In this document: in pieces, positions 1-64,000 of the stretch
How the letters are laid out: each line of letters opens with the position of its first letter
How positions within the stretch are numbered: the first letter of the stretch is position 1
Assembly (NCBI RefSeq): GCF_026241195.1
Contig: NZ_JAPFQO010000003.1
Location: 372,001-436,000, forward strand
Reading direction: 5' to 3'
DNA from: Pontibacter anaerobius
GTDB lineage: Bacteria > Bacteroidota > Bacteroidia > Cytophagales > Hymenobacteraceae
DNA length: 64,000 nucleotides
Notes under the pieces: model-generated
What the model was told of the DNA's origin: nothing
What the model saw: only the letters and a program-made list of their open reading frames with translations
The model's database searches: none
Program-made: the position numbers and the translations under genes

Positions 1-20
1 TTACGCTACTACACCTTACT

Positions 21-1250
21 ATGAGCCAGAGCCTCACCCTTAGCCACCCCACCGGTAAATTGAATGGAAGTATAAAACTGCCGGCTTCCAAAAGCGAGGC
101 CAACCGTGCCCTCATCATTGCGGCGCTGTCGGGACAGGAGTCGCAGCTGCACAACCTTTCCGAAGCCAACGATACCCAACTGTTGCAGCGCCTGCTGCAG
201 AGCGATGCCGAAACCATAGATGCCGAGGACGCCGGCACGGTGATGCGCTTCCTGACCGCCTATTACGCCGTTACCGGCCAGAAAAAGACGCTTACAGGCA
301 CGGACCGCATGTGCCAGCGGCCCATTAAAATTCTGGTGGAGGCGCTGCGGAAGTTAGGTGCAAATATAGATTACCTGGGAGAGGAGGGGTATCCACCTTT
401 AAAAATCAATGGTTTTACGGGCACCGGCCAAAAGCACCTGAAAGTCCGCAGCGACATCAGCAGCCAGTATATCTCGGCTTTGCTCATGATTGCGCCCCTG
501 CTGCCAGAGGGGCTGGAGCTGGAACTGGAAGGCAAAATCGGATCGCGGCCATACATTGAGATGACGCTCTCGCTGATGCAGCACTTTGGCGTAAGAGCTG
601 ATTTCTCCGGAAACACCATCTCTGTAAAGCCCCAAAAGTATACATGCGCAGCGTTTACGGTAGAGTCCGACTGGTCGGCGGCGAGCTATTGGTACAGTCT
701 GGTGGCGCTGGCAAATGAGGCGGAAATCACCCTGCTGGGCCTGAAAGAGCAATCGTTTCAGGGCGACCGGGCCATTGCGGACATTATGTACCGGCTGGGC
801 GTGTACACCGAGTTTACCGCAGAGGGGGTTCGGCTACTGAAAAAGGAGCACGAGCGGCACATTTCGTTAGACTTCTCGGATTGTCCGGACCTGGCGCAGA
901 CCGTGGTGGCTTTGTGTGCCGGCATTGGTGTAACCGTGGATATGACGGGGCTGGAAAGCTTGCGCATAAAAGAAACAGACCGCATTCAGGCCCTTCAGAT
1001 TGAGGTGCTAAGTATGAATTCGTCGCTGCGGGAGGTTACGCCGGGTGTTTTCCGCCTGGAGCCTGACATCCTCCAGAAAAAGCAACTGAGTTTCCGCACG
1101 TACCAGGATCACCGCATGGCCATGGCCTTTGCCCCGCTTGCCCTGCTGCAACCCGTGGAGATTCAGGAGCCGGGCGTGGTGCGCAAATCCTACCCAAGGT
1201 TTTGGGAGGACCTGGAGAAGGTGGGTTTTGAGATAAAGTATAAAATATAA
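21..1250 (+). CDS. aroA: 3-phosphoshikimate 1-carboxyvinyltransferase (EPSP synthase)
   Basis: Transfers the enolpyruvyl group of PEP to shikimate 3-phosphate in the cytoplasmic shikimate pathway. The 409-aa product is slightly shorter than the usual 420-430. Visible in order are LPASKSEANRALI at residues 20-32 (substrate-binding Lys and Ser), GTVMRFL at about 72, DCPDLAQT at about 287, RIKETDRI at about 315 and YQDHRMAMAFAP at about 361, the last being a family signature. The ATG lies 20 bases inside the window, so the gene looks complete, but its promoter is outside. A hypothetical gene follows 14 bases downstream. The spacer between them carries two copies of the recurrent AGTATA motif. 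Confidence 0.96.
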   Translation: MSQSLTLSHPTGKLNGSIKLPASKSEANRALIIAALSGQESQLHNLSEANDTQLLQRLLQSDAETIDAEDAGTVMRFLTAYYAVTGQKKTLTGTDRMCQRPIKILVEALRKLGANIDYLGEEGYPPLKINGFTGTGQKHLKVRSDISSQYISALLMIAPLLPEGLELELEGKIGSRPYIEMTLSLMQHFGVRADFSGNTISVKPQKYTCAAFTVESDWSAASYWYSLVALANEAEITLLGLKEQSFQGDRAIADIMYRLGVYTEFTAEGVRLLKKEHERHISLDFSDCPDLAQTVVALCAGIGVTVDMTGLESLRIKETDRIQALQIEVLSMNSSLREVTPGVFRLEPDILQKKQLSFRTYQDHRMAMAFAPLALLQPVEIQEPGVVRKSYPRFWEDLEKVGFEIKYKI

Positions 1251-1264
1251 AGTATAGCCGGCTT

Positions 1265-1789
1265 ATGCAGGAGCGGAAATTATACGGAGACGCCAGACTT
1301 ATAAAAGAGCGCCTGAACGAGATGCAGCTGATGGAAGAGGCGGCAGGCGGCTGGGCGGCTGTGTACAAGGATGCCGCTGCGGGCAGGTTCTGGATGAAGT
1401 GCTACACCACAGCCGGCGAGCAGTCTGACGGTGGCTACGAGCTGCTTATCAAATTGCCTCTGCCTTCCACAGGCGAGTTGATTGCTGCCGCGCTAGATTC
1501 CCCGTTTGAGGATGAGGCCGTGGCTGCTGTAATGCGGTTACTGGAGGAGGAGGCCGTGGAGAAAAAGGATTTTCGGGAGCAGCTGCTGCAGCAACTGGAG
1601 GCACCGGACCTGGCAAGTATAACCGATGAACAGAAGCAGCGGCTCCGGAAGATCATCACGCTTACTTCTTTAGCAGACCCTATGAACAAACGGGAGGTGA
1701 AAGGCAAGACCGCTGAAGAGGTGGAGGCAGACGCCGCATACTTCGAGGCGGTGTCGGAGCGGGCGCGAAAGCTGCTCCGGAAGTTGTAA
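1265..1789 (+). CDS. Hypothetical protein, probably co-transcribed with aroA
   Basis: I do not recognise this 174-aa protein. It is soluble: no signal peptide and no membrane segment. The N-terminal half mixes charged helices with a strand-rich stretch (residues about 28-65). The C-terminal half is rich in Glu, Lys, Leu and Ala and looks helical, with a short LTSLADPMNKREV segment near residue 135. It starts 14 bases after aroA on the same strand, so it probably shares its transcript. The long uninterrupted frame with normal codon use supports a real gene. No function is proposed. Confidence 0.75.
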   Translation: MQERKLYGDARLIKERLNEMQLMEEAAGGWAAVYKDAAAGRFWMKCYTTAGEQSDGGYELLIKLPLPSTGELIAAALDSPFEDEAVAAVMRLLEEEAVEKKDFREQLLQQLEAPDLASITDEQKQRLRKIITLTSLADPMNKREVKGKTAEEVEADAAYFEAVSERARKLLRKL

Positions 1790-1797
1790 CCTTAGTT

Positions 1798-2174
1798 CTG
1801 CCGCAAGTTTAGCGATAGCGCAAATGTGGGTATGCATGATGCAAGATTTCGACTTTCTTTCTGTGAAGCAGAAAAACAGGTAGTAGGTATAAGTATAAGG
1901 CAGTTGCAGGTGTTGTCTCGCTGTAGCGGATTTGTAACCACAGCTGTTCCGGATTTGCAATCCGGAACTCGGCTAGTAGCGGATTTGTAATCCGCGAGCT
2001 TGCTAGTAGCTGTTGCCTTTGCTACTGAAGATTACAAATCCGCTACAGCTGTGTATCCTCAAGCAAGCATAAGTATAGAGCTAATGCCGCTGCAGGTTTT
2101 GCTTTTGCAAAGCAAAGAAGCTGAAAGCTTCTGCCATGTACAACCACATTTCGCTATCGCTAAACTTGCGGCAG
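1798..2174. repeat. 377-base imperfect palindromic element with nested hairpins (REP/MITE-like)
   Basis: Bases 1798-1829 (CTGCCGCAAGTTTAGCGATAG...) recur in reverse complement at 2142-2173 with a one-base indel, giving terminal inverted repeats of about 32 bases. Inside lie smaller palindromes: TTCCGGATT-TGC-AATCCGGAA at 1947-1967, GCGGATT-TGT-AATCCGC at 1979-1995, and a TGTAGCGGATTTGTAA arm at 1922-1937 pairing with 2032-2047. Further imperfect complementarity runs between the arms. It fills the space between two convergent genes and has no convincing coding frame. No target-site duplication was found. The same core hairpin type recurs at 18091-18204. Confidence 0.75.
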
Positions 2175-2188
2175 TGCCAGATTTATAC

Positions 2189-2986
2189 TTATACCTCTAA
2201 CTCCCGCTTCACCTCCTCTACTACCTGCTGCAGGTAAGCAGGTGCTTTTACCAGTCTGCTGCCGTACCAGCTGAACATCTCGCCATCCACCACTTTTATA
2301 CTTGCCTGCGGGCACAGCTCCTGAAATTCCTGTATATGCTTCTCCTTAAAAGGATAGGGCTCCGAGGATAGAAGTATAAGCTGCGGAGCAGCCTGCTGCA
2401 GCTGTTCCGGCGAAATCTCGGGGTAGCGCTCCAGATCAGCGAAGACATTGGAAAACCCGCAGCGGCCCAGCATATGATCGATGATGTTGTGGCTGCCTAC
2501 GGCCATGTAAGGATTGCGCCAGATGAAATAAGACGTTTTTATACCTGGCTGCATCGGCTGCAGCTGCTCAAAACCAGCTTTTATACGTTGCTCCAGTTCT
2601 GCGGCTATGGCCTCGGTGCCGGTTAGCTGCCCCACCTGCTGCAGCATCTGCAGCGCATCCGCCAAAGTATAAATATCGCTCATCCATACCTTATACTTTG
2701 CCTGTAAAGCTTCAATGCCCTCCTTATAGTTCTCTTCTTTGTTGCCGATAATCAGGTCTGGCTGCAGTTCATCGATCTTATCGAAATGGAAATTCTTGGT
2801 GCCGCCGATCTTTACCTTTTGCTTTACCTGCTCTTTTGGGTGGATACAGAATTTGGTAACCCCTACAATCTTATCGGCTAAGCCAAGGTCAAATAAAAGC
2901 TCGGTTTGGGAAGGCACTAAAGAGACGATGCGCTGCGGGGGATGCGGCAGCATAATCTGGTGGCCCATTTGGTCAGTAAAAGTCAC
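2189..2986 (-). CDS. BtuF/TroA-like helical-backbone metal (cobalamin/siderophore) receptor protein, no signal peptide
   Basis: The 265-aa protein matches the periplasmic-binding-protein fold used by ABC importers of cobalamin, haem and iron-siderophores. The N-terminal PQRIVSLVPSQTELLFDLGL, then IVGVTKFC, DELQPDLIIGNKEEN at about 72-86, and LLSSEPYPFKEKH near 208 are typical of this family. Unusually it begins directly at MTFTDQMGH with no signal peptide or lipobox, so it is predicted cytoplasmic. Similar signal-less homologues exist in Bacteroidota. No permease or ATPase gene is adjacent. A role as a cytoplasmic cobalamin or metal binder is inference. Confidence 0.8.
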   Translation of the reverse strand: MTFTDQMGHQIMLPHPPQRIVSLVPSQTELLFDLGLADKIVGVTKFCIHPKEQVKQKVKIGGTKNFHFDKIDELQPDLIIGNKEENYKEGIEALQAKYKVWMSDIYTLADALQMLQQVGQLTGTEAIAAELEQRIKAGFEQLQPMQPGIKTSYFIWRNPYMAVGSHNIIDHMLGRCGFSNVFADLERYPEISPEQLQQAAPQLILLSSEPYPFKEKHIQEFQELCPQASIKVVDGEMFSWYGSRLVKAPAYLQQVVEEVKRELEV

Positions 2987-3039
2987 GGAGATAAAAGTAT
3001 AAATGGTTTTAAGCTATCTGAACATACGCAGGACCGGGC

Positions 3040-3084
3040 AGAAAAACAAAAACCTCACAGGCCAATGGTTGGCACTGCGAGGTT
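3040..3084 (-). terminator. Rho-independent terminator of the M42 peptidase gene
   Basis: On the minus strand AACCTC-GCAGTGCCAA pairs with TTGGCCTGT-GAGGTT around a CCA loop and is followed by TTTGTTTTT. It lies about 30 bases beyond the stop codon of the peptidase gene. Confidence 0.75.
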
Positions 3085-3112
3085 CTATATACTCGGCTAA
3101 AAGTATGAAATC

Positions 3113-4183
3113 TTAGGTCAGGTAGCGGAAATCCTGCTTGTCCTGAATTTTAAGTATCGTTTCGTAGATCATCTTGATCACATTGTCCACATCGTCTTTG
3201 TGCACGGTCTCCACAGTGGTGTGCATGTACTTCAGCGGCAGCGAGATAAGGGCAGAGGCCACGCCGGCATTGGAGTAGGCAAAGGCATCTGTATCGGTGC
3301 CGGTAGCACGTGAAACAGCCGAGCGCTGGAACGGAATCTCTTTTTCCTGCGCCGTGCGGATGATCAGGTCGCGGAGGTTGTTCTGTACGGCCGGGCCATA
3401 GGCGATCACCGGACCTTTGCCGCAGTGGATGTCGCCGCTGTTCTTCTTGTCATACATCGGTGACTGCGTATCATGGGTAACATCGGTGATGATCGCTACA
3501 TTGGGCTTAATGCGGTGCGCAATCATCTCGGCACCACGCAAGCCTATCTCTTCCTGCACAGAGTTAACAATGTACAGGCCGAACGGCAACTGCTGGCCTT
3601 CCTCCTTTAAGCGGCGTGCCACCTCGGCAATCATAAAGCCACCGATGCGGTTATCCAGCGCGCGACCCACGTAGTAGCGGTCGTTCATTACGGTAAACTC
3701 ATCCTCGAAGGTAGCTACGCAGCCCACGTGTATACCCATTTTCTCCACTTCCTCGCGGTTGCTGGCGCCGCAGTCCAGGAACACGGTCTCAATGGTTGGG
3801 GCCTTGTCGTTCTCCACCTTACGCACGTGTATGGCCGGCCACCCGAAAACAGCTTTCACAACACCTTTGGCAGTATAAATGTTCACGCGCTTGGATGGCG
3901 CTATCAGCGCATCGGAGCCGCCGTTGCGCTTCAGGTAAATGTAACCCTCTGGCGTTATGTAGTTTACAAACCATGAGATCTCGTCGGCATGGGCCTCAAT
4001 CACCACTTTATACTCTGCCTCCGGGTTGATAACGCCTACTACGGTGCCGTAAGTATCTACAAGATATTCGTCAATGTATGGCTTCATGTACTCCAGCCAC
4101 AGTTTCTGGCCCTCCGACTCAAAGCCGGTAGGGGAGGAGTTATTCAGGTATTTCTGCAGAAAATCAAAAGATTCTTGTCTCAT
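3113..4183 (-). CDS. M42 family metallopeptidase (glutamyl/deblocking aminopeptidase type)
   Basis: A cytoplasmic di-metal aminopeptidase of the tetrahedral TET/PepA type. Metal and catalytic motifs visible in order are EAHADEISWFV, ALDNRIGGFM, VQEEIGLRGAEM, ITDVTHDTQSP and the C-terminal HTTVETVH. The open frame extends upstream to an ATG ending at 4237, with a further ATG at 4222. I chose MRQESFDFLQ at 4183 because family members start just before the SPTGFE segment. The upstream Thr-rich extension would be atypical, though the 4222 start cannot be excluded. It is transcribed alone, with a terminator downstream and a TACTTTTG element upstream. Confidence 0.9.
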   Translation of the reverse strand: MRQESFDFLQKYLNNSSPTGFESEGQKLWLEYMKPYIDEYLVDTYGTVVGVINPEAEYKVVIEAHADEISWFVNYITPEGYIYLKRNGGSDALIAPSKRVNIYTAKGVVKAVFGWPAIHVRKVENDKAPTIETVFLDCGASNREEVEKMGIHVGCVATFEDEFTVMNDRYYVGRALDNRIGGFMIAEVARRLKEEGQQLPFGLYIVNSVQEEIGLRGAEMIAHRIKPNVAIITDVTHDTQSPMYDKKNSGDIHCGKGPVIAYGPAVQNNLRDLIIRTAQEKEIPFQRSAVSRATGTDTDAFAYSNAGVASALISLPLKYMHTTVETVHKDDVDNVIKMIYETILKIQDKQDFRYLT

Positions 4184-4264
4184 GTGTAAGGTGGTGGTTG
4201 TTAAGTTAGCGTTTGATTTCATATTAGGCCCGTGCATCTTTAAAACTCACCCCTGCACACAGGC

Positions 4265-4272
4265 CAAAAGTA
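4265..4272 (-). promoter_or_regulatory. Candidate -7 element (TACTTTTG) for the M42 peptidase
   Basis: On the minus strand the octamer fits the Bacteroidota -7 consensus TAnnTTTG, about 30 bases before the most upstream ATG. No good TTTG is seen at the -33 position, so this is tentative. Confidence 0.4.
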
Positions 4273-4287
4273 TACTATAAGCTTTAA

Positions 4288-5847
4288 TTATAACGGAATG
4301 TTTCCGTGCTTCTTGCGTGGCAGCGTTACTGCCTTGTTTTCCAGCATCTTAAATGCCTTTATCAATTTAGCCCTGGTCTCTGATGGCATGATCACCTCGT
4401 CGATAAAGCCACGGTGGGCGGCACGATAAGGCGTGGCGAATTTCTCCTTATACTCCTGCACCTTCTCGGCCAGTTTTGCCTCCGGGTCCTCGGCGGTGGC
4501 GATCTCACGCTTAAAGATGATCTCGGCAGCGCCCTGCGCGCCCATTACGGCGATCTCGGCGGTTGGCCAGGCAAAGTTCATGTCGGCGCCGATGTGCTTG
4601 GAGTTCATCACGTCGTAAGCACCGCCGTAAGCCTTACGGGTAATCACCGTGATGCGCGGAACCGTGGCCTCGCAGAAGGCATATAGCAGCTTGGCACCGT
4701 TGGTAATGATGCCGCGCCACTCCTGGTCGGTGCCCGGCAGGAAGCCCGGAACATCTTCCAGCACCAGCAGCGGCACGTTAAAGCTGTCGCAGAAGCGCAC
4801 AAAGCGGGCGGCCTTGGTGCTGGCGTTAATGTCGAGCACACCGGCGAGCACGGCTGGCTGGTTCCCCACAATGCCTATACTTCTGCCACCCAATCGGGCA
4901 AAGCCCACCACAATATTATCTCCGAAGTTTTTGTGCACCTCAAAGAAGGAGTCTGCATCTATAATGCCCTCTATCACCTCACGGATGTCGTAAGGTTGGT
5001 TCGGGTTCTCCGGTATGATGGAATCGAGTACGTGGCGTGTTTCGTCGGCCTGCGGCTCGTATGGCAGCGATGGTGGCAGCTCCTCGCAGTTCTGCGGAAT
5101 GTAGCTGAGCAGTTTTTTGATGTAGGTGATGCACTCTACCTCGTTGGCGCAGGAGAAGTGCGTTACGCCGCTCTTGGTGCTGTGGGTGCTGGCGCCGCCC
5201 AGTTCCTCAGAGGTTACGTTCTCGTGCGTTACCGTTTTTACCACGTTTGGTCCGGTCACGAACATATAAGACGTGTCCTCCACCATCATGATAAAATCGG
5301 TGATGGCCGGGGAGTATACGGCACCGCCAGCGCATGGGCCCATGATGGCTGAAATTTGTGGGATAACGCCGGAGGCCAGCGTGTTGCGGTAGAAAATATC
5401 GGCATAGCCACCCAACGACACCACACCCTCCTGGATCCGCGCGCCGCCGGAGTCATTCAGGCCGATAACCGGGGCTCCGTTCTTCATCGCCAGCTCCATG
5501 ATCTTTACGATCTTCTCGGCGTGTGTCTCAGAGAGCGAACCGCCCAACACGGTAAAGTCTTGGGAGAAAACATACACCAGGCGGCCGTTGATGGTGCCGT
5601 AGCCGGTTACCACGCCATCGCCCAGGAAGTACTGCTTGTCCAGGCCGAAGTCCTTGGAGCGGTGCATCACAAACTTACCGATCTCCTCAAACGAGCCTTC
5701 ATCCATCAGCAGGTGTATACGCTCACGGGCGGTTAACTTGCCTTTTTTATGCTGTGCTTCAATTCTTTCCTTTCCACCGCCAAGTAAGGCTTCGGCATTT
5801 TTGCGCTCAAGGGTTTCTATCTGGGCCTGTCTGGTTTCTCCTGCCAT
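4288..5847 (-). CDS. pccB: Acyl-CoA carboxylase carboxyltransferase (beta) subunit, propionyl-CoA type
   Basis: The 519-aa protein is the carboxyltransferase subunit of a biotin-dependent acyl-CoA carboxylase. It moves CO2 from biotin to propionyl-CoA, giving methylmalonyl-CoA, in the cytoplasm. N-terminal crotonase-like half: [29 protein letters not shown] (oxyanion region) and [15 protein letters not shown]-terminal half: [37 protein letters not shown] and an ending KKHGNIPL, all typical. Length is normal. No biotin carboxylase or biotin-carrier gene is in the window, so its partner is encoded elsewhere. Methylmalonyl-CoA decarboxylase alpha subunit is the closest alternative. Confidence 0.93.
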
Positions 5848-5890
5848 GTTATGGATATAAATGTATGTACAGTTCTTAGGTTAGTTTCCT

Positions 5891-5898
5891 CAAATTTA
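5891..5898 (-). promoter_or_regulatory. Candidate -7 element (TAAATTTG) for pccB
   Basis: On the minus strand TAAATTTG fits TAnnTTTG about 45 bases before the pccB ATG. The expected -33 TTTG is not obvious. The rest of the pccB-mltG spacer (5848-6201) shows nothing else recognisable. Confidence 0.35.
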
Positions 5899-6135
5899 TA
5901 AACTCTGTCGCTAATTATGGTACAGTTGTAGCATTTTTTGGATACAGGGTTGATGATGTCGTAACATCGCCCGGGCAGGTAGAAGATATTGGGTTTCCGG
6001 GATGCGGTAGAAAAAGCGCTGCCAGTGTGCTCAGAAGTATAAACTTAGGTTGTCGGGCTTGTACTTGCAGCCACCCCGGATAGGGTATAAAAGGCAATTT
6101 CTGTCACTCTCGTTCTTAATTAACTGCAGATGTGC

Positions 6136-6143
6136 TATTTTTG
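6136..6143 (+). promoter_or_regulatory. Candidate -7 element (TATTTTTG) for mltG
   Basis: TATTTTTG fits the Bacteroidota TAnnTTTG consensus and lies 58 bases before the chosen mltG ATG. Only a weak TTCTT is seen at the -33 position. Confidence 0.4.
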
Positions 6144-6201
6144 GGGCCTTGAAAAGATGGTAGCGGAACCTAAACCCTGTTCCGAGCCTTTTATGTACAT
6201 T

Positions 6202-7275
6202 ATGGCCAACGAAGTCAATAACCCAGTAAAAAGAAAGCGAAAAGAGAAGAGCAAGCTGGTGCCCAGCCTGATCGTGCTGTTCCTGTTCCTGTTTGTGAGC
6301 TTCTCTTACTATGCTTACCAGATCGTGTACACGGCAAACGTGGATACGAAAGAGCGCGAAGTATACGTGCTCATCCCCACAGGAGCCACCTACGAGCAAG
6401 CCATGGACTCTGTGGAAGCCAGCGGCGTGATTATCGACAGGCTGTCGCTGCGCTTTATGTCCAAACTGATGGATTACGATAAGCTCGTGAAGCCAGGCCG
6501 CTACAAACTTGAAAACGGCTGGAACAACCGCCAGTTGATCGGGGTGCTGCGCCTGGGCCAGCAAATGCCGCTTAACCTCACCTTCAGCAATGTGCGCTTG
6601 CGCAGCCAGCTGGCCGAGAAACTGGCTACTGACCTGGAGGCAAGCGAGCAGGAGCTGGACAGCCTGCTCAACGACCCGGTATACCTGCAGACCTTGGGCT
6701 TCGACACGACTAACATCGTGAGCATGTTCATCCCGAACACCTATGAAGTATACTGGACCACCACGGCGCCGGAGCTTATGCAGCGCATGAAAACGGAGTA
6801 CGACAAGTTCTGGACAGATGAGCGCAAGGCTAAGGCGGAGCAACTGGGCCTGACGCCGCAGCAGGTGTCTACGCTGGCCTCTATTGTGCAAGCCGAAACA
6901 CTGAAAAGCGACGAGAAACCGCGTGTGGCCGGCGTTTACCTGAACCGCCTGCAGCGCGGCATGCTGCTGCAAGCCGACCCGACCGTGGTATTTGCCGTGC
7001 GTGACTTCACCATTCGTCGCGTGCTCAACAAGCACCTTACCCACGATTCTCCTTACAACACCTATAAGTATAAAGGCTTGCCACCGGGGCCTATTAACGT
7101 GCCGGTTATCTCCAGCATAGATGCGGTGCTGAACCCTGAGCAGCACAAGTATATATATTTCTGCGCCAAAGACGATTTCTCCGGTTACCATGCGTTTGCT
7201 TCTACGGTGGCTGAGCACCAGGCAAACGCCCGCCGTTTTCACCGTGCCCTGAACGAGCGCAACATTATGAAGTAG
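6202..7275 (+). CDS. mltG: Endolytic murein transglycosylase MltG (YceG-like)
   Basis: An inner-membrane lytic transglycosylase that cuts nascent peptidoglycan glycan strands. After a basic cytoplasmic tail (KRKRKEKSK) comes one transmembrane segment at about residues 20-42 (VPSLIVLFLFLFVSFSYYAY), then the periplasmic YceG domain. Signatures include ASIVQAETLKSDEKPRVAGVY with the catalytic Glu (EAE/QAET type), LQADPTVVFA, SPYNTYKYKGLPPGPI and FCAKDDFSGYHAF. The frame is open 24 codons further upstream, but ATG 6202 places a normal cytoplasmic tail before the membrane segment and lies after the candidate -7 element. It is a monocistronic unit. Confidence 0.95.
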   Translation: MANEVNNPVKRKRKEKSKLVPSLIVLFLFLFVSFSYYAYQIVYTANVDTKEREVYVLIPTGATYEQAMDSVEASGVIIDRLSLRFMSKLMDYDKLVKPGRYKLENGWNNRQLIGVLRLGQQMPLNLTFSNVRLRSQLAEKLATDLEASEQELDSLLNDPVYLQTLGFDTTNIVSMFIPNTYEVYWTTTAPELMQRMKTEYDKFWTDERKAKAEQLGLTPQQVSTLASIVQAETLKSDEKPRVAGVYLNRLQRGMLLQADPTVVFAVRDFTIRRVLNKHLTHDSPYNTYKYKGLPPGPINVPVISSIDAVLNPEQHKYIYFCAKDDFSGYHAFASTVAEHQANARRFHRALNERNIMK

Positions 7276-7441
7276 AGTTGTTTGTTGTTCCTTACCCGTA
7301 TCAGCAGTATGGGCATAATTTGAAAATATAGGGAGCGGGAGTATAGTAAAGTATAATTTGGCCGGACCGACAGCTTGACGGAAAATTCGTTATACTTAAC
7401 TTGTCTTTCGTCGTAATATCCGCCAATAACCAGCAACTAAG

Positions 7442-7852
7442 ATGTTCGAATCAGAAGTACAGATACGTGTGCGTTACGCCGAAACCGATCAGATGGGCTA
7501 TGTATACCATGGTAACTACGCCGCCTACTATGAGGTGACGCGCACCGAGGTATTCCGCCGGCTGGGCATAGAGTACAAGGAGATGGAGGCGACCGGCACC
7601 ATGATGCCGGTGCTGGAGCTGAAGAGCAAGTTTATCCGCCCGGCAAAGTATGACGACCTGCTTACCATAAAACTGCTCTTGAAAAGCAAACCGCATGGTA
7701 CACGTATAAAGTTTGAGTACGAGGTGTACAATGAGGAGGGCACGCTGCTAACCCTGGGTGAGACCCTGATGGTGTTCGTGGATATGAAGACCGGCCGCCC
7801 CACAGAGGTGCCCGCCCTCATCCACGGTAAGTTAGACGAGTATTTTAGTTAA
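7442..7852 (+). CDS. YbgC/FadM-type acyl-CoA thioesterase (hotdog fold)
   Basis: A 136-aa hotdog thioesterase that hydrolyses acyl-CoA or acyl-ACP esters in the cytoplasm. The active-site signature YAETDQMGYVYHGNYAAYYE at residues 12-31 holds the catalytic Asp and the HGNY motif typical of 4-hydroxybenzoyl-CoA thioesterase/YbgC proteins. Length is standard. Its stop codon overlaps the ATG of the next membrane-protein gene by one base (TAATG), so the two are translationally coupled. The physiological substrate cannot be read from sequence. Confidence 0.92.
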   Translation: MFESEVQIRVRYAETDQMGYVYHGNYAAYYEVTRTEVFRRLGIEYKEMEATGTMMPVLELKSKFIRPAKYDDLLTIKLLLKSKPHGTRIKFEYEVYNEEGTLLTLGETLMVFVDMKTGRPTEVPALIHGKLDEYFS

Positions 7853-8826
7853 TGAGGCTAAACCAGCAATACCTGAAGCGCCGCCGCGCCTACCGCCAAT
7901 TCATCGTTTTCCTGAAACGGTGGCGGTTCAACAATGGCAGGTCTTCGTTGTATGATGTGGCTGACGTGCTGATAGGGGAGTTGCGCCTGGATTCTATCAC
8001 CAAGCGGGCCTCGTACATGGCCTTTAACTTCACGCTGGCAACCTTCCCGACTATCATCTTCCTTTTTACGCTCATCCCATATATACCCAGCATTTTGTCG
8101 CTGGACCTGGGCGAGAGCATCCTCGACTTTATGGCCGACTTTATGCCCGGAGAGATGTATGCGGTGGCCTACGGCACGATTGAGGATATCGTAAATAAAC
8201 CGCGCGGGGGCCTTCTTTCCTTTGGTTTCCTGTTCGCGCTGGTGCTCTCTACCAACGGTATTATGTCGCTAATGGACGCTTTCGACAAGAAATACCATAC
8301 TTTCTACAAGCGCACTTACCTGCGTAAGCGGCTCATCGCAACCATACTTACCGCGGTGCTGAGCATGATTCTGCTCACGGCAGTGGCGGCGATCTTTTTT
8401 GGGCAGTGGATTTTGGATGTGTTGGTTTTCTATGAGGTTGTGACGGAGAGTTATACCTATACCTTACTGGTGGTGCTCAAGTATGTCGCCATTATTATGC
8501 TGTTCCTGCTGGCCACCTCGCTCATTTACTACTTTGTGCCAGCCATAGAGGACAAATGGCCATTCTTCTCGGCAGGTGCTGTGGTGGCTACCGGACTTAT
8601 CTTTCTGGTGTCGATGGGCTTCTCGCTCTACATCAGCGCTTTCGATACGTACAACAAGTTCTACGGTTCCATCGGCGCCCTCATCGGTCTGATGATCTGG
8701 CTTGATTTTGTATCCATGATCCTTATACTTGGTTTCGAGATAAACGTCAGCATTGACACCGTGACCAAACGATTGGTGCGTACGCCCACCACACACTCGG
8801 GCAAAATGGCGAAAGCGAAAGTATAG
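7852..8826 (+). CDS. YihY/BrkB family inner-membrane protein
   Basis: A 324-aa polytopic membrane protein of the YihY/virulence factor BrkB family (formerly annotated RNase BN). Hydrophobic segments are visible at about residues 62-82, 120-137, 160-188, 200-227, 236-265 and 270-297, giving the family's usual six helices. Typical motifs include ASYMAFNFTLATFPTIIF, STNGIMSLMDAFDKKY and FYGSIGALIGLMIWLDFVS. It overlaps the thioesterase gene by one base. The gene ends AAAGTATAG, one of many stop regions in the window built on the AGTATA motif. Function is unknown beyond an envelope or transport role. Confidence 0.9.
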   Translation: MRLNQQYLKRRRAYRQFIVFLKRWRFNNGRSSLYDVADVLIGELRLDSITKRASYMAFNFTLATFPTIIFLFTLIPYIPSILSLDLGESILDFMADFMPGEMYAVAYGTIEDIVNKPRGGLLSFGFLFALVLSTNGIMSLMDAFDKKYHTFYKRTYLRKRLIATILTAVLSMILLTAVAAIFFGQWILDVLVFYEVVTESYTYTLLVVLKYVAIIMLFLLATSLIYYFVPAIEDKWPFFSAGAVVATGLIFLVSMGFSLYISAFDTYNKFYGSIGALIGLMIWLDFVSMILILGFEINVSIDTVTKRLVRTPTTHSGKMAKAKV

Positions 8827-9013
8827 TTCTGATACAGCTTGCTTTGATGTATTCCCTATTTTTTTACCCTACAGGGAAGTATAAACGGAGGGAGAAGTAT
8901 GGTAAGCACACCGGCACGTGTTACTATCCTGCCGCAATAAATATTTTTTCTTGTGAGGATCAATGGGTTGAGAAACCTAGGGCACAAACCGGAGAAAAAT
9001 TTTGACGTATAGT

Positions 9014-9044
9014 TTTGATAATTCAGGGCAGTGCCCTACTTTTG
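9014..9044 (+). promoter_or_regulatory. Promoter of tRNA-Ser (TTTG-N19-TACTTTTG)
   Basis: TTTG at 9014-9017 and TACTTTTG at 9037-9044 are 19 bases apart, matching the Bacteroidota housekeeping promoter TTTG-N19-21-TAnnTTTG. The predicted transcription start falls a few bases before the tRNA at 9060. This is the best promoter match seen in the window. Confidence 0.75.
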
Positions 9045-9059
9045 TACACGAATTAAGAC

Positions 9060-9144
9060 AGAGAGTTGGCGGAGTGGTCGAACGCGGCGGTCTTGAAAAC
9101 CGTTGACTGTAACAGGTCCGGGGGTTCGAATCCCTCACTCTCTG
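9060..9144 (+). tRNA. tRNA-Ser (anticodon TGA)
   Basis: A cloverleaf can be drawn: acceptor AGAGAGT at 9060-9066 pairs with ACTCTCT at 9137-9143. The anticodon stem GCGGT/ACCGT-type encloses loop CTTGAAA with anticodon TGA. A class II variable arm (TGACTGTAACAGGTC) follows, then the T arm GGGGGTTCGAATCCC. The long variable arm and TGA anticodon identify a serine tRNA reading UCA and UCG. The discriminator is G and the CCA end is not encoded. Confidence 0.93.
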
Positions 9145-9145
9145 C

Positions 9146-9178
9146 AAAGCCTGCAAGCGAACGCTTGCAGGCTTTTTT
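9146..9178 (+). terminator. Rho-independent terminator of tRNA-Ser
   Basis: GCCTGCAAGCG at 9149-9159 pairs perfectly with CGCTTGCAGGC at 9162-9172 across a two-base loop and is followed by TTTTTTG. Nearly the same stem follows the cutC gene at 44538. Confidence 0.85.
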
Positions 9179-9336
9179 GTTTTTACCGTGGGCCTGAATT
9201 TTGCACCTTTTCTAATACTTTAAGTGAGTTGCCCGGTGAGTCCCTTGAAAGGCCTTAAAGAACAAGTTTATGGGGAAAGTAGAGAGGCAGGACGTTGGTG
9301 GAGGTTTTCCAGGAGCATAACGCCAAAGTAGCGGCC

Positions 9337-9807
9337 CTAATAAAGGATGAGGTTGCTCCCGTTACGTTTTTGTAAGAACCCCTTCAGCGCCTTCTCCAGG
9401 TTCTCTTGTGCCTGCTCAGATAAACCTTCCTTTAACCCCCACTTATATCCTTGTATGCCAAGTATGAATGCCTGTGGCCGCACATTGTAAAGCTGCTGAC
9501 TAAGGTATACGATACTTTCAGGTGATAATTGGTGGGTTGAAAAATCGGCACCCGCATCTGGCATGCATTTACGGAATGAGTAGCCATTAGGAAGCTCTCC
9601 CTTATGTGCATCCACAAAAAGAACCCGCTTATACTTTGTTACTAGCTCTGCATCCTCCAGGTTTAGCTGGAACCGGTACAGGCAATCACCCTTAAATAGC
9701 CCCTCTTGCTCTACTCGTTCCACAAAAGCCCAGCCCAGTCCGTCGTCCTCTCGGGCAGAGTTGCCAATGCCAACCAGCAGCGATCTTTTAACTTCTTGTG
9801 CGTTCAT
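9337..9807 (-). CDS. hoxW: [NiFe]-hydrogenase maturation protease (HoxW/HycI type)
   Basis: An endopeptidase that removes the C-terminal tail of the hydrogenase large subunit after nickel insertion. The family signature GIGNSAREDDGLGWAFVE is near the N-terminus, with nickel-binding acidic residues, and LFVDAHKG and the STHQLSPES segment follow (Asp and His of the usual metal site). The start at 9807 (MNAQEVKRS) is preferred over an upstream ATG because it leaves a normal N-terminus. It overlaps the end of hoxH by 20 bases. It is last in the hox operon, and its assignment to HoxH rests on this position. Confidence 0.9.
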   Translation of the reverse strand: MNAQEVKRSLLVGIGNSAREDDGLGWAFVERVEQEGLFKGDCLYRFQLNLEDAELVTKYKRVLFVDAHKGELPNGYSFRKCMPDAGADFSTHQLSPESIVYLSQQLYNVRPQAFILGIQGYKWGLKEGLSEQAQENLEKALKGFLQKRNGSNLILY

Positions 9808-11239
9808 CGAGCAGTTTGCCTTCCGCATCAAATAAAGTAATCTTTAGCGGCATTTGCCCCAGCGCATGGGTGGCGCAGCTAAGGCAGGGGTCGAAGGTGC
9901 GGATGGCGGTTTCCACCTGGTTCAGCAGCGCTTCGGTAATTTCCGGTTTCCCGTCCAATACATTATTGGCCACCCACTTTACCGCCTGGTTCATGGGCTC
10001 ATTATTGTGCGTAGTCGAAACGATCAGGTTACACTTTGTGATCATGCCGTTATCGTCTACTTCATAGTGATGGATCAGTGTACCGCGCGGTGCTTCGATC
10101 ACGCCGATGCCCAGGTTGCGGTGCTTTCCCTGCCGCACCAACTCCCCCTTGTCCAAAGTATCATCCTCCAGCAATAACTTCATCTGCTCAGCACAATGCA
10201 GCACTTCGATCATGCGGGCCAGGTGCGTGTGCATAGAACTGTTGTTGGGCTTGTTATCCGTAAGAGATTTAAAGTACTGCCGTTCCCGTTCTGCCAGCGG
10301 ACTCGGAATATAATTGCACACGTTCAGGCGGGCCAGCGGACCAACCCGGCTCCACCCTTTCTCGCGCCCAAGGCTTTTGAGGTATGGAAATTTCAGGTAG
10401 GTCCATACTTCGGTGGCCTCACCAAAAAGCTCCTGGTAACGTGTGTCTGGTTCCTGATCTATAATGGTTTTACCCATTGCATCTATAGCCCGGAAATTAC
10501 CATCGTATAGCTCCAATGCACCGTTAGGTGTTACCAGGCCTAAATGGTTGGACGGGAAAGCAGCAAAGCTGTCCAGCCACTCCTGGTTCTTGCTGCGGTA
10601 CTCCTTCAGAAAAGCCACCATTTCCAGCGACCACCGGATCATGGTATCGACAGAAGGCACAGCCTTGCCATCTAAAAAGAACTGCCTTTCCTCTTTCCTC
10701 AGGCCCTTGTGCACACCACCCGGCGTTACTGATATGCCGTGTATCTTTTTGCCTGCAATGGCCTGTATCAGCTCCTGCCCAAACTTGCGCATCTGAATGC
10801 CCTTTAGCGCCAGCTCTTTATTGTTTACCGCCACCTCCATAATGCTCCTCTTCTCCGCCGGGGCATCGGTGCCGAAAAGCAGGTCCGGGGACGCCAGGTA
10901 AAAGAAGTGCGTGGCATGCGACTGAAACACCTGGGCATAATGTAGTAGCCTCCTGATTTTAGTAGCAGTTTCTGGAAGGTCCTGCGGGTCAACCCCCACG
11001 ATCTGATCCACGGCTTTTCCAGCCGTCAGGTGATGGCTTACCGGGCAGATGCCGCACAGGCGCTGTACTAACAGCGGCGCTTCCCAATACGGATGACCCT
11101 TCACAAAGCTCTCAAAGCCCCGGAACTCCACGATGTGGAAGCGCGCCTCCTTTACCCGGTTATTTTCGTCCAGGTGCAGCGTCACCTTTCCATGTCCCTC
11201 TACCCGTGTGATGGGATCTATTGCTATTTTCCGGTTCAT
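9788..11239 (-). CDS. hoxH: NAD-reducing [NiFe]-hydrogenase large subunit HoxH
   Basis: The catalytic subunit carrying the Ni-Fe(CN)2CO centre of a cytoplasmic H2:NAD+ oxidoreductase (group 3d). The N-terminal site RLCGICPVSHH and C-terminal site DPCLSCATH supply the four cysteine ligands. After the final His come 25 residues beginning ALGQMPL, the tail expected to be cut by HoxW. DPITRVEGHGK at the start is the family signature. An in-frame ATG at 11257 overlaps the hoxUY stop. I prefer 11239 (MNRKIAIDP), which has an AGG-rich stretch before it and leaves a 483-aa product. It sits between hoxUY and hoxW in one operon. Confidence 0.95.
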   Translation of the reverse strand: MNRKIAIDPITRVEGHGKVTLHLDENNRVKEARFHIVEFRGFESFVKGHPYWEAPLLVQRLCGICPVSHHLTAGKAVDQIVGVDPQDLPETATKIRRLLHYAQVFQSHATHFFYLASPDLLFGTDAPAEKRSIMEVAVNNKELALKGIQMRKFGQELIQAIAGKKIHGISVTPGGVHKGLRKEERQFFLDGKAVPSVDTMIRWSLEMVAFLKEYRSKNQEWLDSFAAFPSNHLGLVTPNGALELYDGNFRAIDAMGKTIIDQEPDTRYQELFGEATEVWTYLKFPYLKSLGREKGWSRVGPLARLNVCNYIPSPLAERERQYFKSLTDNKPNNSSMHTHLARMIEVLHCAEQMKLLLEDDTLDKGELVRQGKHRNLGIGVIEAPRGTLIHHYEVDDNGMITKCNLIVSTTHNNEPMNQAVKWVANNVLDGKPEITEALLNQVETAIRTFDPCLSCATHALGQMPLKITLFDAEGKLLDERTRS

Positions 11240-11249
11240 CGCTTTGCCT

Positions 11250-12533
11250 TTAGTCATACTTAAACTCCTCGTAGGGCACCTTAAAGTCTGTTCCAAAAAG
11301 CAGGTTCTGCACTACCTTGTAAATATGGTCTCCTCCCGGCGGACAACCAGGTATGAAGTAGTCGATCTTTACCACCTCGTGGCAGGGGTATACTTTGTCC
11401 AGTATCTTCGGCAGGTCCTCGTGGTGCGGAATCAGGGCTGTTGTGTCTATGGTAGGCGTTTCAAGGTATGCTTCCCGCAGCGTCTGCTCCAGCGGCATCC
11501 AGTTGCGTAGCGCCGGCAGGTTTCCGTTTATGGCACAGGCCCCTACCGATACCAGTATATCGCAACTCTCCCTGAACTTCCGGAGCACCTCCACATTCTC
11601 ATCGCTGCAGCAGCCTCCCTCGATCAATCCTACATCGCAGCGTTGCGTAAACTCTTTAATATCTGTGAAGGGAGAGCGGTTAAACGACACCACCTCGATC
11701 AAATCCAGCAGGTTAAGGTCCATGTCCAGCATCGACATGTGGCAGCCGAAGCAACCCGCCAGCGAAACGGTGGCCACCACTTTTTTCTTTACCTCGGCAG
11801 GTGATATTTCCTGTTGATGCTTTGCTTCTTTCTCAGGCAGTTTTTCAGAGATCGGCACTTTATCATACTTCCGGAAGCCGGGTGTCTCCACTGTATCTTC
11901 TTTCAATAGTATGGTTCCGACAGGGCAGATCTCCATCGCTCGGTGTGCCTGCTCGTACGATAGCTTCGCCTCCTGCTCATAGTCCACGGCTACAAAAGTC
12001 TCCTTGCCCCGCTGCTGAAAATAGAACACCGGCTTGCCCTCATCTGTAAACACATCCTCTACACAGCGCTTACACTGGATGCAGCGGTGGTTCTCCATAA
12101 TGATGTGCTTCGGCTTGTAGTCAATAACCCGGTTCGGGAAAGTATAGGGAAAGCGTGGCGTTTCCATCCCCATCTCATAACCCAGCGCCTGCAACACGCA
12201 TTTGCCGCTTTTCTCGCAAAGCGGGCAGATGTGGTTGCCTTCCGTGAACAGCATCTCCACCACGGCTTTGCGGTGGTCCAGCAGCTCCGGCGTCATCACT
12301 TCCACCTCCAATCCCTCCTTAGCATTAACCTGGCAGCCGGCGGTATACTTGCCTTTCACTTTCACGGTGCAAACGCGGCAGGTGCCCAGCGGCGGGTCCA
12401 CGTGGTCGAAGTAGCAGAGTGCAGGTATAAAAACTTCATTCGCCTGTGCCACTTTCAGCAGGTTCTCCCCTTCCCGGCATTTTATACTTTTGCCATCCAG
12501 TATGATCGTTACCTCTTTCTTACCCTTTGCCAT
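11250..12533 (-). CDS. hoxUY: Fused diaphorase gamma subunit and hydrogenase small subunit (HoxU-HoxY)
   Basis: A single 427-aa frame joins two proteins that are normally separate. Residues 1 to about 212 are HoxU: a [2Fe-2S] site at C40, C52, C55, C67; a His-ligated [4Fe-4S] site H101, C103, C106, C112; and a ferredoxin-like C151-C154-C157 with C203. Residues about 213-250 are a charged, Lys/Glu-rich linker. Residues about 251-427 are HoxY, with AGCFGCHMSMLDMD (C261, C264), GACAI near 331 and PGCPPGGD near the end, ligating the proximal [4Fe-4S] cluster. The reading frame is continuous through the linker with no stop or likely internal start signal. It overlaps hoxF by 14 bases. It would link NADH electron flow directly to the hydrogenase module. 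Confidence 0.92.
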   Translation of the reverse strand: MAKGKKEVTIILDGKSIKCREGENLLKVAQANEVFIPALCYFDHVDPPLGTCRVCTVKVKGKYTAGCQVNAKEGLEVEVMTPELLDHRKAVVEMLFTEGNHICPLCEKSGKCVLQALGYEMGMETPRFPYTFPNRVIDYKPKHIIMENHRCIQCKRCVEDVFTDEGKPVFYFQQRGKETFVAVDYEQEAKLSYEQAHRAMEICPVGTILLKEDTVETPGFRKYDKVPISEKLPEKEAKHQQEISPAEVKKKVVATVSLAGCFGCHMSMLDMDLNLLDLIEVVSFNRSPFTDIKEFTQRCDVGLIEGGCCSDENVEVLRKFRESCDILVSVGACAINGNLPALRNWMPLEQTLREAYLETPTIDTTALIPHHEDLPKILDKVYPCHEVVKIDYFIPGCPPGGDHIYKVVQNLLFGTDFKVPYEEFKYD

Positions 12534-14247
12534 GCGTTAAAATATTATATGCTTCGGTGGCCTTTTCCAAACTGAATTCACGGTTAAAATTGTCGTCGCG
12601 CACCAACTTCTTTTTGAACAGATGCGGAAACTTTTGAATCGCCTGCTCTAAGGAGTTTGGAGCTGTTTGGCCAAGTCCGCACCGGCTGTTGTGTTTAACG
12701 ATAGCCGACCATTGCAGGGCCTTCTCTACATCACCGGGTGCTGCTTTACCCTGCATCATCCGCTCAATCATGTGCAGCAGTTGTGGATTACCCGCCCGGC
12801 ACGGCGTACACAAACCGCAGGACTCATAGGTGAAGAAGCGGGAGAAGTTTTGAAGTATGGTGAACAGGTCACGCTGTTTATTGAAGATCATCACGGAGCC
12901 GCCACAACGGATGTCTTCCAGGGAAATGACCCGCTCTCTTTCCTCCACCGAGATAAGCTCACCCGAAGGGCCACTCATTTGTATATACTTTGTGTCTTCG
13001 GCTCCGCATAAATCCAGCAGTTCCCCCAAACGTATGCCCCATTCTATTTCATACAGCCCCGGGCGTTTACAGTCGCCGGCTATACTGAGCAGCTTGGTAC
13101 CGGTAGATTTTTCGGTGCCTAAGCCTTTAAACTTCTCCACTCCCAGTTCTATGATGCGGGCAGCAGCACAGAAGGTCTCCACGTTATTGATGACGGTAGG
13201 TTTACCCAGAAAGCCTTTATCCGTCGGAAAAACATTCTTGAGCCTCGGTTCTCCGCGTTTCCCCTCCAGTGACTCCAGCAAAGCCGTTTCCTCTCCGCAG
13301 ATATAAGCACCAGCCCCCAGTTGCACCCGGATATCGAATTTATACTTGCCCAACCCTTTTATACTTTGACCTAAGTAGCCTTTCTGGCGGTAGTCCTGCA
13401 GCGCAGCATTCAGCTTCGGGAGCAGCCAGGTGTACTCTGCTCGCAGGTAAATAATGCCTTCAGTTGCCCCTACAGCATACCCTGCCACGATCATGCCTTC
13501 TATCAGCAGCCCTGGCAATAGGTTGAGTAACGCCCTGTCTTTAAAGGTTCCCGGCTCTCCTTCATCTGCATTGCAGACAATGTATTTCACCGTGCCTTTT
13601 GCTTTGCGGGCAAACTCCCACTTCATCCCGGTCGGAAAAAATGCGCCTCCCCTGCCTGACAAGCCGGCTTCCTTGATCATGTCGACTACCTGGTCCGGTG
13701 AGTATTCCTTGAGCTTCTCAATAGCTTTACCCGGCTCAAAATCCCTGAGAAGTATAGTTTTGTCCTCTTCAGGTTTATACTGCACCTTTTCCTCTACCGT
13801 GTCTGCCAGCTCTGCCGGCGATTTTCCATCTTTAAGACCGTTGATGATGCGCTTTACCTTCTGTGGCGTGAGCTTTGTAAAAGGGTGAAAATTGATGAGT
13901 GCTGCCGGTTCCCTGTCGCTGAGGCCGATGCAGGAGGTTTCGAAAAAGCCGAAAGTGCCGGTCGGATCTGTTCCTCCTATGGCAGCACCTGTTTCTTTTT
14001 CAAAGGCAGCTTTTACCCTATCAAATCCATGAAACCAGGAGAGAATACTGTTGTTCAGGTAGATGGTATACTTTCCGGTTGGCTGCCTGTGAAAGAAATG
14101 GTAAAAGCCTGTTACGCCTTCCACATCTACCGGGGAGATACCAAACTCTGCCGCTGCCTGCAAAATATCTGCATCGCCCAGATAACCGCGGGCATTTTGC
14201 AGCTCCCAAAGCCTGTCCAGTAAGTATGTTCTTTCCTTTATTTTCAT
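12520..14247 (-). CDS. hoxF: Hydrogenase diaphorase flavoprotein subunit HoxF with NuoE-like N-terminal domain
   Basis: The FMN- and NAD(H)-binding subunit of the soluble hydrogenase. Residues 1 to about 150 resemble NuoE/HoxE, and the rest is NuoF-like. FMN/NAD motifs: GLSGRGGAFFPTGMKWEF, CNADEGEPGTFKDR and GAYICGEETALLESLEGKRG. The [4Fe-4S] ligands are ESCGLCTPC and the later Cys in SRCGLGQ. In the NuoE-like part only one of four expected [2Fe-2S] cysteines remains (SCIGLSDREPA), so that cluster is probably absent. Start 14247 (MKIKERTYLL) is preferred to an upstream ATG at 14274. The 575-aa length fits the Ralstonia-type HoxF. It is first in the minus-strand hox operon. Confidence 0.94.
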   Translation of the reverse strand: MKIKERTYLLDRLWELQNARGYLGDADILQAAAEFGISPVDVEGVTGFYHFFHRQPTGKYTIYLNNSILSWFHGFDRVKAAFEKETGAAIGGTDPTGTFGFFETSCIGLSDREPAALINFHPFTKLTPQKVKRIINGLKDGKSPAELADTVEEKVQYKPEEDKTILLRDFEPGKAIEKLKEYSPDQVVDMIKEAGLSGRGGAFFPTGMKWEFARKAKGTVKYIVCNADEGEPGTFKDRALLNLLPGLLIEGMIVAGYAVGATEGIIYLRAEYTWLLPKLNAALQDYRQKGYLGQSIKGLGKYKFDIRVQLGAGAYICGEETALLESLEGKRGEPRLKNVFPTDKGFLGKPTVINNVETFCAAARIIELGVEKFKGLGTEKSTGTKLLSIAGDCKRPGLYEIEWGIRLGELLDLCGAEDTKYIQMSGPSGELISVEERERVISLEDIRCGGSVMIFNKQRDLFTILQNFSRFFTYESCGLCTPCRAGNPQLLHMIERMMQGKAAPGDVEKALQWSAIVKHNSRCGLGQTAPNSLEQAIQKFPHLFKKKLVRDDNFNREFSLEKATEAYNILTHGKG

Positions 14248-14368
14248 AGCAATTATGAGTGGGCACCGGAACATTACATATCAACATTCGTTCTTATTAA
14301 CGTTATAAAAAATGTCAGGATAGTGATTACTTTCATTTATCTGACTCTCTAACACAGCCCCAAACCCC
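14248..14368. promoter_or_regulatory. Divergent promoter region between the hox and hyp operons
   Basis: This 121-base AT-rich spacer must carry both promoters. It holds the palindrome TAACGTTA at 14298-14305 inside TTATTAACGTTATAA, a possible operator. I found no full TTTG/TAnnTTTG match on either strand, so the actual promoters are not assigned. Confidence 0.45.
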
Positions 14369-14710
14369 GTGCATGAACTGTCGATTGCGCTGAGCATTGT
14401 AGAAACCGCCGAAGAAGAGGTAAGGAATGCAGGCGGCAGGCAGGTGGAAGAGATCGTGCTGGAGATCGGGGACTTGGCCGGAGTAGAACAAGATGCGCTC
14501 GACTTTGCCTGGAAAGAAGCCGTGAAGGAGACAGTGCTGGAGCAGGCAAAGTGTGTAATCGAAAATAAAGCAGGTAAAGCCAGGTGCCTTAACTGCCAGT
14601 ATGAGTTTGCCCTGACCTATATCTACGATATCTGCCCTTCCTGCAGCGATTTCAGAAAAGAGCTGATGCAGGGCAAGGAAATCAAAATCAAAAGTATAAC
14701 CATCATCTAA
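14369..14710 (+). CDS. hypA: Hydrogenase nickel-incorporation protein HypA
   Basis: A 113-aa nickel chaperone that delivers Ni to the hydrogenase large subunit with HypB. The start is GTG at 14369. It is chosen because HypA needs the N-terminal Met-His-Glu nickel site, and GTG is followed directly by CAT GAA (MHELSIALSIV). The structural zinc site is formed by two CxxC pairs, CLNC and CPSC, near residues 72-93. It is the first gene of the plus-strand hyp operon, 10 bases before hypB. Confidence 0.95.
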   Translation: MHELSIALSIVETAEEEVRNAGGRQVEEIVLEIGDLAGVEQDALDFAWKEAVKETVLEQAKCVIENKAGKARCLNCQYEFALTYIYDICPSCSDFRKELMQGKEIKIKSITII

Positions 14711-14720
14711 AACGAAAGCT

Positions 14721-15476
14721 ATGTGTACTACCTGCGGATGCAGCTCAGATGAGCCAGCCCAAATTAAAAAACCTGGTTTTCAAGCGAAATCGCTGGCTAT
14801 TGCCGGACCACCCCAAAAGCAGCTTCACTTGCTGGAGCGAGATGTGCTGCACAAAAATGACCATGATGCGGCACACAACCGTCAGCATTTTGAGAAGAAG
14901 CATGTGCTGGCCATAAATCTTGTCAGCTCGCCGGGGTCTGGTAAAACAACGCTGCTGGAAAAGACCATCGAAGCACTGAAAAACGAAGTCCTTTTTCATG
15001 TGCTGGAAGGTGACCAGCAAACGTCTCTGGACGCAAACAGAATTGAAGCTACGGGTGCACCTGTTTTACAAATTAACACAGGCAAAGGCTGTCATCTGGA
15101 CGCTTCGATGGTGCACCGCGCCCTGCACACCATGCCCCCTGCCGAACATTCTGTCCTGATGATTGAGAACGTGGGTAACCTGGTTTGCCCGGCCCTGTTT
15201 GATCTGGGTGAAAAATACCGCGTGGTGATCATCAGCGTAACTGAAGGCGAAGACAAACCCCTAAAGTACCCCAACATGTTCGAGAGTGCCGACATCTGCA
15301 TCATCAACAAAACAGACCTGCTGCCTTACGTGGAGTTTGATGTGGAGAAGGCAAAAGAGTATGCGCTGCGGGTGAACCATAAATTAACTTTTTTCGAACT
15401 GTCAGCCACGAAAGGACAAGGAATGAATAACTGGCTGAACTGGCTTAGGCAGGAGCATGCAGCCATACCTGTTTAG
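14721..15476 (+). CDS. hypB: Hydrogenase nickel-incorporation GTPase HypB
   Basis: A 251-aa SIMIBI-class GTPase that drives nickel transfer from HypA. It starts with MCTTCGCSS, the high-affinity nickel motif CxxCGC, followed by a short linker. The P-loop is SSPGSGKT at about residues 72-79; the DGDQQTS-type switch appears as EGDQQTSLDANRIE. The intersubunit metal-site segment is NTGKGCHLDASMV, and the guanine-specificity motif NKTDLLPY lies near 198. Length is usual for HypB without a His-rich stretch. It is 6 bases upstream of hypF. Confidence 0.96.
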   Translation: MCTTCGCSSDEPAQIKKPGFQAKSLAIAGPPQKQLHLLERDVLHKNDHDAAHNRQHFEKKHVLAINLVSSPGSGKTTLLEKTIEALKNEVLFHVLEGDQQTSLDANRIEATGAPVLQINTGKGCHLDASMVHRALHTMPPAEHSVLMIENVGNLVCPALFDLGEKYRVVIISVTEGEDKPLKYPNMFESADICIINKTDLLPYVEFDVEKAKEYALRVNHKLTFFELSATKGQGMNNWLNWLRQEHAAIPV

Positions 15477-15482
15477 TAAATA

Positions 15483-17813
15483 GTGCCGACCTATTCCATA
15501 CATATCGCAGGGCAAGTACAAGGAATTGGGTTCAGGCCCTATGCATATCGCCTTGCCAAAAAGTATGGCTTAAACGGCTGGGTAAGAAACCAGGCTGATG
15601 GCGTACATATGAAAGTGCAGGGACACGAGCAGCAGGTGCAAAGTTTTTACGAAGAACTAACCACACAGGCCCCTGACCTGGCCAAAATACAGTCTTCAAG
15701 TATAAAACAGGTAGAAAATAAAGTTTTTCAGGGCTTTGAGATACGGAAAGAAACAAAAGGCACTACGGCTAATTTAATGCTCACCCCAGACCTGGCTATG
15801 TGTGATGCCTGCCGCCAGGAGATGAATGATAGTAAGAACAGGCGCTTTGGCTATGCCTTTACCACCTGCACTTCCTGCGGACCCAGGTACTCTATCATGG
15901 CAAAGCTGCCTTATGAGCGGGAGCACACGACCATGGCTCCCTTTACGATGTGTGCAGCCTGCGAAAAAGAGTATCATGACCCGGAAAATCGCCGCTACTA
16001 CTCCCAAACCAACTCTTGCCCCGTCTGCCCTGTTACGCTCGGTTTGTATGATATGCAGCAGCAGTTACTATCAGATGATCAGCAGGAAAGTATAGCAGTC
16101 ACAGTAAACTTATTAGCAGCAGGTAAAATAGTAGCTGTAAAAGGTTTAGGCGGTTATTTGCTGATGGCAGATGCTACCAATGCACAAACCATTCAAACGC
16201 TGCGGGAAAGAAAACATCGTGCGGCCAAGCCTTTTGCCCTGATGTATCCTGACCTGGAAATGGCACAACAGGATGTGTTACTACAGGAAGATGAGCAAGA
16301 ACTGCTGCTTTCGTCAGTATCTCCCATAGTTTTAGCGCAGAAGAAAACAGAACCCGCTTCAGGAATAAAAGCTGATCTTATTGCTCCCCAACTAAACAAA
16401 CTTGGACTGATGCTGCCTTACACACCTTTGTTCGAATTGCTGTTAGCACAACTTCAGAAGCCGGTTATTGCAACCAGCGCCAACCGCCACGGGACCCACA
16501 TCATTTACAAAGACACAGATGCTTTTGAGCAATTAGCAAGTATAGCCGATTACATATTACTGCACAACAGAGAAATTCTGGTTTCGCAGGATGATTCTGT
16601 TGTACAGTTTACTCCCAAGCACCGCCAGCGAATCATGCTGCGCAGGTCACGTGGCTATGCTCCGTCTTTTGTAGGTGGAGCACCTGACCAACAGTCCTGG
16701 TTAGCCACAGGAGCAGACATGAAAAGCACCTTTGCCTTCACGACGCAAGGCAACAGTTACGTCAGCCAGTATTTAGGTGATCTGTCTGTTTATGATAACA
16801 CACTCAACTTCGAGCACAGCCTGCAGCATCTGAAAAAGCTTTTAGACTTCCACCCTTCCCTGCTCCTGACTGACAAGCATCCAGGTTATACTTCCGTGCG
16901 GCTTGGTAAAGAGCTGACGCAAAAGTATAAGGTGCCCCATGTGCAGGTGCAGCACCACGAAGCCCACTTTGCTGATGTATTAGCCGAAAATGAGCTGCTA
17001 AATAGTGATGAACCGGTACTGGGCGTGATCTGGGATGGCACCGGATATGGCAATGATAAGCTTATTCGGGGTGGAGAGTTTTTCCTGTATCAAGACCTGC
17101 AGATCTCTCCCTTAGCACAAATGGAACCCTACCCGCACCTGTCAGGCGACAAAATGGCGAAAGAGCCACGCCTTGCAGCCTTAGCGCTTTGCTTCGGTTT
17201 AAAAGACGCAGATATACTCATTAAGCCATACTTTACCGAAGCAGAATGGAAGTTTTACCAAAGTATACTTGATACCGATAAGTATAAACTGCAGACCACC
17301 AGCATGGGGCGTGAGTTCGATGCTGTAGCTGCACTTCTTGGCCTGTGTGGGCGCATGAGTTACGAAGGAGAAGCCGCCATGCTTTTAGAGTCTCTGGCTG
17401 CTCAGGAACCTGCTATTTATGATTTGCAGGATTATACACTTGCAGAATTTAACGGGAATGAAATACCCTTTAAAACTATACTTGGGCAGATGCTGGCAGA
17501 TGTTCGGCAAGGCGAAAACAAAGTAAGGATTGCGGCACGATTTCATGTGACGTTGGTTAAAATAGTGAGCCTGGTGGCAGAACACTACTCCATAAAAAAG
17601 CTGTCCTTTAGCGGTGGCGTATTTCAGAACAGCCTGCTCGTAGACTTGCTCATCGATAAGTTGTCACCTGAATTCAAACTATACTTTCACAAGCAGCTTT
17701 CGCCAAACGATGAATGCATTTCCTTTGGGCAACTGGCATGGATGCAACTGAAGTATAAAACAGTGGCTGCTCCAGAAGAACAGCACACAGTACATCATAC
17801 TCTAAAAATCTGA
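15483..17813 (+). CDS. hypF: Carbamoyltransferase HypF
   Basis: A 776-aa enzyme that uses carbamoyl phosphate and ATP to carbamoylate the C-terminal Cys of HypE, the first step in making the cyanide ligands of the Ni-Fe centre. Domains in order: acylphosphatase (residues 1-90, GQVQGIGFRPYAYRLA), two zinc-finger motifs (CDACRQEM, CTSCGPRY, CAACEKEY, CPVC; about 108-185), a YrdC-like nucleotide-binding domain (about 200-380, including KGLGGYLLM) and a Kae1-like domain (about 400-760, with HHEAHFADVLAE and FSGGVFQN). The start is GTG at 15483, six bases after hypB. Two bases separate it from hypC. Confidence 0.96.
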   Translation: MPTYSIHIAGQVQGIGFRPYAYRLAKKYGLNGWVRNQADGVHMKVQGHEQQVQSFYEELTTQAPDLAKIQSSSIKQVENKVFQGFEIRKETKGTTANLMLTPDLAMCDACRQEMNDSKNRRFGYAFTTCTSCGPRYSIMAKLPYEREHTTMAPFTMCAACEKEYHDPENRRYYSQTNSCPVCPVTLGLYDMQQQLLSDDQQESIAVTVNLLAAGKIVAVKGLGGYLLMADATNAQTIQTLRERKHRAAKPFALMYPDLEMAQQDVLLQEDEQELLLSSVSPIVLAQKKTEPASGIKADLIAPQLNKLGLMLPYTPLFELLLAQLQKPVIATSANRHGTHIIYKDTDAFEQLASIADYILLHNREILVSQDDSVVQFTPKHRQRIMLRRSRGYAPSFVGGAPDQQSWLATGADMKSTFAFTTQGNSYVSQYLGDLSVYDNTLNFEHSLQHLKKLLDFHPSLLLTDKHPGYTSVRLGKELTQKYKVPHVQVQHHEAHFADVLAENELLNSDEPVLGVIWDGTGYGNDKLIRGGEFFLYQDLQISPLAQMEPYPHLSGDKMAKEPRLAALALCFGLKDADILIKPYFTEAEWKFYQSILDTDKYKLQTTSMGREFDAVAALLGLCGRMSYEGEAAMLLESLAAQEPAIYDLQDYTLAEFNGNEIPFKTILGQMLADVRQGENKVRIAARFHVTLVKIVSLVAEHYSIKKLSFSGGVFQNSLLVDLLIDKLSPEFKLYFHKQLSPNDECISFGQLAWMQLKYKTVAAPEEQHTVHHTLKI

Positions 17814-17815
17814 TC

Positions 17816-18073
17816 ATGTGTTTAGGTATCCCGGCAAAACTTGATTCAATAGATGAAACAGCAGACGACTTCTTCCGCACCGGAAAGATTTCCTTTGGGG
17901 GAATTTCCAGAACCGTGAGTCTGGCCATGCTAACAGATGCAAAACCGGGTGATTATGTGCTGGTGCATGCCGGCGTGGCGCTGAGCGTTATCACAGAGCA
18001 GGAGGCAGCAACGGTTTTTGAATACCTGAAAATGTCTGGGGAACTGGATGAAGAAGGGTTGCCGGATACGTAG
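17816..18073 (+). CDS. hypC: Hydrogenase assembly chaperone HypC
   Basis: An 85-aa HypC/HupF chaperone. It starts with the invariant MCLGIPAKL, whose Cys2 binds the Fe(CN)2CO precursor together with HypD and HoxH. The barrel signature GISRTVSLAML and GDYVLVHAGVALSVI follow. It begins two bases after hypF. It is separated from hypD by a 240-base spacer filled with hairpins, which is unusual inside a hyp operon. Confidence 0.95.
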   Translation: MCLGIPAKLDSIDETADDFFRTGKISFGGISRTVSLAMLTDAKPGDYVLVHAGVALSVITEQEAATVFEYLKMSGELDEEGLPDT

Positions 18074-18090
18074 TGTATTTATATTGCTGA

Positions 18091-18204
18091 TACGGACTTC
18101 ATAGTCCGAATCCTATCTGAAGCGGATTTCCTAATCCGCATTAAACGGAACACGGGGATTAGGAAATCCCCATCAGTTTGCTTCCGGACTGGGAAGTCCG
18201 GAAG
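18091..18204. repeat. Array of four tetraloop hairpins between hypC and hypD (REP-like)
   Basis: Four perfect palindromes with four-base loops follow one another: CGGACT-TCAT-AGTCCG at 18093-18108, GCGGATT-TCCT-AATCCGC at 18122-18139, GGGGATT-AGGA-AATCCCC at 18154-18171, and CTTCCGGACT-GGGA-AGTCCGGAAG at 18181-18204. The second and third are also reverse complements of each other in their cores, and the first and fourth share the CGGACT arm, so larger nested folds are possible. The element resembles the hairpin cores of the 1798-2174 repeat. It could affect hypD-hypE expression by transcript stability or attenuation. Confidence 0.8.
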
Positions 18205-18315
18205 AGCAATAAAAAGAGCAACAGAATTGGGTCAGAGGCCCAAGCTATAGTAGACATGGGTCGCAGATACAGAACGAGGACATTCTCGCCACTATAATTA
18301 GACAAGTATTTGAAC

Positions 18316-19422
18316 ATGAAATACATCTCTGAATACCGAAACGCTGGGGTGGTAAAGAAGCTTTTAGCAGAAATAGAAGCTACTGTTACCCGTGCCTGGA
18401 TGCTGATGGAAGTGTGCGGAGGACAAACGCACAGTTTGGTGAAAAACGGTATTCTGAACATGCTGCCTGATAAAATTACGATGGTGCATGGCCCGGGCTG
18501 CCCTGTTTGTGTCACGCCAAAGTCCATGATCGATCAGGCAGTTGCGCTTGCCCTAAGGCAGGATGTGATTATGTGCTCATTCGGGGATATGGTGCGGGTG
18601 CCGGGCAGCAGCAAAAGCCTGATGCAGGCCCGGTCTGAAGGCGGCAACTTACGTGTAGTATACTCTCCCTTGGATGCAATAAAAATAGCCAGAGAAAACC
18701 CTGATAAAGAGGTGATATTCTTTGCTGTCGGTTTTGAAACAACTGCCCCTGCCAATGCGCTGGCGGTGCTGCAGGCGGCAAAACTTAACCTTAACAACTT
18801 TTCTGTGCTTGTCTCGCATGTACTGGTGCCGCCTGCCATGGAAGCCATACTTTCTGATGAGTTTAACACCATCAATGGCTTTCTGGGTGCCGGTCATGTA
18901 TGCTCTGTGATGGGCCTTCACGAGTACTACCCACTGGCAGAAAAGTATAAGATACCTATCGTGGTTACAGGCTTCGAACCCGTTGATTTGTTAGAGGGAA
19001 TTCTAATGGCTGTACGACAATTGGAGGCAGGCATAGCCACAGTAGAAAACCAGTATGCGCGGGTAGTGCGGAACACTGGAAACCTGCAGGCACAGGCGGT
19101 GATACAGGAAGTTTTTAAAGTGGCAGACCGGGAATGGCGCGGCATCGGGGTGATACCACAAAGCGGCTATAAAGTGCGGGAAAAGTACCAGCTTTTTGAT
19201 GCCGAGCATAAATTCAGCGAAACAAAGAATATTAAAGTTCAGGAACTGGATGCAGGATGTATAGCCGGTGAAATATTGCGGGGCATCAAAAAGCCCGTGC
19301 AATGCCCGCATTTCGGCAAAGGCTGCACTCCTTTAAACCCTTTAGGCGCACCAATGGTATCATCAGAAGGTGCTTGCGCGGCTTATTTTCACTTTTCCCA
19401 AGCCTATGAAACAACATCCTAA
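18316..19422 (+). CDS. hypD: Hydrogenase Fe(CN)2CO assembly protein HypD
   Basis: A [4Fe-4S] scaffold protein that, with HypC, assembles the Fe(CN)2CO group. Conserved cysteine motifs are [20 protein letters not shown] and the C-terminal [13 protein letters not shown] and [12 protein letters not shown]. The [10 protein letters not shown] segment near residue 138 is also typical. The frame opens with TTG at 18310, but ATG 18316 (MKYISEYRN) is the likely start, giving 368 residues. It follows the hairpin array and lies three bases before hypE. Confidence 0.96.
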
Positions 19423-19425
19423 CTT

Positions 19426-20445
19426 ATGGAAAAAACCACAGAACGTTTTACCATAGCCCATGGCAGCGGCGGTGAGCTGACAAATCAGCTACTGGAAAGT
19501 GAGACCTTTGAGATCCTGCAGAATGAGTACCTGCAAAAAAAGCACGATGGAGCAGTATTCGAACTATCGGGCAAACTCGCTTTTACTACTGACAGCTATG
19601 TGGTTTCCCCCCTGTTCTTTCCGGGCGGCAACATTGGTGACCTGGCTGTAAACGGTACGGTAAACGATCTGGCTATGTGTGGGGCAAGAGCGAAGTATCT
19701 CTCCCTTAGTTTTATTCTGGAAGAAGGGTTCAGCATTGATGAGTTTCATACTATATTATTGTCTATCCGAAAAGCAGCTGACAAGGCAGATGTACTGATC
19801 GTAACCGGTGATACCAAAGTAGTGGAACGCGGCAAAGGAGACAAGATCTTCATCAACACTTCCGGTATCGGTCAGGTACACCCTAACGCAAACATTGATG
19901 CTGCTAACATCGAAATTGGCGATAAGATCCTGATCAGCGGCCCGGTTGCCAGCCATGGTATGGCTATTATGTCGGTGCGGGAAGGCCTGGAGTTTGAATC
20001 GCAGATACGCAGCGACACAGCCAGCGTGCAGGAACAGGTTATGACGTTACTGGATGAGTTTGGGCAGGATATTCATTTCCTGCGGGACCCAACACGTGGG
20101 GGTGTCGCTACTGTTCTCAATGAAATAGCCAGGCAAATGCATTTGGGAATATCCGTTGATGAGCGAAAGATTCCAGTAAGGGAGCAGGTGCGGTCGGCTT
20201 GTGAAATGCTGGGCATTGATCCGCTCTATGTGGCTAATGAAGGAACATTTCTGGTATGGGTTAAGGCAGAGGCAAGCGAAATGGCTTTGGAAAAATTACA
20301 GGCTGTTCTACCAACAGGACAACAGGCAGCTGTCATTGGGTCTGTTGTTGCAGAGCATCCCGGGCAAGTAATTATACGGACTGAAATTGGAGGCCGAAGA
20401 GTGGTCGCAATGCCTTCCGGGGAGCAGTTGCCCAGAATATGTTAA
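19426..20445 (+). CDS. hypE: Hydrogenase thiocyanate-forming dehydratase HypE
   Basis: A 339-aa PurM/SelD-like ATPase that dehydrates the HypF-made thiocarboxamide on its own C-terminal cysteine to thiocyanate, the cyanide donor. AHGSGGELTNQLL at the start, GNIGDLAVNGTVNDLAM, TGDTKVVERGKGD and RDPTRGGVATVLNE are the family motifs. The protein ends PRIC, the essential terminal Cys. It closes the hypABFCDE operon. No clear terminator is visible downstream. Confidence 0.96.
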   Translation: MEKTTERFTIAHGSGGELTNQLLESETFEILQNEYLQKKHDGAVFELSGKLAFTTDSYVVSPLFFPGGNIGDLAVNGTVNDLAMCGARAKYLSLSFILEEGFSIDEFHTILLSIRKAADKADVLIVTGDTKVVERGKGDKIFINTSGIGQVHPNANIDAANIEIGDKILISGPVASHGMAIMSVREGLEFESQIRSDTASVQEQVMTLLDEFGQDIHFLRDPTRGGVATVLNEIARQMHLGISVDERKIPVREQVRSACEMLGIDPLYVANEGTFLVWVKAEASEMALEKLQAVLPTGQQAAVIGSVVAEHPGQVIIRTEIGGRRVVAMPSGEQLPRIC

Positions 20446-20904
20446 AGACAAAAAGTCACTTTCCTATGCTACAACAAATCTCATGTAGCCTCACACCTTG
20501 TGGGGTGTATACAGTGGTTTATTAAGCGGTGTAACCTGCTGAGGCAGGGCTGCCACAGAACAGGAAAGCGGTGCAGGAAAACACCTACACTGCTTTACCG
20601 CATCCGGTTGGAATGGGCCAACCTCTGGAACCTGCTGGTCCTTTCCCTTCAAACTCCAGGGTAATTTAAGTTTTTGGTTTTTACGAAGCTCTTAAAACCT
20701 GCCAGCTCTCTCCTCCTGGGTCTGCTGCAGAGATGCAGGATATGTGTGTTTAAAGCAACAAGGTCAACGTCAGCAGTAGCCATACTTAACTAAAATAATC
20801 GTAATTTGTAGAAAAGTGCGGGATATCGAACCTGCGATCAACCTTGCCCGGATTGGGTGGCTATAGTAAATGCGCCCCGATTCAACTATTTCTTACTTCC
20901 GATA
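20446..20904. other. Spacer between hypE and the LacI regulator gene
   Basis: About 460 bases without a supportable gene. A short frame at 20598-20660 reads LYRIRLEWANLWNLL and could be a decayed coding remnant, but it matches no family I recognise. No promoter match of good quality was found for the regulator. Confidence 0.4.
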
Positions 20905-21939
20905 ATGAAAAAGAAGCTGCTTATTAGTGATATCGCCAAACAACTAAATGTTTCTATCACAACCGTATCCTTCATCCTGAATGGAAAGGCAAAAGAGAAA
21001 AGAATCAGTGATGATTTAACGGAAAGAGTACAGAAACTGGTGGAAGAGGTAGGCTACAGGCCCAATCAGTTAGCCCAAAGCCTGCGCACAGGAAAAACCA
21101 GAACCATAGGCCTCATGGTAGAGGATATCTCCAACCCGTTCTTTGCCAACATTGCACGCCTGATAGAAGAAAGGGCTTACCAGGAGGGCTATAAAATAGT
21201 ATACTGCAGCACCGAAGACGACTCTGACAGGACAAAAGAACTTATCAGCATGTTCAGGGATATGCACGTTGATGGCTACATCATCACACCGCCTCAAGGG
21301 GTAGAAGAAGATGTAGAAAAGCTGATCAAGGATGGCTTCCCGGTTGTTTTAGTGGACCGCCAGGTTGCTGGCATTCATACCCATTGTGTAATTGTTGATA
21401 ACTTATCCGGGGCCTACAACGCTACAGCGCATTTAATGGAGCAGGGCTACCAGAACATAGCCTTTGTTACCACCGACTCCAGGCAAAGCCAGATGCTCCA
21501 GCGGCTAGAAGGATACAGGAAGGCGCTAGCAGAAAAACAGCTAGAGCCAGCGGTTCTGGAAGTGCCGTACCGCTATGACGCAAAACAGATGCTTCGGAAA
21601 ATAGTGTCGTTCTTTGAAGAAACAGAAAGTATAGACGCTGTGCTGTTTGCCACAAACTACATGGCGGTTAGGGGGCTGGAGGCAATTTCTCAGTTTAACC
21701 CGCAAGGTTTGCCTGCCAACCTGGGCGTGGCTTCTTATGATGACCATGATGTGTTCAAGCTGCTCAAGCCTACCATTACAGCCGTTGCACAGCCAACCGA
21801 GGCAATTGCAAACCATGTGATCAATCTTATGCTGCACCTGCTGAATCCGAAAAATAAAACTTCGGAAGCTGATACCATAGTTCTGCCAACACAACTCATC
21901 ATCAGAAATTCTACCCCTCGCAAAGAAGTAGTGGCCTAA
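20905..21939 (+). CDS. LacI-family transcriptional regulator
   Basis: A sugar-responsive DNA-binding regulator. The N-terminal helix-turn-helix reads ISDIAKQLNVSITTVSFILNG at residues 7-27, followed by the hinge YRPNQLAQSLRTGKTRTIG and a periplasmic-binding-protein-like effector domain (VEDISNPFFANIARLIEE, VDGYIITPP, VASYDDHDVFKLLKPTITAVAQP). The frame is open for 16 codons before the chosen ATG at 20905, but MKKKLLISDIA is the usual LacI N-terminus. It is followed by a terminator and then the ROK kinase and glycan genes, so it probably controls them. A palindrome with the LacI-type central CG lies before susC at 32358. Confidence 0.95.
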   Translation: MKKKLLISDIAKQLNVSITTVSFILNGKAKEKRISDDLTERVQKLVEEVGYRPNQLAQSLRTGKTRTIGLMVEDISNPFFANIARLIEERAYQEGYKIVYCSTEDDSDRTKELISMFRDMHVDGYIITPPQGVEEDVEKLIKDGFPVVLVDRQVAGIHTHCVIVDNLSGAYNATAHLMEQGYQNIAFVTTDSRQSQMLQRLEGYRKALAEKQLEPAVLEVPYRYDAKQMLRKIVSFFEETESIDAVLFATNYMAVRGLEAISQFNPQGLPANLGVASYDDHDVFKLLKPTITAVAQPTEAIANHVINLMLHLLNPKNKTSEADTIVLPTQLIIRNSTPRKEVVA

Positions 21940-21943
21940 CCTT

Positions 21944-21968
21944 GCTCCTATTGAGGAGCTGTGTTTTT
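21944..21968 (+). terminator. Terminator after the LacI gene
   Basis: GCTCCT at 21944-21949 pairs with AGGAGC at 21954-21959 over an ATTG loop and is followed by TGTGTTTTT. The stem starts five bases past the stop codon. Confidence 0.6.
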
Positions 21969-22020
21969 GGTGTTATAGATGACTAATCACTTACTTTAAG
22001 CGATATTTTAGAAATTAAGC

Positions 22021-22050
22021 TTTTCTTGTAAGGTAAAATTTCTAAATTTG
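22021..22050 (+). promoter_or_regulatory. Candidate promoter upstream of the ROK kinase
   Basis: TAAATTTG at 22043-22050 fits the -7 consensus, with a T-rich stretch (TTTTCTTG) at 22021-22028 in the -33 position. It would give a leader of about 330 bases, which contains the hairpin at 22151-22191. Confidence 0.4.
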
Positions 22051-22150
22051 AATATAAGTACCAGTTAATGTTACAGGGAGAGATGGCATTTACATGCTCT
22101 TTTCATGCTGTTATCATAGTCTGGTAAGTATACTTATACCTTCGGATAAG

Positions 22151-22191
22151 CTTTTAGAGACGTCGGTCAGAGACTACCGCTACTCTAAAAG
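22151..22191 (+). repeat. Hairpin in the leader of the ROK kinase gene
   Basis: CTTTTAGAG at 22151-22159 pairs with CTCTAAAAG at 22183-22191, with an inner CGGT/ACCG pairing. No poly-T tract follows, so it is not a typical terminator. Its role is unknown. Confidence 0.45.
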
Positions 22192-22389
22192 TATAAATCT
22201 GGAGGTTTTAACATAGTTTATCCGCTAAATCCTTTTAGCAAATAAGTATGAGATTTACAATCAGTGATTTACGTGTGCTTTGATCAGCTTAGCTCGGCTC
22301 ACCTCTTGGTGGCTGTTTTAAACCTGCTTCATTTGTGCACTCTTTAATAATACAGTACCAGGTTGTCTGGTATAGCAGCAAGATTTAAT

Positions 22390-23286
22390 ATGTCTGATAA
22401 AATTGTTCTGGGGGTTGACATAGGAGGGACGCACATCACGGCTGCCCTGGTAGACTTAGAGACGAAATCCATACTTCCGGAAACAAAGAAAAGGGCGCAG
22501 GTTAACTCGCAAGGCACGGTGCGGGAGGTGATAGAAACGTGGGGTGATGTCATTAAAAAAGCCTTGGGTACACACCCAGCCGCCAATACAAAACTAGGTG
22601 TAGCCATACCTGGCCCTTTTGATTACGAGCAGGGAATCTGCCAGTTCCGGAACCAAAACAAGTATGATAGCTTGTATGGGCTGAACGTAAAGGAGTTGCT
22701 TGCAGAGCAGCTAGGGGCCAAGGTTGGAAATATCAGGTTGGTGAACGATGCGGCCTGCTTTCTGAGAGGGGAGGTGTTTGCGGGAACTGCAAAAGATGCT
22801 TCCTCAGCCATAGGTTTAACGCTAGGTACCGGCCTTGGGTCAGCCATACTTCAGAATGGGGTTGCCGAAGATGCAAAGTTATGGTGCGCGCCTTTTAAAG
22901 ACAGCATCGCCGAGGAGTATCTCTCTACCCGGGCTTTTCTGCGCGCTTACGAGCGGCTTACAGGTAAAGCGGCTACGGATGTAAAGCAATTAGCTGCGCT
23001 GTATCCGCAAAATGCTGCGGTCCGACAGGTGTTTGAAGATTTTGCGGAGAACCTGGCGTTGTTTCTGGCGCCTTACCTGCGGGAGGTGAAGCCTGAAATG
23101 GTGGTGATTGGCGGTAACATCGCCAATGCCTGGGAGCTTTTCATCCCAACTACCACAGAGCGGCTGAGGGCTATGGGTATAGAAGCGCCGATCCATAAAG
23201 TGGCGTTAGCCGAGGAGGCCGCACTGATTGGCGCAGCTAGTTATTGGCACGAAACGTTGCCTGAACTTAAACAAGGCGATAGCTGA
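22390..23286 (+). CDS. ROK-family sugar kinase (glucokinase-like)
   Basis: A cytoplasmic ROK kinase that phosphorylates hexoses or N-acylhexosamines. The ATP-binding DIGGTHITAALVD is at about residues 10-22, VAIPGPFDYEQGICQF follows, then VNDAACFLRGE and LTLGTGLGSAI. The ROK zinc motif (CGCxGCxE) is absent; the equivalent stretch reads CAPFKDSIAEEYLS, keeping only one Cys. The frame is open nine codons upstream, but ATG 22390 (MSDKIVLGVDIGG) matches family starts. It precedes the GH92 gene by 73 bases. Glucose, mannose or N-acetylmannosamine are possible substrates. Confidence 0.9.
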   Translation: MSDKIVLGVDIGGTHITAALVDLETKSILPETKKRAQVNSQGTVREVIETWGDVIKKALGTHPAANTKLGVAIPGPFDYEQGICQFRNQNKYDSLYGLNVKELLAEQLGAKVGNIRLVNDAACFLRGEVFAGTAKDASSAIGLTLGTGLGSAILQNGVAEDAKLWCAPFKDSIAEEYLSTRAFLRAYERLTGKAATDVKQLAALYPQNAAVRQVFEDFAENLALFLAPYLREVKPEMVVIGGNIANAWELFIPTTTERLRAMGIEAPIHKVALAEEAALIGAASYWHETLPELKQGDS

Positions 23287-23359
23287 GTTACAGTTAAATG
23301 CCTGCCAAAGTATAACCTTTACGGTTAGAAAAGCGATAATCACGAGATCTAAGTATAAA

Positions 23360-25654
23360 ATGGGTATAAAGAAAACAGTGATCACCCTGCTAAGCAGCTT
23401 TATATGCACCGCTACCCTGGCGCAGGCAGTTTTAGTTGATAAAGTCACCGATCCGGTGGAGTGGGTAAATCCGCTGGTAGGCACTGACTCCAAGCACAGC
23501 CTTTCCAACGGCAACACTTACCCAGCCATTGCCCTGCCCTGGGGTATGAATTTCTGGATGCCGCAGACAGGTAAGATGGGCGATGGCTGGGGCTACATGT
23601 ACAGTGCCGACAAGATCCGCGGGTTCAAACAAACGCACCAGCCATCGCCGTGGATGAATGACTATGGCCAGTTTGCCATCATGCCGGTAACAGGTAGGCT
23701 GCGCTTCGACCAGGACAGCCGTGCCAGCTGGTTCTCGCATAAGGCGGAGGTAGCCAAGCCATACTACTACAGTGTGTATCTGGCCGACCACAACGTGACC
23801 ACCGAGATTACCCCAACCGAGCGGGCGGCCAGCTTCCGCTTCACCTTCCCAAAAACCGACAGCGCCTATGTCGTTATTGATGCCTTCGACAAGGGCTCCT
23901 ACGTCAAGATCATACCTGCTGAAAACAAGATCATCGGGTACACAACCAAGAACAGCGGTGGCGTGCCGGAGAACTTCAAGAACTATTTCGTCATCGTATT
24001 CGATAAGCCGTTTGCCAATACCCATACCTGGAGCGACACCCTGCTAAGTAGCAAGCAGGAGCTGCAGGCTAACCATGTGGGCGCTGTAGTGGGCTTCAAA
24101 ACGAAGAAAGGAGAGCAGGTAAATGCCCGCGTGGCTTCCTCGTTCATCAGCCCGGAGCAGGCCGAGCGTAACCTGCAGGAAATCGGGAGCGATGATTTTG
24201 AAAGTATAAAAGCGAAAGGCAAGCAGGCCTGGAACAAGCAGCTGAGCCGTGTGGCTGTGGAGGGCGGCACTCCGGAGCAGATGCGGACCTTCTACTCCAA
24301 CCTTTACCGCACGCTGCTCTTTCCGCGCAAATTCTATGAGATAGATGCCAATGGCAAGGTGGTGCACTACAGCCCATACAACGGCAAGGTGCTGCCTGGC
24401 TTTATGTATACCGATACCGGTTTCTGGGATACCTTTCGGGCGCTGTTCCCCTTCCTGAACCTGATGTATCCATCGGTGAATGCGGAGATACAGGAGGGAC
24501 TGGCCAATACCTTTAAAGAAGGCGGGTGGTTGCCGGAATGGGCCAGTCCGGGTTACCGTAACGTTATGGTGGGCAACAACTCGGCCTCGGTGGTGGCAGA
24601 TGCGTACCTGAAGGGCATTCGCGGGCAGGATATGAAGGCGCTGTATGAGGCGGTGCTGAAGGGCGCCAACAATGCGGGCCCACTGACAGCAGTTGGCCGT
24701 GCCGGGGCAGATTACTACACCAAGTTGGGTTACGTGCCATACGATGTGAAGATCAACGAGAACGCAGCCCGGACGCTGGAGTATGCTTATGATGACTTTG
24801 CCATCTACCAGTTAGCCAAAGCCCTGAAGCGCCCGAAAAAAGAGATAAACCTTTACGCAAAGCGTGCCCTGAACTACCGCCATCTCTACGATTCTGCTAC
24901 CGGGCTGATGCGCGGTAAGAACCAGGATGGCACGTTTCAGGCTCCTTTCAATCCTTTTAAATGGGGCGATGCCTTTACCGAAGGCAACAGCTGGCATTAC
25001 AGTTGGTCGGTGTTCCATGATGTGCAGGGCCTGATCGACCTGATGGGCGGCAAGGAAAACTTTACCGCAAAGCTGGATTCTGTATTCACCCTTCCGCCAG
25101 TGTATGACGAGAGTTACTACGGAGCCGTGATTCATGAGATCAGGGAGATGCAGATCGCTAACATGGGGCAGTATGCGCACGGCAACCAGCCCATCCAGCA
25201 CATGATCTACCTTTACAACTATGCCGGCGAGCCCTGGAAGGCACAGTATTGGGTGCGCGAAACAATGAACCGTATGTACACGCCTGCCCCGGATGGCTAC
25301 TGCGGCGATGAGGATAACGGACAGACCTCTGCCTGGTACGTGTTCTCAGCACTTGGCTTTTACCCGGTAACGCCAGCCACAGACCAGTATGTGCTGGGTG
25401 CGCCACTGTTCAAAAAAGCCACGCTACAACTGGAAAACGGAAAGCAGCTGGTGATCAACGCGCCACAAAACAGCGACGGGAACAGGTACATCCAAAGTAT
25501 GCGCCTCAACGGTAAAACCTACGACAAAAACTGGCTGAGCCACTCAGAGTTAATGAAGGGAGCAAGTATAGATGTGGAGATGTCGCCAACACCGAATAAG
25601 GAGCGAGGCACCCAAGAGGGCGCATTCCCGTACTCACTATCGAACGAGAAATAG
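23360..25654 (+). CDS. GH92 family exo-alpha-mannosidase
   Basis: A secreted calcium-dependent alpha-1,2/1,3/1,4-type mannosidase that trims mannose from glycans. A signal peptide MGIKKTVITLLSSFICTATL... ending near AQA is followed by the mature start EWVNPLVGTDSKHS. Family motifs: SNGNTYPAIALPWGMNFW, TEGNSWHYSWSVFHDVQG at about 538 and GDEDNGQTSAWYVFSALG at about 648, which carry the catalytic acidic residues, plus HGNQPIQHMIYLYN. The frame extends 44 codons upstream into the ROK gene. The ATG at 23360 is chosen for its signal peptide and a preceding AAGTATAAA. The 764-aa length is typical. Confidence 0.95.
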   Translation: MGIKKTVITLLSSFICTATLAQAVLVDKVTDPVEWVNPLVGTDSKHSLSNGNTYPAIALPWGMNFWMPQTGKMGDGWGYMYSADKIRGFKQTHQPSPWMNDYGQFAIMPVTGRLRFDQDSRASWFSHKAEVAKPYYYSVYLADHNVTTEITPTERAASFRFTFPKTDSAYVVIDAFDKGSYVKIIPAENKIIGYTTKNSGGVPENFKNYFVIVFDKPFANTHTWSDTLLSSKQELQANHVGAVVGFKTKKGEQVNARVASSFISPEQAERNLQEIGSDDFESIKAKGKQAWNKQLSRVAVEGGTPEQMRTFYSNLYRTLLFPRKFYEIDANGKVVHYSPYNGKVLPGFMYTDTGFWDTFRALFPFLNLMYPSVNAEIQEGLANTFKEGGWLPEWASPGYRNVMVGNNSASVVADAYLKGIRGQDMKALYEAVLKGANNAGPLTAVGRAGADYYTKLGYVPYDVKINENAARTLEYAYDDFAIYQLAKALKRPKKEINLYAKRALNYRHLYDSATGLMRGKNQDGTFQAPFNPFKWGDAFTEGNSWHYSWSVFHDVQGLIDLMGGKENFTAKLDSVFTLPPVYDESYYGAVIHEIREMQIANMGQYAHGNQPIQHMIYLYNYAGEPWKAQYWVRETMNRMYTPAPDGYCGDEDNGQTSAWYVFSALGFYPVTPATDQYVLGAPLFKKATLQLENGKQLVINAPQNSDGNRYIQSMRLNGKTYDKNWLSHSELMKGASIDVEMSPTPNKERGTQEGAFPYSLSNEK

Positions 25655-25705
25655 AGACACGATATATTTTGTTAAACCAAGTTCACTCCAACTAAAAACA
25701 GGTAT

Positions 25706-27580
25706 ATGATTAAATGTAAAACCAAACCGTTGCGTGGCGTTTTGCTGACGGGTATTGCACTGATATACAGTACCGGTATATCTCTGGCGCAGTCTGCAGC
25801 GCCTCAGACTACGGCCATCCCCCTCGATAATTTGTCCTCCTTCCAGAATCCGGGAAAGAGCTGGCAGGTTGCCGGTGATGTGACAGCCAAACTTGACAAA
25901 GAAAACGAGCTGGATGTTAAGGAAGGAACCGGCATTCTGGTGAACGAGCCCAGCAGGAAGAAGAAAGGCGTAGATCTTCTCACCAATTTTGAGCATGGAG
26001 ACATCGACCTGGAGCTGGACTATATGATGGCTAAGGGCTCTAACTCCGGTATATACCTGCAAGGCCGTTACGAAGTCCAGTTAGAGGATAGCTGGGGCGT
26101 GAAAAAGCCTACTTCGGCCAACAACGGTGCGGTGTATGAGCGTTGGGACGAAAGCCGTGCAAATGGCCAAAAAGGTTTTGAAGGTTATGCCCCCCGCCAG
26201 AACGTGAGCCGGGCACCCGGCCTGTGGCAGCACCTGAAAGTATCGTTTCAGGCACCTCGCTTTGATGCCAGCGGCAAGAAAGTAGAGAACGCCAAAATCC
26301 TGCGTGCTGAACTGAACGGCGTAACCATACATGAGAACGTAGAGCTTTTTGGGCCAACACGCGGTGCCCTAGGAAGTAATGAGGTGGCTATGGGGCCGCT
26401 GCGCCTACAGGGCGACCACGGAGCCGTGGCATTCCGCGACATCAAAATAACGAACTATGGCAAGCCGCGCCCTGAGCTTGTTAACCTGAAGTACCAGGTT
26501 TTCAAGGGCAAGTACGAGGCGGAGCCTCGGTACGACAGCATCCCGCCAGAGGCCGAGGGCACATCAGTGGCGTTGACCTCAGAAATAAGCCCTTTCCAGA
26601 AAGATTTCTTGGTTCGCTATACCGGCACACTGCGTGTAAAGGAGCCGGGAGAGTATACCTTTAACCTGAATACGAACGGTGGCGGAGGGTTGATGCGAAT
26701 CAACAATAAAGTGGTTGTTCCGATAGAGGGCAGAAACAGGAGAGGCACTGTTACACTACCCGCAGGCGACATGCCGTTCGAGCTGGTTTACTCAAAAGTA
26801 GTGGAGTGGGGAAGACCTGCGCTGGGTATTGCCGTGGTAGGCCCTGGTATCCGCGAGTACCTGATCGGAGACCCTGCTGGCGGGGGAAACAACGACTCGC
26901 AGGGACCAATTATGGTGGATGCACCGGTAAACACCATACTTCGGAGCTTCATGGACCTGCCTGTTCCGGGCAAAAACGGCAAGAGGAACACCAGAGTGGT
27001 GCATGCCGTGAATGTAGGAAGCCCAGACCAGGTGCACTATACTTATGACCTAGACAATGGAAACGTGATACAAGTATGGCGAGGGGGGTTCCTGGATGCC
27101 ACGCCGATGTGGTATAGCCGAGGCGACGGATCGTCCCGCCCGGTTGGGGCTGTGCAGCATTTCGGCCAGCCAGCCTTTACACTGGCTAAGCTTGCCAATC
27201 CGGAGGCAGCCTGGGTAGCAGACACGGCAGGTACAGGATTTCGTGCTGAGGGGTACGATTTAGACAAGGCTGATCAGCCTACTTTCAGCTACCAGGTATA
27301 TGGTACAAATGTGCAGGATGCCATCAGGGTAGTGGAAGGTGGCAAAGGCTTTAGCCGTGAACTAACGGTGCAAAACCCTGCAGAAAACCTGTACGCACGC
27401 CTGGCGGCAGGTAGCAGCATCGAGGCCCTATCGAAAAATATGTACCTGATAGACGGCAAGTCCTATTATGTCAGGATAGACGATGACGGCGGACAAAAGC
27501 CTGTAGTGCGAGATGCTAACGGCCAGAAAGAGCTGATTGTGCCAATGCGCAACAAGCTACGCTATACTATCATTTTCTAA
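25706..27580 (+). CDS. DUF1080 (3-keto-disaccharide hydrolase family) protein with PA14-like domain
   Basis: A secreted 624-aa multidomain protein. A signal peptide (residues 1 to about 29, ending SLAQS) is followed by a DUF1080 laminarinase-like sandwich (about 45-258; SNSGIYLQGRYEVQLEDSW, GDHGAVAFRDIKI), then a PA14-like sugar-binding region (about 270-390; VKEPGEYTFNLNTNGGGGLMRI, LPAGDMPFELVY). A further beta-rich domain (about 410-624; VIQVWRGGFLDATPMWYSRG) is one I cannot name. DUF1080 proteins are known to act on 3-keto-glycosides. It is 20 bases before the propeller-cytochrome gene, so the two form an operon and may work as a pair. Confidence 0.88.
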   Translation: MIKCKTKPLRGVLLTGIALIYSTGISLAQSAAPQTTAIPLDNLSSFQNPGKSWQVAGDVTAKLDKENELDVKEGTGILVNEPSRKKKGVDLLTNFEHGDIDLELDYMMAKGSNSGIYLQGRYEVQLEDSWGVKKPTSANNGAVYERWDESRANGQKGFEGYAPRQNVSRAPGLWQHLKVSFQAPRFDASGKKVENAKILRAELNGVTIHENVELFGPTRGALGSNEVAMGPLRLQGDHGAVAFRDIKITNYGKPRPELVNLKYQVFKGKYEAEPRYDSIPPEAEGTSVALTSEISPFQKDFLVRYTGTLRVKEPGEYTFNLNTNGGGGLMRINNKVVVPIEGRNRRGTVTLPAGDMPFELVYSKVVEWGRPALGIAVVGPGIREYLIGDPAGGGNNDSQGPIMVDAPVNTILRSFMDLPVPGKNGKRNTRVVHAVNVGSPDQVHYTYDLDNGNVIQVWRGGFLDATPMWYSRGDGSSRPVGAVQHFGQPAFTLAKLANPEAAWVADTAGTGFRAEGYDLDKADQPTFSYQVYGTNVQDAIRVVEGGKGFSRELTVQNPAENLYARLAAGSSIEALSKNMYLIDGKSYYVRIDDDGGQKPVVRDANGQKELIVPMRNKLRYTIIF

Positions 27581-27599
27581 TATCAGACTGCTTTTACTC

Positions 27600-29615
27600 A
27601 TGAACTATACAGATAGAAAATCATACAGGAAGGCCATATCCAGTTTCTTGCTGACGGCCGCCACTATTGCAGGTTTCAGTGCGCCGGCCCTGGCGCAGGA
27701 ATCTCCTATGGAGGAGGATTACTTCAGGATTATGGGCGTTAGCTCTCCGGAAGGCGCGTTGCTGGAAGTGGGAGGCCTTACGGTGCTGCCATCAGGGGAC
27801 CTGGGCATTTCCACACGCCGCGGAGATGTTTACATTGTGGAGAACCCGACAAGCCAGCGGCCATACTTCCGTAAGTTTGCCACCGGCCTGCACGAGATCC
27901 TTGGCTTGGCTTATAAGGATGGCGCGCTGTACGCTGCCCAACGCGGAGAGCTTACGAAACTGGTTGACACGGACATGGACGGCAAGGCTGACAAGTATAA
28001 AACCGTTTATGCCTGGCCGATTTCGGGGCATTACCATGAGTACAGCTTTGGTCCAAAAATAGCCCCGGACGGTAGCTTTTTTGTTACCGGCAACGTGGCC
28101 TTTGGTGATGAGGAATGGTGGCGCGGCGAAAGCCGGGTGCCATGGCGTGGCTGGACGATGAAGATCAGTGAAGACGGCAAAATGGAGCCATGGGCTACAG
28201 GCATGCGCTCCCCGGCAGGGCCAGGTGTTATTGATGGAGAGCTGTTTTATACAGACAACCAGGGAGATTGGATGGGCTCAGGCGGGCTTTGGCACGTAAC
28301 GAAGGGATCATTTACTGGGCACCCTGCAGGCTTGCGCTGGAGCAACATGCCAAACTCACCGGTTAAAACGACGGAGGAGCAACTATTCGCGCAAGTGGAC
28401 CAACGCAAGGTAAGGGGGGAGAACGGACGATACATCAAGCCAGAGAACGTGGTAGATGAAGAGTTCAAGATGCTTTACGAGGTTAAAGAGGCTATTCCTG
28501 AACTGCGCCTGCCGGCCGTGTGGTTGCCTCATGGTATACTAGGGGTATCTAACTCAGAGCCGATTAAGATTCCGGAAGAGAACTTCGGTCCATTTGGCGG
28601 ACAGGTATTGGTAGGTGACCAGGGCATGAGCCTTATTTCACGTGTGTTCCTGGAGAAAGTGAATGGAGAGTTTCAGGGAGCTGCCTTCCTGTTCCGGACC
28701 GGTTTTCAGTCGGGTGTGCTCCGCATGGCCTGGGCCAAAGATGGCTCCCTGTTTGTAGGGGAGACAAATCGTGGATGGGGCTCGGCTGGTGATGCCAACC
28801 AGGGACTGCAACGCCTGGTATGGAACAACAGAGTCCCATTCGAAATGAGAGCGGTGCGTGCTATGCCGGATGGGTTTGAAATTGAGTTTACCAAACCTGT
28901 TGATAAGAAATCTGCAGAGAACCCAGAGTCTTACAGTGTGTCGAGCTTCATTTACAAATACCACCCGGTTTACGGAAGCCCTCCTGTGAACACAGAAGAG
29001 TGTACTGTAAAGGGAGTCAAAGTATCGGAAGATGGAATGAAGGCCCGTATAGTGGTGGATAATCTGCGCCGCTATTATATCCACAACATCACCCTTGGCG
29101 GAGTACGGGAGCGGGACAATTCCCACTCACTGGTGCACCCCACAGCATACTACACGCTGAACAACATCCCGGAAGGGCAGAAGCTGTCACTAAGTGAACT
29201 GAGCACCAAAAGCACTGCTGCGGCAACTACGAAGAAAGCAACTGGGGCAAAAAAAGCTACAACTTCAAAAAGAGCCGCTACGGCTAAGCCTGCTACGAAA
29301 AAAGCAACTGCCAGCGCTACTGCTAAATCTGCCGCACCAACATACAACGAGGTGAAGGGCTTGCTGGCAAAGTATACTTGCCTTGCCTGCCATACCACAG
29401 ATAAACGTCAGGTTGGCCCGGCTTATGTGGATGTGGCTAAACGCGGTTACACACCGGAAAAAATTGTGGAGCTGATCCATAACCCGGAGCCTGAGAACTG
29501 GCCGGATTATGCCACGGAAATGCCACCTATGCCACAGGTGCCGAAGGAGGATGCCCTCAAGATCGCCAAATGGATCAACTCGCTTGCCCCAGCCGGCAAA
29601 GGTGCTTCTAAATAA
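27600..29615 (+). CDS. Sorbosone-dehydrogenase-like beta-propeller with C-terminal cytochrome c domain
   Basis: A secreted 671-aa protein. A signal peptide ends near APALAQ (residue about 33). A six-bladed propeller of the L-sorbosone dehydrogenase/PQQ-like family spans about 45-420 (GLTVLPSGDLGISTRRGDVY, AWPISGHYHEYSFGP, TDNQGDWMGSGGLWH, FQSGVLRMAWAKDGSLFVG). Next come a Fn3-like region and a Lys/Ala/Thr-rich linker encoded at about 29200-29335. A mono-haem cytochrome c domain follows, with CLACH at about 598 and the Met-rich EMPPMPQVP as likely axial ligand source. It would oxidise a sugar and pass electrons to the cytochrome. The frame opens upstream at 27537, but the ATG at 27600 carries the signal peptide. 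Confidence 0.9.
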   Translation: MNYTDRKSYRKAISSFLLTAATIAGFSAPALAQESPMEEDYFRIMGVSSPEGALLEVGGLTVLPSGDLGISTRRGDVYIVENPTSQRPYFRKFATGLHEILGLAYKDGALYAAQRGELTKLVDTDMDGKADKYKTVYAWPISGHYHEYSFGPKIAPDGSFFVTGNVAFGDEEWWRGESRVPWRGWTMKISEDGKMEPWATGMRSPAGPGVIDGELFYTDNQGDWMGSGGLWHVTKGSFTGHPAGLRWSNMPNSPVKTTEEQLFAQVDQRKVRGENGRYIKPENVVDEEFKMLYEVKEAIPELRLPAVWLPHGILGVSNSEPIKIPEENFGPFGGQVLVGDQGMSLISRVFLEKVNGEFQGAAFLFRTGFQSGVLRMAWAKDGSLFVGETNRGWGSAGDANQGLQRLVWNNRVPFEMRAVRAMPDGFEIEFTKPVDKKSAENPESYSVSSFIYKYHPVYGSPPVNTEECTVKGVKVSEDGMKARIVVDNLRRYYIHNITLGGVRERDNSHSLVHPTAYYTLNNIPEGQKLSLSELSTKSTAAATTKKATGAKKATTSKRAATAKPATKKATASATAKSAAPTYNEVKGLLAKYTCLACHTTDKRQVGPAYVDVAKRGYTPEKIVELIHNPEPENWPDYATEMPPMPQVPKEDALKIAKWINSLAPAGKGASK

Positions 29616-29649
29616 ATAGGGCCTCGGCTACTTTGTTTGCCTAATTTCT

Positions 29650-29695
29650 GGTTATGTGTGCTGCTTTTTCAAATTGAAAAGCAGCACACATAACC
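29650..29695. repeat. Long hairpin after the propeller-cytochrome gene
   Basis: GGTTATGTGTGCTGC at 29650-29664 pairs perfectly with GCAGCACACATAACC at 29681-29695, and the pairing continues through TTTTCAA/TTGAAAA with one bulged T. It lies 35 bases after the stop codon. It lacks a poly-T tail beyond the stem but probably ends or stabilises the upstream transcript. Confidence 0.65.
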
Positions 29696-29775
29696 TTCAT
29701 GCGGCTGCAGGTCGATACCTCTTAACTGACTTTACGCCGCTTTAAATGCATCCCTTCATTAAACTATCAGCATCA

Positions 29776-30510
29776 ATGAAAAGAATTTATACGCTGCTGG
29801 CGCTTTTGGCTACAGCCCTTTTTGCATATGCATGTGCCTCTGGAACAGGCGGTAGCTCCTCCAAAGCCGAAAACGCGTTAACCCGTAAAGAAAAGGCTGA
29901 TGGATGGGTGCTGCTTTTCGACGGAAAGAGCATGGAGCACTGGAGAGGCTTCAAAAAAGATGCCGTGCCGGCCGCGTGGCAAATTGAGGATGGAGCCATT
30001 GCGCTTGTAGGCAAAGGAGGGGGAGACATCGTGACCAAAGAAGAGTACCAGGACTTTGAACTGATGCTGGACTGGAAGATCTCGGAAGGAGGAAACAGCG
30101 GGATCTTTTTCAATGTATCGGAAGAGCCTAAATTCAGATATACTTTTCAGACGGGGCCGGAGATGCAGATTATAGACGACGAAAGGCATCCGGATGCCAA
30201 GCAGGGCAAAAACGGAAACCGTAAAGCGGGCACCAATTACGACCTGCACCCTCTCTCAGAGCCTGCCGTGAAGCCTGCTGGGGAGTACAATACAGTCCGC
30301 CTCGTAGTGAAGGGCGGAAATGTGGAGCAGTACCTGAACGGGAAAAAGGTGGTGGAGTACGCACTCTGGAGCCCTGAGTGGGAGCACATGGTGCAGGAAA
30401 GTAAGTTTGTCAGTATGCCGGACTACGGACGCTACAAGCGCGGCCACATCGCCCTGCAGGACCACGGCGACAAAGTGTGGTTCAAGAACATTAAAATACG
30501 TCCACTATAA
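29776..30510 (+). CDS. DUF1080 (3-keto-disaccharide hydrolase family) lipoprotein
   Basis: A 244-aa single-domain DUF1080 protein. The signal peptide ends at the lipobox FAYAC (Cys near residue 20). Family motifs include WVLLFDGKSMEHWRGF, ISEGGNSGIFFNVSEE, GPEMQIIDDERHPDAK, VKPAGEYNTVRLVVKGG, YLNGKKVVEY and HIALQDHGDKVWFKNIKI. It resembles the copy at 62782 more than those at 25706 and 39901. The frame opens at 29746; ATG 29776 gives a normal signal peptide. GH43 follows 12 bases downstream in the same operon. Confidence 0.9.
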   Translation: MKRIYTLLALLATALFAYACASGTGGSSSKAENALTRKEKADGWVLLFDGKSMEHWRGFKKDAVPAAWQIEDGAIALVGKGGGDIVTKEEYQDFELMLDWKISEGGNSGIFFNVSEEPKFRYTFQTGPEMQIIDDERHPDAKQGKNGNRKAGTNYDLHPLSEPAVKPAGEYNTVRLVVKGGNVEQYLNGKKVVEYALWSPEWEHMVQESKFVSMPDYGRYKRGHIALQDHGDKVWFKNIKIRPL

Positions 30511-30521
30511 GCTGTAACAGT

Positions 30522-31529
30522 ATGAGAGTTCTGCTTATCCTTTGTTTTATACTTTGTGTTAACCTGCAGGCGTACGCCCAGAAGAAAAGCGAACCTGCAC
30601 CGAAAACGCAGCCCGATAGCAAGACATCGGGTAATCCGATATTTCCCGGTTGGTATGCCGATCCGGAAGGCATCATTTTTGGGGATAAGTATTGGGTGTA
30701 TCCTACTTACTCTGCACCTTATGAACAGCAGGTCTTCATGGACGCATTCTCCTCTCCGGACCTGGTGAACTGGACGAAGCACAACAGTATCATAGACACT
30801 GCCAGTGTAAAGTGGGCGCATAAAGCCATGTGGGCTCCCTCTATCATCGAGAAAGACAAAAAATACTACCTGTTCTTCGGGGCAAACGATATACAGAGTA
30901 ACAGCGAGCTGGGCGGCATAGGAGTAGCCGTGGCTGATAACCCGGAAGGCCCCTTCAAGGACCACCTCGGTAAACCACTCATCGGGCAGTTTCACAACGG
31001 AGCCCAGCCTATTGATCAGTTTGTGTTCAAAGACAAGGACGGCCAGCACTACCTGATCTACGGCGGGTGGAGACACTGTAATATAGCCAAGTTAAATGAT
31101 GACTTCACTGGCTTTGTACCTTTCGAAGACGGCACTACCTTCAGGGAAATAACCCCGGAAGGGTATGTGGAGGGGCCGTTCATGTTCCGTAAAAATGGGA
31201 AGTATTATTTCATGTGGTCGGAAGGCGGATGGGGCGGACCTAATTACCGGGTGGCTTATGCCATCAGTGATTCGCCTTTAGGGCCGTTCAAACGTGTGGA
31301 TACCATTCTGAAGCAGGACCCAGCGGTTGCAACCGGAGCCGGACACCACTCTGTGATTCATAATGCAACTCAAGGTCAGTGGTTTATCGTCTACCACAGA
31401 AGGCCGCTGGGTGAGACTGATGCCAACCATAGGGTTACTTGCATCGATAAAATGGAATTCGACTCAAAAGGATTTATTAAGCCTGTGAAGATTACTACGA
31501 CAGGTGTGCCGAGCCTTCAATTGAAGTAG
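30522..31529 (+). CDS. GH43 family glycoside hydrolase (arabinanase/xylosidase-like)
   Basis: A secreted 335-aa five-bladed propeller enzyme. A signal peptide ends near AYAQ (residue about 20). NPIFPGWYADPEGIIFGDKYW carries the catalytic-base Asp in the usual first-blade position. WAPSIIEKDKKYYLFFGAND, GNAQPIDQFVFKDKDG-like Asp region (AQPIDQFVF) and YVEGPFMFRKNGKYYFMWSEG, with the general-acid Glu in VEGPF, complete the triad. The 3-prime end AGHHSVIHN supplies the conserved His. Specificity is not readable, since GH43 covers arabinosidases, xylosidases and galactanases. It shares an operon with the DUF1080 gene 12 bases upstream. Confidence 0.92.
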   Translation: MRVLLILCFILCVNLQAYAQKKSEPAPKTQPDSKTSGNPIFPGWYADPEGIIFGDKYWVYPTYSAPYEQQVFMDAFSSPDLVNWTKHNSIIDTASVKWAHKAMWAPSIIEKDKKYYLFFGANDIQSNSELGGIGVAVADNPEGPFKDHLGKPLIGQFHNGAQPIDQFVFKDKDGQHYLIYGGWRHCNIAKLNDDFTGFVPFEDGTTFREITPEGYVEGPFMFRKNGKYYFMWSEGGWGGPNYRVAYAISDSPLGPFKRVDTILKQDPAVATGAGHHSVIHNATQGQWFIVYHRRPLGETDANHRVTCIDKMEFDSKGFIKPVKITTTGVPSLQLK

Positions 31530-31577
31530 GTCGCCCCTGCAAAGCCTTTTACCCTTTCAAAGCACCTGTAGTTTAAT

Positions 31578-31614
31578 GTAATAGCATGGTATACCTCCAT
31601 GCTATTACTCTTTC
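31578..31614 (+). terminator. Terminator after GH43
   Basis: GTAATAGCATGG at 31578-31589 pairs perfectly with CCATGCTATTAC at 31597-31608 across a seven-base loop and is followed by TCTTTC. It is 49 bases past the GH43 stop codon. Confidence 0.65.
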
Positions 31615-31670
31615 ACCATCCTTGTCAGGTGTTAAGTTGCATACCACTTTCAAACTTATATGCAACCTAA

Positions 31671-31766
31671 ATGCCGCCTATGCCACAGGTGCCTAAAGAA
31701 GACGCCCTTTAAATTGCCAAATGGATCAATTCACTTGCTCCTGCCAGTAAAGGTGCTTCTAAATAG
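31671..31766 (+). pseudogene. Relic of a cytochrome c domain C-terminus duplicated from the 27600-29615 gene
   Basis: The 32 codons read MPPMPQVPKEDAL, a stop, then IAKWINSLAPASKGASK and a stop. This matches the last 31 residues of the propeller-cytochrome protein except for one in-frame stop and one Gly-to-Ser change, with several silent differences. Upstream homology fades within about 25 bases. It has no start or haem motif and is a degenerate duplicate 3-prime end. Confidence 0.9.
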
Positions 31767-32080
31767 GTAGGGCAGGGGCACATTCTGTTTTTTATAAAAA
31801 TGCATGCTGCAAGCCTGAGATGGAGGAGAACACACTTTTACTTATCAAATGCTTCTGTTGAAGGTGTTTATATTTAGTCCTTTCGGTTTTCTCAGCGCCT
31901 CTGTAGCTTATCCTTCTGTTCTATACAGGTTTTAGGGATTTAATATTTAAATACCGCTTTACTTTCTTCTATGGCTCATACTTCACTTATGGATACTTTC
32001 CAGTTCTGTGATTATAACAGCTTTAGCTAATTGTTGGCTTAACATAAGGTGTATTGCTGCCTCTGTGATTGATTACTTAC

Positions 32081-32113
32081 TTTAAATAGAAATAAAAGAA
32101 TAGAATAATTTTG
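32081..32113 (+). promoter_or_regulatory. Candidate promoter of the susCD operon
   Basis: TAATTTTG at 32106-32113 fits the -7 consensus TAnnTTTG. TTTA at 32081-32084 sits 21 bases upstream as an imperfect -33 element. The leader to susC would be about 290 bases. Confidence 0.4.
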
Positions 32114-32357
32114 CATATATAAATACATTAATTAATTTAACTCGTAGAAGAACAAGGACATCCAAAGCAATGGCTGCATAGCTCCATAATTCAGGGATGT
32201 TTATTAGGTATATTTCTTTTTTAGGAAGTCTGATTAATCACTTTTGTGTACTTGCAGCAAGGGTGGTTACATAAGATATATGAGTTGCTGGGTTAAGCCA
32301 ATGGAGTTTTAGATCTGGTGGTAGCCGATAGCAAAATTATAAAGCTTCAAGGTTTTG

Positions 32358-32371
32358 CTAAAACGTTTTAG
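32358..32371. promoter_or_regulatory. LacI-type operator candidate upstream of susC
   Basis: CTAAAACGTTTTAG is a perfect 14-base palindrome with the central CG characteristic of LacI-family operators. It lies 39 bases before the susC ATG. The likely binding protein is the LacI regulator encoded at 20905. Confidence 0.55.
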
Positions 32372-32409
32372 TATGCCTTTGTTTTTATCTTATAAGAAAA
32401 TAAAATCCT

Positions 32410-35400
32410 ATGAAACACCACTTTACAGGTTTGTTGAATGGTAGCAGTGTAAAGCAAAAGGGGCGGGTTTTCTGTACCGGGCTGCTTTCCTTTACAATGT
32501 GTGCGGGCATGACCGTCACACAAAGCTACGCAGCTGAAAAAAATCAGCTTAACACGCTCTCTTCGGCTCTTGTCCCTGCTAGCGGGGCAAGCACTTTTTC
32601 CAAGTATGATGTTCCGGTAAGGGGTACTGTAAAGGATGAAGATGGCACACCTTTACCGGGAGTAACAGTTCTTCTAAAAGGCACAAGCAGAGGCACCTCC
32701 ACAAATGCGGATGGTAGTTTTTCCCTGAATGTGCCGGATGAGCAGCGAAATGGCACACTGGTTTTCTCTTTCATAGGTTTTGCAACACAGGAGGTTGCAA
32801 TTACTGGGCAGGAGGTGATTGATGTAACCCTAGCTACTGACACCAAGGCGCTGGAAGAGGTGGTAGTGACAGGGTATGGCACCCAACGGAAATCAGATGT
32901 AACAGGCTCTGTAGGTGTTGTAAACTCAGACGAGTTGCTGAAAGCACCCGTTACAAACGCCCTTCAGGGATTGCAGGGGAAAATAGCTGGTGTAAACGTG
33001 AAGCTGAACTCCGGCTCGCCAACAAGTAGCCCCCGAGTCGTAATCCGGGGTGTCGGGACGATCAATTCATCAACCAGCCCGCTGTATGTAGTGGATGGTG
33101 TGGTAATGGAGGATATCCAGTTCCTCAACCCGAATGATATAGAAAGTATAGAGGTGCTGAAAGATGCATCTTCCACGGCTATATATGGAGCGCGCGGAGC
33201 CAACGGTGTGATCTTGGTGACTACCAGAAGAGGGGCGCTGACAGAGGGCGTTGAGGTAGGGTATGATGGCTTTGTAAGCGTTGGCAAACTCCGTAAAAAA
33301 ATGGATTTGCTAAATGCGGAGGAGTGGCTGCAGGTAGTAGAGACTGGTATGGCAAATACTCCGAAATACCGACCTTCCGTAAACCCAGTCTTTACAAAGT
33401 CTGACCCAAATCTGTTTGATGCTAATGGCAACCCGCTGTACGATACAGACTGGCAGGAAGAAGCCACCCGCACCGCAGTATCGCACAACCACCAGCTTTC
33501 TTTACAAACAAAAGGTGATAAATCTTCTTTCGGCACGTTCCTGAACTACGCCAGGATGGAAGGTATTATGCTGAACAGTTGGCTGGAGCGTGTGAACGGT
33601 AAAGTTGCGTATGACGCGAATCCTAAAAAATGGCTCTCGGCAGGTGTAAACCTTCTGGTGAATTACACCAATGAAAATGAGGCTGAAGAGGGTGGAGGAC
33701 ATCAGATGCCTCGCCGAACTATGATCGAGATGCCTCCTATCTTTCCGGTTAAATTCCCGGATGGCACCTGGAGCAACAGTAGCCTGATCAGTGATGCCTA
33801 TAATCTGGAGGGTATGGCCAACCCTGTGCACGTACTCCAAACCCAGGACCGCTTGAGGGAGCGCACGCAGTACTTTGGTAACACCTACCTTACCTTCCAC
33901 CTTTTACCTGGCTTGGACCTGAGAACCCAATTCGGTTTCGACAAGCATAACAGGAGTTTCAAAGAGTATTACCCAACAGATCTGCTGAACATATCATCGC
34001 CTCTGGGAAGAGCATACCTGGCTGATGAGCAGGTAACATACTGGCAGGAGGAAACTTTCCTATCCTATAACAAGGAGATGGGTGACCACAGGATCAACTC
34101 GGTTCTGGGCCTTAGCTGGCAGGAGCGCACAGTAGAGTTCAACTCTGCCGAAGCGAGAGGATTTGCGGATGATTTCTTTCGGTTTAATAACATAGGGGCT
34201 GCCAGCCAGCCGGGTGCACCGCAGTCCGGTTATGACAACTGGGCCATGAACTCATACTTTCTGCGTGGGGGCTATGCTTTCAAAGACAAGTATTTGCTAA
34301 CGCTGACAGGCAGGGTAGACGGGTCATCCCGCTTTGGAGAGAATAACAAGTATGGCTTCTTCCCATCACTGGGTGTTGGTTGGGTTGTCTCTAACGAGCC
34401 CTTTCTTCAGAATGTCAGCAGCTTAGATCAACTAAAGCTAAGAAGTAGCTATGGCGTTACGGGTAACACGGAGATACCAACCTACCAGTCGCTGGCAACA
34501 GTCTCTTCCGGTACTGTGCTGATCGGGGGGGAGCGACAAACGGCGAGTTATGCCAACAGGATGCCAAACCCTAACCTGCAGTGGGAAAGAACAAAGACGT
34601 TTGACATCGGCATCGATTCACGCTTCTTCAATAACAGGGTTGCGTTTGAATTTGATTACTACTATAAGTTAACAACCGATCTGCTGCTCGACAGGCCTAT
34701 CCCTCATTCAACAGGTTTCTCCTCTGTAAGAGACAACATCGGTTCAGTGTCTAACCGTGGTATCGAGACCATGCTAACCACAACCAATATCGATAACAGT
34801 GACTTCAGATGGGAGTCTACCCTGAACTTCAACTACAATAAGAACAGGATTGAGAAACTCGGAGAGAACGACGAAGACATTGAGCCAGGCCCTTGGTGGG
34901 TGTCTGGTAGCCAAACCATCCTTCGCGTTGGCGAGCCGGTTAGCTCTTTCTGGGGCTATGAACGCCTGGGCGTTTGGGGTACAGATGAGGCGGATGAAGC
35001 AGCAAAAGTTGGTGCCGTGCCTGGAGAAGCGAAGCGTGCTAAGGAAAAGTCCATACTTGGCAAAGGCCTGCCAGATTGGACAGGCAGCTTCATCAACAAC
35101 TTCAGGTATAAAAACTTTGACCTGACTGTTGACCTGCAGTTTGTTTACGGTGTGGATATCTTACAGCAGTTCTACCACTCAACCGAGGATCGCTCCGGTA
35201 TCGCAAATGGCCTTCGTACTATCCTGACGGAAGGGTGGACGCCTGAGAACCAGAACACCATGGTGCAGGAAATCCGCAACCAGGCCTATGCAGGTCAGAA
35301 TAGTGAGATTGACAGCCGCTGGGTGGCAGACGGTTCATACATACGTGGCAACCTGATCTCACTCGGCTACAACTTTGACAATACCTTCCTGCCAGCTCTG

Positions 35401-35583
35401 AACCTGAAAGCATTAAGGGTATATGCCAGCGTACAAAACGCGTTTGTCGTTCACTCAGATGATTTCCAGGGTTACGACCCGGAAGCAAGCTCTTGGGGAG
35501 GTAACCAATGGGGTCAGAATATCTTCTTCTTCCAGTACCCTAGACCTAGAACATACACATTGGGTTTAAATGTAAAATTCTAA
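32410..35583 (+). CDS. susC: SusC/RagA-family TonB-dependent outer-membrane transporter
   Basis: A 1057-aa outer-membrane importer of glycan fragments. A signal peptide (to about residue 42, ending SYAA) is followed by a CarboxypepD_reg-like domain (about 52-130; VRGTVKDEDGTPLPGVTVLLKG). The SusC motif EEVVVTGYGTQRKSDVTGSV leads into the plug domain (about 150-260; SPLYVVDGVV, IESIEVLKDASSTAIYGARG). The remainder is a 22-strand barrel ending in the aromatic-rich RPRTYTLGLNVKF. The susD gene follows 21 bases downstream and forms the lid of the same complex. Transported sugar is unknown, but neighbours suggest N-glycan-type oligosaccharides. Confidence 0.95.
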   Translation: MKHHFTGLLNGSSVKQKGRVFCTGLLSFTMCAGMTVTQSYAAEKNQLNTLSSALVPASGASTFSKYDVPVRGTVKDEDGTPLPGVTVLLKGTSRGTSTNADGSFSLNVPDEQRNGTLVFSFIGFATQEVAITGQEVIDVTLATDTKALEEVVVTGYGTQRKSDVTGSVGVVNSDELLKAPVTNALQGLQGKIAGVNVKLNSGSPTSSPRVVIRGVGTINSSTSPLYVVDGVVMEDIQFLNPNDIESIEVLKDASSTAIYGARGANGVILVTTRRGALTEGVEVGYDGFVSVGKLRKKMDLLNAEEWLQVVETGMANTPKYRPSVNPVFTKSDPNLFDANGNPLYDTDWQEEATRTAVSHNHQLSLQTKGDKSSFGTFLNYARMEGIMLNSWLERVNGKVAYDANPKKWLSAGVNLLVNYTNENEAEEGGGHQMPRRTMIEMPPIFPVKFPDGTWSNSSLISDAYNLEGMANPVHVLQTQDRLRERTQYFGNTYLTFHLLPGLDLRTQFGFDKHNRSFKEYYPTDLLNISSPLGRAYLADEQVTYWQEETFLSYNKEMGDHRINSVLGLSWQERTVEFNSAEARGFADDFFRFNNIGAASQPGAPQSGYDNWAMNSYFLRGGYAFKDKYLLTLTGRVDGSSRFGENNKYGFFPSLGVGWVVSNEPFLQNVSSLDQLKLRSSYGVTGNTEIPTYQSLATVSSGTVLIGGERQTASYANRMPNPNLQWERTKTFDIGIDSRFFNNRVAFEFDYYYKLTTDLLLDRPIPHSTGFSSVRDNIGSVSNRGIETMLTTTNIDNSDFRWESTLNFNYNKNRIEKLGENDEDIEPGPWWVSGSQTILRVGEPVSSFWGYERLGVWGTDEADEAAKVGAVPGEAKRAKEKSILGKGLPDWTGSFINNFRYKNFDLTVDLQFVYGVDILQQFYHSTEDRSGIANGLRTILTEGWTPENQNTMVQEIRNQAYAGQNSEIDSRWVADGSYIRGNLISLGYNFDNTFLPALNLKALRVYASVQNAFVVHSDDFQGYDPEASSWGGNQWGQNIFFFQYPRPRTYTLGLNVKF

Positions 35584-35604
35584 ACGATTCAAATGAGAAG
35601 AGAT

Positions 35605-37188
35605 ATGAAAAAGACAAGTCTAATGATATTGTTGGCAGGGATGATGTGCTTTTCCTGTGAAGATTTTCTGGATGAGGTGCCAAGGGACGAACTAAGCGCC
35701 AATCAGAATTTTACATTGCCAGCCCATGCCTATAACGCGGTAAACTCCCTGTACAGAAACGGAGCGCCACAGTTATTCGATGGCGGCGTGTACGGTGGAG
35801 CCGAAGCCATCCTGGGCAACTATATGTCCGGCTTCTTCGACAACGAATATAAGGGGCAGGAGGTGCATGTACAGCACGCTCAGCAACTGACGCTCAACGG
35901 CAATAACCTGAATGGTTACTTGGGAGGCATCTGGGACGATTTGTACCGAGGTATTTCCAGGGCTAACAATGCTATCAAGTATATCCCTACCACACCGGGG
36001 CTTACAGAAGAAGAGAGCAATCGGCTAGCTGCAGAAGCCAGATTCTTCAGGGCTTATGCTTACTTCTACCTGGTAAGAATGTTCGGAGAGGTGCCTGTGA
36101 TAACAGAGCCATACGAATCGCTTGACAATCTGTATGTGGAGAGAAACTCAGTTAAAGAGGTGTATAACCTGATTGAGGAGGACCTGAAATTTGCGGTTAA
36201 CCAAGGTGGCCTTGCGGAGATATCCATGGCTAACAACGGGAACCGCATTACGAAAGGTGCCGCCGCCACGCTGTTGGCAGACGTTTACCTGACCATGAGC
36301 GGGTACCCGCTGCAGGAAAACAGGTATGCAGATGCAGCCGCTATGGCAGAAACCGTGATCAACAGCGGAGCCTACAGCTTAACGCAGCATGACATGGCTG
36401 GCGGCAATGTGGTGATGGAGAACAGTGCCTACAACAAGATTCGTAAGAGCGATGCTGCGGCAAATGAGTATGTACTTTTCCATGAGTATGCAGTAGGTAT
36501 TTCGAACAACTCTTACCCGCAGTGGTCTTACCCTGTATCAATGGCGCAGCATGTAGCTTATGCCCTTACCAACGGTGCATACCAGCCGGTAGATGCCTTC
36601 TTGTGGGGATATGACACCGAGAATGACCTGAGAGCACAGGAGAAGCAGTATTTCCATACTACCTTAACCCTGGACAACGGAACCGTTCAGACATTTGAGC
36701 CAACCCCATACATTTGGCACGATGACAACGCCATGTTTGAGACTGCCAGCTCTGGTAAAGATGTGGTGATGTACAGCTACTCAGATGTACTGCTGACAGC
36801 AGCCGAGGCGATAGCTAAATCACAGGGTGTAACAGCAGACGCTGTTAACTACCTAGCCCAGGTTAAAGGCCGTGCTTACTGGAAGCAGGATATGAACCAG
36901 ATCAGAACCGAACTAGCCTCTTTGTCAGCGGATGAGTTTGTAGAAGAGGTTTGGGAAGAACGGTACAGAGAACTGGTATTCGAGTTCCGCCTGTGGTTCG
37001 ATATGGTTAGAACCAGAAAGTACCCTGAAACATCAGCAAGCAATCCGGGCGAAATAAACTTTGTGGAACTGGTAGGCCATGCCAACACCTGGAACAAAGT
37101 ATTTGAAGAGAAACACTTGCTGTTCCCGATCCCTGAAGCGGAAAGACAGAGAAACCCAAGTTTGGGGGCACAGAACCCAGGCTATTAA
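35605..37188 (+). CDS. susD: SusD/RagB-family glycan-binding lipoprotein
   Basis: A 527-aa surface lipoprotein that captures glycans and hands them to SusC. MKKTSLMILLAGMMCFSC is the lipoprotein signal, with the mature protein starting at CEDFLDEVP, the usual SusD N-terminus. TPR-type helices follow (LYRGISRANNAIKYIP, AEARFFRAYAYFYLVRMFGEVP). The C-terminus carries WEERYRELVFEFRLWFDMVRTRK and LLFPIPEAERQRNPSLGQNPGY-like closing residues (positions about 505-527). The frame opens 12 bases upstream; ATG 35605 gives the better signal peptide. Confidence 0.95.
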   Translation: MKKTSLMILLAGMMCFSCEDFLDEVPRDELSANQNFTLPAHAYNAVNSLYRNGAPQLFDGGVYGGAEAILGNYMSGFFDNEYKGQEVHVQHAQQLTLNGNNLNGYLGGIWDDLYRGISRANNAIKYIPTTPGLTEEESNRLAAEARFFRAYAYFYLVRMFGEVPVITEPYESLDNLYVERNSVKEVYNLIEEDLKFAVNQGGLAEISMANNGNRITKGAAATLLADVYLTMSGYPLQENRYADAAAMAETVINSGAYSLTQHDMAGGNVVMENSAYNKIRKSDAAANEYVLFHEYAVGISNNSYPQWSYPVSMAQHVAYALTNGAYQPVDAFLWGYDTENDLRAQEKQYFHTTLTLDNGTVQTFEPTPYIWHDDNAMFETASSGKDVVMYSYSDVLLTAAEAIAKSQGVTADAVNYLAQVKGRAYWKQDMNQIRTELASLSADEFVEEVWEERYRELVFEFRLWFDMVRTRKYPETSASNPGEINFVELVGHANTWNKVFEEKHLLFPIPEAERQRNPSLGAQNPGY

Positions 37189-37220
37189 TCGCTTTCAAGT
37201 ATAAAAATTACTGACTTAGC

Positions 37221-37331
37221 AATCTGGCGATGCTATTGCCAGATTGGTATAAAAGGCCTTTACAGGCTGCCTATTAGCTTTACTTAACCTTAGGGGCCTG
37301 TGTCAGGAATACCTGAACAGCCTCTAAGGTT
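37221..37331 (+). terminator. Two consecutive hairpins after susD
   Basis: AATCTGGC at 37221-37228 pairs with GCCAGATT at 37238-37245. AACCTTAG at 37286-37293 pairs with CTAAGGTT at 37324-37331, with inner TCAGG/CCTGA pairing. Neither has a strong T tract, so they may terminate transcription or protect the susCD message. Confidence 0.5.
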
Positions 37332-37403
37332 ATATGTCTACTGAATGCTTTTAAAGCAACTATTGATTTCAGAGGGCTACTTCACCCTTGTATAAAGATT
37401 TTT

Positions 37404-39143
37404 ATGGAAGACTTCCAGGTTAAAAAGAAAGTAAAAAAGTATGATGCTGTCATCGTTGGCTCAGGGGCGGGCGGCGGCATGGCTGCCTATGTTTTAGCCA
37501 ATGCAGGTTTAAAAGTATGTTTGCTCGAGGCGGGCGCTATGTATGATCCAGCTACCGACTCAGCGCAGCTAAAGAATCCCTGGGAATCCCCTCGAAGAGG
37601 TGCCAGCACTAAGTTCAGGCCTTTCGGTGATTTTGACGGATGCTACTGGGGATGGGAAATAGACGGCGAGCCTTACACAAAGGCGGAAGGAACCGAGTGG
37701 GACTGGTGGCGCGCCCGCATGTTGGGAGGAAGAACCAACCACTGGGGCCGCATCTCGCTGCGTTTCGGACCGAAGGACTTTAAGCACAAAAGTATAGATG
37801 GGCTGGGGGAAGACTGGCCTATCGGGTATGAGGACGTAAAGCCATACTATGATAAGGTAGACCGTTTGATCGGGGTGTTTGGCACCAACGAAGGGTTGGA
37901 GGATGAGCCGGATGGTATTTTCCTGCCCCCGCCGTTGCCTCGCCTGCACGAACTGATGATCAAGAAAGCAGCCACGGGAATCGGCATTCCTGTTATACCA
38001 TCCCGCTTGTCCGTACTTACCAAGAAGATAAACGATGAGCGGGGCCAGTGCTTCTACTGTGCCCAGTGCGGCCGAAGCTGTAAAGCCTACGCAGACTTCT
38101 CCTCTTCTTCCTGTTTGGTGAAACCAGCCGTGGCAACCGGTAACGTGGATGTTATTCCGCATGCGATGGCGCGTGAGGTACTAACCAACGCAGAGGGTAC
38201 AGCAACGGGTGTGTCGTATGTAGACACGCTGGACATGCTGGACTACCAGGTAGACGGCAGAGTGGTGATACTGGCTGCCAGTGCCTGTGAAAGCGCGCGA
38301 CTGCTGCTCAACTCGGTATCCCAGCGCCACCCGAACGGCCTGGCGAACTCCAGCGACGTGGTTGGTAAATACCTGCACGATTCGACAGGAGCTGCCGTGG
38401 GGGGCGTGCTTCCGCAGCTGATGGGCCGCAAGCGCTATAACGAGGATGGTGTTGGCGGTATGCACGTTTACACGCCGTGGTGGCTGGATAACAAAAAACT
38501 CGATTTCCCGAGAGGGTACCACATAGAGTACTGGGGAGGTATGCAGCAACCGGCCTACGGGTTTGGCTGGGGCATAGAGAACCTGAATGGGAAAATGCAG
38601 GTACATGGCAAAACGAAGGAAGCCGGCGGCTACGGTAAGTCCCTGAAAGACGACTATCGTTTTATGTACGGGGCAAGCGTGGGGATGGCCGGCCGTGGGG
38701 AAGCCATCGCTTTCGAGAGTAACTACTGCGAGATCGACCCCAATGTGGTGGATAAGTATGGCATTCCGGTTTTGCGGTTTAATGTGAAGTACTCCGACTA
38801 CGAGATCAACCAGGCCAAGCATATGAACGAAACGTTCAAGGAGATCATGCATGAAATGGGGGCCGTCATTACGTGGGGTGGCGATGCCGGGCCGCACAAC
38901 AACTGGGGGCTGGAGAATCCGGGCAAGATTATTCATGAGGCAGGTACTGTGCGCATGGGCAACGATCCAAAAAAATCTGCTCTGAACAAGTATAGCCAGG
39001 CGCATGACTGTAAAAACCTGTTCTGTGTAGACGGAGGCCAGTTCGTGTCGCAGGGAGACAAAAACATCACCTGGACCATAATGGCGCTTTCGATGCGGGC
39101 ATCTGAGTACATTGTAGATCAAATGAAAAAGCAAAACCTCTAG
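37404..39143 (+). CDS. GMC-family flavin oxidoreductase, catalytic subunit of a predicted sugar 3-dehydrogenase (module A)
   Basis: A 579-aa FAD enzyme of the glucose-methanol-choline family. The Rossmann motif VGSGAGGGMAAYVLANAG is at 18-35 and HEAGTVRMG (catalytic His) at about 513. Residues C216, C222 and C226 show the C-x5-C-x3-C spacing of the [3Fe-4S] site in bacterial FAD-glucose dehydrogenases, with an extra Cys at 219. It has no signal peptide. The next gene, 30 bases downstream, encodes a Tat-signal small subunit that could carry it to the periplasm. Oxidation of glycosides at C3 is inferred from the DUF1080 gene that follows. Confidence 0.9.
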   Translation: MEDFQVKKKVKKYDAVIVGSGAGGGMAAYVLANAGLKVCLLEAGAMYDPATDSAQLKNPWESPRRGASTKFRPFGDFDGCYWGWEIDGEPYTKAEGTEWDWWRARMLGGRTNHWGRISLRFGPKDFKHKSIDGLGEDWPIGYEDVKPYYDKVDRLIGVFGTNEGLEDEPDGIFLPPPLPRLHELMIKKAATGIGIPVIPSRLSVLTKKINDERGQCFYCAQCGRSCKAYADFSSSSCLVKPAVATGNVDVIPHAMAREVLTNAEGTATGVSYVDTLDMLDYQVDGRVVILAASACESARLLLNSVSQRHPNGLANSSDVVGKYLHDSTGAAVGGVLPQLMGRKRYNEDGVGGMHVYTPWWLDNKKLDFPRGYHIEYWGGMQQPAYGFGWGIENLNGKMQVHGKTKEAGGYGKSLKDDYRFMYGASVGMAGRGEAIAFESNYCEIDPNVVDKYGIPVLRFNVKYSDYEINQAKHMNETFKEIMHEMGAVITWGGDAGPHNNWGLENPGKIIHEAGTVRMGNDPKKSALNKYSQAHDCKNLFCVDGGQFVSQGDKNITWTIMALSMRASEYIVDQMKKQNL

Positions 39144-39173
39144 CCCTGCTTTTGAGGTAAAAATTATACTTAT

Positions 39174-39848
39174 ATGGACAGAAGAGAATCTTTCAAAGCC
39201 ATTGTGCTGGGCACTGTTTCTTCAGTGTTGCTCCTGGAGTCCTGCGACACCAAAACCGATGAGCAGGTTGTGCAAGTCATCGATAAGCCTGATGCTTCCG
39301 CCACGGATGGGCGTATGCCGGAGGAGGTTGCGCGCCTGAAGGAGATCAAGTCTAAAACTTTCTTCACCGAGCAGGAAATGGCTACCATCACAGTGCTTTC
39401 TGATATCATCATTCCGGAAGACGAGGTAAGTGGAAGCGCGTCTGAAGCCGGAGTGCCTGACTTTATAGAGTTCATCGTGAAAGACAAGCCGGAGTTACAG
39501 ACACCAATGCGCAGTGGACTTAAGTGGTTGGATATACAGTGCCTGAACCGCTTTGAAAAACCATTTAAAGACTGTAAGCAAAGGCAGCAACTGGAAATGG
39601 TGGATGCCGTAGCTTACCCTGAAAAGGCAAAACCTGAGATGAAGAAAGGCGTGTCGTTCTTTAACCTGATGCGCAACCTGACGGCAACCGGCTTCTTTAC
39701 CTCTGAAATGGGTGTGAAAGACCTGGACTACCAGGGAAACCGCCCGAACCAATGGAAGGGAGTGCCTGAGGATGTATTAAAGCAGTACAAGTTGGCTTAT
39801 ACAGAAAAAGAGTTGAGGGAATGCGTGACCTTTGACCGCACTGCATAA
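39174..39848 (+). CDS. Gluconate 2-dehydrogenase subunit 3 family protein, Tat-type lipoprotein (module A)
   Basis: A 224-aa small subunit of GMC dehydrogenases. The N-terminus MDRRESFKAIVLGTVSS holds a twin-arginine (RRESFK) signal and ends in a lipobox-like LLESC (Cys near residue 23). The body has the family segment FTEQEMATITVLSDIIIPEDE and GVPDFIEFIV, then FNLMRNLTATGFFTSEMGVKDL. Its probable job is to export, anchor and mature the GMC subunit encoded 30 bases upstream. The DUF1080 gene follows 52 bases later. Confidence 0.9.
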   Translation: MDRRESFKAIVLGTVSSVLLLESCDTKTDEQVVQVIDKPDASATDGRMPEEVARLKEIKSKTFFTEQEMATITVLSDIIIPEDEVSGSASEAGVPDFIEFIVKDKPELQTPMRSGLKWLDIQCLNRFEKPFKDCKQRQQLEMVDAVAYPEKAKPEMKKGVSFFNLMRNLTATGFFTSEMGVKDLDYQGNRPNQWKGVPEDVLKQYKLAYTEKELRECVTFDRTA

Positions 39849-39900
39849 CCTGGTTTTCATAAAAAGGTAAGAATCGCGGACAGATAAAATAAAGCACCAG

Positions 39901-40671
39901 ATGACATCTAAACTCGTAATGATAGTCCTGTTAGCAGGTAGTTTTTTTATGGCACAGGCACAGCAAAAAGCAAAACCGGAAGATACGGAAGTATGGGAGC
40001 CCGTACCCGAAGTTGTAAAGCCCGGGCAAGTAAATATAGAGGCTCCGGCCGATGCAGTTTTCCTGTTCAATGGCGAGAACCTGGATCAATGGGTGTCTAC
40101 TAATGACAGGTCCAAGTCTGCTGGTTGGGCAGTATCGAATGGGGTGATGACTGTAAACAAACAGGCAGGCAACATCGAGACGAAGGAGGCTTTTAAAGAC
40201 TACCAGCTGCACATTGAGTGGCGTATTCCGGAAAACATCAACCTGGAGGGGCAGTCGCGGGGGAACAGCGGTATTTTCCTGGCCTCCACAGGCAAAGGCG
40301 ATGCCGGTTACGAGCTGCAGTTGCTGGACTCCTATAACAACAAGACCTATGTGAACGGGATGGCAGGAAGTATATACAAGCAGTTTGTTCCGTTGGCAAA
40401 CCCGGCCAGGAAACCCGGCGAGTGGCAGAGCTACGATATATTCTGGAAAGCGCCAGAATTTGAAGCGGATGGTTCGCTGAAATCTCCTGCGCGGGTAACG
40501 GTGCTGTTTAACGGCGTGCTGGTGCAAAACAATGTAGAGTTGTTGGGGCCTACGCAGTATATCGGTAAGCCATCCTATAAAAAGCATGGTGCAGCCCCCA
40601 TAAAGTTGCAGGCGCATGGCGATAAGAGCGAGCCTATCAGCTTCCGTAATATCTGGATAAGAGAGCTGTAG
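39901..40671 (+). CDS. DUF1080 (3-keto-disaccharide hydrolase family) protein (module A)
   Basis: A secreted 256-aa protein with a signal peptide ending near FMAQAQ (residue about 20). The DUF1080 domain shows AVFLFNGENLDQWVS, RGNSGIFLASTGKGDAGYELQL, YVNGMAGSIYKQF, VLFNGVLVQNNVELLGPT and APIKLQAHGDKSEPISFRNIWI. It is closer to the DUF1080 part of the 25706 protein than to the 29776 and 62782 copies. It follows the GMC/subunit-3 pair on the same strand, so it may cleave the 3-keto-glycosides they make. Confidence 0.9.
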   Translation: MTSKLVMIVLLAGSFFMAQAQQKAKPEDTEVWEPVPEVVKPGQVNIEAPADAVFLFNGENLDQWVSTNDRSKSAGWAVSNGVMTVNKQAGNIETKEAFKDYQLHIEWRIPENINLEGQSRGNSGIFLASTGKGDAGYELQLLDSYNNKTYVNGMAGSIYKQFVPLANPARKPGEWQSYDIFWKAPEFEADGSLKSPARVTVLFNGVLVQNNVELLGPTQYIGKPSYKKHGAAPIKLQAHGDKSEPISFRNIWIREL

Positions 40672-40773
40672 CAATTCTCTCCGGCCAGTTGCCAGGGAGT
40701 ACGATCCCTGTAAAATTAAACCTGAGTTATTGATAGATTGGTTGATTAGTAATAGTTTAAGGTGAATTTGCTG

Positions 40774-40815
40774 ATGATCCTGGTACCAGTAATGGAATCA
40801 GGATCATTATGCTTT
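40774..40815 (+). terminator. Hairpin terminator after module A
   Basis: ATGATCCTG at 40774-40782 pairs with CAGGATCAT at 40799-40807, followed by TATGCTTTCTTT. It lies 100 bases past the DUF1080 stop. The rest of the 380-base spacer before GH29 shows only several AGTATA-type motifs. Confidence 0.45.
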
Positions 40816-41050
40816 CTTTAGCCTGTGAAACAAACTAATTTATACTTTGGCAGCCCGCCGTAAACTTACTCTGCTCCGGATAGGTGGGACTAGGCTGGCT
40901 ATACTTTGGGAAATGATATAAAGTATAAAATTCGTGGAGCAGGGCCCGGTTTTTAAGTAATAGCGATGAAGCTTACCCACTGAGCTTCTACCTTCCGGAG
41001 AACAGAGTAAAGCTTTGCTGTCCCATTTCCGTGAACCATAAAAGCTACTG

Positions 41051-42532
41051 ATGAAGAAGTATAGTTTACTGTTAGCCGCCGCCTTGGCGAGTACCTTCCT
41101 TTCCTGTTCAACGAGCAGTACCAACACTGCAGTGCAGGCTGTTGCCCCGCCACAACCTGTGCTTCCCGTTCCTTCAGAGGCACAAATGGCCTGGCACGAG
41201 ATGGAGATGAATGCCTTTATCCACTTCACAACCAACACCTTTACGGACCTGGAATGGGGCTACGGAGATGAGAGTCCGGCTATTTTCAACCCCTCTCAGT
41301 TGGATGCGGAGCAATGGGTGCGCACACTCAAGGGTGCCGGTTTTAAAGGAGTTATCCTTACCTGTAAGCACCACGATGGCTTTGCGCTTTGGCCTAGCAA
41401 GTATACGGAGCATTCCGTGAAGAACAGCCCCTACAAAGACGGAGAGGGAGACGTGGTGAAAGAGGTAGCGGATGCCTGCCAGAAGTATGGGATGAAGTTC
41501 GGCGTGTACCTCTCGCCCTGGGACAGGAACCGTGCGGATTACGGAAATCCCTCCTACATAGCATACTATAGAAATCAACTCGAAGAAATATTTACCTCCT
41601 ACGGGCCTTTTTTTGAGATGTGGTTTGATGGAGCCAATGGCGGAGACGGTTACTACGGCGGCACCCGTGAAACCCGCAGAATAGACCGTGCTACGTACTA
41701 CAATTGGCCTGCCACCCTACGTATGGTAGATCAGTTGCAGCCTAGCCCCGAGGTGTTGTTTTTCAGTGATGCAGGGCCTGATATACGCTGGGTCGGAAAC
41801 GAGAAAGGCTTTGTCGGGGAAACGAACTGGAACACCATCAGCAACGATACGCTGTACGCAGGCAAGGCTGGCATCGAAGACCTCTTGAACACAGGTTCGG
41901 CAGACGGCGACAAATGGATTCCGGGAGAGGTAGACGTTTCGATCCGGCCAGGCTGGTTTTACCACGCCAAAGAAGACTCGCTGGTAAAGACGCCTGAGAA
42001 GCTGTTCGAGATATACCTGACCTCTGTCGGCCGCGGCTCCACACTACTCCTGAACGTGCCGCCAGACAAACGCGGGCTCATCCATGAAAACGACGTAGAA
42101 GCCTTGAAAGGGTGGAGGCAATTATTGGATGAAGCGTTTAAGACGAACCTGGCAGCGAAGGCAAAAGTCAAGGCCGATACCTTTCGCGGAAAAGCAGCAG
42201 CATACGCAGGAGCAAACGTGACAGATGGCGATAAAGAAACCTACTGGGCAACAGACGATGGAGTAACTTCGGGTACTCTGGAGCTAGATTTAGGCAAAGT
42301 ACAGCTCGTAAAATATGTGCTGCTGCAGGAATACATAAAACTAGGGCAACGGGTGAAATCATTCACAGTGGATGTATGGCAGGACAATGCCTGGAAACCT
42401 GTGGCTGATGCAACCACCATTGGTTACAAGCGAATCCTTAAACTCGAGCAGCCTTCTGCCACAGATAAAATCCGCATCAATTTCACGGATGCCAGGGCAA
42501 ACCCGGTCATCTCAAATATAGAAGTATATTAG
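41051..42532 (+). CDS. GH29 family alpha-L-fucosidase with C-terminal discoidin/CBM32-like domain
   Basis: A 493-aa lipoprotein with lipobox FLSC (Cys near residue 19). The GH29 barrel shows MAWHEMEMNAFIHFTTNTF, GVILTCKHHDGFALWPS and FGVYLSPWDRN. The catalytic nucleophile Asp lies in FFEMWFDGANGG at about residue 193. The C-terminal region (about 365-493) has the discoidin pattern VTDGDKETYWATDDG and VDVWQDNAWKPV and probably binds sugar. It removes terminal alpha-fucose from glycans. It stands 155 bases before the glycosylasparaginase gene. Confidence 0.94.
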   Translation: MKKYSLLLAAALASTFLSCSTSSTNTAVQAVAPPQPVLPVPSEAQMAWHEMEMNAFIHFTTNTFTDLEWGYGDESPAIFNPSQLDAEQWVRTLKGAGFKGVILTCKHHDGFALWPSKYTEHSVKNSPYKDGEGDVVKEVADACQKYGMKFGVYLSPWDRNRADYGNPSYIAYYRNQLEEIFTSYGPFFEMWFDGANGGDGYYGGTRETRRIDRATYYNWPATLRMVDQLQPSPEVLFFSDAGPDIRWVGNEKGFVGETNWNTISNDTLYAGKAGIEDLLNTGSADGDKWIPGEVDVSIRPGWFYHAKEDSLVKTPEKLFEIYLTSVGRGSTLLLNVPPDKRGLIHENDVEALKGWRQLLDEAFKTNLAAKAKVKADTFRGKAAAYAGANVTDGDKETYWATDDGVTSGTLELDLGKVQLVKYVLLQEYIKLGQRVKSFTVDVWQDNAWKPVADATTIGYKRILKLEQPSATDKIRINFTDARANPVISNIEVY

Positions 42533-42688
42533 GGAAGTGAATCGCAAAGTATAAATAGCCAAACCGGGTGGATTAATTGTTTATCAAGGTATGTAAAGGA
42601 CGCCCGGTAAACGATTGGCCTCGGAAAACGACACAAGTATAAAAACTGGGGCCACGACTACGTTGCCCTAATCCATAAAGTATAAAAC

Positions 42689-43666
42689 ATGAGCACCAGA
42701 CGTAAATTTATTAAGTTATCTGCCTTGGGCGCGACCTTTATGAGCGGAGGGTTCCAGTTTGCAAGCGCCTTTGGCGGTTCGCTAAAGACTGCCAAAAGCA
42801 ACAAGCCCGTCGTGATCTCCACCTGGGAGCACGGCATCCCGGCCAACGCGGCGGCCTGGAAAATCCTCTCCGGAAAAGGCAGTGCCCTGGATGCCGTGGA
42901 GGCCGGGGTGCGGGTGCCGGAGGCCGATCCTGAGGTGCGTACCGTAGGCTATGGCGGCTTCCCGGACAGGGAAGGTAAAGTCACCCTGGACGCCTGCATT
43001 ATGGACAAGGACAGCAATTGTGGTTCCGTGGCCTTTCTGCAACACATAAAGCACCCGATATCGGTGGCCCGCAAGGTGATGGAGGATACCCCGCACGTGA
43101 TGCTGGTAGGGGAGGGTGCCCTGCAGTTCGCCGTGGAGAAGGGTTTTAAGAAAGAAAATCTGTTAACGCCCGCCTCGGAAAAGGATTGGCAGAACTGGCT
43201 GAAAGAGTCCAAGTATAAACCGGTCATCAACATCGAGAACCACGACACCATCGGCCTGCTGGCGCTGGATGCCAACGGAGACCTGGCCGGCGCCTGCACC
43301 ACCAGCGGTGCCGCTTACAAAATGCACGGCCGCGTGGGCGATTCCCCGATCATTGGGGCTGGTTTGTTTGTGGATAACGAGGTGGGGGCCGCTACGGCCA
43401 CGGGCCTGGGCGAGGCCGTGATTCGTATGGTGGGCAGCCACCTGGTGGTGGAACTCATGCGCCAGGGCAACTCGCCCGAGGACGCCTGCCGCCTGGCCGT
43501 GGAGCGCATCATATCGAAACAAAAAGACGTGAAGGACCTGCAGGTGGGCTTTATTGCGCTCAACAAGAACGGCGAGTATGGCGGTTACTGCATTCACAAG
43601 GGCTTTAACTATGCTGTACAGGAAAAAGCTGGCGTGAAGCTGATTGATGGAAAGAGTAAGTTCTAA
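42689..43666 (+). CDS. N4-(beta-N-acetylglucosaminyl)-L-asparaginase (glycosylasparaginase), Tat-exported
   Basis: An Ntn-hydrolase that splits the GlcNAc-Asn bond of N-glycopeptides. The Tat signal is STRRKFIKLSALGATFMSGG, cleaved near FASA. The precursor is expected to cut itself before Thr187 in ENHDTIGLLALD, freeing the nucleophile. GACTTSGAAYKMHGRVGDSP and GEAVIRMVGSHLVVELMRQG are typical of this branch of the asparaginase family. Length (325 aa) fits. Its last 20 bases overlap cutC. Ordinary isoaspartyl peptidase activity is an alternative, but the sequence motifs favour glycosylasparaginase. Confidence 0.92.
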   Translation: MSTRRKFIKLSALGATFMSGGFQFASAFGGSLKTAKSNKPVVISTWEHGIPANAAAWKILSGKGSALDAVEAGVRVPEADPEVRTVGYGGFPDREGKVTLDACIMDKDSNCGSVAFLQHIKHPISVARKVMEDTPHVMLVGEGALQFAVEKGFKKENLLTPASEKDWQNWLKESKYKPVINIENHDTIGLLALDANGDLAGACTTSGAAYKMHGRVGDSPIIGAGLFVDNEVGAATATGLGEAVIRMVGSHLVVELMRQGNSPEDACRLAVERIISKQKDVKDLQVGFIALNKNGEYGGYCIHKGFNYAVQEKAGVKLIDGKSKF

Positions 43667-44411
43667 CCCGGTGCCGGTGCTGGAGGTCTGCATCGATTCT
43701 GTGGCCTCGGCCTTGGCTGCTGAGCAGGGCGGGGCCCAGCGGGTGGAACTCTGCGACTACCTGGCCGGCGGCGGCACCACGCCCAGCGCCGGCATGATCG
43801 GAGTGGTCCGGCAAAGTATAAACATTGGCCTGCACGTGCTCATACGCCCACGGCGCGGTGACTTTTTATATTCGGCTGCCGAATTCGAGATCATGAAGCG
43901 CGACATCAGGGTATGCCGTGAATTAGAAGTGGACGGGGTGGTGATCGGTGCCTTGACCAAAGGCGGAAGTATAGACATGGCTGGCACGCAGGCGCTGATC
44001 GAAGCCGCGGGAAGTATGAGCATCACCTTCCACCGTGCCTTCGACCTGGTGGCAGACCCGCACAAAGCACTGGGCGATTTGCTGCAACTGAACGTGCACC
44101 GCCTGCTCACCTCTGGCCAGCAGGAAACGGCGCTGCAGGGTGCCGACCTGATCCGGGAACTGAACGTACGGGCGGCGGGCAAGCTCATCATCATGCCCGG
44201 CGGTGGCGTAACGCCAAACAATGTACAGGAACTGGTCACCAGAACCGGGGTGCGGGAAGTACACGCTTCGCTCCGGAAATCAGTGGATAGCGGGATGCTT
44301 TTCCGCAAAGACTACCCGCCCATGTCCGGCAATCGGGTGCTTTCGGAGTTCGAGCAACTGGTGGCCGATGCAGAGCAGGTAACGGCTATGCGTGCAGCTT
44401 TTAAAGTATAA
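43647..44411 (+). CDS. cutC: CutC family protein
   Basis: A 254-aa cytoplasmic TIM-barrel protein of the CutC family. It was named for copper homeostasis but its true reaction is uncertain. Motifs: VLEVCIDSVASALAAEQGGAQRVELC, GGTTPSAGMIG, VLIRPRRGDFLYS, GVVIGALTKGG, TFHRAFDLV, RLLTSGQQ and IIMPGGGVTPNN. ATG 43647 is the start, overlapping the glycosylasparaginase end by 20 bases. This suggests translational coupling and perhaps a role in processing the released amino sugar (inference). The gene ends with AAAGTATAA. Confidence 0.93.
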   Translation: MERVSSNPVPVLEVCIDSVASALAAEQGGAQRVELCDYLAGGGTTPSAGMIGVVRQSINIGLHVLIRPRRGDFLYSAAEFEIMKRDIRVCRELEVDGVVIGALTKGGSIDMAGTQALIEAAGSMSITFHRAFDLVADPHKALGDLLQLNVHRLLTSGQQETALQGADLIRELNVRAAGKLIIMPGGGVTPNNVQELVTRTGVREVHASLRKSVDSGMLFRKDYPPMSGNRVLSEFEQLVADAEQVTAMRAAFKV

Positions 44412-44537
44412 CTGTTACGGTTAGCTGAGATGGATTATGGGGAGATGCACAATGAGCGTTTTTGCGAGCAACCTTGATGCCTTGGGTATAAGCGTGTTAC
44501 TAACATTTTGCTGATCAAAATATCATACATGCCAGAA

Positions 44538-44569
44538 GCCTGCAAGCGGAAATGCTTGCAGGCTTTTTT
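44538..44569 (+). terminator. Terminator after cutC
   Basis: GCCTGCAAGC at 44538-44547 pairs perfectly with GCTTGCAGGC at 44554-44563 and is followed by TTTTTT. The stem is almost identical to the tRNA-Ser terminator at 9149. Confidence 0.85.
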
Positions 44570-44745
44570 GGTCGCGGGCGATGTTGGCTTTGCATGGCAG
44601 CACAGAGGTGGCAGTTTCTTTTTATGACACATAAAGCTGCGCTAAGCACCGTTTCATTCGATTTAATCGTAATTTCATGCTCCCTATACTTTGTGCCGAT
44701 GCTTGAGTAGAGGTAGCATTTGTGTTGATCATACTTACCATATTC

Positions 44746-47445
44746 ATGAAAAGAACCACCTTCAAGTCAAGTATACTTTTCACCCTTATGGCCTTGGGTG
44801 CCTGCCAGTCGCAGAAGCCTGCGGCCGAGGTTGGCAGAAGCGCCATCTGGCAGTCGGAAGCTTACACTATCTACCCTGACAGCGTGGTGCAGGGGGAATT
44901 TGTGGCGCGCGTACTGTCGCCCACAGAGCTGACCTCAAACTACAAGAGCCCGGCTAACGCCTTCCAAAGCCCACGCGTTACGTTCAAGTTCGCCATCAAC
45001 GGCCGCGACAACGAGATGAAGTCCGGCACCGACCACCACTTCAACTGCCTCGGCGGCGACTGCCAGACCCCTGTCATCACTTTCGGGCAGCAGTTTAACG
45101 ACTCAACCCAGGTGCCCAACGATGTATACCTGGCACCCAACACCGAGATGACGGTGCGCCTGGACATGCGCCCGGTGCTGGAGGCTTTCGAGAAGCAGGG
45201 GTTTTATACTTCGGCCACGGGAGATAAGATCTATAAAGAGGATTTCAAGGGCGTATACATTGCAGGTAACACCGCGCCACTGAGCTGGGACTTCGACAAC
45301 CTGGGCGGAAAAAAGGAGGCGGAACTGCAGGACCCGGACGGTAACGGCATCTACGAGATCACCCTCACGCTCAACTCCCCAAAGGATGACAAATCTACCG
45401 CCACCCGTTGGGAGCTGACAAAAGATGTGGCCGCCTTCCCGCAGTATACTTCCACTTACCCGGTTAGCGATGCGCTGTACAACCTGGCGCTGGAGGAGAT
45501 GGTAAATGCCGTGGAGCCAGACAGCACCTTCCGGACGGGCAAAGAGTGGGCTGGCGTCTGGACCCGTGATATCAGCTACAGCATTATCCTGAGTATGGCG
45601 CAGCTGCAGCCTAAAGTTTCTAAGTATAGTCTGATGCGCAAGGTGAAGGATGGCCGTATTGTGCAGGACACCGGCACGGGGGGGGCTTACCCTGTCTCCA
45701 CGGACCGCATGGTTTGGGCCGTGGCTGCCTGGGAGGTTTACAAAGCAGCCGGCGACGAGCAGTGGCTGCGCGATACCTACGCCATCATCAAAAAATCCCT
45801 GGAGGAGGATTACTTGAACGCCTACGATTCTGAAACAGGCATGGTGCGCGGCGAATCATCGTTCCTGGACTGGCGCGAGCAGACCTACCCGCTCTGGATG
45901 CAGCCCGCCGATATTTATGAGTCTGAGAACCTGGGCACGAACGCCGTGCATTACCAAGCGAACCTGGTGGCCGCAAAGATGGCGGAACTACTGAACGACA
46001 AGGAGGCCATCGCTCAGTTTGAGCAGGTAGCCCAGGGTATAAAGGAGGGTATAAACAAGCTGCTGTGGCAGGAGGAGAAAGGCTATTACGGGCAGTACCT
46101 GTATGGGCGCAACTATGCCGTGCTGTCGCCGAAGGCAGAGGCTTTGGGCGAGGCGCTGAGCGTGCTGTACGGCGTGGCGGATACCGACCGTAGCAAGACC
46201 ATTGTGGCTAGCACGCCCGTAACCGATTACGGCATTCCGAGCATTTACCCACAGATACCCGGCATCCCGCCCTACCATAACAATGGCATCTGGCCTTTTG
46301 TGCAAGCCTATTGGAGCCTGGCGGCGGCCAAGGCCGGCAACGAAGAAGCCCTCACCGAAAGCATCAGTGCCATCTACCGCCCGGCTGCCCTGTTCCTGAC
46401 TAACAAGGAGAATTTTGTGGCTAGCAACGGCGACTACGCCGGCACGCAGATAAACTCCAGCAACATGCTCTGGAGCCTGGCCGGTAACCTGAGTATGGTG
46501 TACAAAGTGTTCTTTGGGATGAACTTTGAGGCCGATAAAATCGTGCTGAAGCCGTTTGTGCCGAAGGCCTTCGGCGGAGACCGCAAACTGACCAACTACA
46601 AGTATAGAAATGCGGTGTTGAACTTTGAGATGAGCGGCTATGGCAACGAGATCAAGTCGATCACCATGGATGGCAAGCCGCTGGAGAACGCTGAGATACC
46701 GGCAAGTATAACCGGCGAGCACAACATCAAGATTGAATTGGCAAACAAAGAGGCAGGAGGGGAGAGCAACCATACCGTGGATTATACTGCGCCAGACATG
46801 CCAAGGGTAAGCTATACTCCCAGCAAGCTCAGCTGGCCAACCGTGGAGGGTGCCATGGCTTACCAGGTGCTGAGAAACGGGGAGGAACTGGAGAAAACGG
46901 AGAGCACCAGCCTACAGGTAGATGCCAATGGCTACGCCGAGTATATGGTAATGGCAGTGGATGGGAACGGGGTAACCTCTTTTGGCAGCGAGCCCGTGGC
47001 AGTGGTGCCCGACAAGTATAAACTGGTGTACGAGCTGGAGAAATCTGCCCCCAAGGCCAGGCTGCCGTACCGAGATTTCTCCGGCACCGGCTTCGTGGAG
47101 ATCAGCAAGAAACAGAACATAAGTATAAAAGTAAGCATCACCGTGGCAGAGGATGGTGTGTACGCCATCGATTTCCGCTACGCCAACGGCAACGGCCCGA
47201 TCAACACTCAGAATAAAGCAGCCATCCGTACGCTTAAGAAAGACGGCGAGTTTGCAGGTACTATCGTGCTGCCGCAGCGTGGCACGGATGAGTGGAACAA
47301 CTGGGGCTTCACCAACACCGTGGAAGTGCCGCTGCAGAAGGGTAGCCATACCTTCACGCTCTCTTTTGAGCCGCACAACGAGAACATGAACGGCGAGGTG
47401 AACCAGGCTATGGTGGATTACATGCGCGTGGTTAAGATCAGGTAG
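44746..47445 (+). CDS. GH63/MGH1-like (alpha/alpha)6-barrel glycosidase lipoprotein
   Basis: An 899-aa lipoprotein with lipobox LGAC at about residue 20. Residues about 25-220 are a beta-rich N-terminal domain. Residues about 230-640 form a glucosidase/trehalase-type helical barrel (EWAGVWTRDISYSIILS, GGAYPVSTDRMVWAVAAWEVYK, VRGESSFLDWREQTYPLWM, YPQIPGIPPYHNNGIWPFVQAYWS, GTQINSSNMLWSLAGNLSM). Acidic residues in TRDIS and FLDWRE are candidate catalytic ones. The C-terminal region (about 680-899) holds a Fn3-like part and a CBM35-like domain. It could be an alpha-glucosidase or alpha-mannosidase acting on glycans; the exact family is not certain. The frame opens 24 bases upstream. Confidence 0.82.
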   Translation: MKRTTFKSSILFTLMALGACQSQKPAAEVGRSAIWQSEAYTIYPDSVVQGEFVARVLSPTELTSNYKSPANAFQSPRVTFKFAINGRDNEMKSGTDHHFNCLGGDCQTPVITFGQQFNDSTQVPNDVYLAPNTEMTVRLDMRPVLEAFEKQGFYTSATGDKIYKEDFKGVYIAGNTAPLSWDFDNLGGKKEAELQDPDGNGIYEITLTLNSPKDDKSTATRWELTKDVAAFPQYTSTYPVSDALYNLALEEMVNAVEPDSTFRTGKEWAGVWTRDISYSIILSMAQLQPKVSKYSLMRKVKDGRIVQDTGTGGAYPVSTDRMVWAVAAWEVYKAAGDEQWLRDTYAIIKKSLEEDYLNAYDSETGMVRGESSFLDWREQTYPLWMQPADIYESENLGTNAVHYQANLVAAKMAELLNDKEAIAQFEQVAQGIKEGINKLLWQEEKGYYGQYLYGRNYAVLSPKAEALGEALSVLYGVADTDRSKTIVASTPVTDYGIPSIYPQIPGIPPYHNNGIWPFVQAYWSLAAAKAGNEEALTESISAIYRPAALFLTNKENFVASNGDYAGTQINSSNMLWSLAGNLSMVYKVFFGMNFEADKIVLKPFVPKAFGGDRKLTNYKYRNAVLNFEMSGYGNEIKSITMDGKPLENAEIPASITGEHNIKIELANKEAGGESNHTVDYTAPDMPRVSYTPSKLSWPTVEGAMAYQVLRNGEELEKTESTSLQVDANGYAEYMVMAVDGNGVTSFGSEPVAVVPDKYKLVYELEKSAPKARLPYRDFSGTGFVEISKKQNISIKVSITVAEDGVYAIDFRYANGNGPINTQNKAAIRTLKKDGEFAGTIVLPQRGTDEWNNWGFTNTVEVPLQKGSHTFTLSFEPHNENMNGEVNQAMVDYMRVVKIR

Positions 47446-47472
47446 CCTTACAAAGTATAAACAGGAATCAGG

Positions 47473-47510
47473 AGCGCCTGCAGCCTAGCGGTTGCAGGCG
47501 CTTTCGTTTT
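47473..47510 (+). terminator. Terminator after the GH63/MGH1-like gene
   Basis: AGCGCCTGCA at 47473-47482 pairs with TGCAGGCGCT at 47493-47502 and is followed by TTCGTTTTT. The core CCTGCA/TGCAGG resembles the stems at 9149 and 44538. Confidence 0.7.
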
Positions 47511-48386
47511 TATACTTTAGGGTAACAAATTGAGCAGCTTTTAGGGTTTATCGGGACAAGCTTATCTTAAAACCTATAGGTTATACAAATACCTTTCTTA
47601 ACCTGAGCAGCTTTTGCATTAGGCGAAAAGCCTGTATTTTATAGTTTAGCCAAATGTATCCCCTTAAAGTAAATAAAGGATTGACTAGTTGTTTGTTGCC
47701 TGTTTTTTTGTTTGATTAGTGGTATATTATACAAAGTCAATATAGAAGCTGTTTTTTTACATACTACAGGGTTTCTGTTCGGAGGTTGTTTTGTAGGTAG
47801 TGTGTTGTAATTCAATATTTTGTGGTTTTTTTATTTAAATTGCTAAAATGATTTAGCATAATGGTATGGGGAGGCTTGTGCTGAAAGTGTGGAGTTGTTT
47901 TAAGGTAATGGCAGATTAAAGCCTGCTATCAACGGAAGAGGCAAGGGATCATATTTGTGTGATAAAGTAAAATCAGCACAGTTTGGCGTCCGGAGTTGGA
48001 TGTAGGCATTGATCGAGTGCTAACAGGCAGAGGCTGCACTTACATGGAATGTTGCAGGAGTGAATCAACTGAAAGTAATAGCCGGAATGGCTGGCTTATC
48101 AAAGTTGTGTAACATGATAGTTTGGGTGAAAATGTCCCATCAAGCAATCAGGCGCTTTTGATTGAGCTTTTTTACTTCTCATGAGAACACCAAAGTACTT
48201 TTTTATGAAAGCTGTACAGGACCTTGGCTGGCGCATCGAACCGATTACCTGTCGCATAAGTCTGACATCAGTTCTGCCGTGTACTGGTGCCGGACTTAGC
48301 CGCACGCCCATTTCCTCTGCGTTCTAAGTATAAACCGAAAGCCATCTGAAATCAGAATAAGACCAACTATATTATTGAGGAAACAA
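47511..48386. other. AT-rich spacer before the GH2 gene
   Basis: About 875 bases with no supportable gene. It has poly-T tracts and a weak hairpin at 48142-48172 (AAGCAATCA with TGATTGAGCTT, then TTTTTT) that could end an unrecognised small transcript. No promoter of good quality was found for the GH2 gene. Confidence 0.5.
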
Positions 48387-50258
48387 ATGAAAAAAGTATA
48401 CCTTCTGTTAACAGCCACTTTTCTTTTAAACTTTAGCACGGCGGATGCTCAGAATAAGGAATGGCGTATTGTTGAGGGGAAAATCACTTCCCCATGGGCC
48501 GAGAAAGTAGATCCATCTAACCCACTTCCGACGTATCCCCGCCCCCAGCTGGTGCGGGAAAACTGGCAGAACCTAAACGGCTTGTGGGACTATGCCATTA
48601 CCCCCAGGTCTGAGCAGGAAAGCCTGCCTTCGGCCTTTGAAGGCAAAATCCTGGTGCCTTACCCTGTCGAGTCAGCCCTTTCAGGGGTAGGGAAAAATGT
48701 TGGAAAAGACAAAGAGCTATGGTATAAAAGAACGGTAAACATCCCATCCAAAATCAGGCGACATCGTGTGTTGCTCCACTTTGGCGCTGTAGACTGGCTT
48801 TGCCAGGTATATGTGAACGGAAAGAAAGTCGGCACGCACCAGGGGGGCTATGATCCTTTCTCCTTTGACATCACTACTGCCCTGAAGCGTGGCAGTAATC
48901 AGGAGATCGCCATTAGGGTGTGGGATCCTACAAACGAGGGCCCGCAGCCGCGCGGCAAGCAAGTCAACAAGCCGGAGGGTATCTGGTACACGCCCGTAAC
49001 AGGTATATGGCAGACGGTGTGGGTAGAGGGGGTGCCCCAGACGTATATCGCAGAGACAAAGAATACACCGGATATTGATAAACAGACCCTTACTTTAGTA
49101 GCAGAGGTAGCAAACCAGCAGACAGGCGATAGATTAAGGGTTTCAGCCTGGGACGGTAAGACAAAAGTTGCTGAGCGGGAAGTAAGCGCTGGTGCAGAGG
49201 CCGTCCTGGAGATTAAGAACCCTAAGCTCTGGGGGCCGGGCAATCCGCACCTCTACGATCTGCGTGTGACCTTGGTGCGAGAAGGCAAAGTACTCGACGA
49301 AGTGGACAGCTATTTTGCCATGCGCAAGATTAGTATAGCTCCGGACGCATACGGCACACAGCGCATGATGCTTAACAATAAGTTTGTGTTCCAGTACGGC
49401 CCGCTGGACCAGGGTTGGTGGCCGGATGGGCTTTACACAGCCCCTACCGAAGAAGCCCTGCTTTTCGATATTGAAAAGACAAAAGAGATGGGCTTTAACA
49501 TGATCCGCAAGCACGTGAAAGTGGAGCCTGCTATTTGGTATGCACACTGCGATAAAGTAGGCCTGCTGGTGTGGCAGGACATGCCTAGCGGCGATATGGG
49601 CAACAGGTGGGAGCCACGCCCAGGGGTAACGGGGCGCGGCACGGAGAAGGACCGGACCGGGGAATCGGAGAACATCTTCCGCCAAGAGTGGACAGAGATC
49701 ATGGATGACCTGTACAACTTCCCGAGCATTGTGGTTTGGGTGCCGTTCAACGAAGCCTGGGGGCAGTTTAAAACCGTGGAGATTACCAACTGGACGATGC
49801 AGCATGACCCTACACGCCTCGTGAACAGTGCCAGCGGCGGAAACTTCTATCCCGTAGGGCATATCATTGACCTGCACAACTATCCTGATCCGGCCATGCC
49901 CCGACCAGAGCTTTTCGGCGCCAAGCAAGCCATTGTGCTGGGAGAGTTTGGAGGCCTGGGCTTGCCTGTACCAGGTCATACTTGGCAGCAGAAAGATAAC
50001 TGGGGCTATCAGACCTTCAAGAATGCAGATGAGCTCTTCGAACGCTACAAAGAGTTCACCCAAACGCTGGAGCGGTTAATTGAGGAAGGCCTGTCGGCAG
50101 CCATTTACACCCAGACAACCGACGTGGAGGTCGAAACCAATGGCCTGATGACCTATGATCGTAAAGTGATAAAAGTTCCTGCCGAAAAGCTCCGGGAAGT
50201 ACACGAGAAGCTCTACAATAATACTTTAGTGGAGATGGAAGCTGCTAGCTCAAGATAA
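48387..50258 (+). CDS. GH2 family glycoside hydrolase (beta-galactosidase/glucuronidase/mannosidase-like)
   Basis: A secreted 623-aa enzyme with a signal peptide ending near STADAQ (residue about 21). An N-terminal jelly-roll domain (RPQLVRENWQNLNGLWDYAI, LWYKRTVNIPSK, HFGAVDWLCQVYVNGKKVGTH) is followed by an Ig-like domain and a TIM barrel. The acid/base Glu is in VPFNEAWGQF at about residue 455 and the nucleophile Glu in LGEFGGLGLP at about 519. At 623 aa it is a short GH2 lacking extra C-terminal modules. The frame opens 12 bases upstream; ATG 48387 fits the signal peptide. Specificity is not readable. Confidence 0.93.
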   Translation: MKKVYLLLTATFLLNFSTADAQNKEWRIVEGKITSPWAEKVDPSNPLPTYPRPQLVRENWQNLNGLWDYAITPRSEQESLPSAFEGKILVPYPVESALSGVGKNVGKDKELWYKRTVNIPSKIRRHRVLLHFGAVDWLCQVYVNGKKVGTHQGGYDPFSFDITTALKRGSNQEIAIRVWDPTNEGPQPRGKQVNKPEGIWYTPVTGIWQTVWVEGVPQTYIAETKNTPDIDKQTLTLVAEVANQQTGDRLRVSAWDGKTKVAEREVSAGAEAVLEIKNPKLWGPGNPHLYDLRVTLVREGKVLDEVDSYFAMRKISIAPDAYGTQRMMLNNKFVFQYGPLDQGWWPDGLYTAPTEEALLFDIEKTKEMGFNMIRKHVKVEPAIWYAHCDKVGLLVWQDMPSGDMGNRWEPRPGVTGRGTEKDRTGESENIFRQEWTEIMDDLYNFPSIVVWVPFNEAWGQFKTVEITNWTMQHDPTRLVNSASGGNFYPVGHIIDLHNYPDPAMPRPELFGAKQAIVLGEFGGLGLPVPGHTWQQKDNWGYQTFKNADELFERYKEFTQTLERLIEEGLSAAIYTQTTDVEVETNGLMTYDRKVIKVPAEKLREVHEKLYNNTLVEMEAASSR

Positions 50259-50358
50259 GACAGGCTGTGCAGGCACGCCTATCACAGCTGGAAGGGTAGC
50301 CTGTTAGGTACCTATTTTCAAAGGCCTTTACTGTGAGTGTATTGGTTAGTTGTGGAAG

Positions 50359-50408
50359 GGCGGCAACCTAGTCCCCTTGCTACAGGTCAAGGGTTGGGTT
50401 GCCGCTTC
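50359..50408 (+). terminator. Hairpin after GH2
   Basis: GGCGGCAAC at 50359-50367 pairs with GTTGCCGC at 50398-50405, with an inner CCCTT/AAGGG pairing. It lies 100 bases past the GH2 stop. No T tract follows, so a terminator role is tentative. The rest of the spacer to galM shows nothing else. Confidence 0.45.
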
Positions 50409-50634
50409 AACCTTAAAAAACACTGTCTGTAAGCATGTTGCCAGGGCATAGTTTCCTAGCCTATTAATTTACACTAGGCTTGCTATGCGGCGGGCCGGTC
50501 AGGCGGACAGAGCCTGTGTGCCGGAGGGGGCTGCCGAATGTCGCTATACAATTAGGATAGCCTTGAACGCAGGGGGCTCTCTAGTGAATTTAACTTGTAC
50601 ATACATGACCATGTCTTAATGTATTTTCATCTAT

Positions 50635-51861
50635 ATGAAGAGAAGCAAAATAAACAAAAGGTTAGTGCTATTAGCGCTGGCAGGAGGCCTTGGCGCCGGT
50701 AGCCTTGCAGGCTGCTCTAATCCGGAAGGGAACGAGGAGCCCAATGAGCTTACCGCTACAAAAGACCAACAGCAAGGTATGGATATCAGGCAAGTGCCCT
50801 TCGGTACGACAAAAGAAGGCAAGGAGACCACGCTTTATACTCTGACCAATGCCAAGGGCATGCAAGTCCAAATCACTGACTACGGCGCCACCGTCACCTC
50901 CATTCTCGCGCCCGACCGCGACGGCGAGCTGGGCAACGTGGTGCTGGGCTTCGACAGCTTGGCTGGCTACCAAAGCCCGGAGTACCTGAAAAGCGGTCCG
51001 TACTTCGGAGCCATTGTGGGCCGCTACGGTAACCGTATTGCCAAAGGGCGTTTTACCCTGAAGGGGCAGAAGTACAGGCTGGCCACCAACAATGGCGAAA
51101 ACCACCTGCACGGTGGCACCAAGGGGTTTGATAAAGTAGTGTGGCGGGCCGAGCCGCTGCCTGATCAGAACGCCGTCCGCTTCACTTACGTGAGCCCCGA
51201 CGGAGAGGAAGGATACCCCGGTACGCTTACCTCAAGTGTCACCTACACGCTTACTGAGGATAACGCTCTTAAAATTGACTACAGCGCCACCACCGACAAG
51301 GCGACGCCAGTGAACCTGACGAACCACAGCTACTTCAATCTGGCTGCCGGACAGGCTAGTGACGCGCTGGACCATGTGATCACGCTAAATGCCGACAGGT
51401 ATACTGTGGTGAATGCTTCGCTTATCCCAACAGGAGAACTGCGGGAGGTTGCGGGTACGGTAATGGACTTCACCGGACCACATGCTATCGGTGAGCGCGT
51501 AAAGCAGGTGGAAGGTGGTGGCTACGATCATAACTACGTGCTCAACGGCGAGAACGGCACCATGAAGAAGGCGGCCACTGTGTACGAACCAAACAGCGGC
51601 CGCGTGATGGAAGTGTTCACCACGGAGCCCGGCGTTCAGTTCTACTCCGGCAACTTCCTGGACGGCACAATCACCGGCAGTGGCAACAAGACCTACAACA
51701 GGCACTACGGCTTTGCCCTGGAAACCCAGCACTTCCCGGATTCACCAAACCAGCCAGATTTTCCATCCACTACATTAGAACCGGGCGAGACCTATGCGTC
51801 TACTACTATTTATAAGTTCTCTACTAGAGAAAATGATCAACCTGAGCAGCAGTCACGATAA
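50635..51861 (+). CDS. galM: Aldose 1-epimerase (mutarotase) lipoprotein
   Basis: A 408-aa mutarotase that interconverts alpha and beta anomers of free hexoses. A lipoprotein signal ends at SLAGCSN (Cys near residue 26), so it acts in the periplasm or at the outer membrane, not in the cytoplasm. Substrate-binding and catalytic motifs are ENHLHGGTKGFDK, LTNHSYFNLAAG (catalytic His), GGYDHNYVLNG and GFALETQHFPDSPNQPDFPS (catalytic Glu). The length exceeds a plain GalM because of the signal and a Glu/Thr-rich spacer. It would act on monosaccharides released by the neighbouring hydrolases. Confidence 0.94.
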   Translation: MKRSKINKRLVLLALAGGLGAGSLAGCSNPEGNEEPNELTATKDQQQGMDIRQVPFGTTKEGKETTLYTLTNAKGMQVQITDYGATVTSILAPDRDGELGNVVLGFDSLAGYQSPEYLKSGPYFGAIVGRYGNRIAKGRFTLKGQKYRLATNNGENHLHGGTKGFDKVVWRAEPLPDQNAVRFTYVSPDGEEGYPGTLTSSVTYTLTEDNALKIDYSATTDKATPVNLTNHSYFNLAAGQASDALDHVITLNADRYTVVNASLIPTGELREVAGTVMDFTGPHAIGERVKQVEGGGYDHNYVLNGENGTMKKAATVYEPNSGRVMEVFTTEPGVQFYSGNFLDGTITGSGNKTYNRHYGFALETQHFPDSPNQPDFPSTTLEPGETYASTTIYKFSTRENDQPEQQSR

Positions 51862-51932
51862 GGAAGTGAGGCTCTTGCTCAGGCATGATATCATAGTGCC
51901 TGGTCTTGCCGGCGGCCATTAACAAGGATGTG

Positions 51933-51983
51933 ACACCGATGCAGAACGTGGGCCTAGATCTACGTCCGGCATCGGTGTTATTT
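51933..51983 (+). terminator. Terminator-like hairpin after galM
   Basis: ACACCGATGC at 51933-51942 pairs perfectly with GCATCGGTGT at 51969-51978 and is followed by TATTTTC. It is 72 bases past the stop codon. Confidence 0.6.
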
Positions 51984-52134
51984 TCAGGAAGGTATCGTAG
52001 ATGGCTGACAGGGTGGTTTCAAGAGGCCAAGCCTTTTCCAAAGTTTAAAAGGTTGCCAAGTAATGGTTAGCCTCGCCTAAGCCGCAATCTTACACGAGGG
52101 GATAATTTTAGGCAAGCACTGAAAGAAATAACGA

Positions 52135-54366
52135 ATGAAAAAATTAAAGGGTATTTTATGTGTGTTAGCAGCCTTGTCTGTCTTTTCCTGTACTAAAACA
52201 GATCAGCAGGGGCGCAGTGGCGGCACTGAAATCAGCGCTTATCTTAGCGAGCACACGCGTTTGGTCAACACACTGATCGGCACGGCCCCGCTGCTGGACC
52301 CACAGGTAATTGGCTATACCCCGCCCAAAGACTGGCGGGTGTGGGCAGGCTTGGTATACCCGGGCAGTTCGCTTCCCAATGCGATGGTACAGCTAAGCCC
52401 GATCACCGAGTTCGGTTCGGGGGCAGGCTACGAATACGAGGATACGGTGATCCATGCCTTTACGCATACAAACAAGGGGCACTGGAACCTGTGCAACGTC
52501 CCGGTGCTGCCGGTGTCAGGTAGCACCGAGGGCAAGGAGCAATTCTCCTCTACCTTCTCTCATGACAAAGAGGCCGCCTCGCCTGGGTTCTATAGCGTAG
52601 TTCTGGAGGATTACCAGGTGCAGGCGAACCTGACTTCGACGCTCCGGGGCGGCTATCACCAATATCACTATCCTACGGCAAAAGACCGCAGCATCGTCTT
52701 TAAGCTCTCCAGGGCCAACAACAGGGTGCACAGCTGGAGCATAGAGCAGGTAGATGACTTTTCTGTGCAGGGAGTGCAGGACATCGGAGGGGACAGGATC
52801 TATTTCTATGCTCTGCTTAACAGGGAGCTGGAAAGCCTGGAGAAGAGAGGCGAAAACACCAAGAGCGGGCTTGCGATCCTGCACCTTAAAGATGGTGGTG
52901 GCAAAACAGTAGAGATGAAAATAGGGCTTTCTTTTGTGAGTGCCGAAAATGCCAGGCAGAATCTGGAAAGCGAAATGGCAGGAAAGACGTTTGCCCAGGT
53001 AAGGAGTGAGGCCAACCAGACATGGGAAAACCTGCTATCGAAAATAGAGGTGAAGGGTGGTAGCGAGAAACAGAGGCAGCTGTTTTATACTTCGCTGTAC
53101 CGGGCTTTTCTCTGGCCTGCCCTGCGTAGCGATGTGAACGGGGAGTACACGGATGCAAGCCGGAATGTGGTGAAGGCGGATTTTAGTTATTATACCATTC
53201 CCTCCTTGTGGGATACTTACCGCAATAAGCTGGTGTTGCTTAGCATCATTTCACCTAAGGTTACAGAGGATGTGATCAAGTCGCTGAAGGATATTGGCGA
53301 TAAAACAGGTTACATACCCACCTTCTTTCACGGCGATCATGCGGCTGCATTTATCACCGGCTCATACCTTAGGGGCATAGACGGCTTTGACGTGGAGGGG
53401 GCTTACAAACTGCTGCTCAAGAGCGCCAACCAAGATGGCGGCAGCCGTCCGCACGCCAAGGAGTATATTAAGAAAGGGTATATCTCTGAGCCACATATTG
53501 ACAACCCGCATGTGGAGACGAAGGCAAAGGCAGGCGTTTCCAAGACGCTGGAGTATGCTTATGATGATTATTCACTGGCCCAACTGGGCAGGGCACTGGG
53601 TGATACGGCCAACTACCGCGTCCTGATGCAACGGTCCCAGAACTACCGCAACATGTTTGACCCGAAGACGAGGTTTATGCGGGGCAGGCTGGAGAATGGC
53701 GAATGGATAAAGGACTTCAACCCGCAGTACCCTTACTATGAGTACATGTACCGCGAGGCCAATGCCTGGCAACTGTCCTTTTTCGCGCCGCATGACATGC
53801 AGGGACTGGTGGCCCTGTACGGCGGTGCAGAAGGTTTCGAGTCGAAGTTGGACTCGCTCTTCACCTTGCCCTGGAACCCAAATCACATCGCTCGGAATGT
53901 GTCTAGCTTCATCGGCCAGTACTGTCACGGCAACCAGCCCGACCATGAGGCTCCCTTTGCCTACCATTTCATCGGCAAGCCCGAAAAGTCACAGAAGATC
54001 ATCGATAAAATTCTCAACGACCTCTATGGCATCGGGGAGCACGGCCTTGCCCTGAGCGGCATGGATGATGCAGGGGAGATGTCTTCCTGGTACGTATTCA
54101 GCGCGCTGGGGCTCTACCCTTATTCTCCGGCAGACGACGAGTACCTGGTGACCGTGCCGCTATTTGATGAGGTGCGCTGGAAAATGAGCAATGGAATGGA
54201 ACTGGTGATAAAGAAGCCGAATGCTGGCAGAGCCTTAGAAACAATTCTTGTGGACGGGAAAGAGCATGAAGGTTATTTCGTGTCGCATGACCTATTCCGC
54301 AAGGGAGGTGAAATCAACATACAGACAGCTGATCAGGCCGTGCCGGATGAACATTTTGATAAATAA
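52135..54366 (+). CDS. GH92 family glycosidase lipoprotein (divergent second copy)
   Basis: A 743-aa GH92 protein with lipobox FSC (Cys near residue 19). Family landmarks are LVNTLIGTAP, PGSSLPNAMVQLSPI, YREANAWQLSFFAPHDMQGLV at about 539, HGNQPDHEAPFAYHF and SSWYVFSALGLYPYSP. The usual G(N/D)xDxGQMSAWYV motif reads GMDDAGEMSSWYV here, with Gln replaced by Glu. This, and low similarity to the first GH92, suggests a different linkage preference. The gene stands alone between hairpins. It probably trims mannose from glycans at the cell surface or periplasm. Confidence 0.92.
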   Translation: MKKLKGILCVLAALSVFSCTKTDQQGRSGGTEISAYLSEHTRLVNTLIGTAPLLDPQVIGYTPPKDWRVWAGLVYPGSSLPNAMVQLSPITEFGSGAGYEYEDTVIHAFTHTNKGHWNLCNVPVLPVSGSTEGKEQFSSTFSHDKEAASPGFYSVVLEDYQVQANLTSTLRGGYHQYHYPTAKDRSIVFKLSRANNRVHSWSIEQVDDFSVQGVQDIGGDRIYFYALLNRELESLEKRGENTKSGLAILHLKDGGGKTVEMKIGLSFVSAENARQNLESEMAGKTFAQVRSEANQTWENLLSKIEVKGGSEKQRQLFYTSLYRAFLWPALRSDVNGEYTDASRNVVKADFSYYTIPSLWDTYRNKLVLLSIISPKVTEDVIKSLKDIGDKTGYIPTFFHGDHAAAFITGSYLRGIDGFDVEGAYKLLLKSANQDGGSRPHAKEYIKKGYISEPHIDNPHVETKAKAGVSKTLEYAYDDYSLAQLGRALGDTANYRVLMQRSQNYRNMFDPKTRFMRGRLENGEWIKDFNPQYPYYEYMYREANAWQLSFFAPHDMQGLVALYGGAEGFESKLDSLFTLPWNPNHIARNVSSFIGQYCHGNQPDHEAPFAYHFIGKPEKSQKIIDKILNDLYGIGEHGLALSGMDDAGEMSSWYVFSALGLYPYSPADDEYLVTVPLFDEVRWKMSNGMELVIKKPNAGRALETILVDGKEHEGYFVSHDLFRKGGEINIQTADQAVPDEHFDK

Positions 54367-54584
54367 TGATCTCCGTCTGAAGCCGATAGGTGCCCTGGAC
54401 CTCTGACTTTAACCTGTTACCTTGTCTGAGGCCATTATATTGTTGGTGGGTTGGCTATTCTGCATGTATGTTTGAGTTTAGGTTATGGCCCGGCAGGCTT
54501 CTCAGAGCAAGCCTGTAACCGCCCCCTAGCTGTTGATAGAATAGATGAGAAATTTTTAGAAAAACAGAGAAAAACTCTTGGTAA

Positions 54585-54661
54585 CTTCCGGCGTCGAAAC
54601 GGAAGCCAAATGCATCCTACGCCTGGAGGCCCATGAGGTCTGAGCTTTCTTTGGCTTTTTT
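54585..54661 (+). promoter_or_regulatory. Structured leader or terminator/attenuator before the Tsx-like gene
   Basis: CTTCCG at 54585-54590 pairs with CGGAAG at 54600-54605. AAGCCAAA at 54603-54610 pairs with TTTGGCTT at 54650-54657, followed by TTTT, and GCC-TGGA-GGC lies inside. The first two stems share bases, so they are mutually exclusive, like an antiterminator/terminator switch. It ends about 33 bases before the next ATG. No known riboswitch class was recognised. Confidence 0.5.
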
Positions 54662-54693
54662 GTAAGCAATTTCTTCACCATACACACAGTTAC

Positions 54694-55473
54694 ATGCACC
54701 CACTTTTTACCAATTCTGTCAAATTCTCCGCTAAAAAACATTTGCTGCCGCTGCTGTTTATGCTCATGCTTTTTTCGCCGCACAAGCAGGCTTTCTCTCA
54801 GGTTTTATATGAGGGGGGCTCAAACATTCAGCTGCTCTACGGCAGGCACCTGAACCAATCAGATGATCTGGTCACCATCACGTTTGAGCATTTCGGCATG
54901 ACGGGTGCTTTCGAGCACTTTGGTTTTGCGGATCTTTCCAACGATGTCACTCTGGCGGGGCCGTCGCTATATTCGGAGTGGTACCCAAAGCTTAGCCTTA
55001 GCCGTGCCACCAAAAGCGAGGTGGCGCTGGGGCCGATAAGTGATGTACTGTTGGGCGGCGGTGTTAACGTGCTGTTCGGCGGCGACGAGGACTTTTTTGT
55101 GTACCTGCTGGGGCCAGCCTTCAAGTTCCGCCTGCCGGGTCAGGGGCTGCTACAGCTCGAAACATTCTACTATAAGCAAAACGGCTCCGAATATGAGGGA
55201 ACCTACCAGTTTACCCCGAGCTGGGACATTCCTTTGCCAGCCTCCGAGAAAGTGCACCTGCGCTTTCGTGGCTTCATGGATTTCATTGGCGACCGTGGCC
55301 CGGGTACTACACAATACCTGACACAGCCGCAGCTGCTGCTGGACCTGGGTAACCTCCGTGGCAAGCCGGGCAAAGTATTCGCGGGTACGGAGTGGCGCTA
55401 CTGGCACAATGTGGTAGGTCTGGAGGGGATCAACGAGTCTGTGCTGCAGGTAAACGTCCTGTTTCAGCTGTAG
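54694..55473 (+). CDS. Outer-membrane beta-barrel protein, Tsx/DUF5020-like
   Basis: A 259-aa protein with a signal peptide (to about residue 36, ending KQAFSQ) and alternating beta strands typical of a 12-strand barrel ending in a C-terminal Leu (VNVLFQL). Segments such as GGSNIQLLYGRHL, TITFEHFGMTGAFEHFGFAD, YSEWYPKLSLSR and VFAGTEWRYWHNVVG resemble nucleoside-channel (Tsx)-like DUF5020 proteins. It probably forms a pore for nucleosides or small solutes. It follows a structured leader and is followed by a long inverted repeat. Its tie to glycan use is not shown. Confidence 0.75.
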   Translation: MHPLFTNSVKFSAKKHLLPLLFMLMLFSPHKQAFSQVLYEGGSNIQLLYGRHLNQSDDLVTITFEHFGMTGAFEHFGFADLSNDVTLAGPSLYSEWYPKLSLSRATKSEVALGPISDVLLGGGVNVLFGGDEDFFVYLLGPAFKFRLPGQGLLQLETFYYKQNGSEYEGTYQFTPSWDIPLPASEKVHLRFRGFMDFIGDRGPGTTQYLTQPQLLLDLGNLRGKPGKVFAGTEWRYWHNVVGLEGINESVLQVNVLFQL

Positions 55474-55519
55474 ATAAGAGAATAGCTCAATAGTTAAGCG
55501 TATCCCAGCAAGAGGGGAT

Positions 55520-55581
55520 GCTCCGCTAAAGACAAAAGCCACTCTGGATTCGCTCAGAGTGGCTTTTGTCTTTAGCGGAGC
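55520..55581. terminator. 27-base perfect inverted repeat, bidirectional-terminator-like
   Basis: Bases 55520-55546 (GCTCCGCTAAAGACAAAAGC...) are repeated in perfect reverse complement at 55555-55581 with an eight-base loop. The stem holds an A-rich and T-rich portion that could act as the terminator tail on either strand. It starts 47 bases past the Tsx-like stop codon. The following bases to 55878 hold no gene. Confidence 0.8.
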
Positions 55582-55878
55582 TAAATCTTTTTAGCAAAAT
55601 TTTTTATAGCTTCAGGGAGCGGATAGCAGCCAAAGTTAATGTATAAACATCCTTTAGCTGTTCTTTTGAAAATACTTTTATAAGATTTGCTTTTAAAACT
55701 GAGCACTCACTTGATTTTCTGCATACTTTCAAATATATTGATTCCTGAAATTGCAAAACCTGCAGGTGGGCTCCATTCTCTTTAAGCTAATTTTTTGCTT
55801 TCGGGTATTTGCGCACCAAGTATGGCTTCAGTCTGATTTAATAACTAAATACTCAAGTTTAAGATCTCACCCTTTCTT

Positions 55879-57558
55879 ATGGCGGACAATGTATATGATG
55901 CAATCGTAGTAGGCTCAGGTATATCCGGTGGCTGGGCAGCCAAGGAGCTTACTGAAAAAGGATTGAAAACAATTATGCTGGAGCGTGGCCGAAACGTGGA
56001 GCACGTGAAGGACTATGTGAATGCTACCAAGAACCCTTGGGATTTTCCGCACCGCGGGCGCAGAACGCAGCAGATGATCGAGGACTACCCGGTGCTGAAG
56101 CGTGATTACCCGCTGCAGGAAACTAACCTGGAGTATTGGGTGAACGAAAAGGAAAGTCCTTATACGGAGATAAAGCGCTTCGACTGGTACCGTGGCTACC
56201 AGGTTGGAGGGCGTTCTCTAATGTGGGGCCGCCAAAGCTACCGCCTCGCCGACCTGGATTTTGAGGCAAACGCCAAAGAGGGTATCGCCGTGGACTGGCC
56301 TATCCGCTACAAAGACCTCGCGCCATGGTATAGCCATGTAGAGAAGTTTGCCGGCATCAGCGGTTCCAGAGACGGTATTCCGCACCTGCCAGACGGCGAT
56401 TTTATGCCTCCGATGGAGATGAACTGCGTGGAGAAAGACGTGGCGAAACGCCTGAAGGAACACTACAATAATAACCGCCATATGATCATTGGCCGTGTGG
56501 CCAACATCACAGAGCCGCACCATAACCGCACGAACTGCCAGTACCGTAACAAATGCTGGCTGGGCTGCCCGTTCGGCGGGTATTTCAGTACGCAGTCGGC
56601 CACGCTTCCGGCGGCTATGGCTACAGGCAACCTTACCCTGCGCCCATTCTCTATCGTTACCAAAGTGATTTACGACAAAGATACTAAACGCGCCAAAGGG
56701 GTGGAGGTGCTGGACGCTGAGACAAACCAGACCTACGAGTACTTTGCCAAAGTTGTCTTCCTGAACGCTTCTACCCTAAACACTACCTGGGTGCTGATGA
56801 ACTCTGCCACCGATGTTTGGGATGGCGGCCTGGGCAGCAGCAGCGGCGTATTGGGGCATAACCTAATGGACCACCACTTCCGTGCGGGTGCCTCCGGCGT
56901 GGCTGAGGGGTATGAGGATAAGTACTTGTATGGCCGTCGTCCGAATGGTATCTACATACCGCGCTTCAGGAACATAAACGGCGACAAGCGCGATTACATC
57001 CGTGGCTTTGGCTACCAGGGCAGTGCAGGGCGTGAAGGCTGGAGCCGTGAGCTGGCAGAGCTAAGTATAGGTGGCGAGTTTAAAGACGCCCTGACAGAGC
57101 CTGGGCAGTGGACCATGGGTATTACGGCCTTCGGCGAGACCCTGCCATACCATGAGAACAAGGTAACCCTGGATAAGAACAGGAAAGATAAGTGGGGCTT
57201 GCCTGTGCTAGCCATCGATGCCGAGATCAAGGAGAATGAGAAGAAGATGCGCATCGATATGATGGAGGATGCGAAGGAGATGCTGGAGAACGCTGGCCTG
57301 AAGAACGTGAACACCTACGATGCCGGCTATGCACTGGGGCAGGGTATTCATGAGATGGGTACAGCGCGTATGGGCCGCGACCCTAAAACATCGGTGCTGA
57401 ACGCACATAACCAGATGTGGGATGCCCCGAACGTGTATGTTACGGACGGAGCGGCCATGACCTCAGCCGGTTGCCAGAACCCATCGCTGACGTATATGGC
57501 GCTTACCGCCAGAGCGGTAGACCATGCGGTAGGAGAGCTGAAGCGACAGAATATCTAA
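55879..57558 (+). CDS. GMC-family flavin oxidoreductase, catalytic subunit of a predicted sugar 3-dehydrogenase (module B)
   Basis: A 559-aa FAD protein with VVGSGISGGWAAKELTEKG at 10-28 for FAD binding and HEMGTARMG near residue 493 for the catalytic His; the second active-site segment is QNPSLTYMALTAR near the end. Residues C220, C226 and C230 have the exact C-x5-C-x3-C spacing of the [3Fe-4S] site of bacterial FAD-glucose dehydrogenase. It has no export signal. Its likely small subunit is encoded at 59230, after an interposed Gfo/Idh gene. A cytochrome c gene in the same cluster could accept its electrons. Confidence 0.9.
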   Translation: MADNVYDAIVVGSGISGGWAAKELTEKGLKTIMLERGRNVEHVKDYVNATKNPWDFPHRGRRTQQMIEDYPVLKRDYPLQETNLEYWVNEKESPYTEIKRFDWYRGYQVGGRSLMWGRQSYRLADLDFEANAKEGIAVDWPIRYKDLAPWYSHVEKFAGISGSRDGIPHLPDGDFMPPMEMNCVEKDVAKRLKEHYNNNRHMIIGRVANITEPHHNRTNCQYRNKCWLGCPFGGYFSTQSATLPAAMATGNLTLRPFSIVTKVIYDKDTKRAKGVEVLDAETNQTYEYFAKVVFLNASTLNTTWVLMNSATDVWDGGLGSSSGVLGHNLMDHHFRAGASGVAEGYEDKYLYGRRPNGIYIPRFRNINGDKRDYIRGFGYQGSAGREGWSRELAELSIGGEFKDALTEPGQWTMGITAFGETLPYHENKVTLDKNRKDKWGLPVLAIDAEIKENEKKMRIDMMEDAKEMLENAGLKNVNTYDAGYALGQGIHEMGTARMGRDPKTSVLNAHNQMWDAPNVYVTDGAAMTSAGCQNPSLTYMALTARAVDHAVGELKRQNI

Positions 57559-57698
57559 GCAGGTATGCTTGCAAGAAGGCTAAAAGTATAGAGGATATAT
57601 CTGGAGAAAGTATAACACCTCAACAGGTAGACCCTCTATACATTAGTTATCCTGTGTTTTTCCATACTTTCCATTGTTCCAACTTACCTTAACAAACC

Positions 57699-59165
57699 AT
57701 GTCTGAAAAAGAAAGTCAATCCTCTTTAGGCAGCTCCAGGAGGAACTTCATGAAAGTCGGTGCGCTGGCCGCAGCGGGCTTTTTTATTGTGCCACGCCAT
57801 GTGCTGGGCAAAGGCTACATAGCCCCCAGCGATAAACTGGTGGTAGCAGGTGTTGGTGTAGGAGGGATGGGTGGAAACGACATAGCAGGCGTCTATAAGA
57901 GCGGTAAGGCCGAAATCGGTTTTCTGTGTGATGTAGACGATAGAAGAGCCGAAAAGTCGCGGGCGAGTTTCCCGAATGCAAAGTACTACAAAGACTGGCG
58001 TGAGCTTTTTGAGAAGGAATCCCAAAACTTTGATGCCGTAACCGTATCCACCCCGGACCATAACCACGCGGTGGTGGCCATGGCGGCCATGCAGATGGGC
58101 AAGCACGTATATGTGCAGAAGCCACTGACCCACGATATTTACGAGGCGCGCATGCTGACCGACGCTGCCAAACGCTATAAGGTGGTAACGCAGATGGGCA
58201 ACCAGGGTTCCTCCGGCGATGGCGTGCGGCAGATGCGGGAATGGTACGACTCCAACGCCATCGGCGATGTGCACACAGTGTACTGCTGGACCAACCGCCC
58301 AGTGTGGCCGCAGGGCATATCCTGGCCCGCAACAAAGGCCGAAGTACCCAAAGAACTGGACTGGAATCTGTGGCTCGGCACAGCCCCCTATACCGATTAT
58401 GTAGACAAGCTCGTGCCGTTTAACTGGCGCGGCTGGTGGGACTACGGAACAGGGGCATTAGGTGACATGGGCTGCCACATTGTGGAGGCGCCTTTTAGCG
58501 TACTCAACCTGAAGTATGCCCAGGATGTGCAGGCCAGCGTAGGCAGCGTGTACGTGGATGAGTTTAAGCGGGGCTACTTCCCGGAGAGCTGTCCGCCCTC
58601 CAGCCACGTTACCCTTACTTTCCCTAAAACAGATAAAACCAAAGGCGAGGTTACGCTCCATTGGATGGATGGCGGTATTCAGCCGGCACGCCCGGAGGAA
58701 CTGGCACCCGGCGAGGTGTTCGGCGACGGGGAAAACGGTACGCTGTTTATTGGCACAAAAGGCAAGATGATGGCAGGGTGCTATGGCGAAAACCCGCAGC
58801 TGCTGCCAACAAGCCGCTCGTCAAGTTTTAAAGTAAAAGACAAGTATAAATTAGCACGCGTGCCGGGTAGCGCAGGCGGCCACTATAACCAGTGGGTGGA
58901 GGCATGCATTGCGGGCCCAGGCAACAAAGAGGTGAGCTCTCCTTTTGAGATTGCCGGTCCGCTCACAGAGGCGCTGCTCATGGCAAACCTTGCTATCCGT
59001 GGCATCGATATCCGTGTGCCGAAAGCAGATGGCAAAGGCTATGACTACCCGGGCCGTGACATAAAACTGATCTGGGACAACAACCAGATGCGTGTCACTA
59101 ATTTTGACGAGGTAAACAAGTTTGTGAAGCGCGATTACCGAAGTGGCTGGACACTCGGCGTATAA
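57699..59165 (+). CDS. Gfo/Idh/MocA-family oxidoreductase, Tat-exported (module B)
   Basis: A 488-aa NAD(P)-binding oxidoreductase with a Tat signal (SSRRNFMKVGALAAAGFF, residues about 12-29). Rossmann part: KLVVAGVGVGGMGGNDIAG, FLCDVDDRRAEKS, TPDHNHAVVAMAAMQMGKHVY. The usual EKP motif reads QKPLTHD, keeping the Lys. The C-terminal part (WDYGTGALGDMGCHIVEAP) is typical of long secreted members. Export with a bound cofactor fits Tat. It may oxidise or reduce a sugar at C3; a GH109-like NAD-dependent glycosidase is an alternative. It lies between the GMC gene and the subunit-3 gene. Confidence 0.9.
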   Translation: MSEKESQSSLGSSRRNFMKVGALAAAGFFIVPRHVLGKGYIAPSDKLVVAGVGVGGMGGNDIAGVYKSGKAEIGFLCDVDDRRAEKSRASFPNAKYYKDWRELFEKESQNFDAVTVSTPDHNHAVVAMAAMQMGKHVYVQKPLTHDIYEARMLTDAAKRYKVVTQMGNQGSSGDGVRQMREWYDSNAIGDVHTVYCWTNRPVWPQGISWPATKAEVPKELDWNLWLGTAPYTDYVDKLVPFNWRGWWDYGTGALGDMGCHIVEAPFSVLNLKYAQDVQASVGSVYVDEFKRGYFPESCPPSSHVTLTFPKTDKTKGEVTLHWMDGGIQPARPEELAPGEVFGDGENGTLFIGTKGKMMAGCYGENPQLLPTSRSSSFKVKDKYKLARVPGSAGGHYNQWVEACIAGPGNKEVSSPFEIAGPLTEALLMANLAIRGIDIRVPKADGKGYDYPGRDIKLIWDNNQMRVTNFDEVNKFVKRDYRSGWTLGV

Positions 59166-59229
59166 GCCTGTTCTGACTGCCGCTTTTTCGCTGAATTTTA
59201 ATTGATCAAAATCGCTGTAACTATAACAT

Positions 59230-59793
59230 ATGAACAGAAGAGAAGCATTAGGAGCTGTTAGCTGGATTTTGGGTGGCGCCCTGGTAAGTGCCGACCTGTT
59301 AGTGGCCTGCACCTCCAAACCAAACAAGGTAAACGACCTGTTTGATCAGGATCAGGTTGCTTTCCTGAACGAGGTGGGCGATACCATACTTCCCGAGACC
59401 AGCACACCGGGTGCCAAAGCTGCGGATGTAGGTAGCCTGATGGCCGTGATGGTACAGGACTGCTATACCAAGGAAGATCAGGACATCTTTATGAAAGGCA
59501 TCACCCAGATAGATGAAGCCAGCAAAGAGAAGTTCGATAAGAAGTTCCTGAAGCTGGACCAGAAGCAGCGCACAGAACTGCTGACTGCCCTGGATGCTGA
59601 GCAGAAGAAATACCAGGCCGAGAAAGCCCCAGAAGCTCCGAACCACTACTTCCGGATGATGAAGGAGCTTACTCTATTCGGTTTCTTCACGTCTGAGGTA
59701 GGGGCCACCCAAGCTTTGCGCTACGTGGAAACCCCGGGCCGCTACGATGGCTGCATGCCTTACAAAAAAGGCGACAGAGCCTGGGCCACCTAA
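59230..59793 (+). CDS. Gluconate 2-dehydrogenase subunit 3 family protein, Tat-type lipoprotein (module B)
   Basis: A 187-aa small-subunit protein. MNRREALGAVSWILGG has the twin-arginine motif and LLVAC is the lipobox (Cys near residue 27). The body resembles the module A protein: FLNEVGDTILPETSTPGAKAAD, MVQDCYTKEDQDIF, FRMMKELTLFGFFTSEVGATQAL and a closing YDGCMPYKKGDRAW. It is the expected partner of the GMC protein encoded at 55879 and would export and anchor it. About 230 bases rich in AGTATA motifs separate it from the next gene. Confidence 0.9.
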   Translation: MNRREALGAVSWILGGALVSADLLVACTSKPNKVNDLFDQDQVAFLNEVGDTILPETSTPGAKAADVGSLMAVMVQDCYTKEDQDIFMKGITQIDEASKEKFDKKFLKLDQKQRTELLTALDAEQKKYQAEKAPEAPNHYFRMMKELTLFGFFTSEVGATQALRYVETPGRYDGCMPYKKGDRAWAT

Positions 59794-60023
59794 GCCTCAA
59801 CTACATTTCCTTCCTCAGAGGGGTTAGGGGTGGGTTATGCTATGAGTAGAACCACCCTGACATAAAGTATAACACACTGCAATGGAGCGGGCACTGCATG
59901 TGTACGCAAAATTGCGGAGACCAAAGTATGACAAAGTATACATGCAGCCGTAAAAGCCTGTATTTATACTTTGTTTATATGTTACATCCACTCCACTTCA
60001 GGAGTAGAACCTTATTTTAGAGC

Positions 60024-61181
60024 ATGTCGAAAAAACTACGCTTAGGTATGATTGGCGGCGGGCAGGGAGCCTTTATAGGCGCTGTTCACCGGATTGCGCT
60101 GCAAATGGACGGAGAGTATGAGCTTGTCTGCGGCGCTTTTAGTAGTAACCCTGAAAAATCGAAAGCGAGCGGAGAACTGCTGGGGCTTAAGCCGGAGCGG
60201 GTATACACCTCCTACCACGAATTATTTGAGCGTGAGCTGCAGTTGCCCGAAGACCAGCGGGTACAGGTCATCAGTATCGTTACGCCGAACCATGTGCACT
60301 TTGAGCCAGCCAAGCTTGCGCTGGAGAATGGCTTCCATGTGGTGCTGGATAAGCCCATGACCTTTACTTTGCAGGAAGCGCTGGAACTGCGCAAAGTGGC
60401 CGAGGCCTCTGGCAAGCGCTTCTGCCTTACCCATACTTATACCGGTTACCCCATGGTGAAAGAGGCCCGACAAGTGGTGGCTTCCGGTAAGCTCGGCAAA
60501 ATCAGGAAAGTTTACGTGGAGTACCCGCAGGGCTGGCTGAGCCGGTTTGAGGAGGGCAGCGACAACAAGCAGGCCTCCTGGCGCACCGACCCGAACCAAA
60601 GCGGTATAGCCGGCGCCATGGGCGATATCGGTACCCACGCCTTTAACCTGGCGGAGTACGTGAGCGGGCTTTCCGTTACAAAACTCTGTGCCGATATAAA
60701 CATTGTGGTGGAAGGCCGCCAACTGGACGACGACGGTGCTGTGCTGCTAAAGTTTGACAACGGGGCCAGCGGTGTGCTGATAGCAACCCAGGTGGCAGCC
60801 GGCGAAGAGAACAACGTAAAGATACGCGTGTACGGAGAGCACGGCGGTGTAGAGTGGCAGCAAAGCGACGAAAACACCATGCTCCTGAAGTGGCTGGATA
60901 AGCCTGTAGAAGTATGGCGCACCGGCACTGGCTACGTCAGCTCTTACGCACAGCATAACTCCCGCACCCCGGCCGGACACCCGGAAGGCTACCTGGAGGC
61001 CTTTGCCAACCTGTACCGTAACTTTGCCCTTTGCATTCAGGCAGACCTTGCCGGCAAAGAGCCGCAGCCGGAGTGGCTGGACTACCCGGGTATGGAAGAA
61101 GGCGTTCGCGGCATGGCTTTTATTGAACAAGTCATCGCCTCAGGCAAATCAGACCAGAAATGGACGAACTTTAGCATCTAA
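60024..61181 (+). CDS. Gfo/Idh/MocA-family oxidoreductase, cytoplasmic (module B)
   Basis: A 385-aa NAD(P)-dependent sugar oxidoreductase with no signal peptide. LRLGMIGGGQGAFIGAVHRIA is the nucleotide-binding glycine motif, and the family Lys appears in VVLDKPMTFTLQEA near residue 113. GIAGAMGDIGTHAFNLAEYV provides the usual substrate-site Asp and His. It is five bases upstream of the TIM-barrel gene, so the two are an operon. Together they may interconvert a 3-keto sugar and its reduced form in the cytoplasm; myo-inositol-type substrates are an alternative. Confidence 0.92.
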   Translation: MSKKLRLGMIGGGQGAFIGAVHRIALQMDGEYELVCGAFSSNPEKSKASGELLGLKPERVYTSYHELFERELQLPEDQRVQVISIVTPNHVHFEPAKLALENGFHVVLDKPMTFTLQEALELRKVAEASGKRFCLTHTYTGYPMVKEARQVVASGKLGKIRKVYVEYPQGWLSRFEEGSDNKQASWRTDPNQSGIAGAMGDIGTHAFNLAEYVSGLSVTKLCADINIVVEGRQLDDDGAVLLKFDNGASGVLIATQVAAGEENNVKIRVYGEHGGVEWQQSDENTMLLKWLDKPVEVWRTGTGYVSSYAQHNSRTPAGHPEGYLEAFANLYRNFALCIQADLAGKEPQPEWLDYPGMEEGVRGMAFIEQVIASGKSDQKWTNFSI

Positions 61182-61186
61182 AAACT

Positions 61187-62242
61187 ATGAATACAATCAA
61201 AGGACCCGCACTATTTATTGCCCAGTTTATACAGGATCAGGCACCGTTCAACAACCTGAAAGATATCAGCAAATGGGCTGCAGACCTGGGATACAAAGGC
61301 ATACAGATTCCATCGCATGACCCACGCTTTATAGACCTGCAGAAGGCCGCAGAGAGCAAGACCTATGCCGATGAGGTGAACGGCATTGTGAAAGAGGCCG
61401 GAATCCAGATCACGGAGCTTTCCACACACCTGCAGGGGCAGTTGGTGGCCGTTCACCCGACCTACGATGCCCTGTTTGATGGTTTTGCCCCGGAGGCATA
61501 CCGCAACAACGCTAAAGCCAGAACCGAGTGGGCTGTGCAGCAACTGAAGTATGCGGCCAAAGCCTCTAAGAATCTGGGCCTGAACGCCTGCGCCACGTTT
61601 AGCGGGGCCTTGCTATGGCCGATGGTATACCCGTGGCCACAGCGTCCGGCCGGCCTGGTAGAAACTGGCTTTAAAGAGCTAGGGAAACGTTGGTTGCCTA
61701 TCCTGAACGAGTTTCAGGAAAACGGTGTGGACCTATGCTATGAACTCCACCCGGGGGAGGACCTGCATGATGGCATTTCTTATGAGATGTTCCTGGATGA
61801 GGTGCACCAGCACCCGAGCGCCTGTGTGCTCTACGATCCGTCCCACTTCGTGCTTCAGGCGATGGATTACCTGTCTTTCATCGACCACTATCACGAGCGT
61901 ATCAAAATGTTCCATGTGAAAGATGCCGAGTTTAATCCTACCGGTAAGCAGGGCGTGTACGGCGGCTACCAGAGCTGGGTAAACCGCGCCGGCCGCTTCC
62001 GCTCCCTGGGCGACGGGCAGGTAGACTTTACCGGCGTTTTCAGCAAGCTCACGCAGTATGACTATAAAGGCTGGGCCGTGCTGGAGTGGGAGTGCGCCCT
62101 GAAGCACCCTGAGGATGGAGCCCGCGAAGGTGCGCCGTTCATCCAAAACCACATCATCCGGGTAACCGAAAGGGCCTTCGATGATTTTGCCGCTTCCGGA
62201 GTGGATGAGAGCAAGAACAAAGAGCTGCTAGGCTTATCTTAA
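61187..62242 (+). CDS. Xylose-isomerase-like TIM-barrel sugar isomerase/epimerase (module B)
   Basis: A 351-aa cytoplasmic metal-dependent enzyme of the AP-endonuclease-2/IolE-type barrel. Metal ligands are likely the Glu in YELHPGEDLHDG, the Asp/His in LYDPSHFVLQ, the His in KMFHVKDAEF and the Glu in AVLEWECALKHPEDG. No signal peptide is visible. It begins five bases after the Gfo/Idh gene and precedes the cytochrome gene by 32 bases. Related enzymes in keto-glycoside pathways act as lyases, hydratases or epimerases of 3-keto sugars, which fits the cluster, but the reaction is not readable from sequence. Confidence 0.92.
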   Translation: MNTIKGPALFIAQFIQDQAPFNNLKDISKWAADLGYKGIQIPSHDPRFIDLQKAAESKTYADEVNGIVKEAGIQITELSTHLQGQLVAVHPTYDALFDGFAPEAYRNNAKARTEWAVQQLKYAAKASKNLGLNACATFSGALLWPMVYPWPQRPAGLVETGFKELGKRWLPILNEFQENGVDLCYELHPGEDLHDGISYEMFLDEVHQHPSACVLYDPSHFVLQAMDYLSFIDHYHERIKMFHVKDAEFNPTGKQGVYGGYQSWVNRAGRFRSLGDGQVDFTGVFSKLTQYDYKGWAVLEWECALKHPEDGAREGAPFIQNHIIRVTERAFDDFAASGVDESKNKELLGLS

Positions 62243-62274
62243 GAAGAACACCATACAAACACATACTTTGAATT

Positions 62275-62775
62275 ATGAAAAAGAATCTACTCATACTTGG
62301 CTGCCTGGCTTTTACCCTAGCCTGCGGCAACTCTTCTGATAATGCAGCAGAAGAGGCTAGCGTGCCGGAAGAAGGAACTTACAGCGCTAACGGAGAAATG
62401 GACTCCACCTCAGGGGCGGCGGTAAGCGCTGCGTCCAAACAGTCAGAAGTTGATACCAATAGAATGGACATCGGGAACGACCGCACGGAAGGCGGAGCAA
62501 TTGCAGCAGGCGGCAACTATGAAAACGGGGCCAAGCTCATTGCAGCCTCCGATTGCCTTTCCTGCCACCAGGAAGAGAAAAAGCTGGTAGGCCCATCTTA
62601 TGTAGAGGTTGCCGGAAAGTATGAGATGAACGACAAGAACGTGGATTACCTGGCAGACAAAATTATTAAGGGTGGCGCCGGAGTATGGGGCCAGGTGCCC
62701 ATGACGCCGCACCCTACCATTGAAAAAGAGGATGCCAAGGAAATGGCCCGTTATATCTTATCGCTAAATAAATAA
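62275..62775 (+). CDS. Cytochrome c-type mono-haem lipoprotein (module B)
   Basis: A 166-aa lipoprotein with lipobox TLAC (Cys near residue 17), then an acidic, Ser/Ala/Glu-rich spacer of about 65 residues. The C-terminal cytochrome c domain has haem site SDCLSCHQEEKKLVGPSY (CLSCH) and a likely Met ligand in VPMTPHPTI. It is a natural electron acceptor for the GMC dehydrogenase of the same cluster (inference). It is six bases upstream of the DUF1080 gene. Confidence 0.93.
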   Translation: MKKNLLILGCLAFTLACGNSSDNAAEEASVPEEGTYSANGEMDSTSGAAVSAASKQSEVDTNRMDIGNDRTEGGAIAAGGNYENGAKLIAASDCLSCHQEEKKLVGPSYVEVAGKYEMNDKNVDYLADKIIKGGAGVWGQVPMTPHPTIEKEDAKEMARYILSLNK

Positions 62776-62781
62776 CCGCAC

Positions 62782-63525
62782 ATGCTGAAAAACTACATTG
62801 CAGCCCTGGCCATACTCACTTTGGCAGGCTGCCAGTCAACTGAATCGGAAAACACAATGGCAGAAAACGATCAGAACCAGCAGGTAGAAGCTGAAGGAGA
62901 GTGGATCTCACTTTTCGACGGCAAAACCACCAACGGCTGGCACACCTATGGCAAAGACTCTGTTGGCAGAGCCTGGGTGATAGACGACGGAGCCCTGCAC
63001 CTGGATGCCTCTAATAAAAAGGACTGGCAGACAAGCGACGGCGGCGACATTGTGACGGAGGAGGAGTTTGAGGACTTCCACCTGGAACTGGAGTGGAAAG
63101 TAGCCGAGAACGGCAACAGCGGCATTATCTTCTATGTGAAGGAGGATACCGCTAAGTATGATTACACCTGGAACACAGGCCTGGAAATGCAGGTACTGGA
63201 TAACAACGGGCACCCGGATGCGAAGATCGAGAAGCACCGCGCAGGCGACCTTTACGACCTGATTGCCAGCAGCCCTGAAACCGTGAAGCCAGCGGGAGAG
63301 TGGAACAAAGCGGAGATCATCAGCGATAACGGCCAACTTGTTTTTCACCTGAACGGAGAGAAAGTGCTGGAGACAACCCTGTGGGATGACAACTGGCGCC
63401 AGATGGTGGCAGGCAGCAAGTTTGCCGACATGGAGAACTGGGGCACCTTCCGCTCCGGTAAGATCGCGATACAAGACCACGGCGATAACGTGTGGTACCG
63501 CAACATCCGCATCAAACGATTATAA
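62782..63525 (+). CDS. DUF1080 (3-keto-disaccharide hydrolase family) lipoprotein (module B)
   Basis: A 247-aa lipoprotein with lipobox TLAGC (Cys near residue 15). The DUF1080 domain shows WISLFDGKTTNGWHTYG, GDIVTEEEFEDFHLELEWK, AENGNSGIIFYVKEDT, LEMQVLDNNGHPDAK, FHLNGEKVLETTLWDDNW and KIAIQDHGDNVWYRNIRI. It is close to the 29776 copy. It follows the cytochrome gene by six bases and would cleave keto-glycosides made by the module's dehydrogenase. Confidence 0.92.
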   Translation: MLKNYIAALAILTLAGCQSTESENTMAENDQNQQVEAEGEWISLFDGKTTNGWHTYGKDSVGRAWVIDDGALHLDASNKKDWQTSDGGDIVTEEEFEDFHLELEWKVAENGNSGIIFYVKEDTAKYDYTWNTGLEMQVLDNNGHPDAKIEKHRAGDLYDLIASSPETVKPAGEWNKAEIISDNGQLVFHLNGEKVLETTLWDDNWRQMVAGSKFADMENWGTFRSGKIAIQDHGDNVWYRNIRIKRL

Positions 63526-63561
63526 GCCTCATAAAAATCTCATCCTTAATACACCGCAACC

Positions 63562-64000
63562 ATGAATTCGGTAACCCGCATTAAACTTTCTACCATGATG
63601 TTCCTGGAGTTCTTCATCTGGGGCGCATGGTTTGTTACCTTAGGCACCTTTCTGGGCAACAACCTAAAGGCAACAGAACTTGAAACAGCCAGTGTGTTCT
63701 CCACACAATCCTTCGGAGCGATCATCGCCCCCTTCATCATCGGACTTATTGCAGATAAGTACTTTAATGCAGAGAGGATTCTGGGGGTACTGCACCTGGT
63801 AGGCGCTTTCCTGATGTATCAGATGTATAACGCTGATAATGTTGGGGCCTTCTATCCTTACGTGCTGGCCTATATGATTGCTTACATGCCCACGCTTGCC
63901 CTGGTAAACTCCGTTTCGTTCCGCCAGATGCGTAATCCGGAGAAAGAGTTCTCCGTGATCAGGGTATGGGGTACTATCGGCTGGATTGCTGCCGGTTTAT
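63562..64000 (+). CDS. MFS sugar or nucleoside permease, truncated by window end
   Basis: The first 146 codons of a major-facilitator transporter. It begins MNSVTRIKLSTMMFLEFFIWGAW, which resembles the NupG/nucleoside-H+ symporter branch. Four hydrophobic segments are visible, with GLIADKYFNAERIL as the loop-2 signature and FRQMRNPEKEFSVIRVWGTIGWI further on. It starts 36 bases after the DUF1080 gene in module B, so it probably imports the pathway product across the inner membrane. The 3-prime end is outside the window. Confidence 0.88.
   Translation, partial: MNSVTRIKLSTMMFLEFFIWGAWFVTLGTFLGNNLKATELETASVFSTQSFGAIIAPFIIGLIADKYFNAERILGVLHLVGAFLMYQMYNADNVGAFYPYVLAYMIAYMPTLALVNSVSFRQMRNPEKEFSVIRVWGTIGWIAAGL

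Follow-up and report, generated by a model that had tools for sequence, protein, structure and literature searches.

Sequence-tagged uptake of self-DNA is established in two families of Proteobacteria, both of which use type IV pili. The USS words of the Pasteurellaceae, where a preference for self-DNA is part of the system, have an iterated asymmetric core that occurs in dialects, and are flanked by AT-rich tracts at fixed spacing. In Neisseria, the portion of PMC3630211 drawn on here describes DNA uptake sequence (DUS) dialects that keep a constant CTG, including one genome that carries two dialects in near-equal numbers, and the portion of PMC2397512 describes DUS as strongly conserved where the core genome is permissive and as missing from genes acquired recently. 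Within the Bacteroidota, an uptake route that uses other surface proteins exists in Riemerella, and Riemerella columbina prefers its own DNA (the corresponding part of PMC7965970). Highly iterated words are also found in cyanobacteria, where HIP1 and the alternate HIPs replace one another in a species-specific manner at about 500-2500 copies per Mb and have matching methylases (PMC4390886, in the section consulted).

The window analyzed here, a 64-kb stretch of the Pontibacter anaerobius genome, contains 104 copies of AAGTATA or its complement TATACTT, whereas 100 dinucleotide shuffles gave a mean of 5.27 and a maximum of 14. AAGTATA is the top 7-mer of the window (second-order Markov expectation 9.6), and the whole genome has 8,810 copies (4586 and 4224 on the two strands), as against 385 (188 and 197) for the reversed word. 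An earlier note on this DNA had called the word highly iterated and had counted about 34 AGTATA or TATACT sites in the first 10 kb by hand; a machine count gives 35, with 4.5 expected. In 284 kb of the same genome (the window plus 220 kb), coding copies number 182 on the gene strand and 130 on the opposite strand, compared with 30.2 and 13.9 after within-gene shuffling of synonymous codons. This is an excess of about 7 times, with every reading frame used, so the enrichment is strong under both a Markov and a codon-preserving null. The frequent encoding of Ser-Ile as AGT-ATA, also pointed out before, is borne out by 26 of the 67 Ser-Ile pairs in the window's called genes, and the remark that several genes end in the motif agrees with 5 of the 44 called genes having it at most 12 nt from their end. 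The impression that density is similar everywhere did not hold up. Along the window it ranges from 3.29/kb down to 0.52/kb (Table 1), and across the 284 kb called genes have 1.34/kb and the remaining DNA 4.37/kb, the latter class taking in some uncalled coding DNA because the gene calls are simple ORF calls.

Table 1. Positions of AAGTATA-related features and accompanying genes in the window
Feature	Position	Strand	Basis or remark
AAGTATA, 104 copies, in genes and spacers	1..64000	71 +, 33 -	position list, strand counts
Motif-rich segment, 47 copies, 2.61/kb	1..18000		counts
Housekeeping genes: EPSP synthase, acyl-CoA carboxyltransferase, MltG, NADH dehydrogenase subunit, HypF	1..18000		within motif-rich segment
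Acyl-CoA carboxyltransferase gene, anchor for orthologous stretches	4288..5847	-	49 other Pontibacter genomes, 15-20 kb each
AAGTATACTT, palindrome on TATA core from two overlapping opposite-strand motifs	17261..17270		motif positions
Further AAGTATACTT palindromes	22126-22135, 29370-29379, 44769-44778		4 total in window
Motif-poor segment, 13 copies, 0.87/kb	25000..40000		counts
Genes for TonB-dependent (SusC-like) receptor, GMC oxidoreductase, 3-keto-disaccharide hydrolase	25000..40000		within motif-poor segment
Motif-rich segment, 28 copies, 3.29/kb	40000..48500		counts
Motif-poor segment, 8 copies, 0.52/kb	48500..64000		counts
Carbohydrate-use genes: GH2-like, aldose epimerase, GH92, glycoside 3-dehydrogenase-like	48500..64000		within motif-poor segment

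The word is 2.7-3.3 times denser outside than inside genes and peaks directly 3' of stop codons. It is densest where two genes converge (11.4 and 7.0 per kb, versus 3.2 and 3.8 between divergent genes). Strand bias, which the earlier note had proposed to look for, was analyzed in two chromosomes (G030 and G021) by assigning leading and lagging strands from the sign of the GC skew of each 20-kb stretch, and no replication polarity was found outside genes in either (222/219 in G030 and 173/157 in G021). Per stretch, motif skew correlates with gene strand in G030 (rho 0.70; with GC skew, rho 0.08), and in G021 with both gene strand (rho 0.59) and GC skew (rho 0.51, p 0.02). A clear mobile island of G021 (L182) contains 5 copies, compared with 26-49 in 19 other stretches of that genome, and a stretch with HipA/AbiEii/RadC genes (L160) is also motif-poor, the comparison with acquired DNA comprising these two stretches only. 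Neither of them, nor stretch L138 of P. anaerobius, has an Rfam match.

The iterated unit is asymmetric and mostly single. Palindromic overlaps involve 5.6% of the AAG sites in P. anaerobius (15 palindromes AAGTATACTT among 533 sites), against about 0.7% expected from flank frequencies, and among 1076 sites of G030 exact overlaps make up 46 cases outside genes and most of the 36 short inverted pairs in genes. G030 also has 31 direct pairs outside genes at a spacing of 19-20, part of which are one repeated spacer element. No AT tracts at fixed spacing, as in USS, stand out beside the word; flank contexts of the AGG spelling all come from 12 orthologous stretches and are therefore not independent, so that scattered AT peaks in them are not interpretable.

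We compared 50 Pontibacter genomes, using whole-genome counts and the orthologous stretches listed in Table 1, and found a strong dialect in the whole-genome counts of 39 of them, at densities of about 820-3030 per Mb. AAGTATA is enriched in 23 genomes (8.8-38.5 times control), and AGGTATA in 12 (17.7-38.4 times control), which form one clade. AACTATA reaches 13,168 copies in G030 and more than 12,500 in each of G018, G212 and G206. Four genomes, which are placed around the AACTATA genomes on the tree, mix AACTATA and AAGTATA, with respective counts of 11,674 and 5,110 (G211), 8,118 and 7,552 (G026), 6,094 and 9,116 (G032), and 3,531 and 10,614 (G217). GGGTATA and ATATATA dialects were seen in sampled DNA. 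All five spellings share the core TATA and vary in the 5' triplet, and a purine is preferred at base +8 in the AAG, AGG and AAC dialects alike. The dialects are consistent with the tree: AAGTATA is ancestral, and AACTATA belongs to a derived group with two-dialect intermediates. When AACTATA sites pooled from four related focal genomes were aligned with five AAG relatives, 16-24 of 123-151 sites per relative were AAGTATA. One-base neighbors of the word are enriched at most positions, AAGTATG being the dominant tolerated variant.

Nine genomes have no dominant dialect (G002, G007, G023, G024, G025, G027, G033, G210 and G214), although, because this assignment is based on 15-20 kb of DNA and whole-genome counts of three words in all of them but G210 and G023, some may have a dialect that went unseen. 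A weak residue of AAGTATAA is present in G023, and also in G033, G002 and G007 pooled. The top words of L074, L082 and L067, as well as AATTATGA of G206, were considered as dispersed words and rejected, as they proved to be local arrays.

Motif sites are conserved between sister species. In 13 sister pairs, each read in both directions and with some genomes in two pairs, 664 of 889 motif sites are shared, versus 1260 of 2852 sites of shuffled words, while the surroundings of motif sites are slightly less conserved than those of controls (flank identity 0.840 versus 0.850, p 0.008). In triplets with the AAG and AGG dialects, sites are lost about half as often as controls (55/421 versus 403/1472); AACTATA triplets show no such reduction (19/103 for both word and control). 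Gains occur at about twice the control rate (15/461 versus 459/31660) and are spread over nine position-and-base combinations. Since motif-less genomes show a similar gain (2/78), we regard it as a weak signal. There is no signal that sites are born by recombination, in that unshared sites with one versus two or more mismatches number 114/87 in a small sample, compared with 855/647 for controls. This lowers the case for a DUS-like system, even though such birth is not a strict requirement.

With respect to uptake machinery, ComEC is present in all 50 genomes. It does not track the motif, because the gene is open in all nine motif-less genomes as well and is interrupted by a stop in the strong-dialect genome G009; it is also interrupted in G022 and is shorter in G018. 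A proper ATPase of type IV pili or type II secretion was found in none of the 50 genomes, PF00437 giving short, weak matches in all of them that are just over the cut-off in 3. With ComEC but no recognizable pilus ATPase, DNA would have to be taken up by a route that does without a pilus. The domain DUF5689, a candidate surface domain in Riemerella, was rejected: it is patchy (22 of 50 genomes, absent from P. anaerobius) and does not follow the motif, occurring in 17 of 39 strong-dialect and 5 of 9 motif-less genomes.

The Pontibacter word resembles the DUS of Neisseriaceae in its thousands of dispersed asymmetric copies, its phylogeny-following dialects that keep one core and vary in few bases, and its two-dialect genomes (cf. 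the relevant part of PMC3630211), as well as in being conserved and denser outside genes and in permissive places; its scarcity in one mobile island may be a further parallel (cf. that of PMC2397512). It has more copies than DUS, up to about 13,000, at a density close to the highest given for DUS in the former source, 5918 copies in 2.4 Mb. The word differs from DUS in being AT-rich and shorter (7-9 bp versus 10-12 bp), in that closely spaced inverted pairs are a minority, and in the missing sign of recombination birth; moreover, DUS systems use a type IV pilus and include a ComP-like receptor, no counterpart of which is known for the Pontibacter word. The iterated asymmetric core and the dialects are shared with USS, which differ in their flanking tracts and their pilus-based uptake.

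Several other explanations must be weighed against an uptake role. Composition, codon usage or amino-acid pairs might seem sufficient, given that ATA makes up 25% of the Ile codons in long ORFs of P. anaerobius. However, the excess over synonymous shuffles, the greater density outside genes, the different words of sister clades, and sister genera with little or no excess (at most about 2.4 times control) refute this explanation, to which we give practically no credence. A mutational or mismatch-repair bias, in which a Vsr-type enzyme rewriting one mismatch produces a functionless word, could account for the twofold gain, and PF03852 matches occur in 43 of 50 genomes (in P. anaerobius at L138:5266-5772). 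Against this, 6 of 39 strong-dialect genomes have no match (G029, G006, G019, G009, G026 and G217) while 8 of 9 motif-less genomes do, the 15 gains arise from nine position-and-base combinations, losses are halved in two dialects, and one-base neighbors are mostly enriched, with a few at 0.7-1.0 of expectation and a CTAG-containing word as the sole strongly depleted one. We consider an origin in Vsr-type repair mostly refuted and very unlikely. A signal for an AddAB-type recombination enzyme is also disfavored, and improbable in our estimation. The word is short and over-represented, as are Chi and KOPS, which a DNA translocase or helicase recognizes; Chi sequences vary from lineage to lineage, and an AddB-like ORF (PF12705, about 970-1020 aa) is present in 50 of 50 genomes. 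However, this includes the motif-less ones, and the word is several times denser than known Chi octamers. In addition, known Chi and KOPS sites are polar relative to replication, unlike the Pontibacter word, and Chi sites are mostly coding.

Dispersed, frequent and conserved sites, together with the direct pairs at a spacing of 19-20, might suggest binding by a chromosome-organizing or nucleoid protein. We give this about as little weight as a Chi-like signal, given that part of the pairs are one repeated element and that sites show no strand layout with respect to replication; we also know of no such protein for which thousands of sites have been rapidly re-spelled. The serious rival is a HIP1-like system, in which the word would be marked by an orphan DNA methyltransferase, and created and kept by methylation-guided repair or selection. 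Iteration and density are similar, some species use another word in both cases, and the AAGTATACTT overlaps are commoner than predicted. Moreover, some genomes of a genus in the same family (g25) carry a palindrome, ACCTAGGT, at counts of 3262 versus 16 for control (200 times; G081), 1815 versus 19 (G087), 1867 versus 32 (G174), 492 versus 0 (G139) and 450 versus 0 (G155); this word looks closer to HIP1 than to DUS. However, HIPs are palindromes associated with methylases, whereas only about 6% of the sites in P. anaerobius lie in AAGTATACTT. The Pontibacter dialects are one to three bases apart, keep the same core and are joined by mixed intermediates, with no swaps to unrelated words, and one-base neighbors are enriched at most positions, while deviations from HIP1 fall on the outer bases as far as the available part of PMC4390886 describes them. 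We therefore regard a HIP1-like explanation as unlikely, though clearly less so than those above.

Taken together, the species dialects around one core, the conservation of sites in slightly less conserved surroundings, the bias toward gene ends, the scarcity in one mobile island and the lack of polarity appear to fit uptake sequences best. The earlier comparison with HIP1 and uptake words was apt in this respect, while the repair role that it also raised, in the Vsr-type form, is unsupported. We tentatively propose that the word acts like a DNA uptake sequence, i.e., as a self-DNA tag for natural transformation, a proposal that in our judgment falls a little short of probable. A putative reader protein of the uptake apparatus would contact both the TATA core and the triplet 5' of it, which varies, such that DNA with the local spelling would enter more readily and recombine more often. 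This preference might ratchet the word up genome-wide over time, mostly at the least harmful places, such as gene ends and tolerant codons. If the reader's specificity drifted by one base, the whole genome could slowly take on the new spelling, in part through old sites converted by a single base change, and dialects would result. We infer that uptake is what the word would affect, that one protein with changing specificity would be the driver, and that the apparatus would be of the pilus-free Riemerella type.

A wider proposal is possible, though we think it rather less likely than not: that Pontibacter, within the Bacteroidota, has a pilus-free, sequence-specific uptake system independent of those in Neisseriaceae and Pasteurellaceae, whose receptor shifts base by base, re-spells thousands of sites and splits the genus into groups by DNA "language". 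If this is true, the ACCTAGGT palindrome of some sister-genus genomes would be a second language within the family. A cultivable, harmless environmental genus of Bacteroidota in which five spellings coexist with mixed intermediates and with sister species that lack the motif presents a natural experiment. Whatever the function of the word, it would permit a direct test of how a genome-wide DNA language rises, drifts and is lost, and of whether it limits the exchange of genes between species.

AAGTATA (reverse complement TATACTT) is the most over-represented 7-mer of the window, with 104 copies versus 5.3 in dinucleotide shuffles and 9.6 under a second-order Markov model, so the word is indeed iterated throughout, as the earlier note had claimed from a hand count of about 34 AGTATA or TATACT sites in the first 10 kb (35 by machine). 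However, its claim that density is similar across the window is wrong, because density varies sixfold along the window and differs between called genes (1.34 per kb) and the DNA outside them (4.37 per kb; 284 kb of the window's own genome). When the suggested comparison with a codon-shuffled null was run on these 284 kb, 312 copies inside called genes stood against 44 after within-gene shuffling of synonymous codons, an excess present in both orientations and all frames. In that assembly (4.65 Mb in 29 contigs) we counted 8,810 copies, versus 385 of the word read backwards, the control in whole-genome counts.

For the window's acyl-CoA carboxyltransferase, the 12 nearest of 80 named loci are all from Pontibacter (93-98% identity). 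We counted AAGTATA in 204 genomes of the family and analyzed 50 Pontibacter genomes, the window's own included in both sets. A strong AAGTATA excess is confined to part of Pontibacter, and many of the remaining genomes of this genus carry a different word. These spellings, or dialects, were discovered as top words in orthologous 15-20 kb stretches of 49 genomes, followed by whole-genome counts; in most of the 49, the top words were AAGTATAA, AGGTATAG or AACTATAG, with their overlaps. AGGTATA occurs at 17.7-38.4 times the control in 12 genomes, and AACTATA reaches 12,500-13,200 copies in four. Intermediate AACTATA counts, with many AAGTATA also retained, are found in four others (G211, G026, G032 and G217). 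In a tree of seven genes (some absent from some genomes) and 52 taxa, all 12 AGGTATA genomes make up a single clade (support 1.0) adjoining an AAGTATA genome. The AACTATA genomes are a derived group, within which mixed genomes diverge before pure ones. Their branching order approximately follows AACTATA content, with the exception that G211 (11,674) precedes G026 (8,118); the inner nodes here have weak support (0.48-0.91). Further spellings occur in a clade that has lost AAGTATA, i.e., ATATATAA in G215 (71 versus 8.3 in 120 kb, with copies in each of the six stretches) and GGGTATA in G036 (83 versus 14.3), where GGTATA and AGGTATA are raised too. Additional sampled DNA of G023, and of G210 with G024, revealed no dominant word. 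In total, whole-genome counts reveal a strong dialect in 39 of the 50 genomes; a further two have one in sampled DNA, and in nine none is visible. TATA is common to every spelling. The base after the word is a purine in most copies, with T avoided, and no additional fixed pattern is prominent in the flanks. At the start of one G206 contig, which is a contig end, we observed a 7-bp tandem array with AATTATGA.

Sister species of the same dialect share 664 of 889 aligned sites, versus 1260 of 2852 shuffled words, although these counts are not all independent because each pair was read both ways and some genomes contributed to two pairs. Conservation of the surrounding 100 bp is slightly lower than around shuffled words (0.840 versus 0.850). 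Three-species comparisons gave losses of 55/421 versus 403/1472 for control words in the AAG and AGG dialects; for AAC, with few data, word and controls both gave 19/103. We give little weight to the gains (15/461 versus 459/31660, from nine position-and-base combinations), because motif-less genomes show a twofold excess as well (2/78). Sister-species comparison gave no sign of recombination as a source of new sites. With focal genomes pooled, AACTATA sites fall on AAGTATA in 16 to 24 of 123 to 151 aligned cases for each of five AAG relatives, as do AGGTATA sites in 61 of 363 in G006, far more often than on any other one-base neighbor. Some old sites have thus changed spelling at their original positions. 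Most one-base neighbors are enriched, most outstandingly AAGTATG (7.8 times expectation); a few occur at 0.7-1.0 of expectation, and only one, which contains CTAG, is strongly depleted.

We sampled 20 places on each of two chromosomes (G030 and G021). Outside genes there is no leading/lagging preference (222/219 and 173/157, respectively). Within genes, orientation tracks the gene strand in G030 (410/224) and hardly in G021 (177/157). The word peaks directly after stop codons, and spacer density is highest in convergent and lowest in divergent spacers. The poorest stretch of G021 (5 copies) has low G+C and conjugation genes (TraG/TraD-type coupling protein, DUF5712, HTH_21, GmrSD), and that of G030 (11 copies) has HipA, AbiEii and RadC genes amid ordinary ones. 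In the window, carbohydrate-use genes lie in word-poor segments and housekeeping genes in the first rich one. We also observed in G030 a repeated spacer element whose purine-rich (AGGGGCAGGGG) and pyrimidine-rich (GCTCCTTCCCC) arms flank two AACTATA words 19-20 bp apart; only part of the 32 pairs at this spacing listed in 400 kb belong to it.

Locations of individual features
Feature	Genome	Position
ComEC frame with one internal stop	G022	C1:2771217-2771876
ComEC frame with one internal stop	G009	C76:160505-161305
Vsr-family endonuclease gene, about 170 aa	window's own genome (C1)	L138:5266-5772
7-bp tandem array	G206 (start of C29)	L124:1-134
Repeated spacer element	G030	stretches L149-L168

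We tentatively regard a role like that of DNA uptake sequences (DUS), with a putative reader protein, as most likely, because of the DUS-type profile, the presence of ComEC and the pilus-free route of Riemerella. Passages on Neisseriaceae describe DUS dialects with a constant core and one species with two dialects (PMC3630211), and DUS that are conserved in permissive places and scarce in acquired DNA (PMC2397512); the Pontibacter word shares constant-core dialects, two-dialect genomes and conserved permissive sites, and it is scarce in one mobile island (the G021 stretch with conjugation genes). All 50 Pontibacter genomes have ComEC, and its frame is open in motif-less genomes as well. Of the two genomes with an internal stop, G022 has the lowest AAGTATA ratio among strong AAGTATA genomes and G009 has a strong dialect. 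No pilus or T2SS ATPase is recognizable in the Pontibacter genomes. This absence need not exclude uptake, because Riemerella, another Bacteroidota genus, is described as transforming with ComEC, DprA, ComF and RecA, together with several proteins whose role is unknown. R. columbina shows a preference for its own DNA, although the authors' k-mer count gave only A/T-rich words (PMC7965970). The Riemerella DUF5689 domain, considered as a common factor, was ruled out by a domain search of the genomes.

The strongest rival is a process like that of HIP1, the highly iterated palindrome of cyanobacteria, in which a methylase-linked mechanism makes or keeps the word. HIPs, too, substitute for each other between species, according to a passage in PMC4390886, and the palindrome ACCTAGGT, which we consider HIP-like by analogy, is strongly enriched within the same family in G081 (3262 versus 16 for the control), G087 (1815/19), G174 (1867/32), G139 (492/0) and G155 (450/0). 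These five belong to genus g25, probably Hymenobacter as inferred from a named locus (L026, Hymenobacter cavernae). Enrichment is weaker in G221, G222 and G225 (genus g27), and other family genomes have tens of copies or fewer. Separately, GCCCCCCA, possibly another iterated word, has 18 dispersed copies in a locus of Hymenobacter sp. BT188 (L023) and 13 in one of H. qilianensis (L022), per 21.5 kb, where 0.7 are expected. A Chi-type recombination signal is disfavored because the word lacks strand polarity, despite an AddB-like protein that is universal in Pontibacter genomes. Production of the word by Vsr-type repair is not supported, because Vsr matches and dialects do not coincide: a match is absent from six strong-dialect genomes and present in eight of the nine motif-less ones. 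The Vsr-family gene of the window's own genome, with similar matches in most Pontibacter, differs in score and matched range from the classical type of Vsr match that some species have; within the AACTATA group, a match of this weaker type is found in G212 only.

Among the matches listed in openly licensed PubMed Central papers, there was no earlier report of the Pontibacter word. Iterated words that have dialects are already known; the Pontibacter word belongs to another phylum, is AT-rich and very numerous, and apparently occurs without a type IV pilus.
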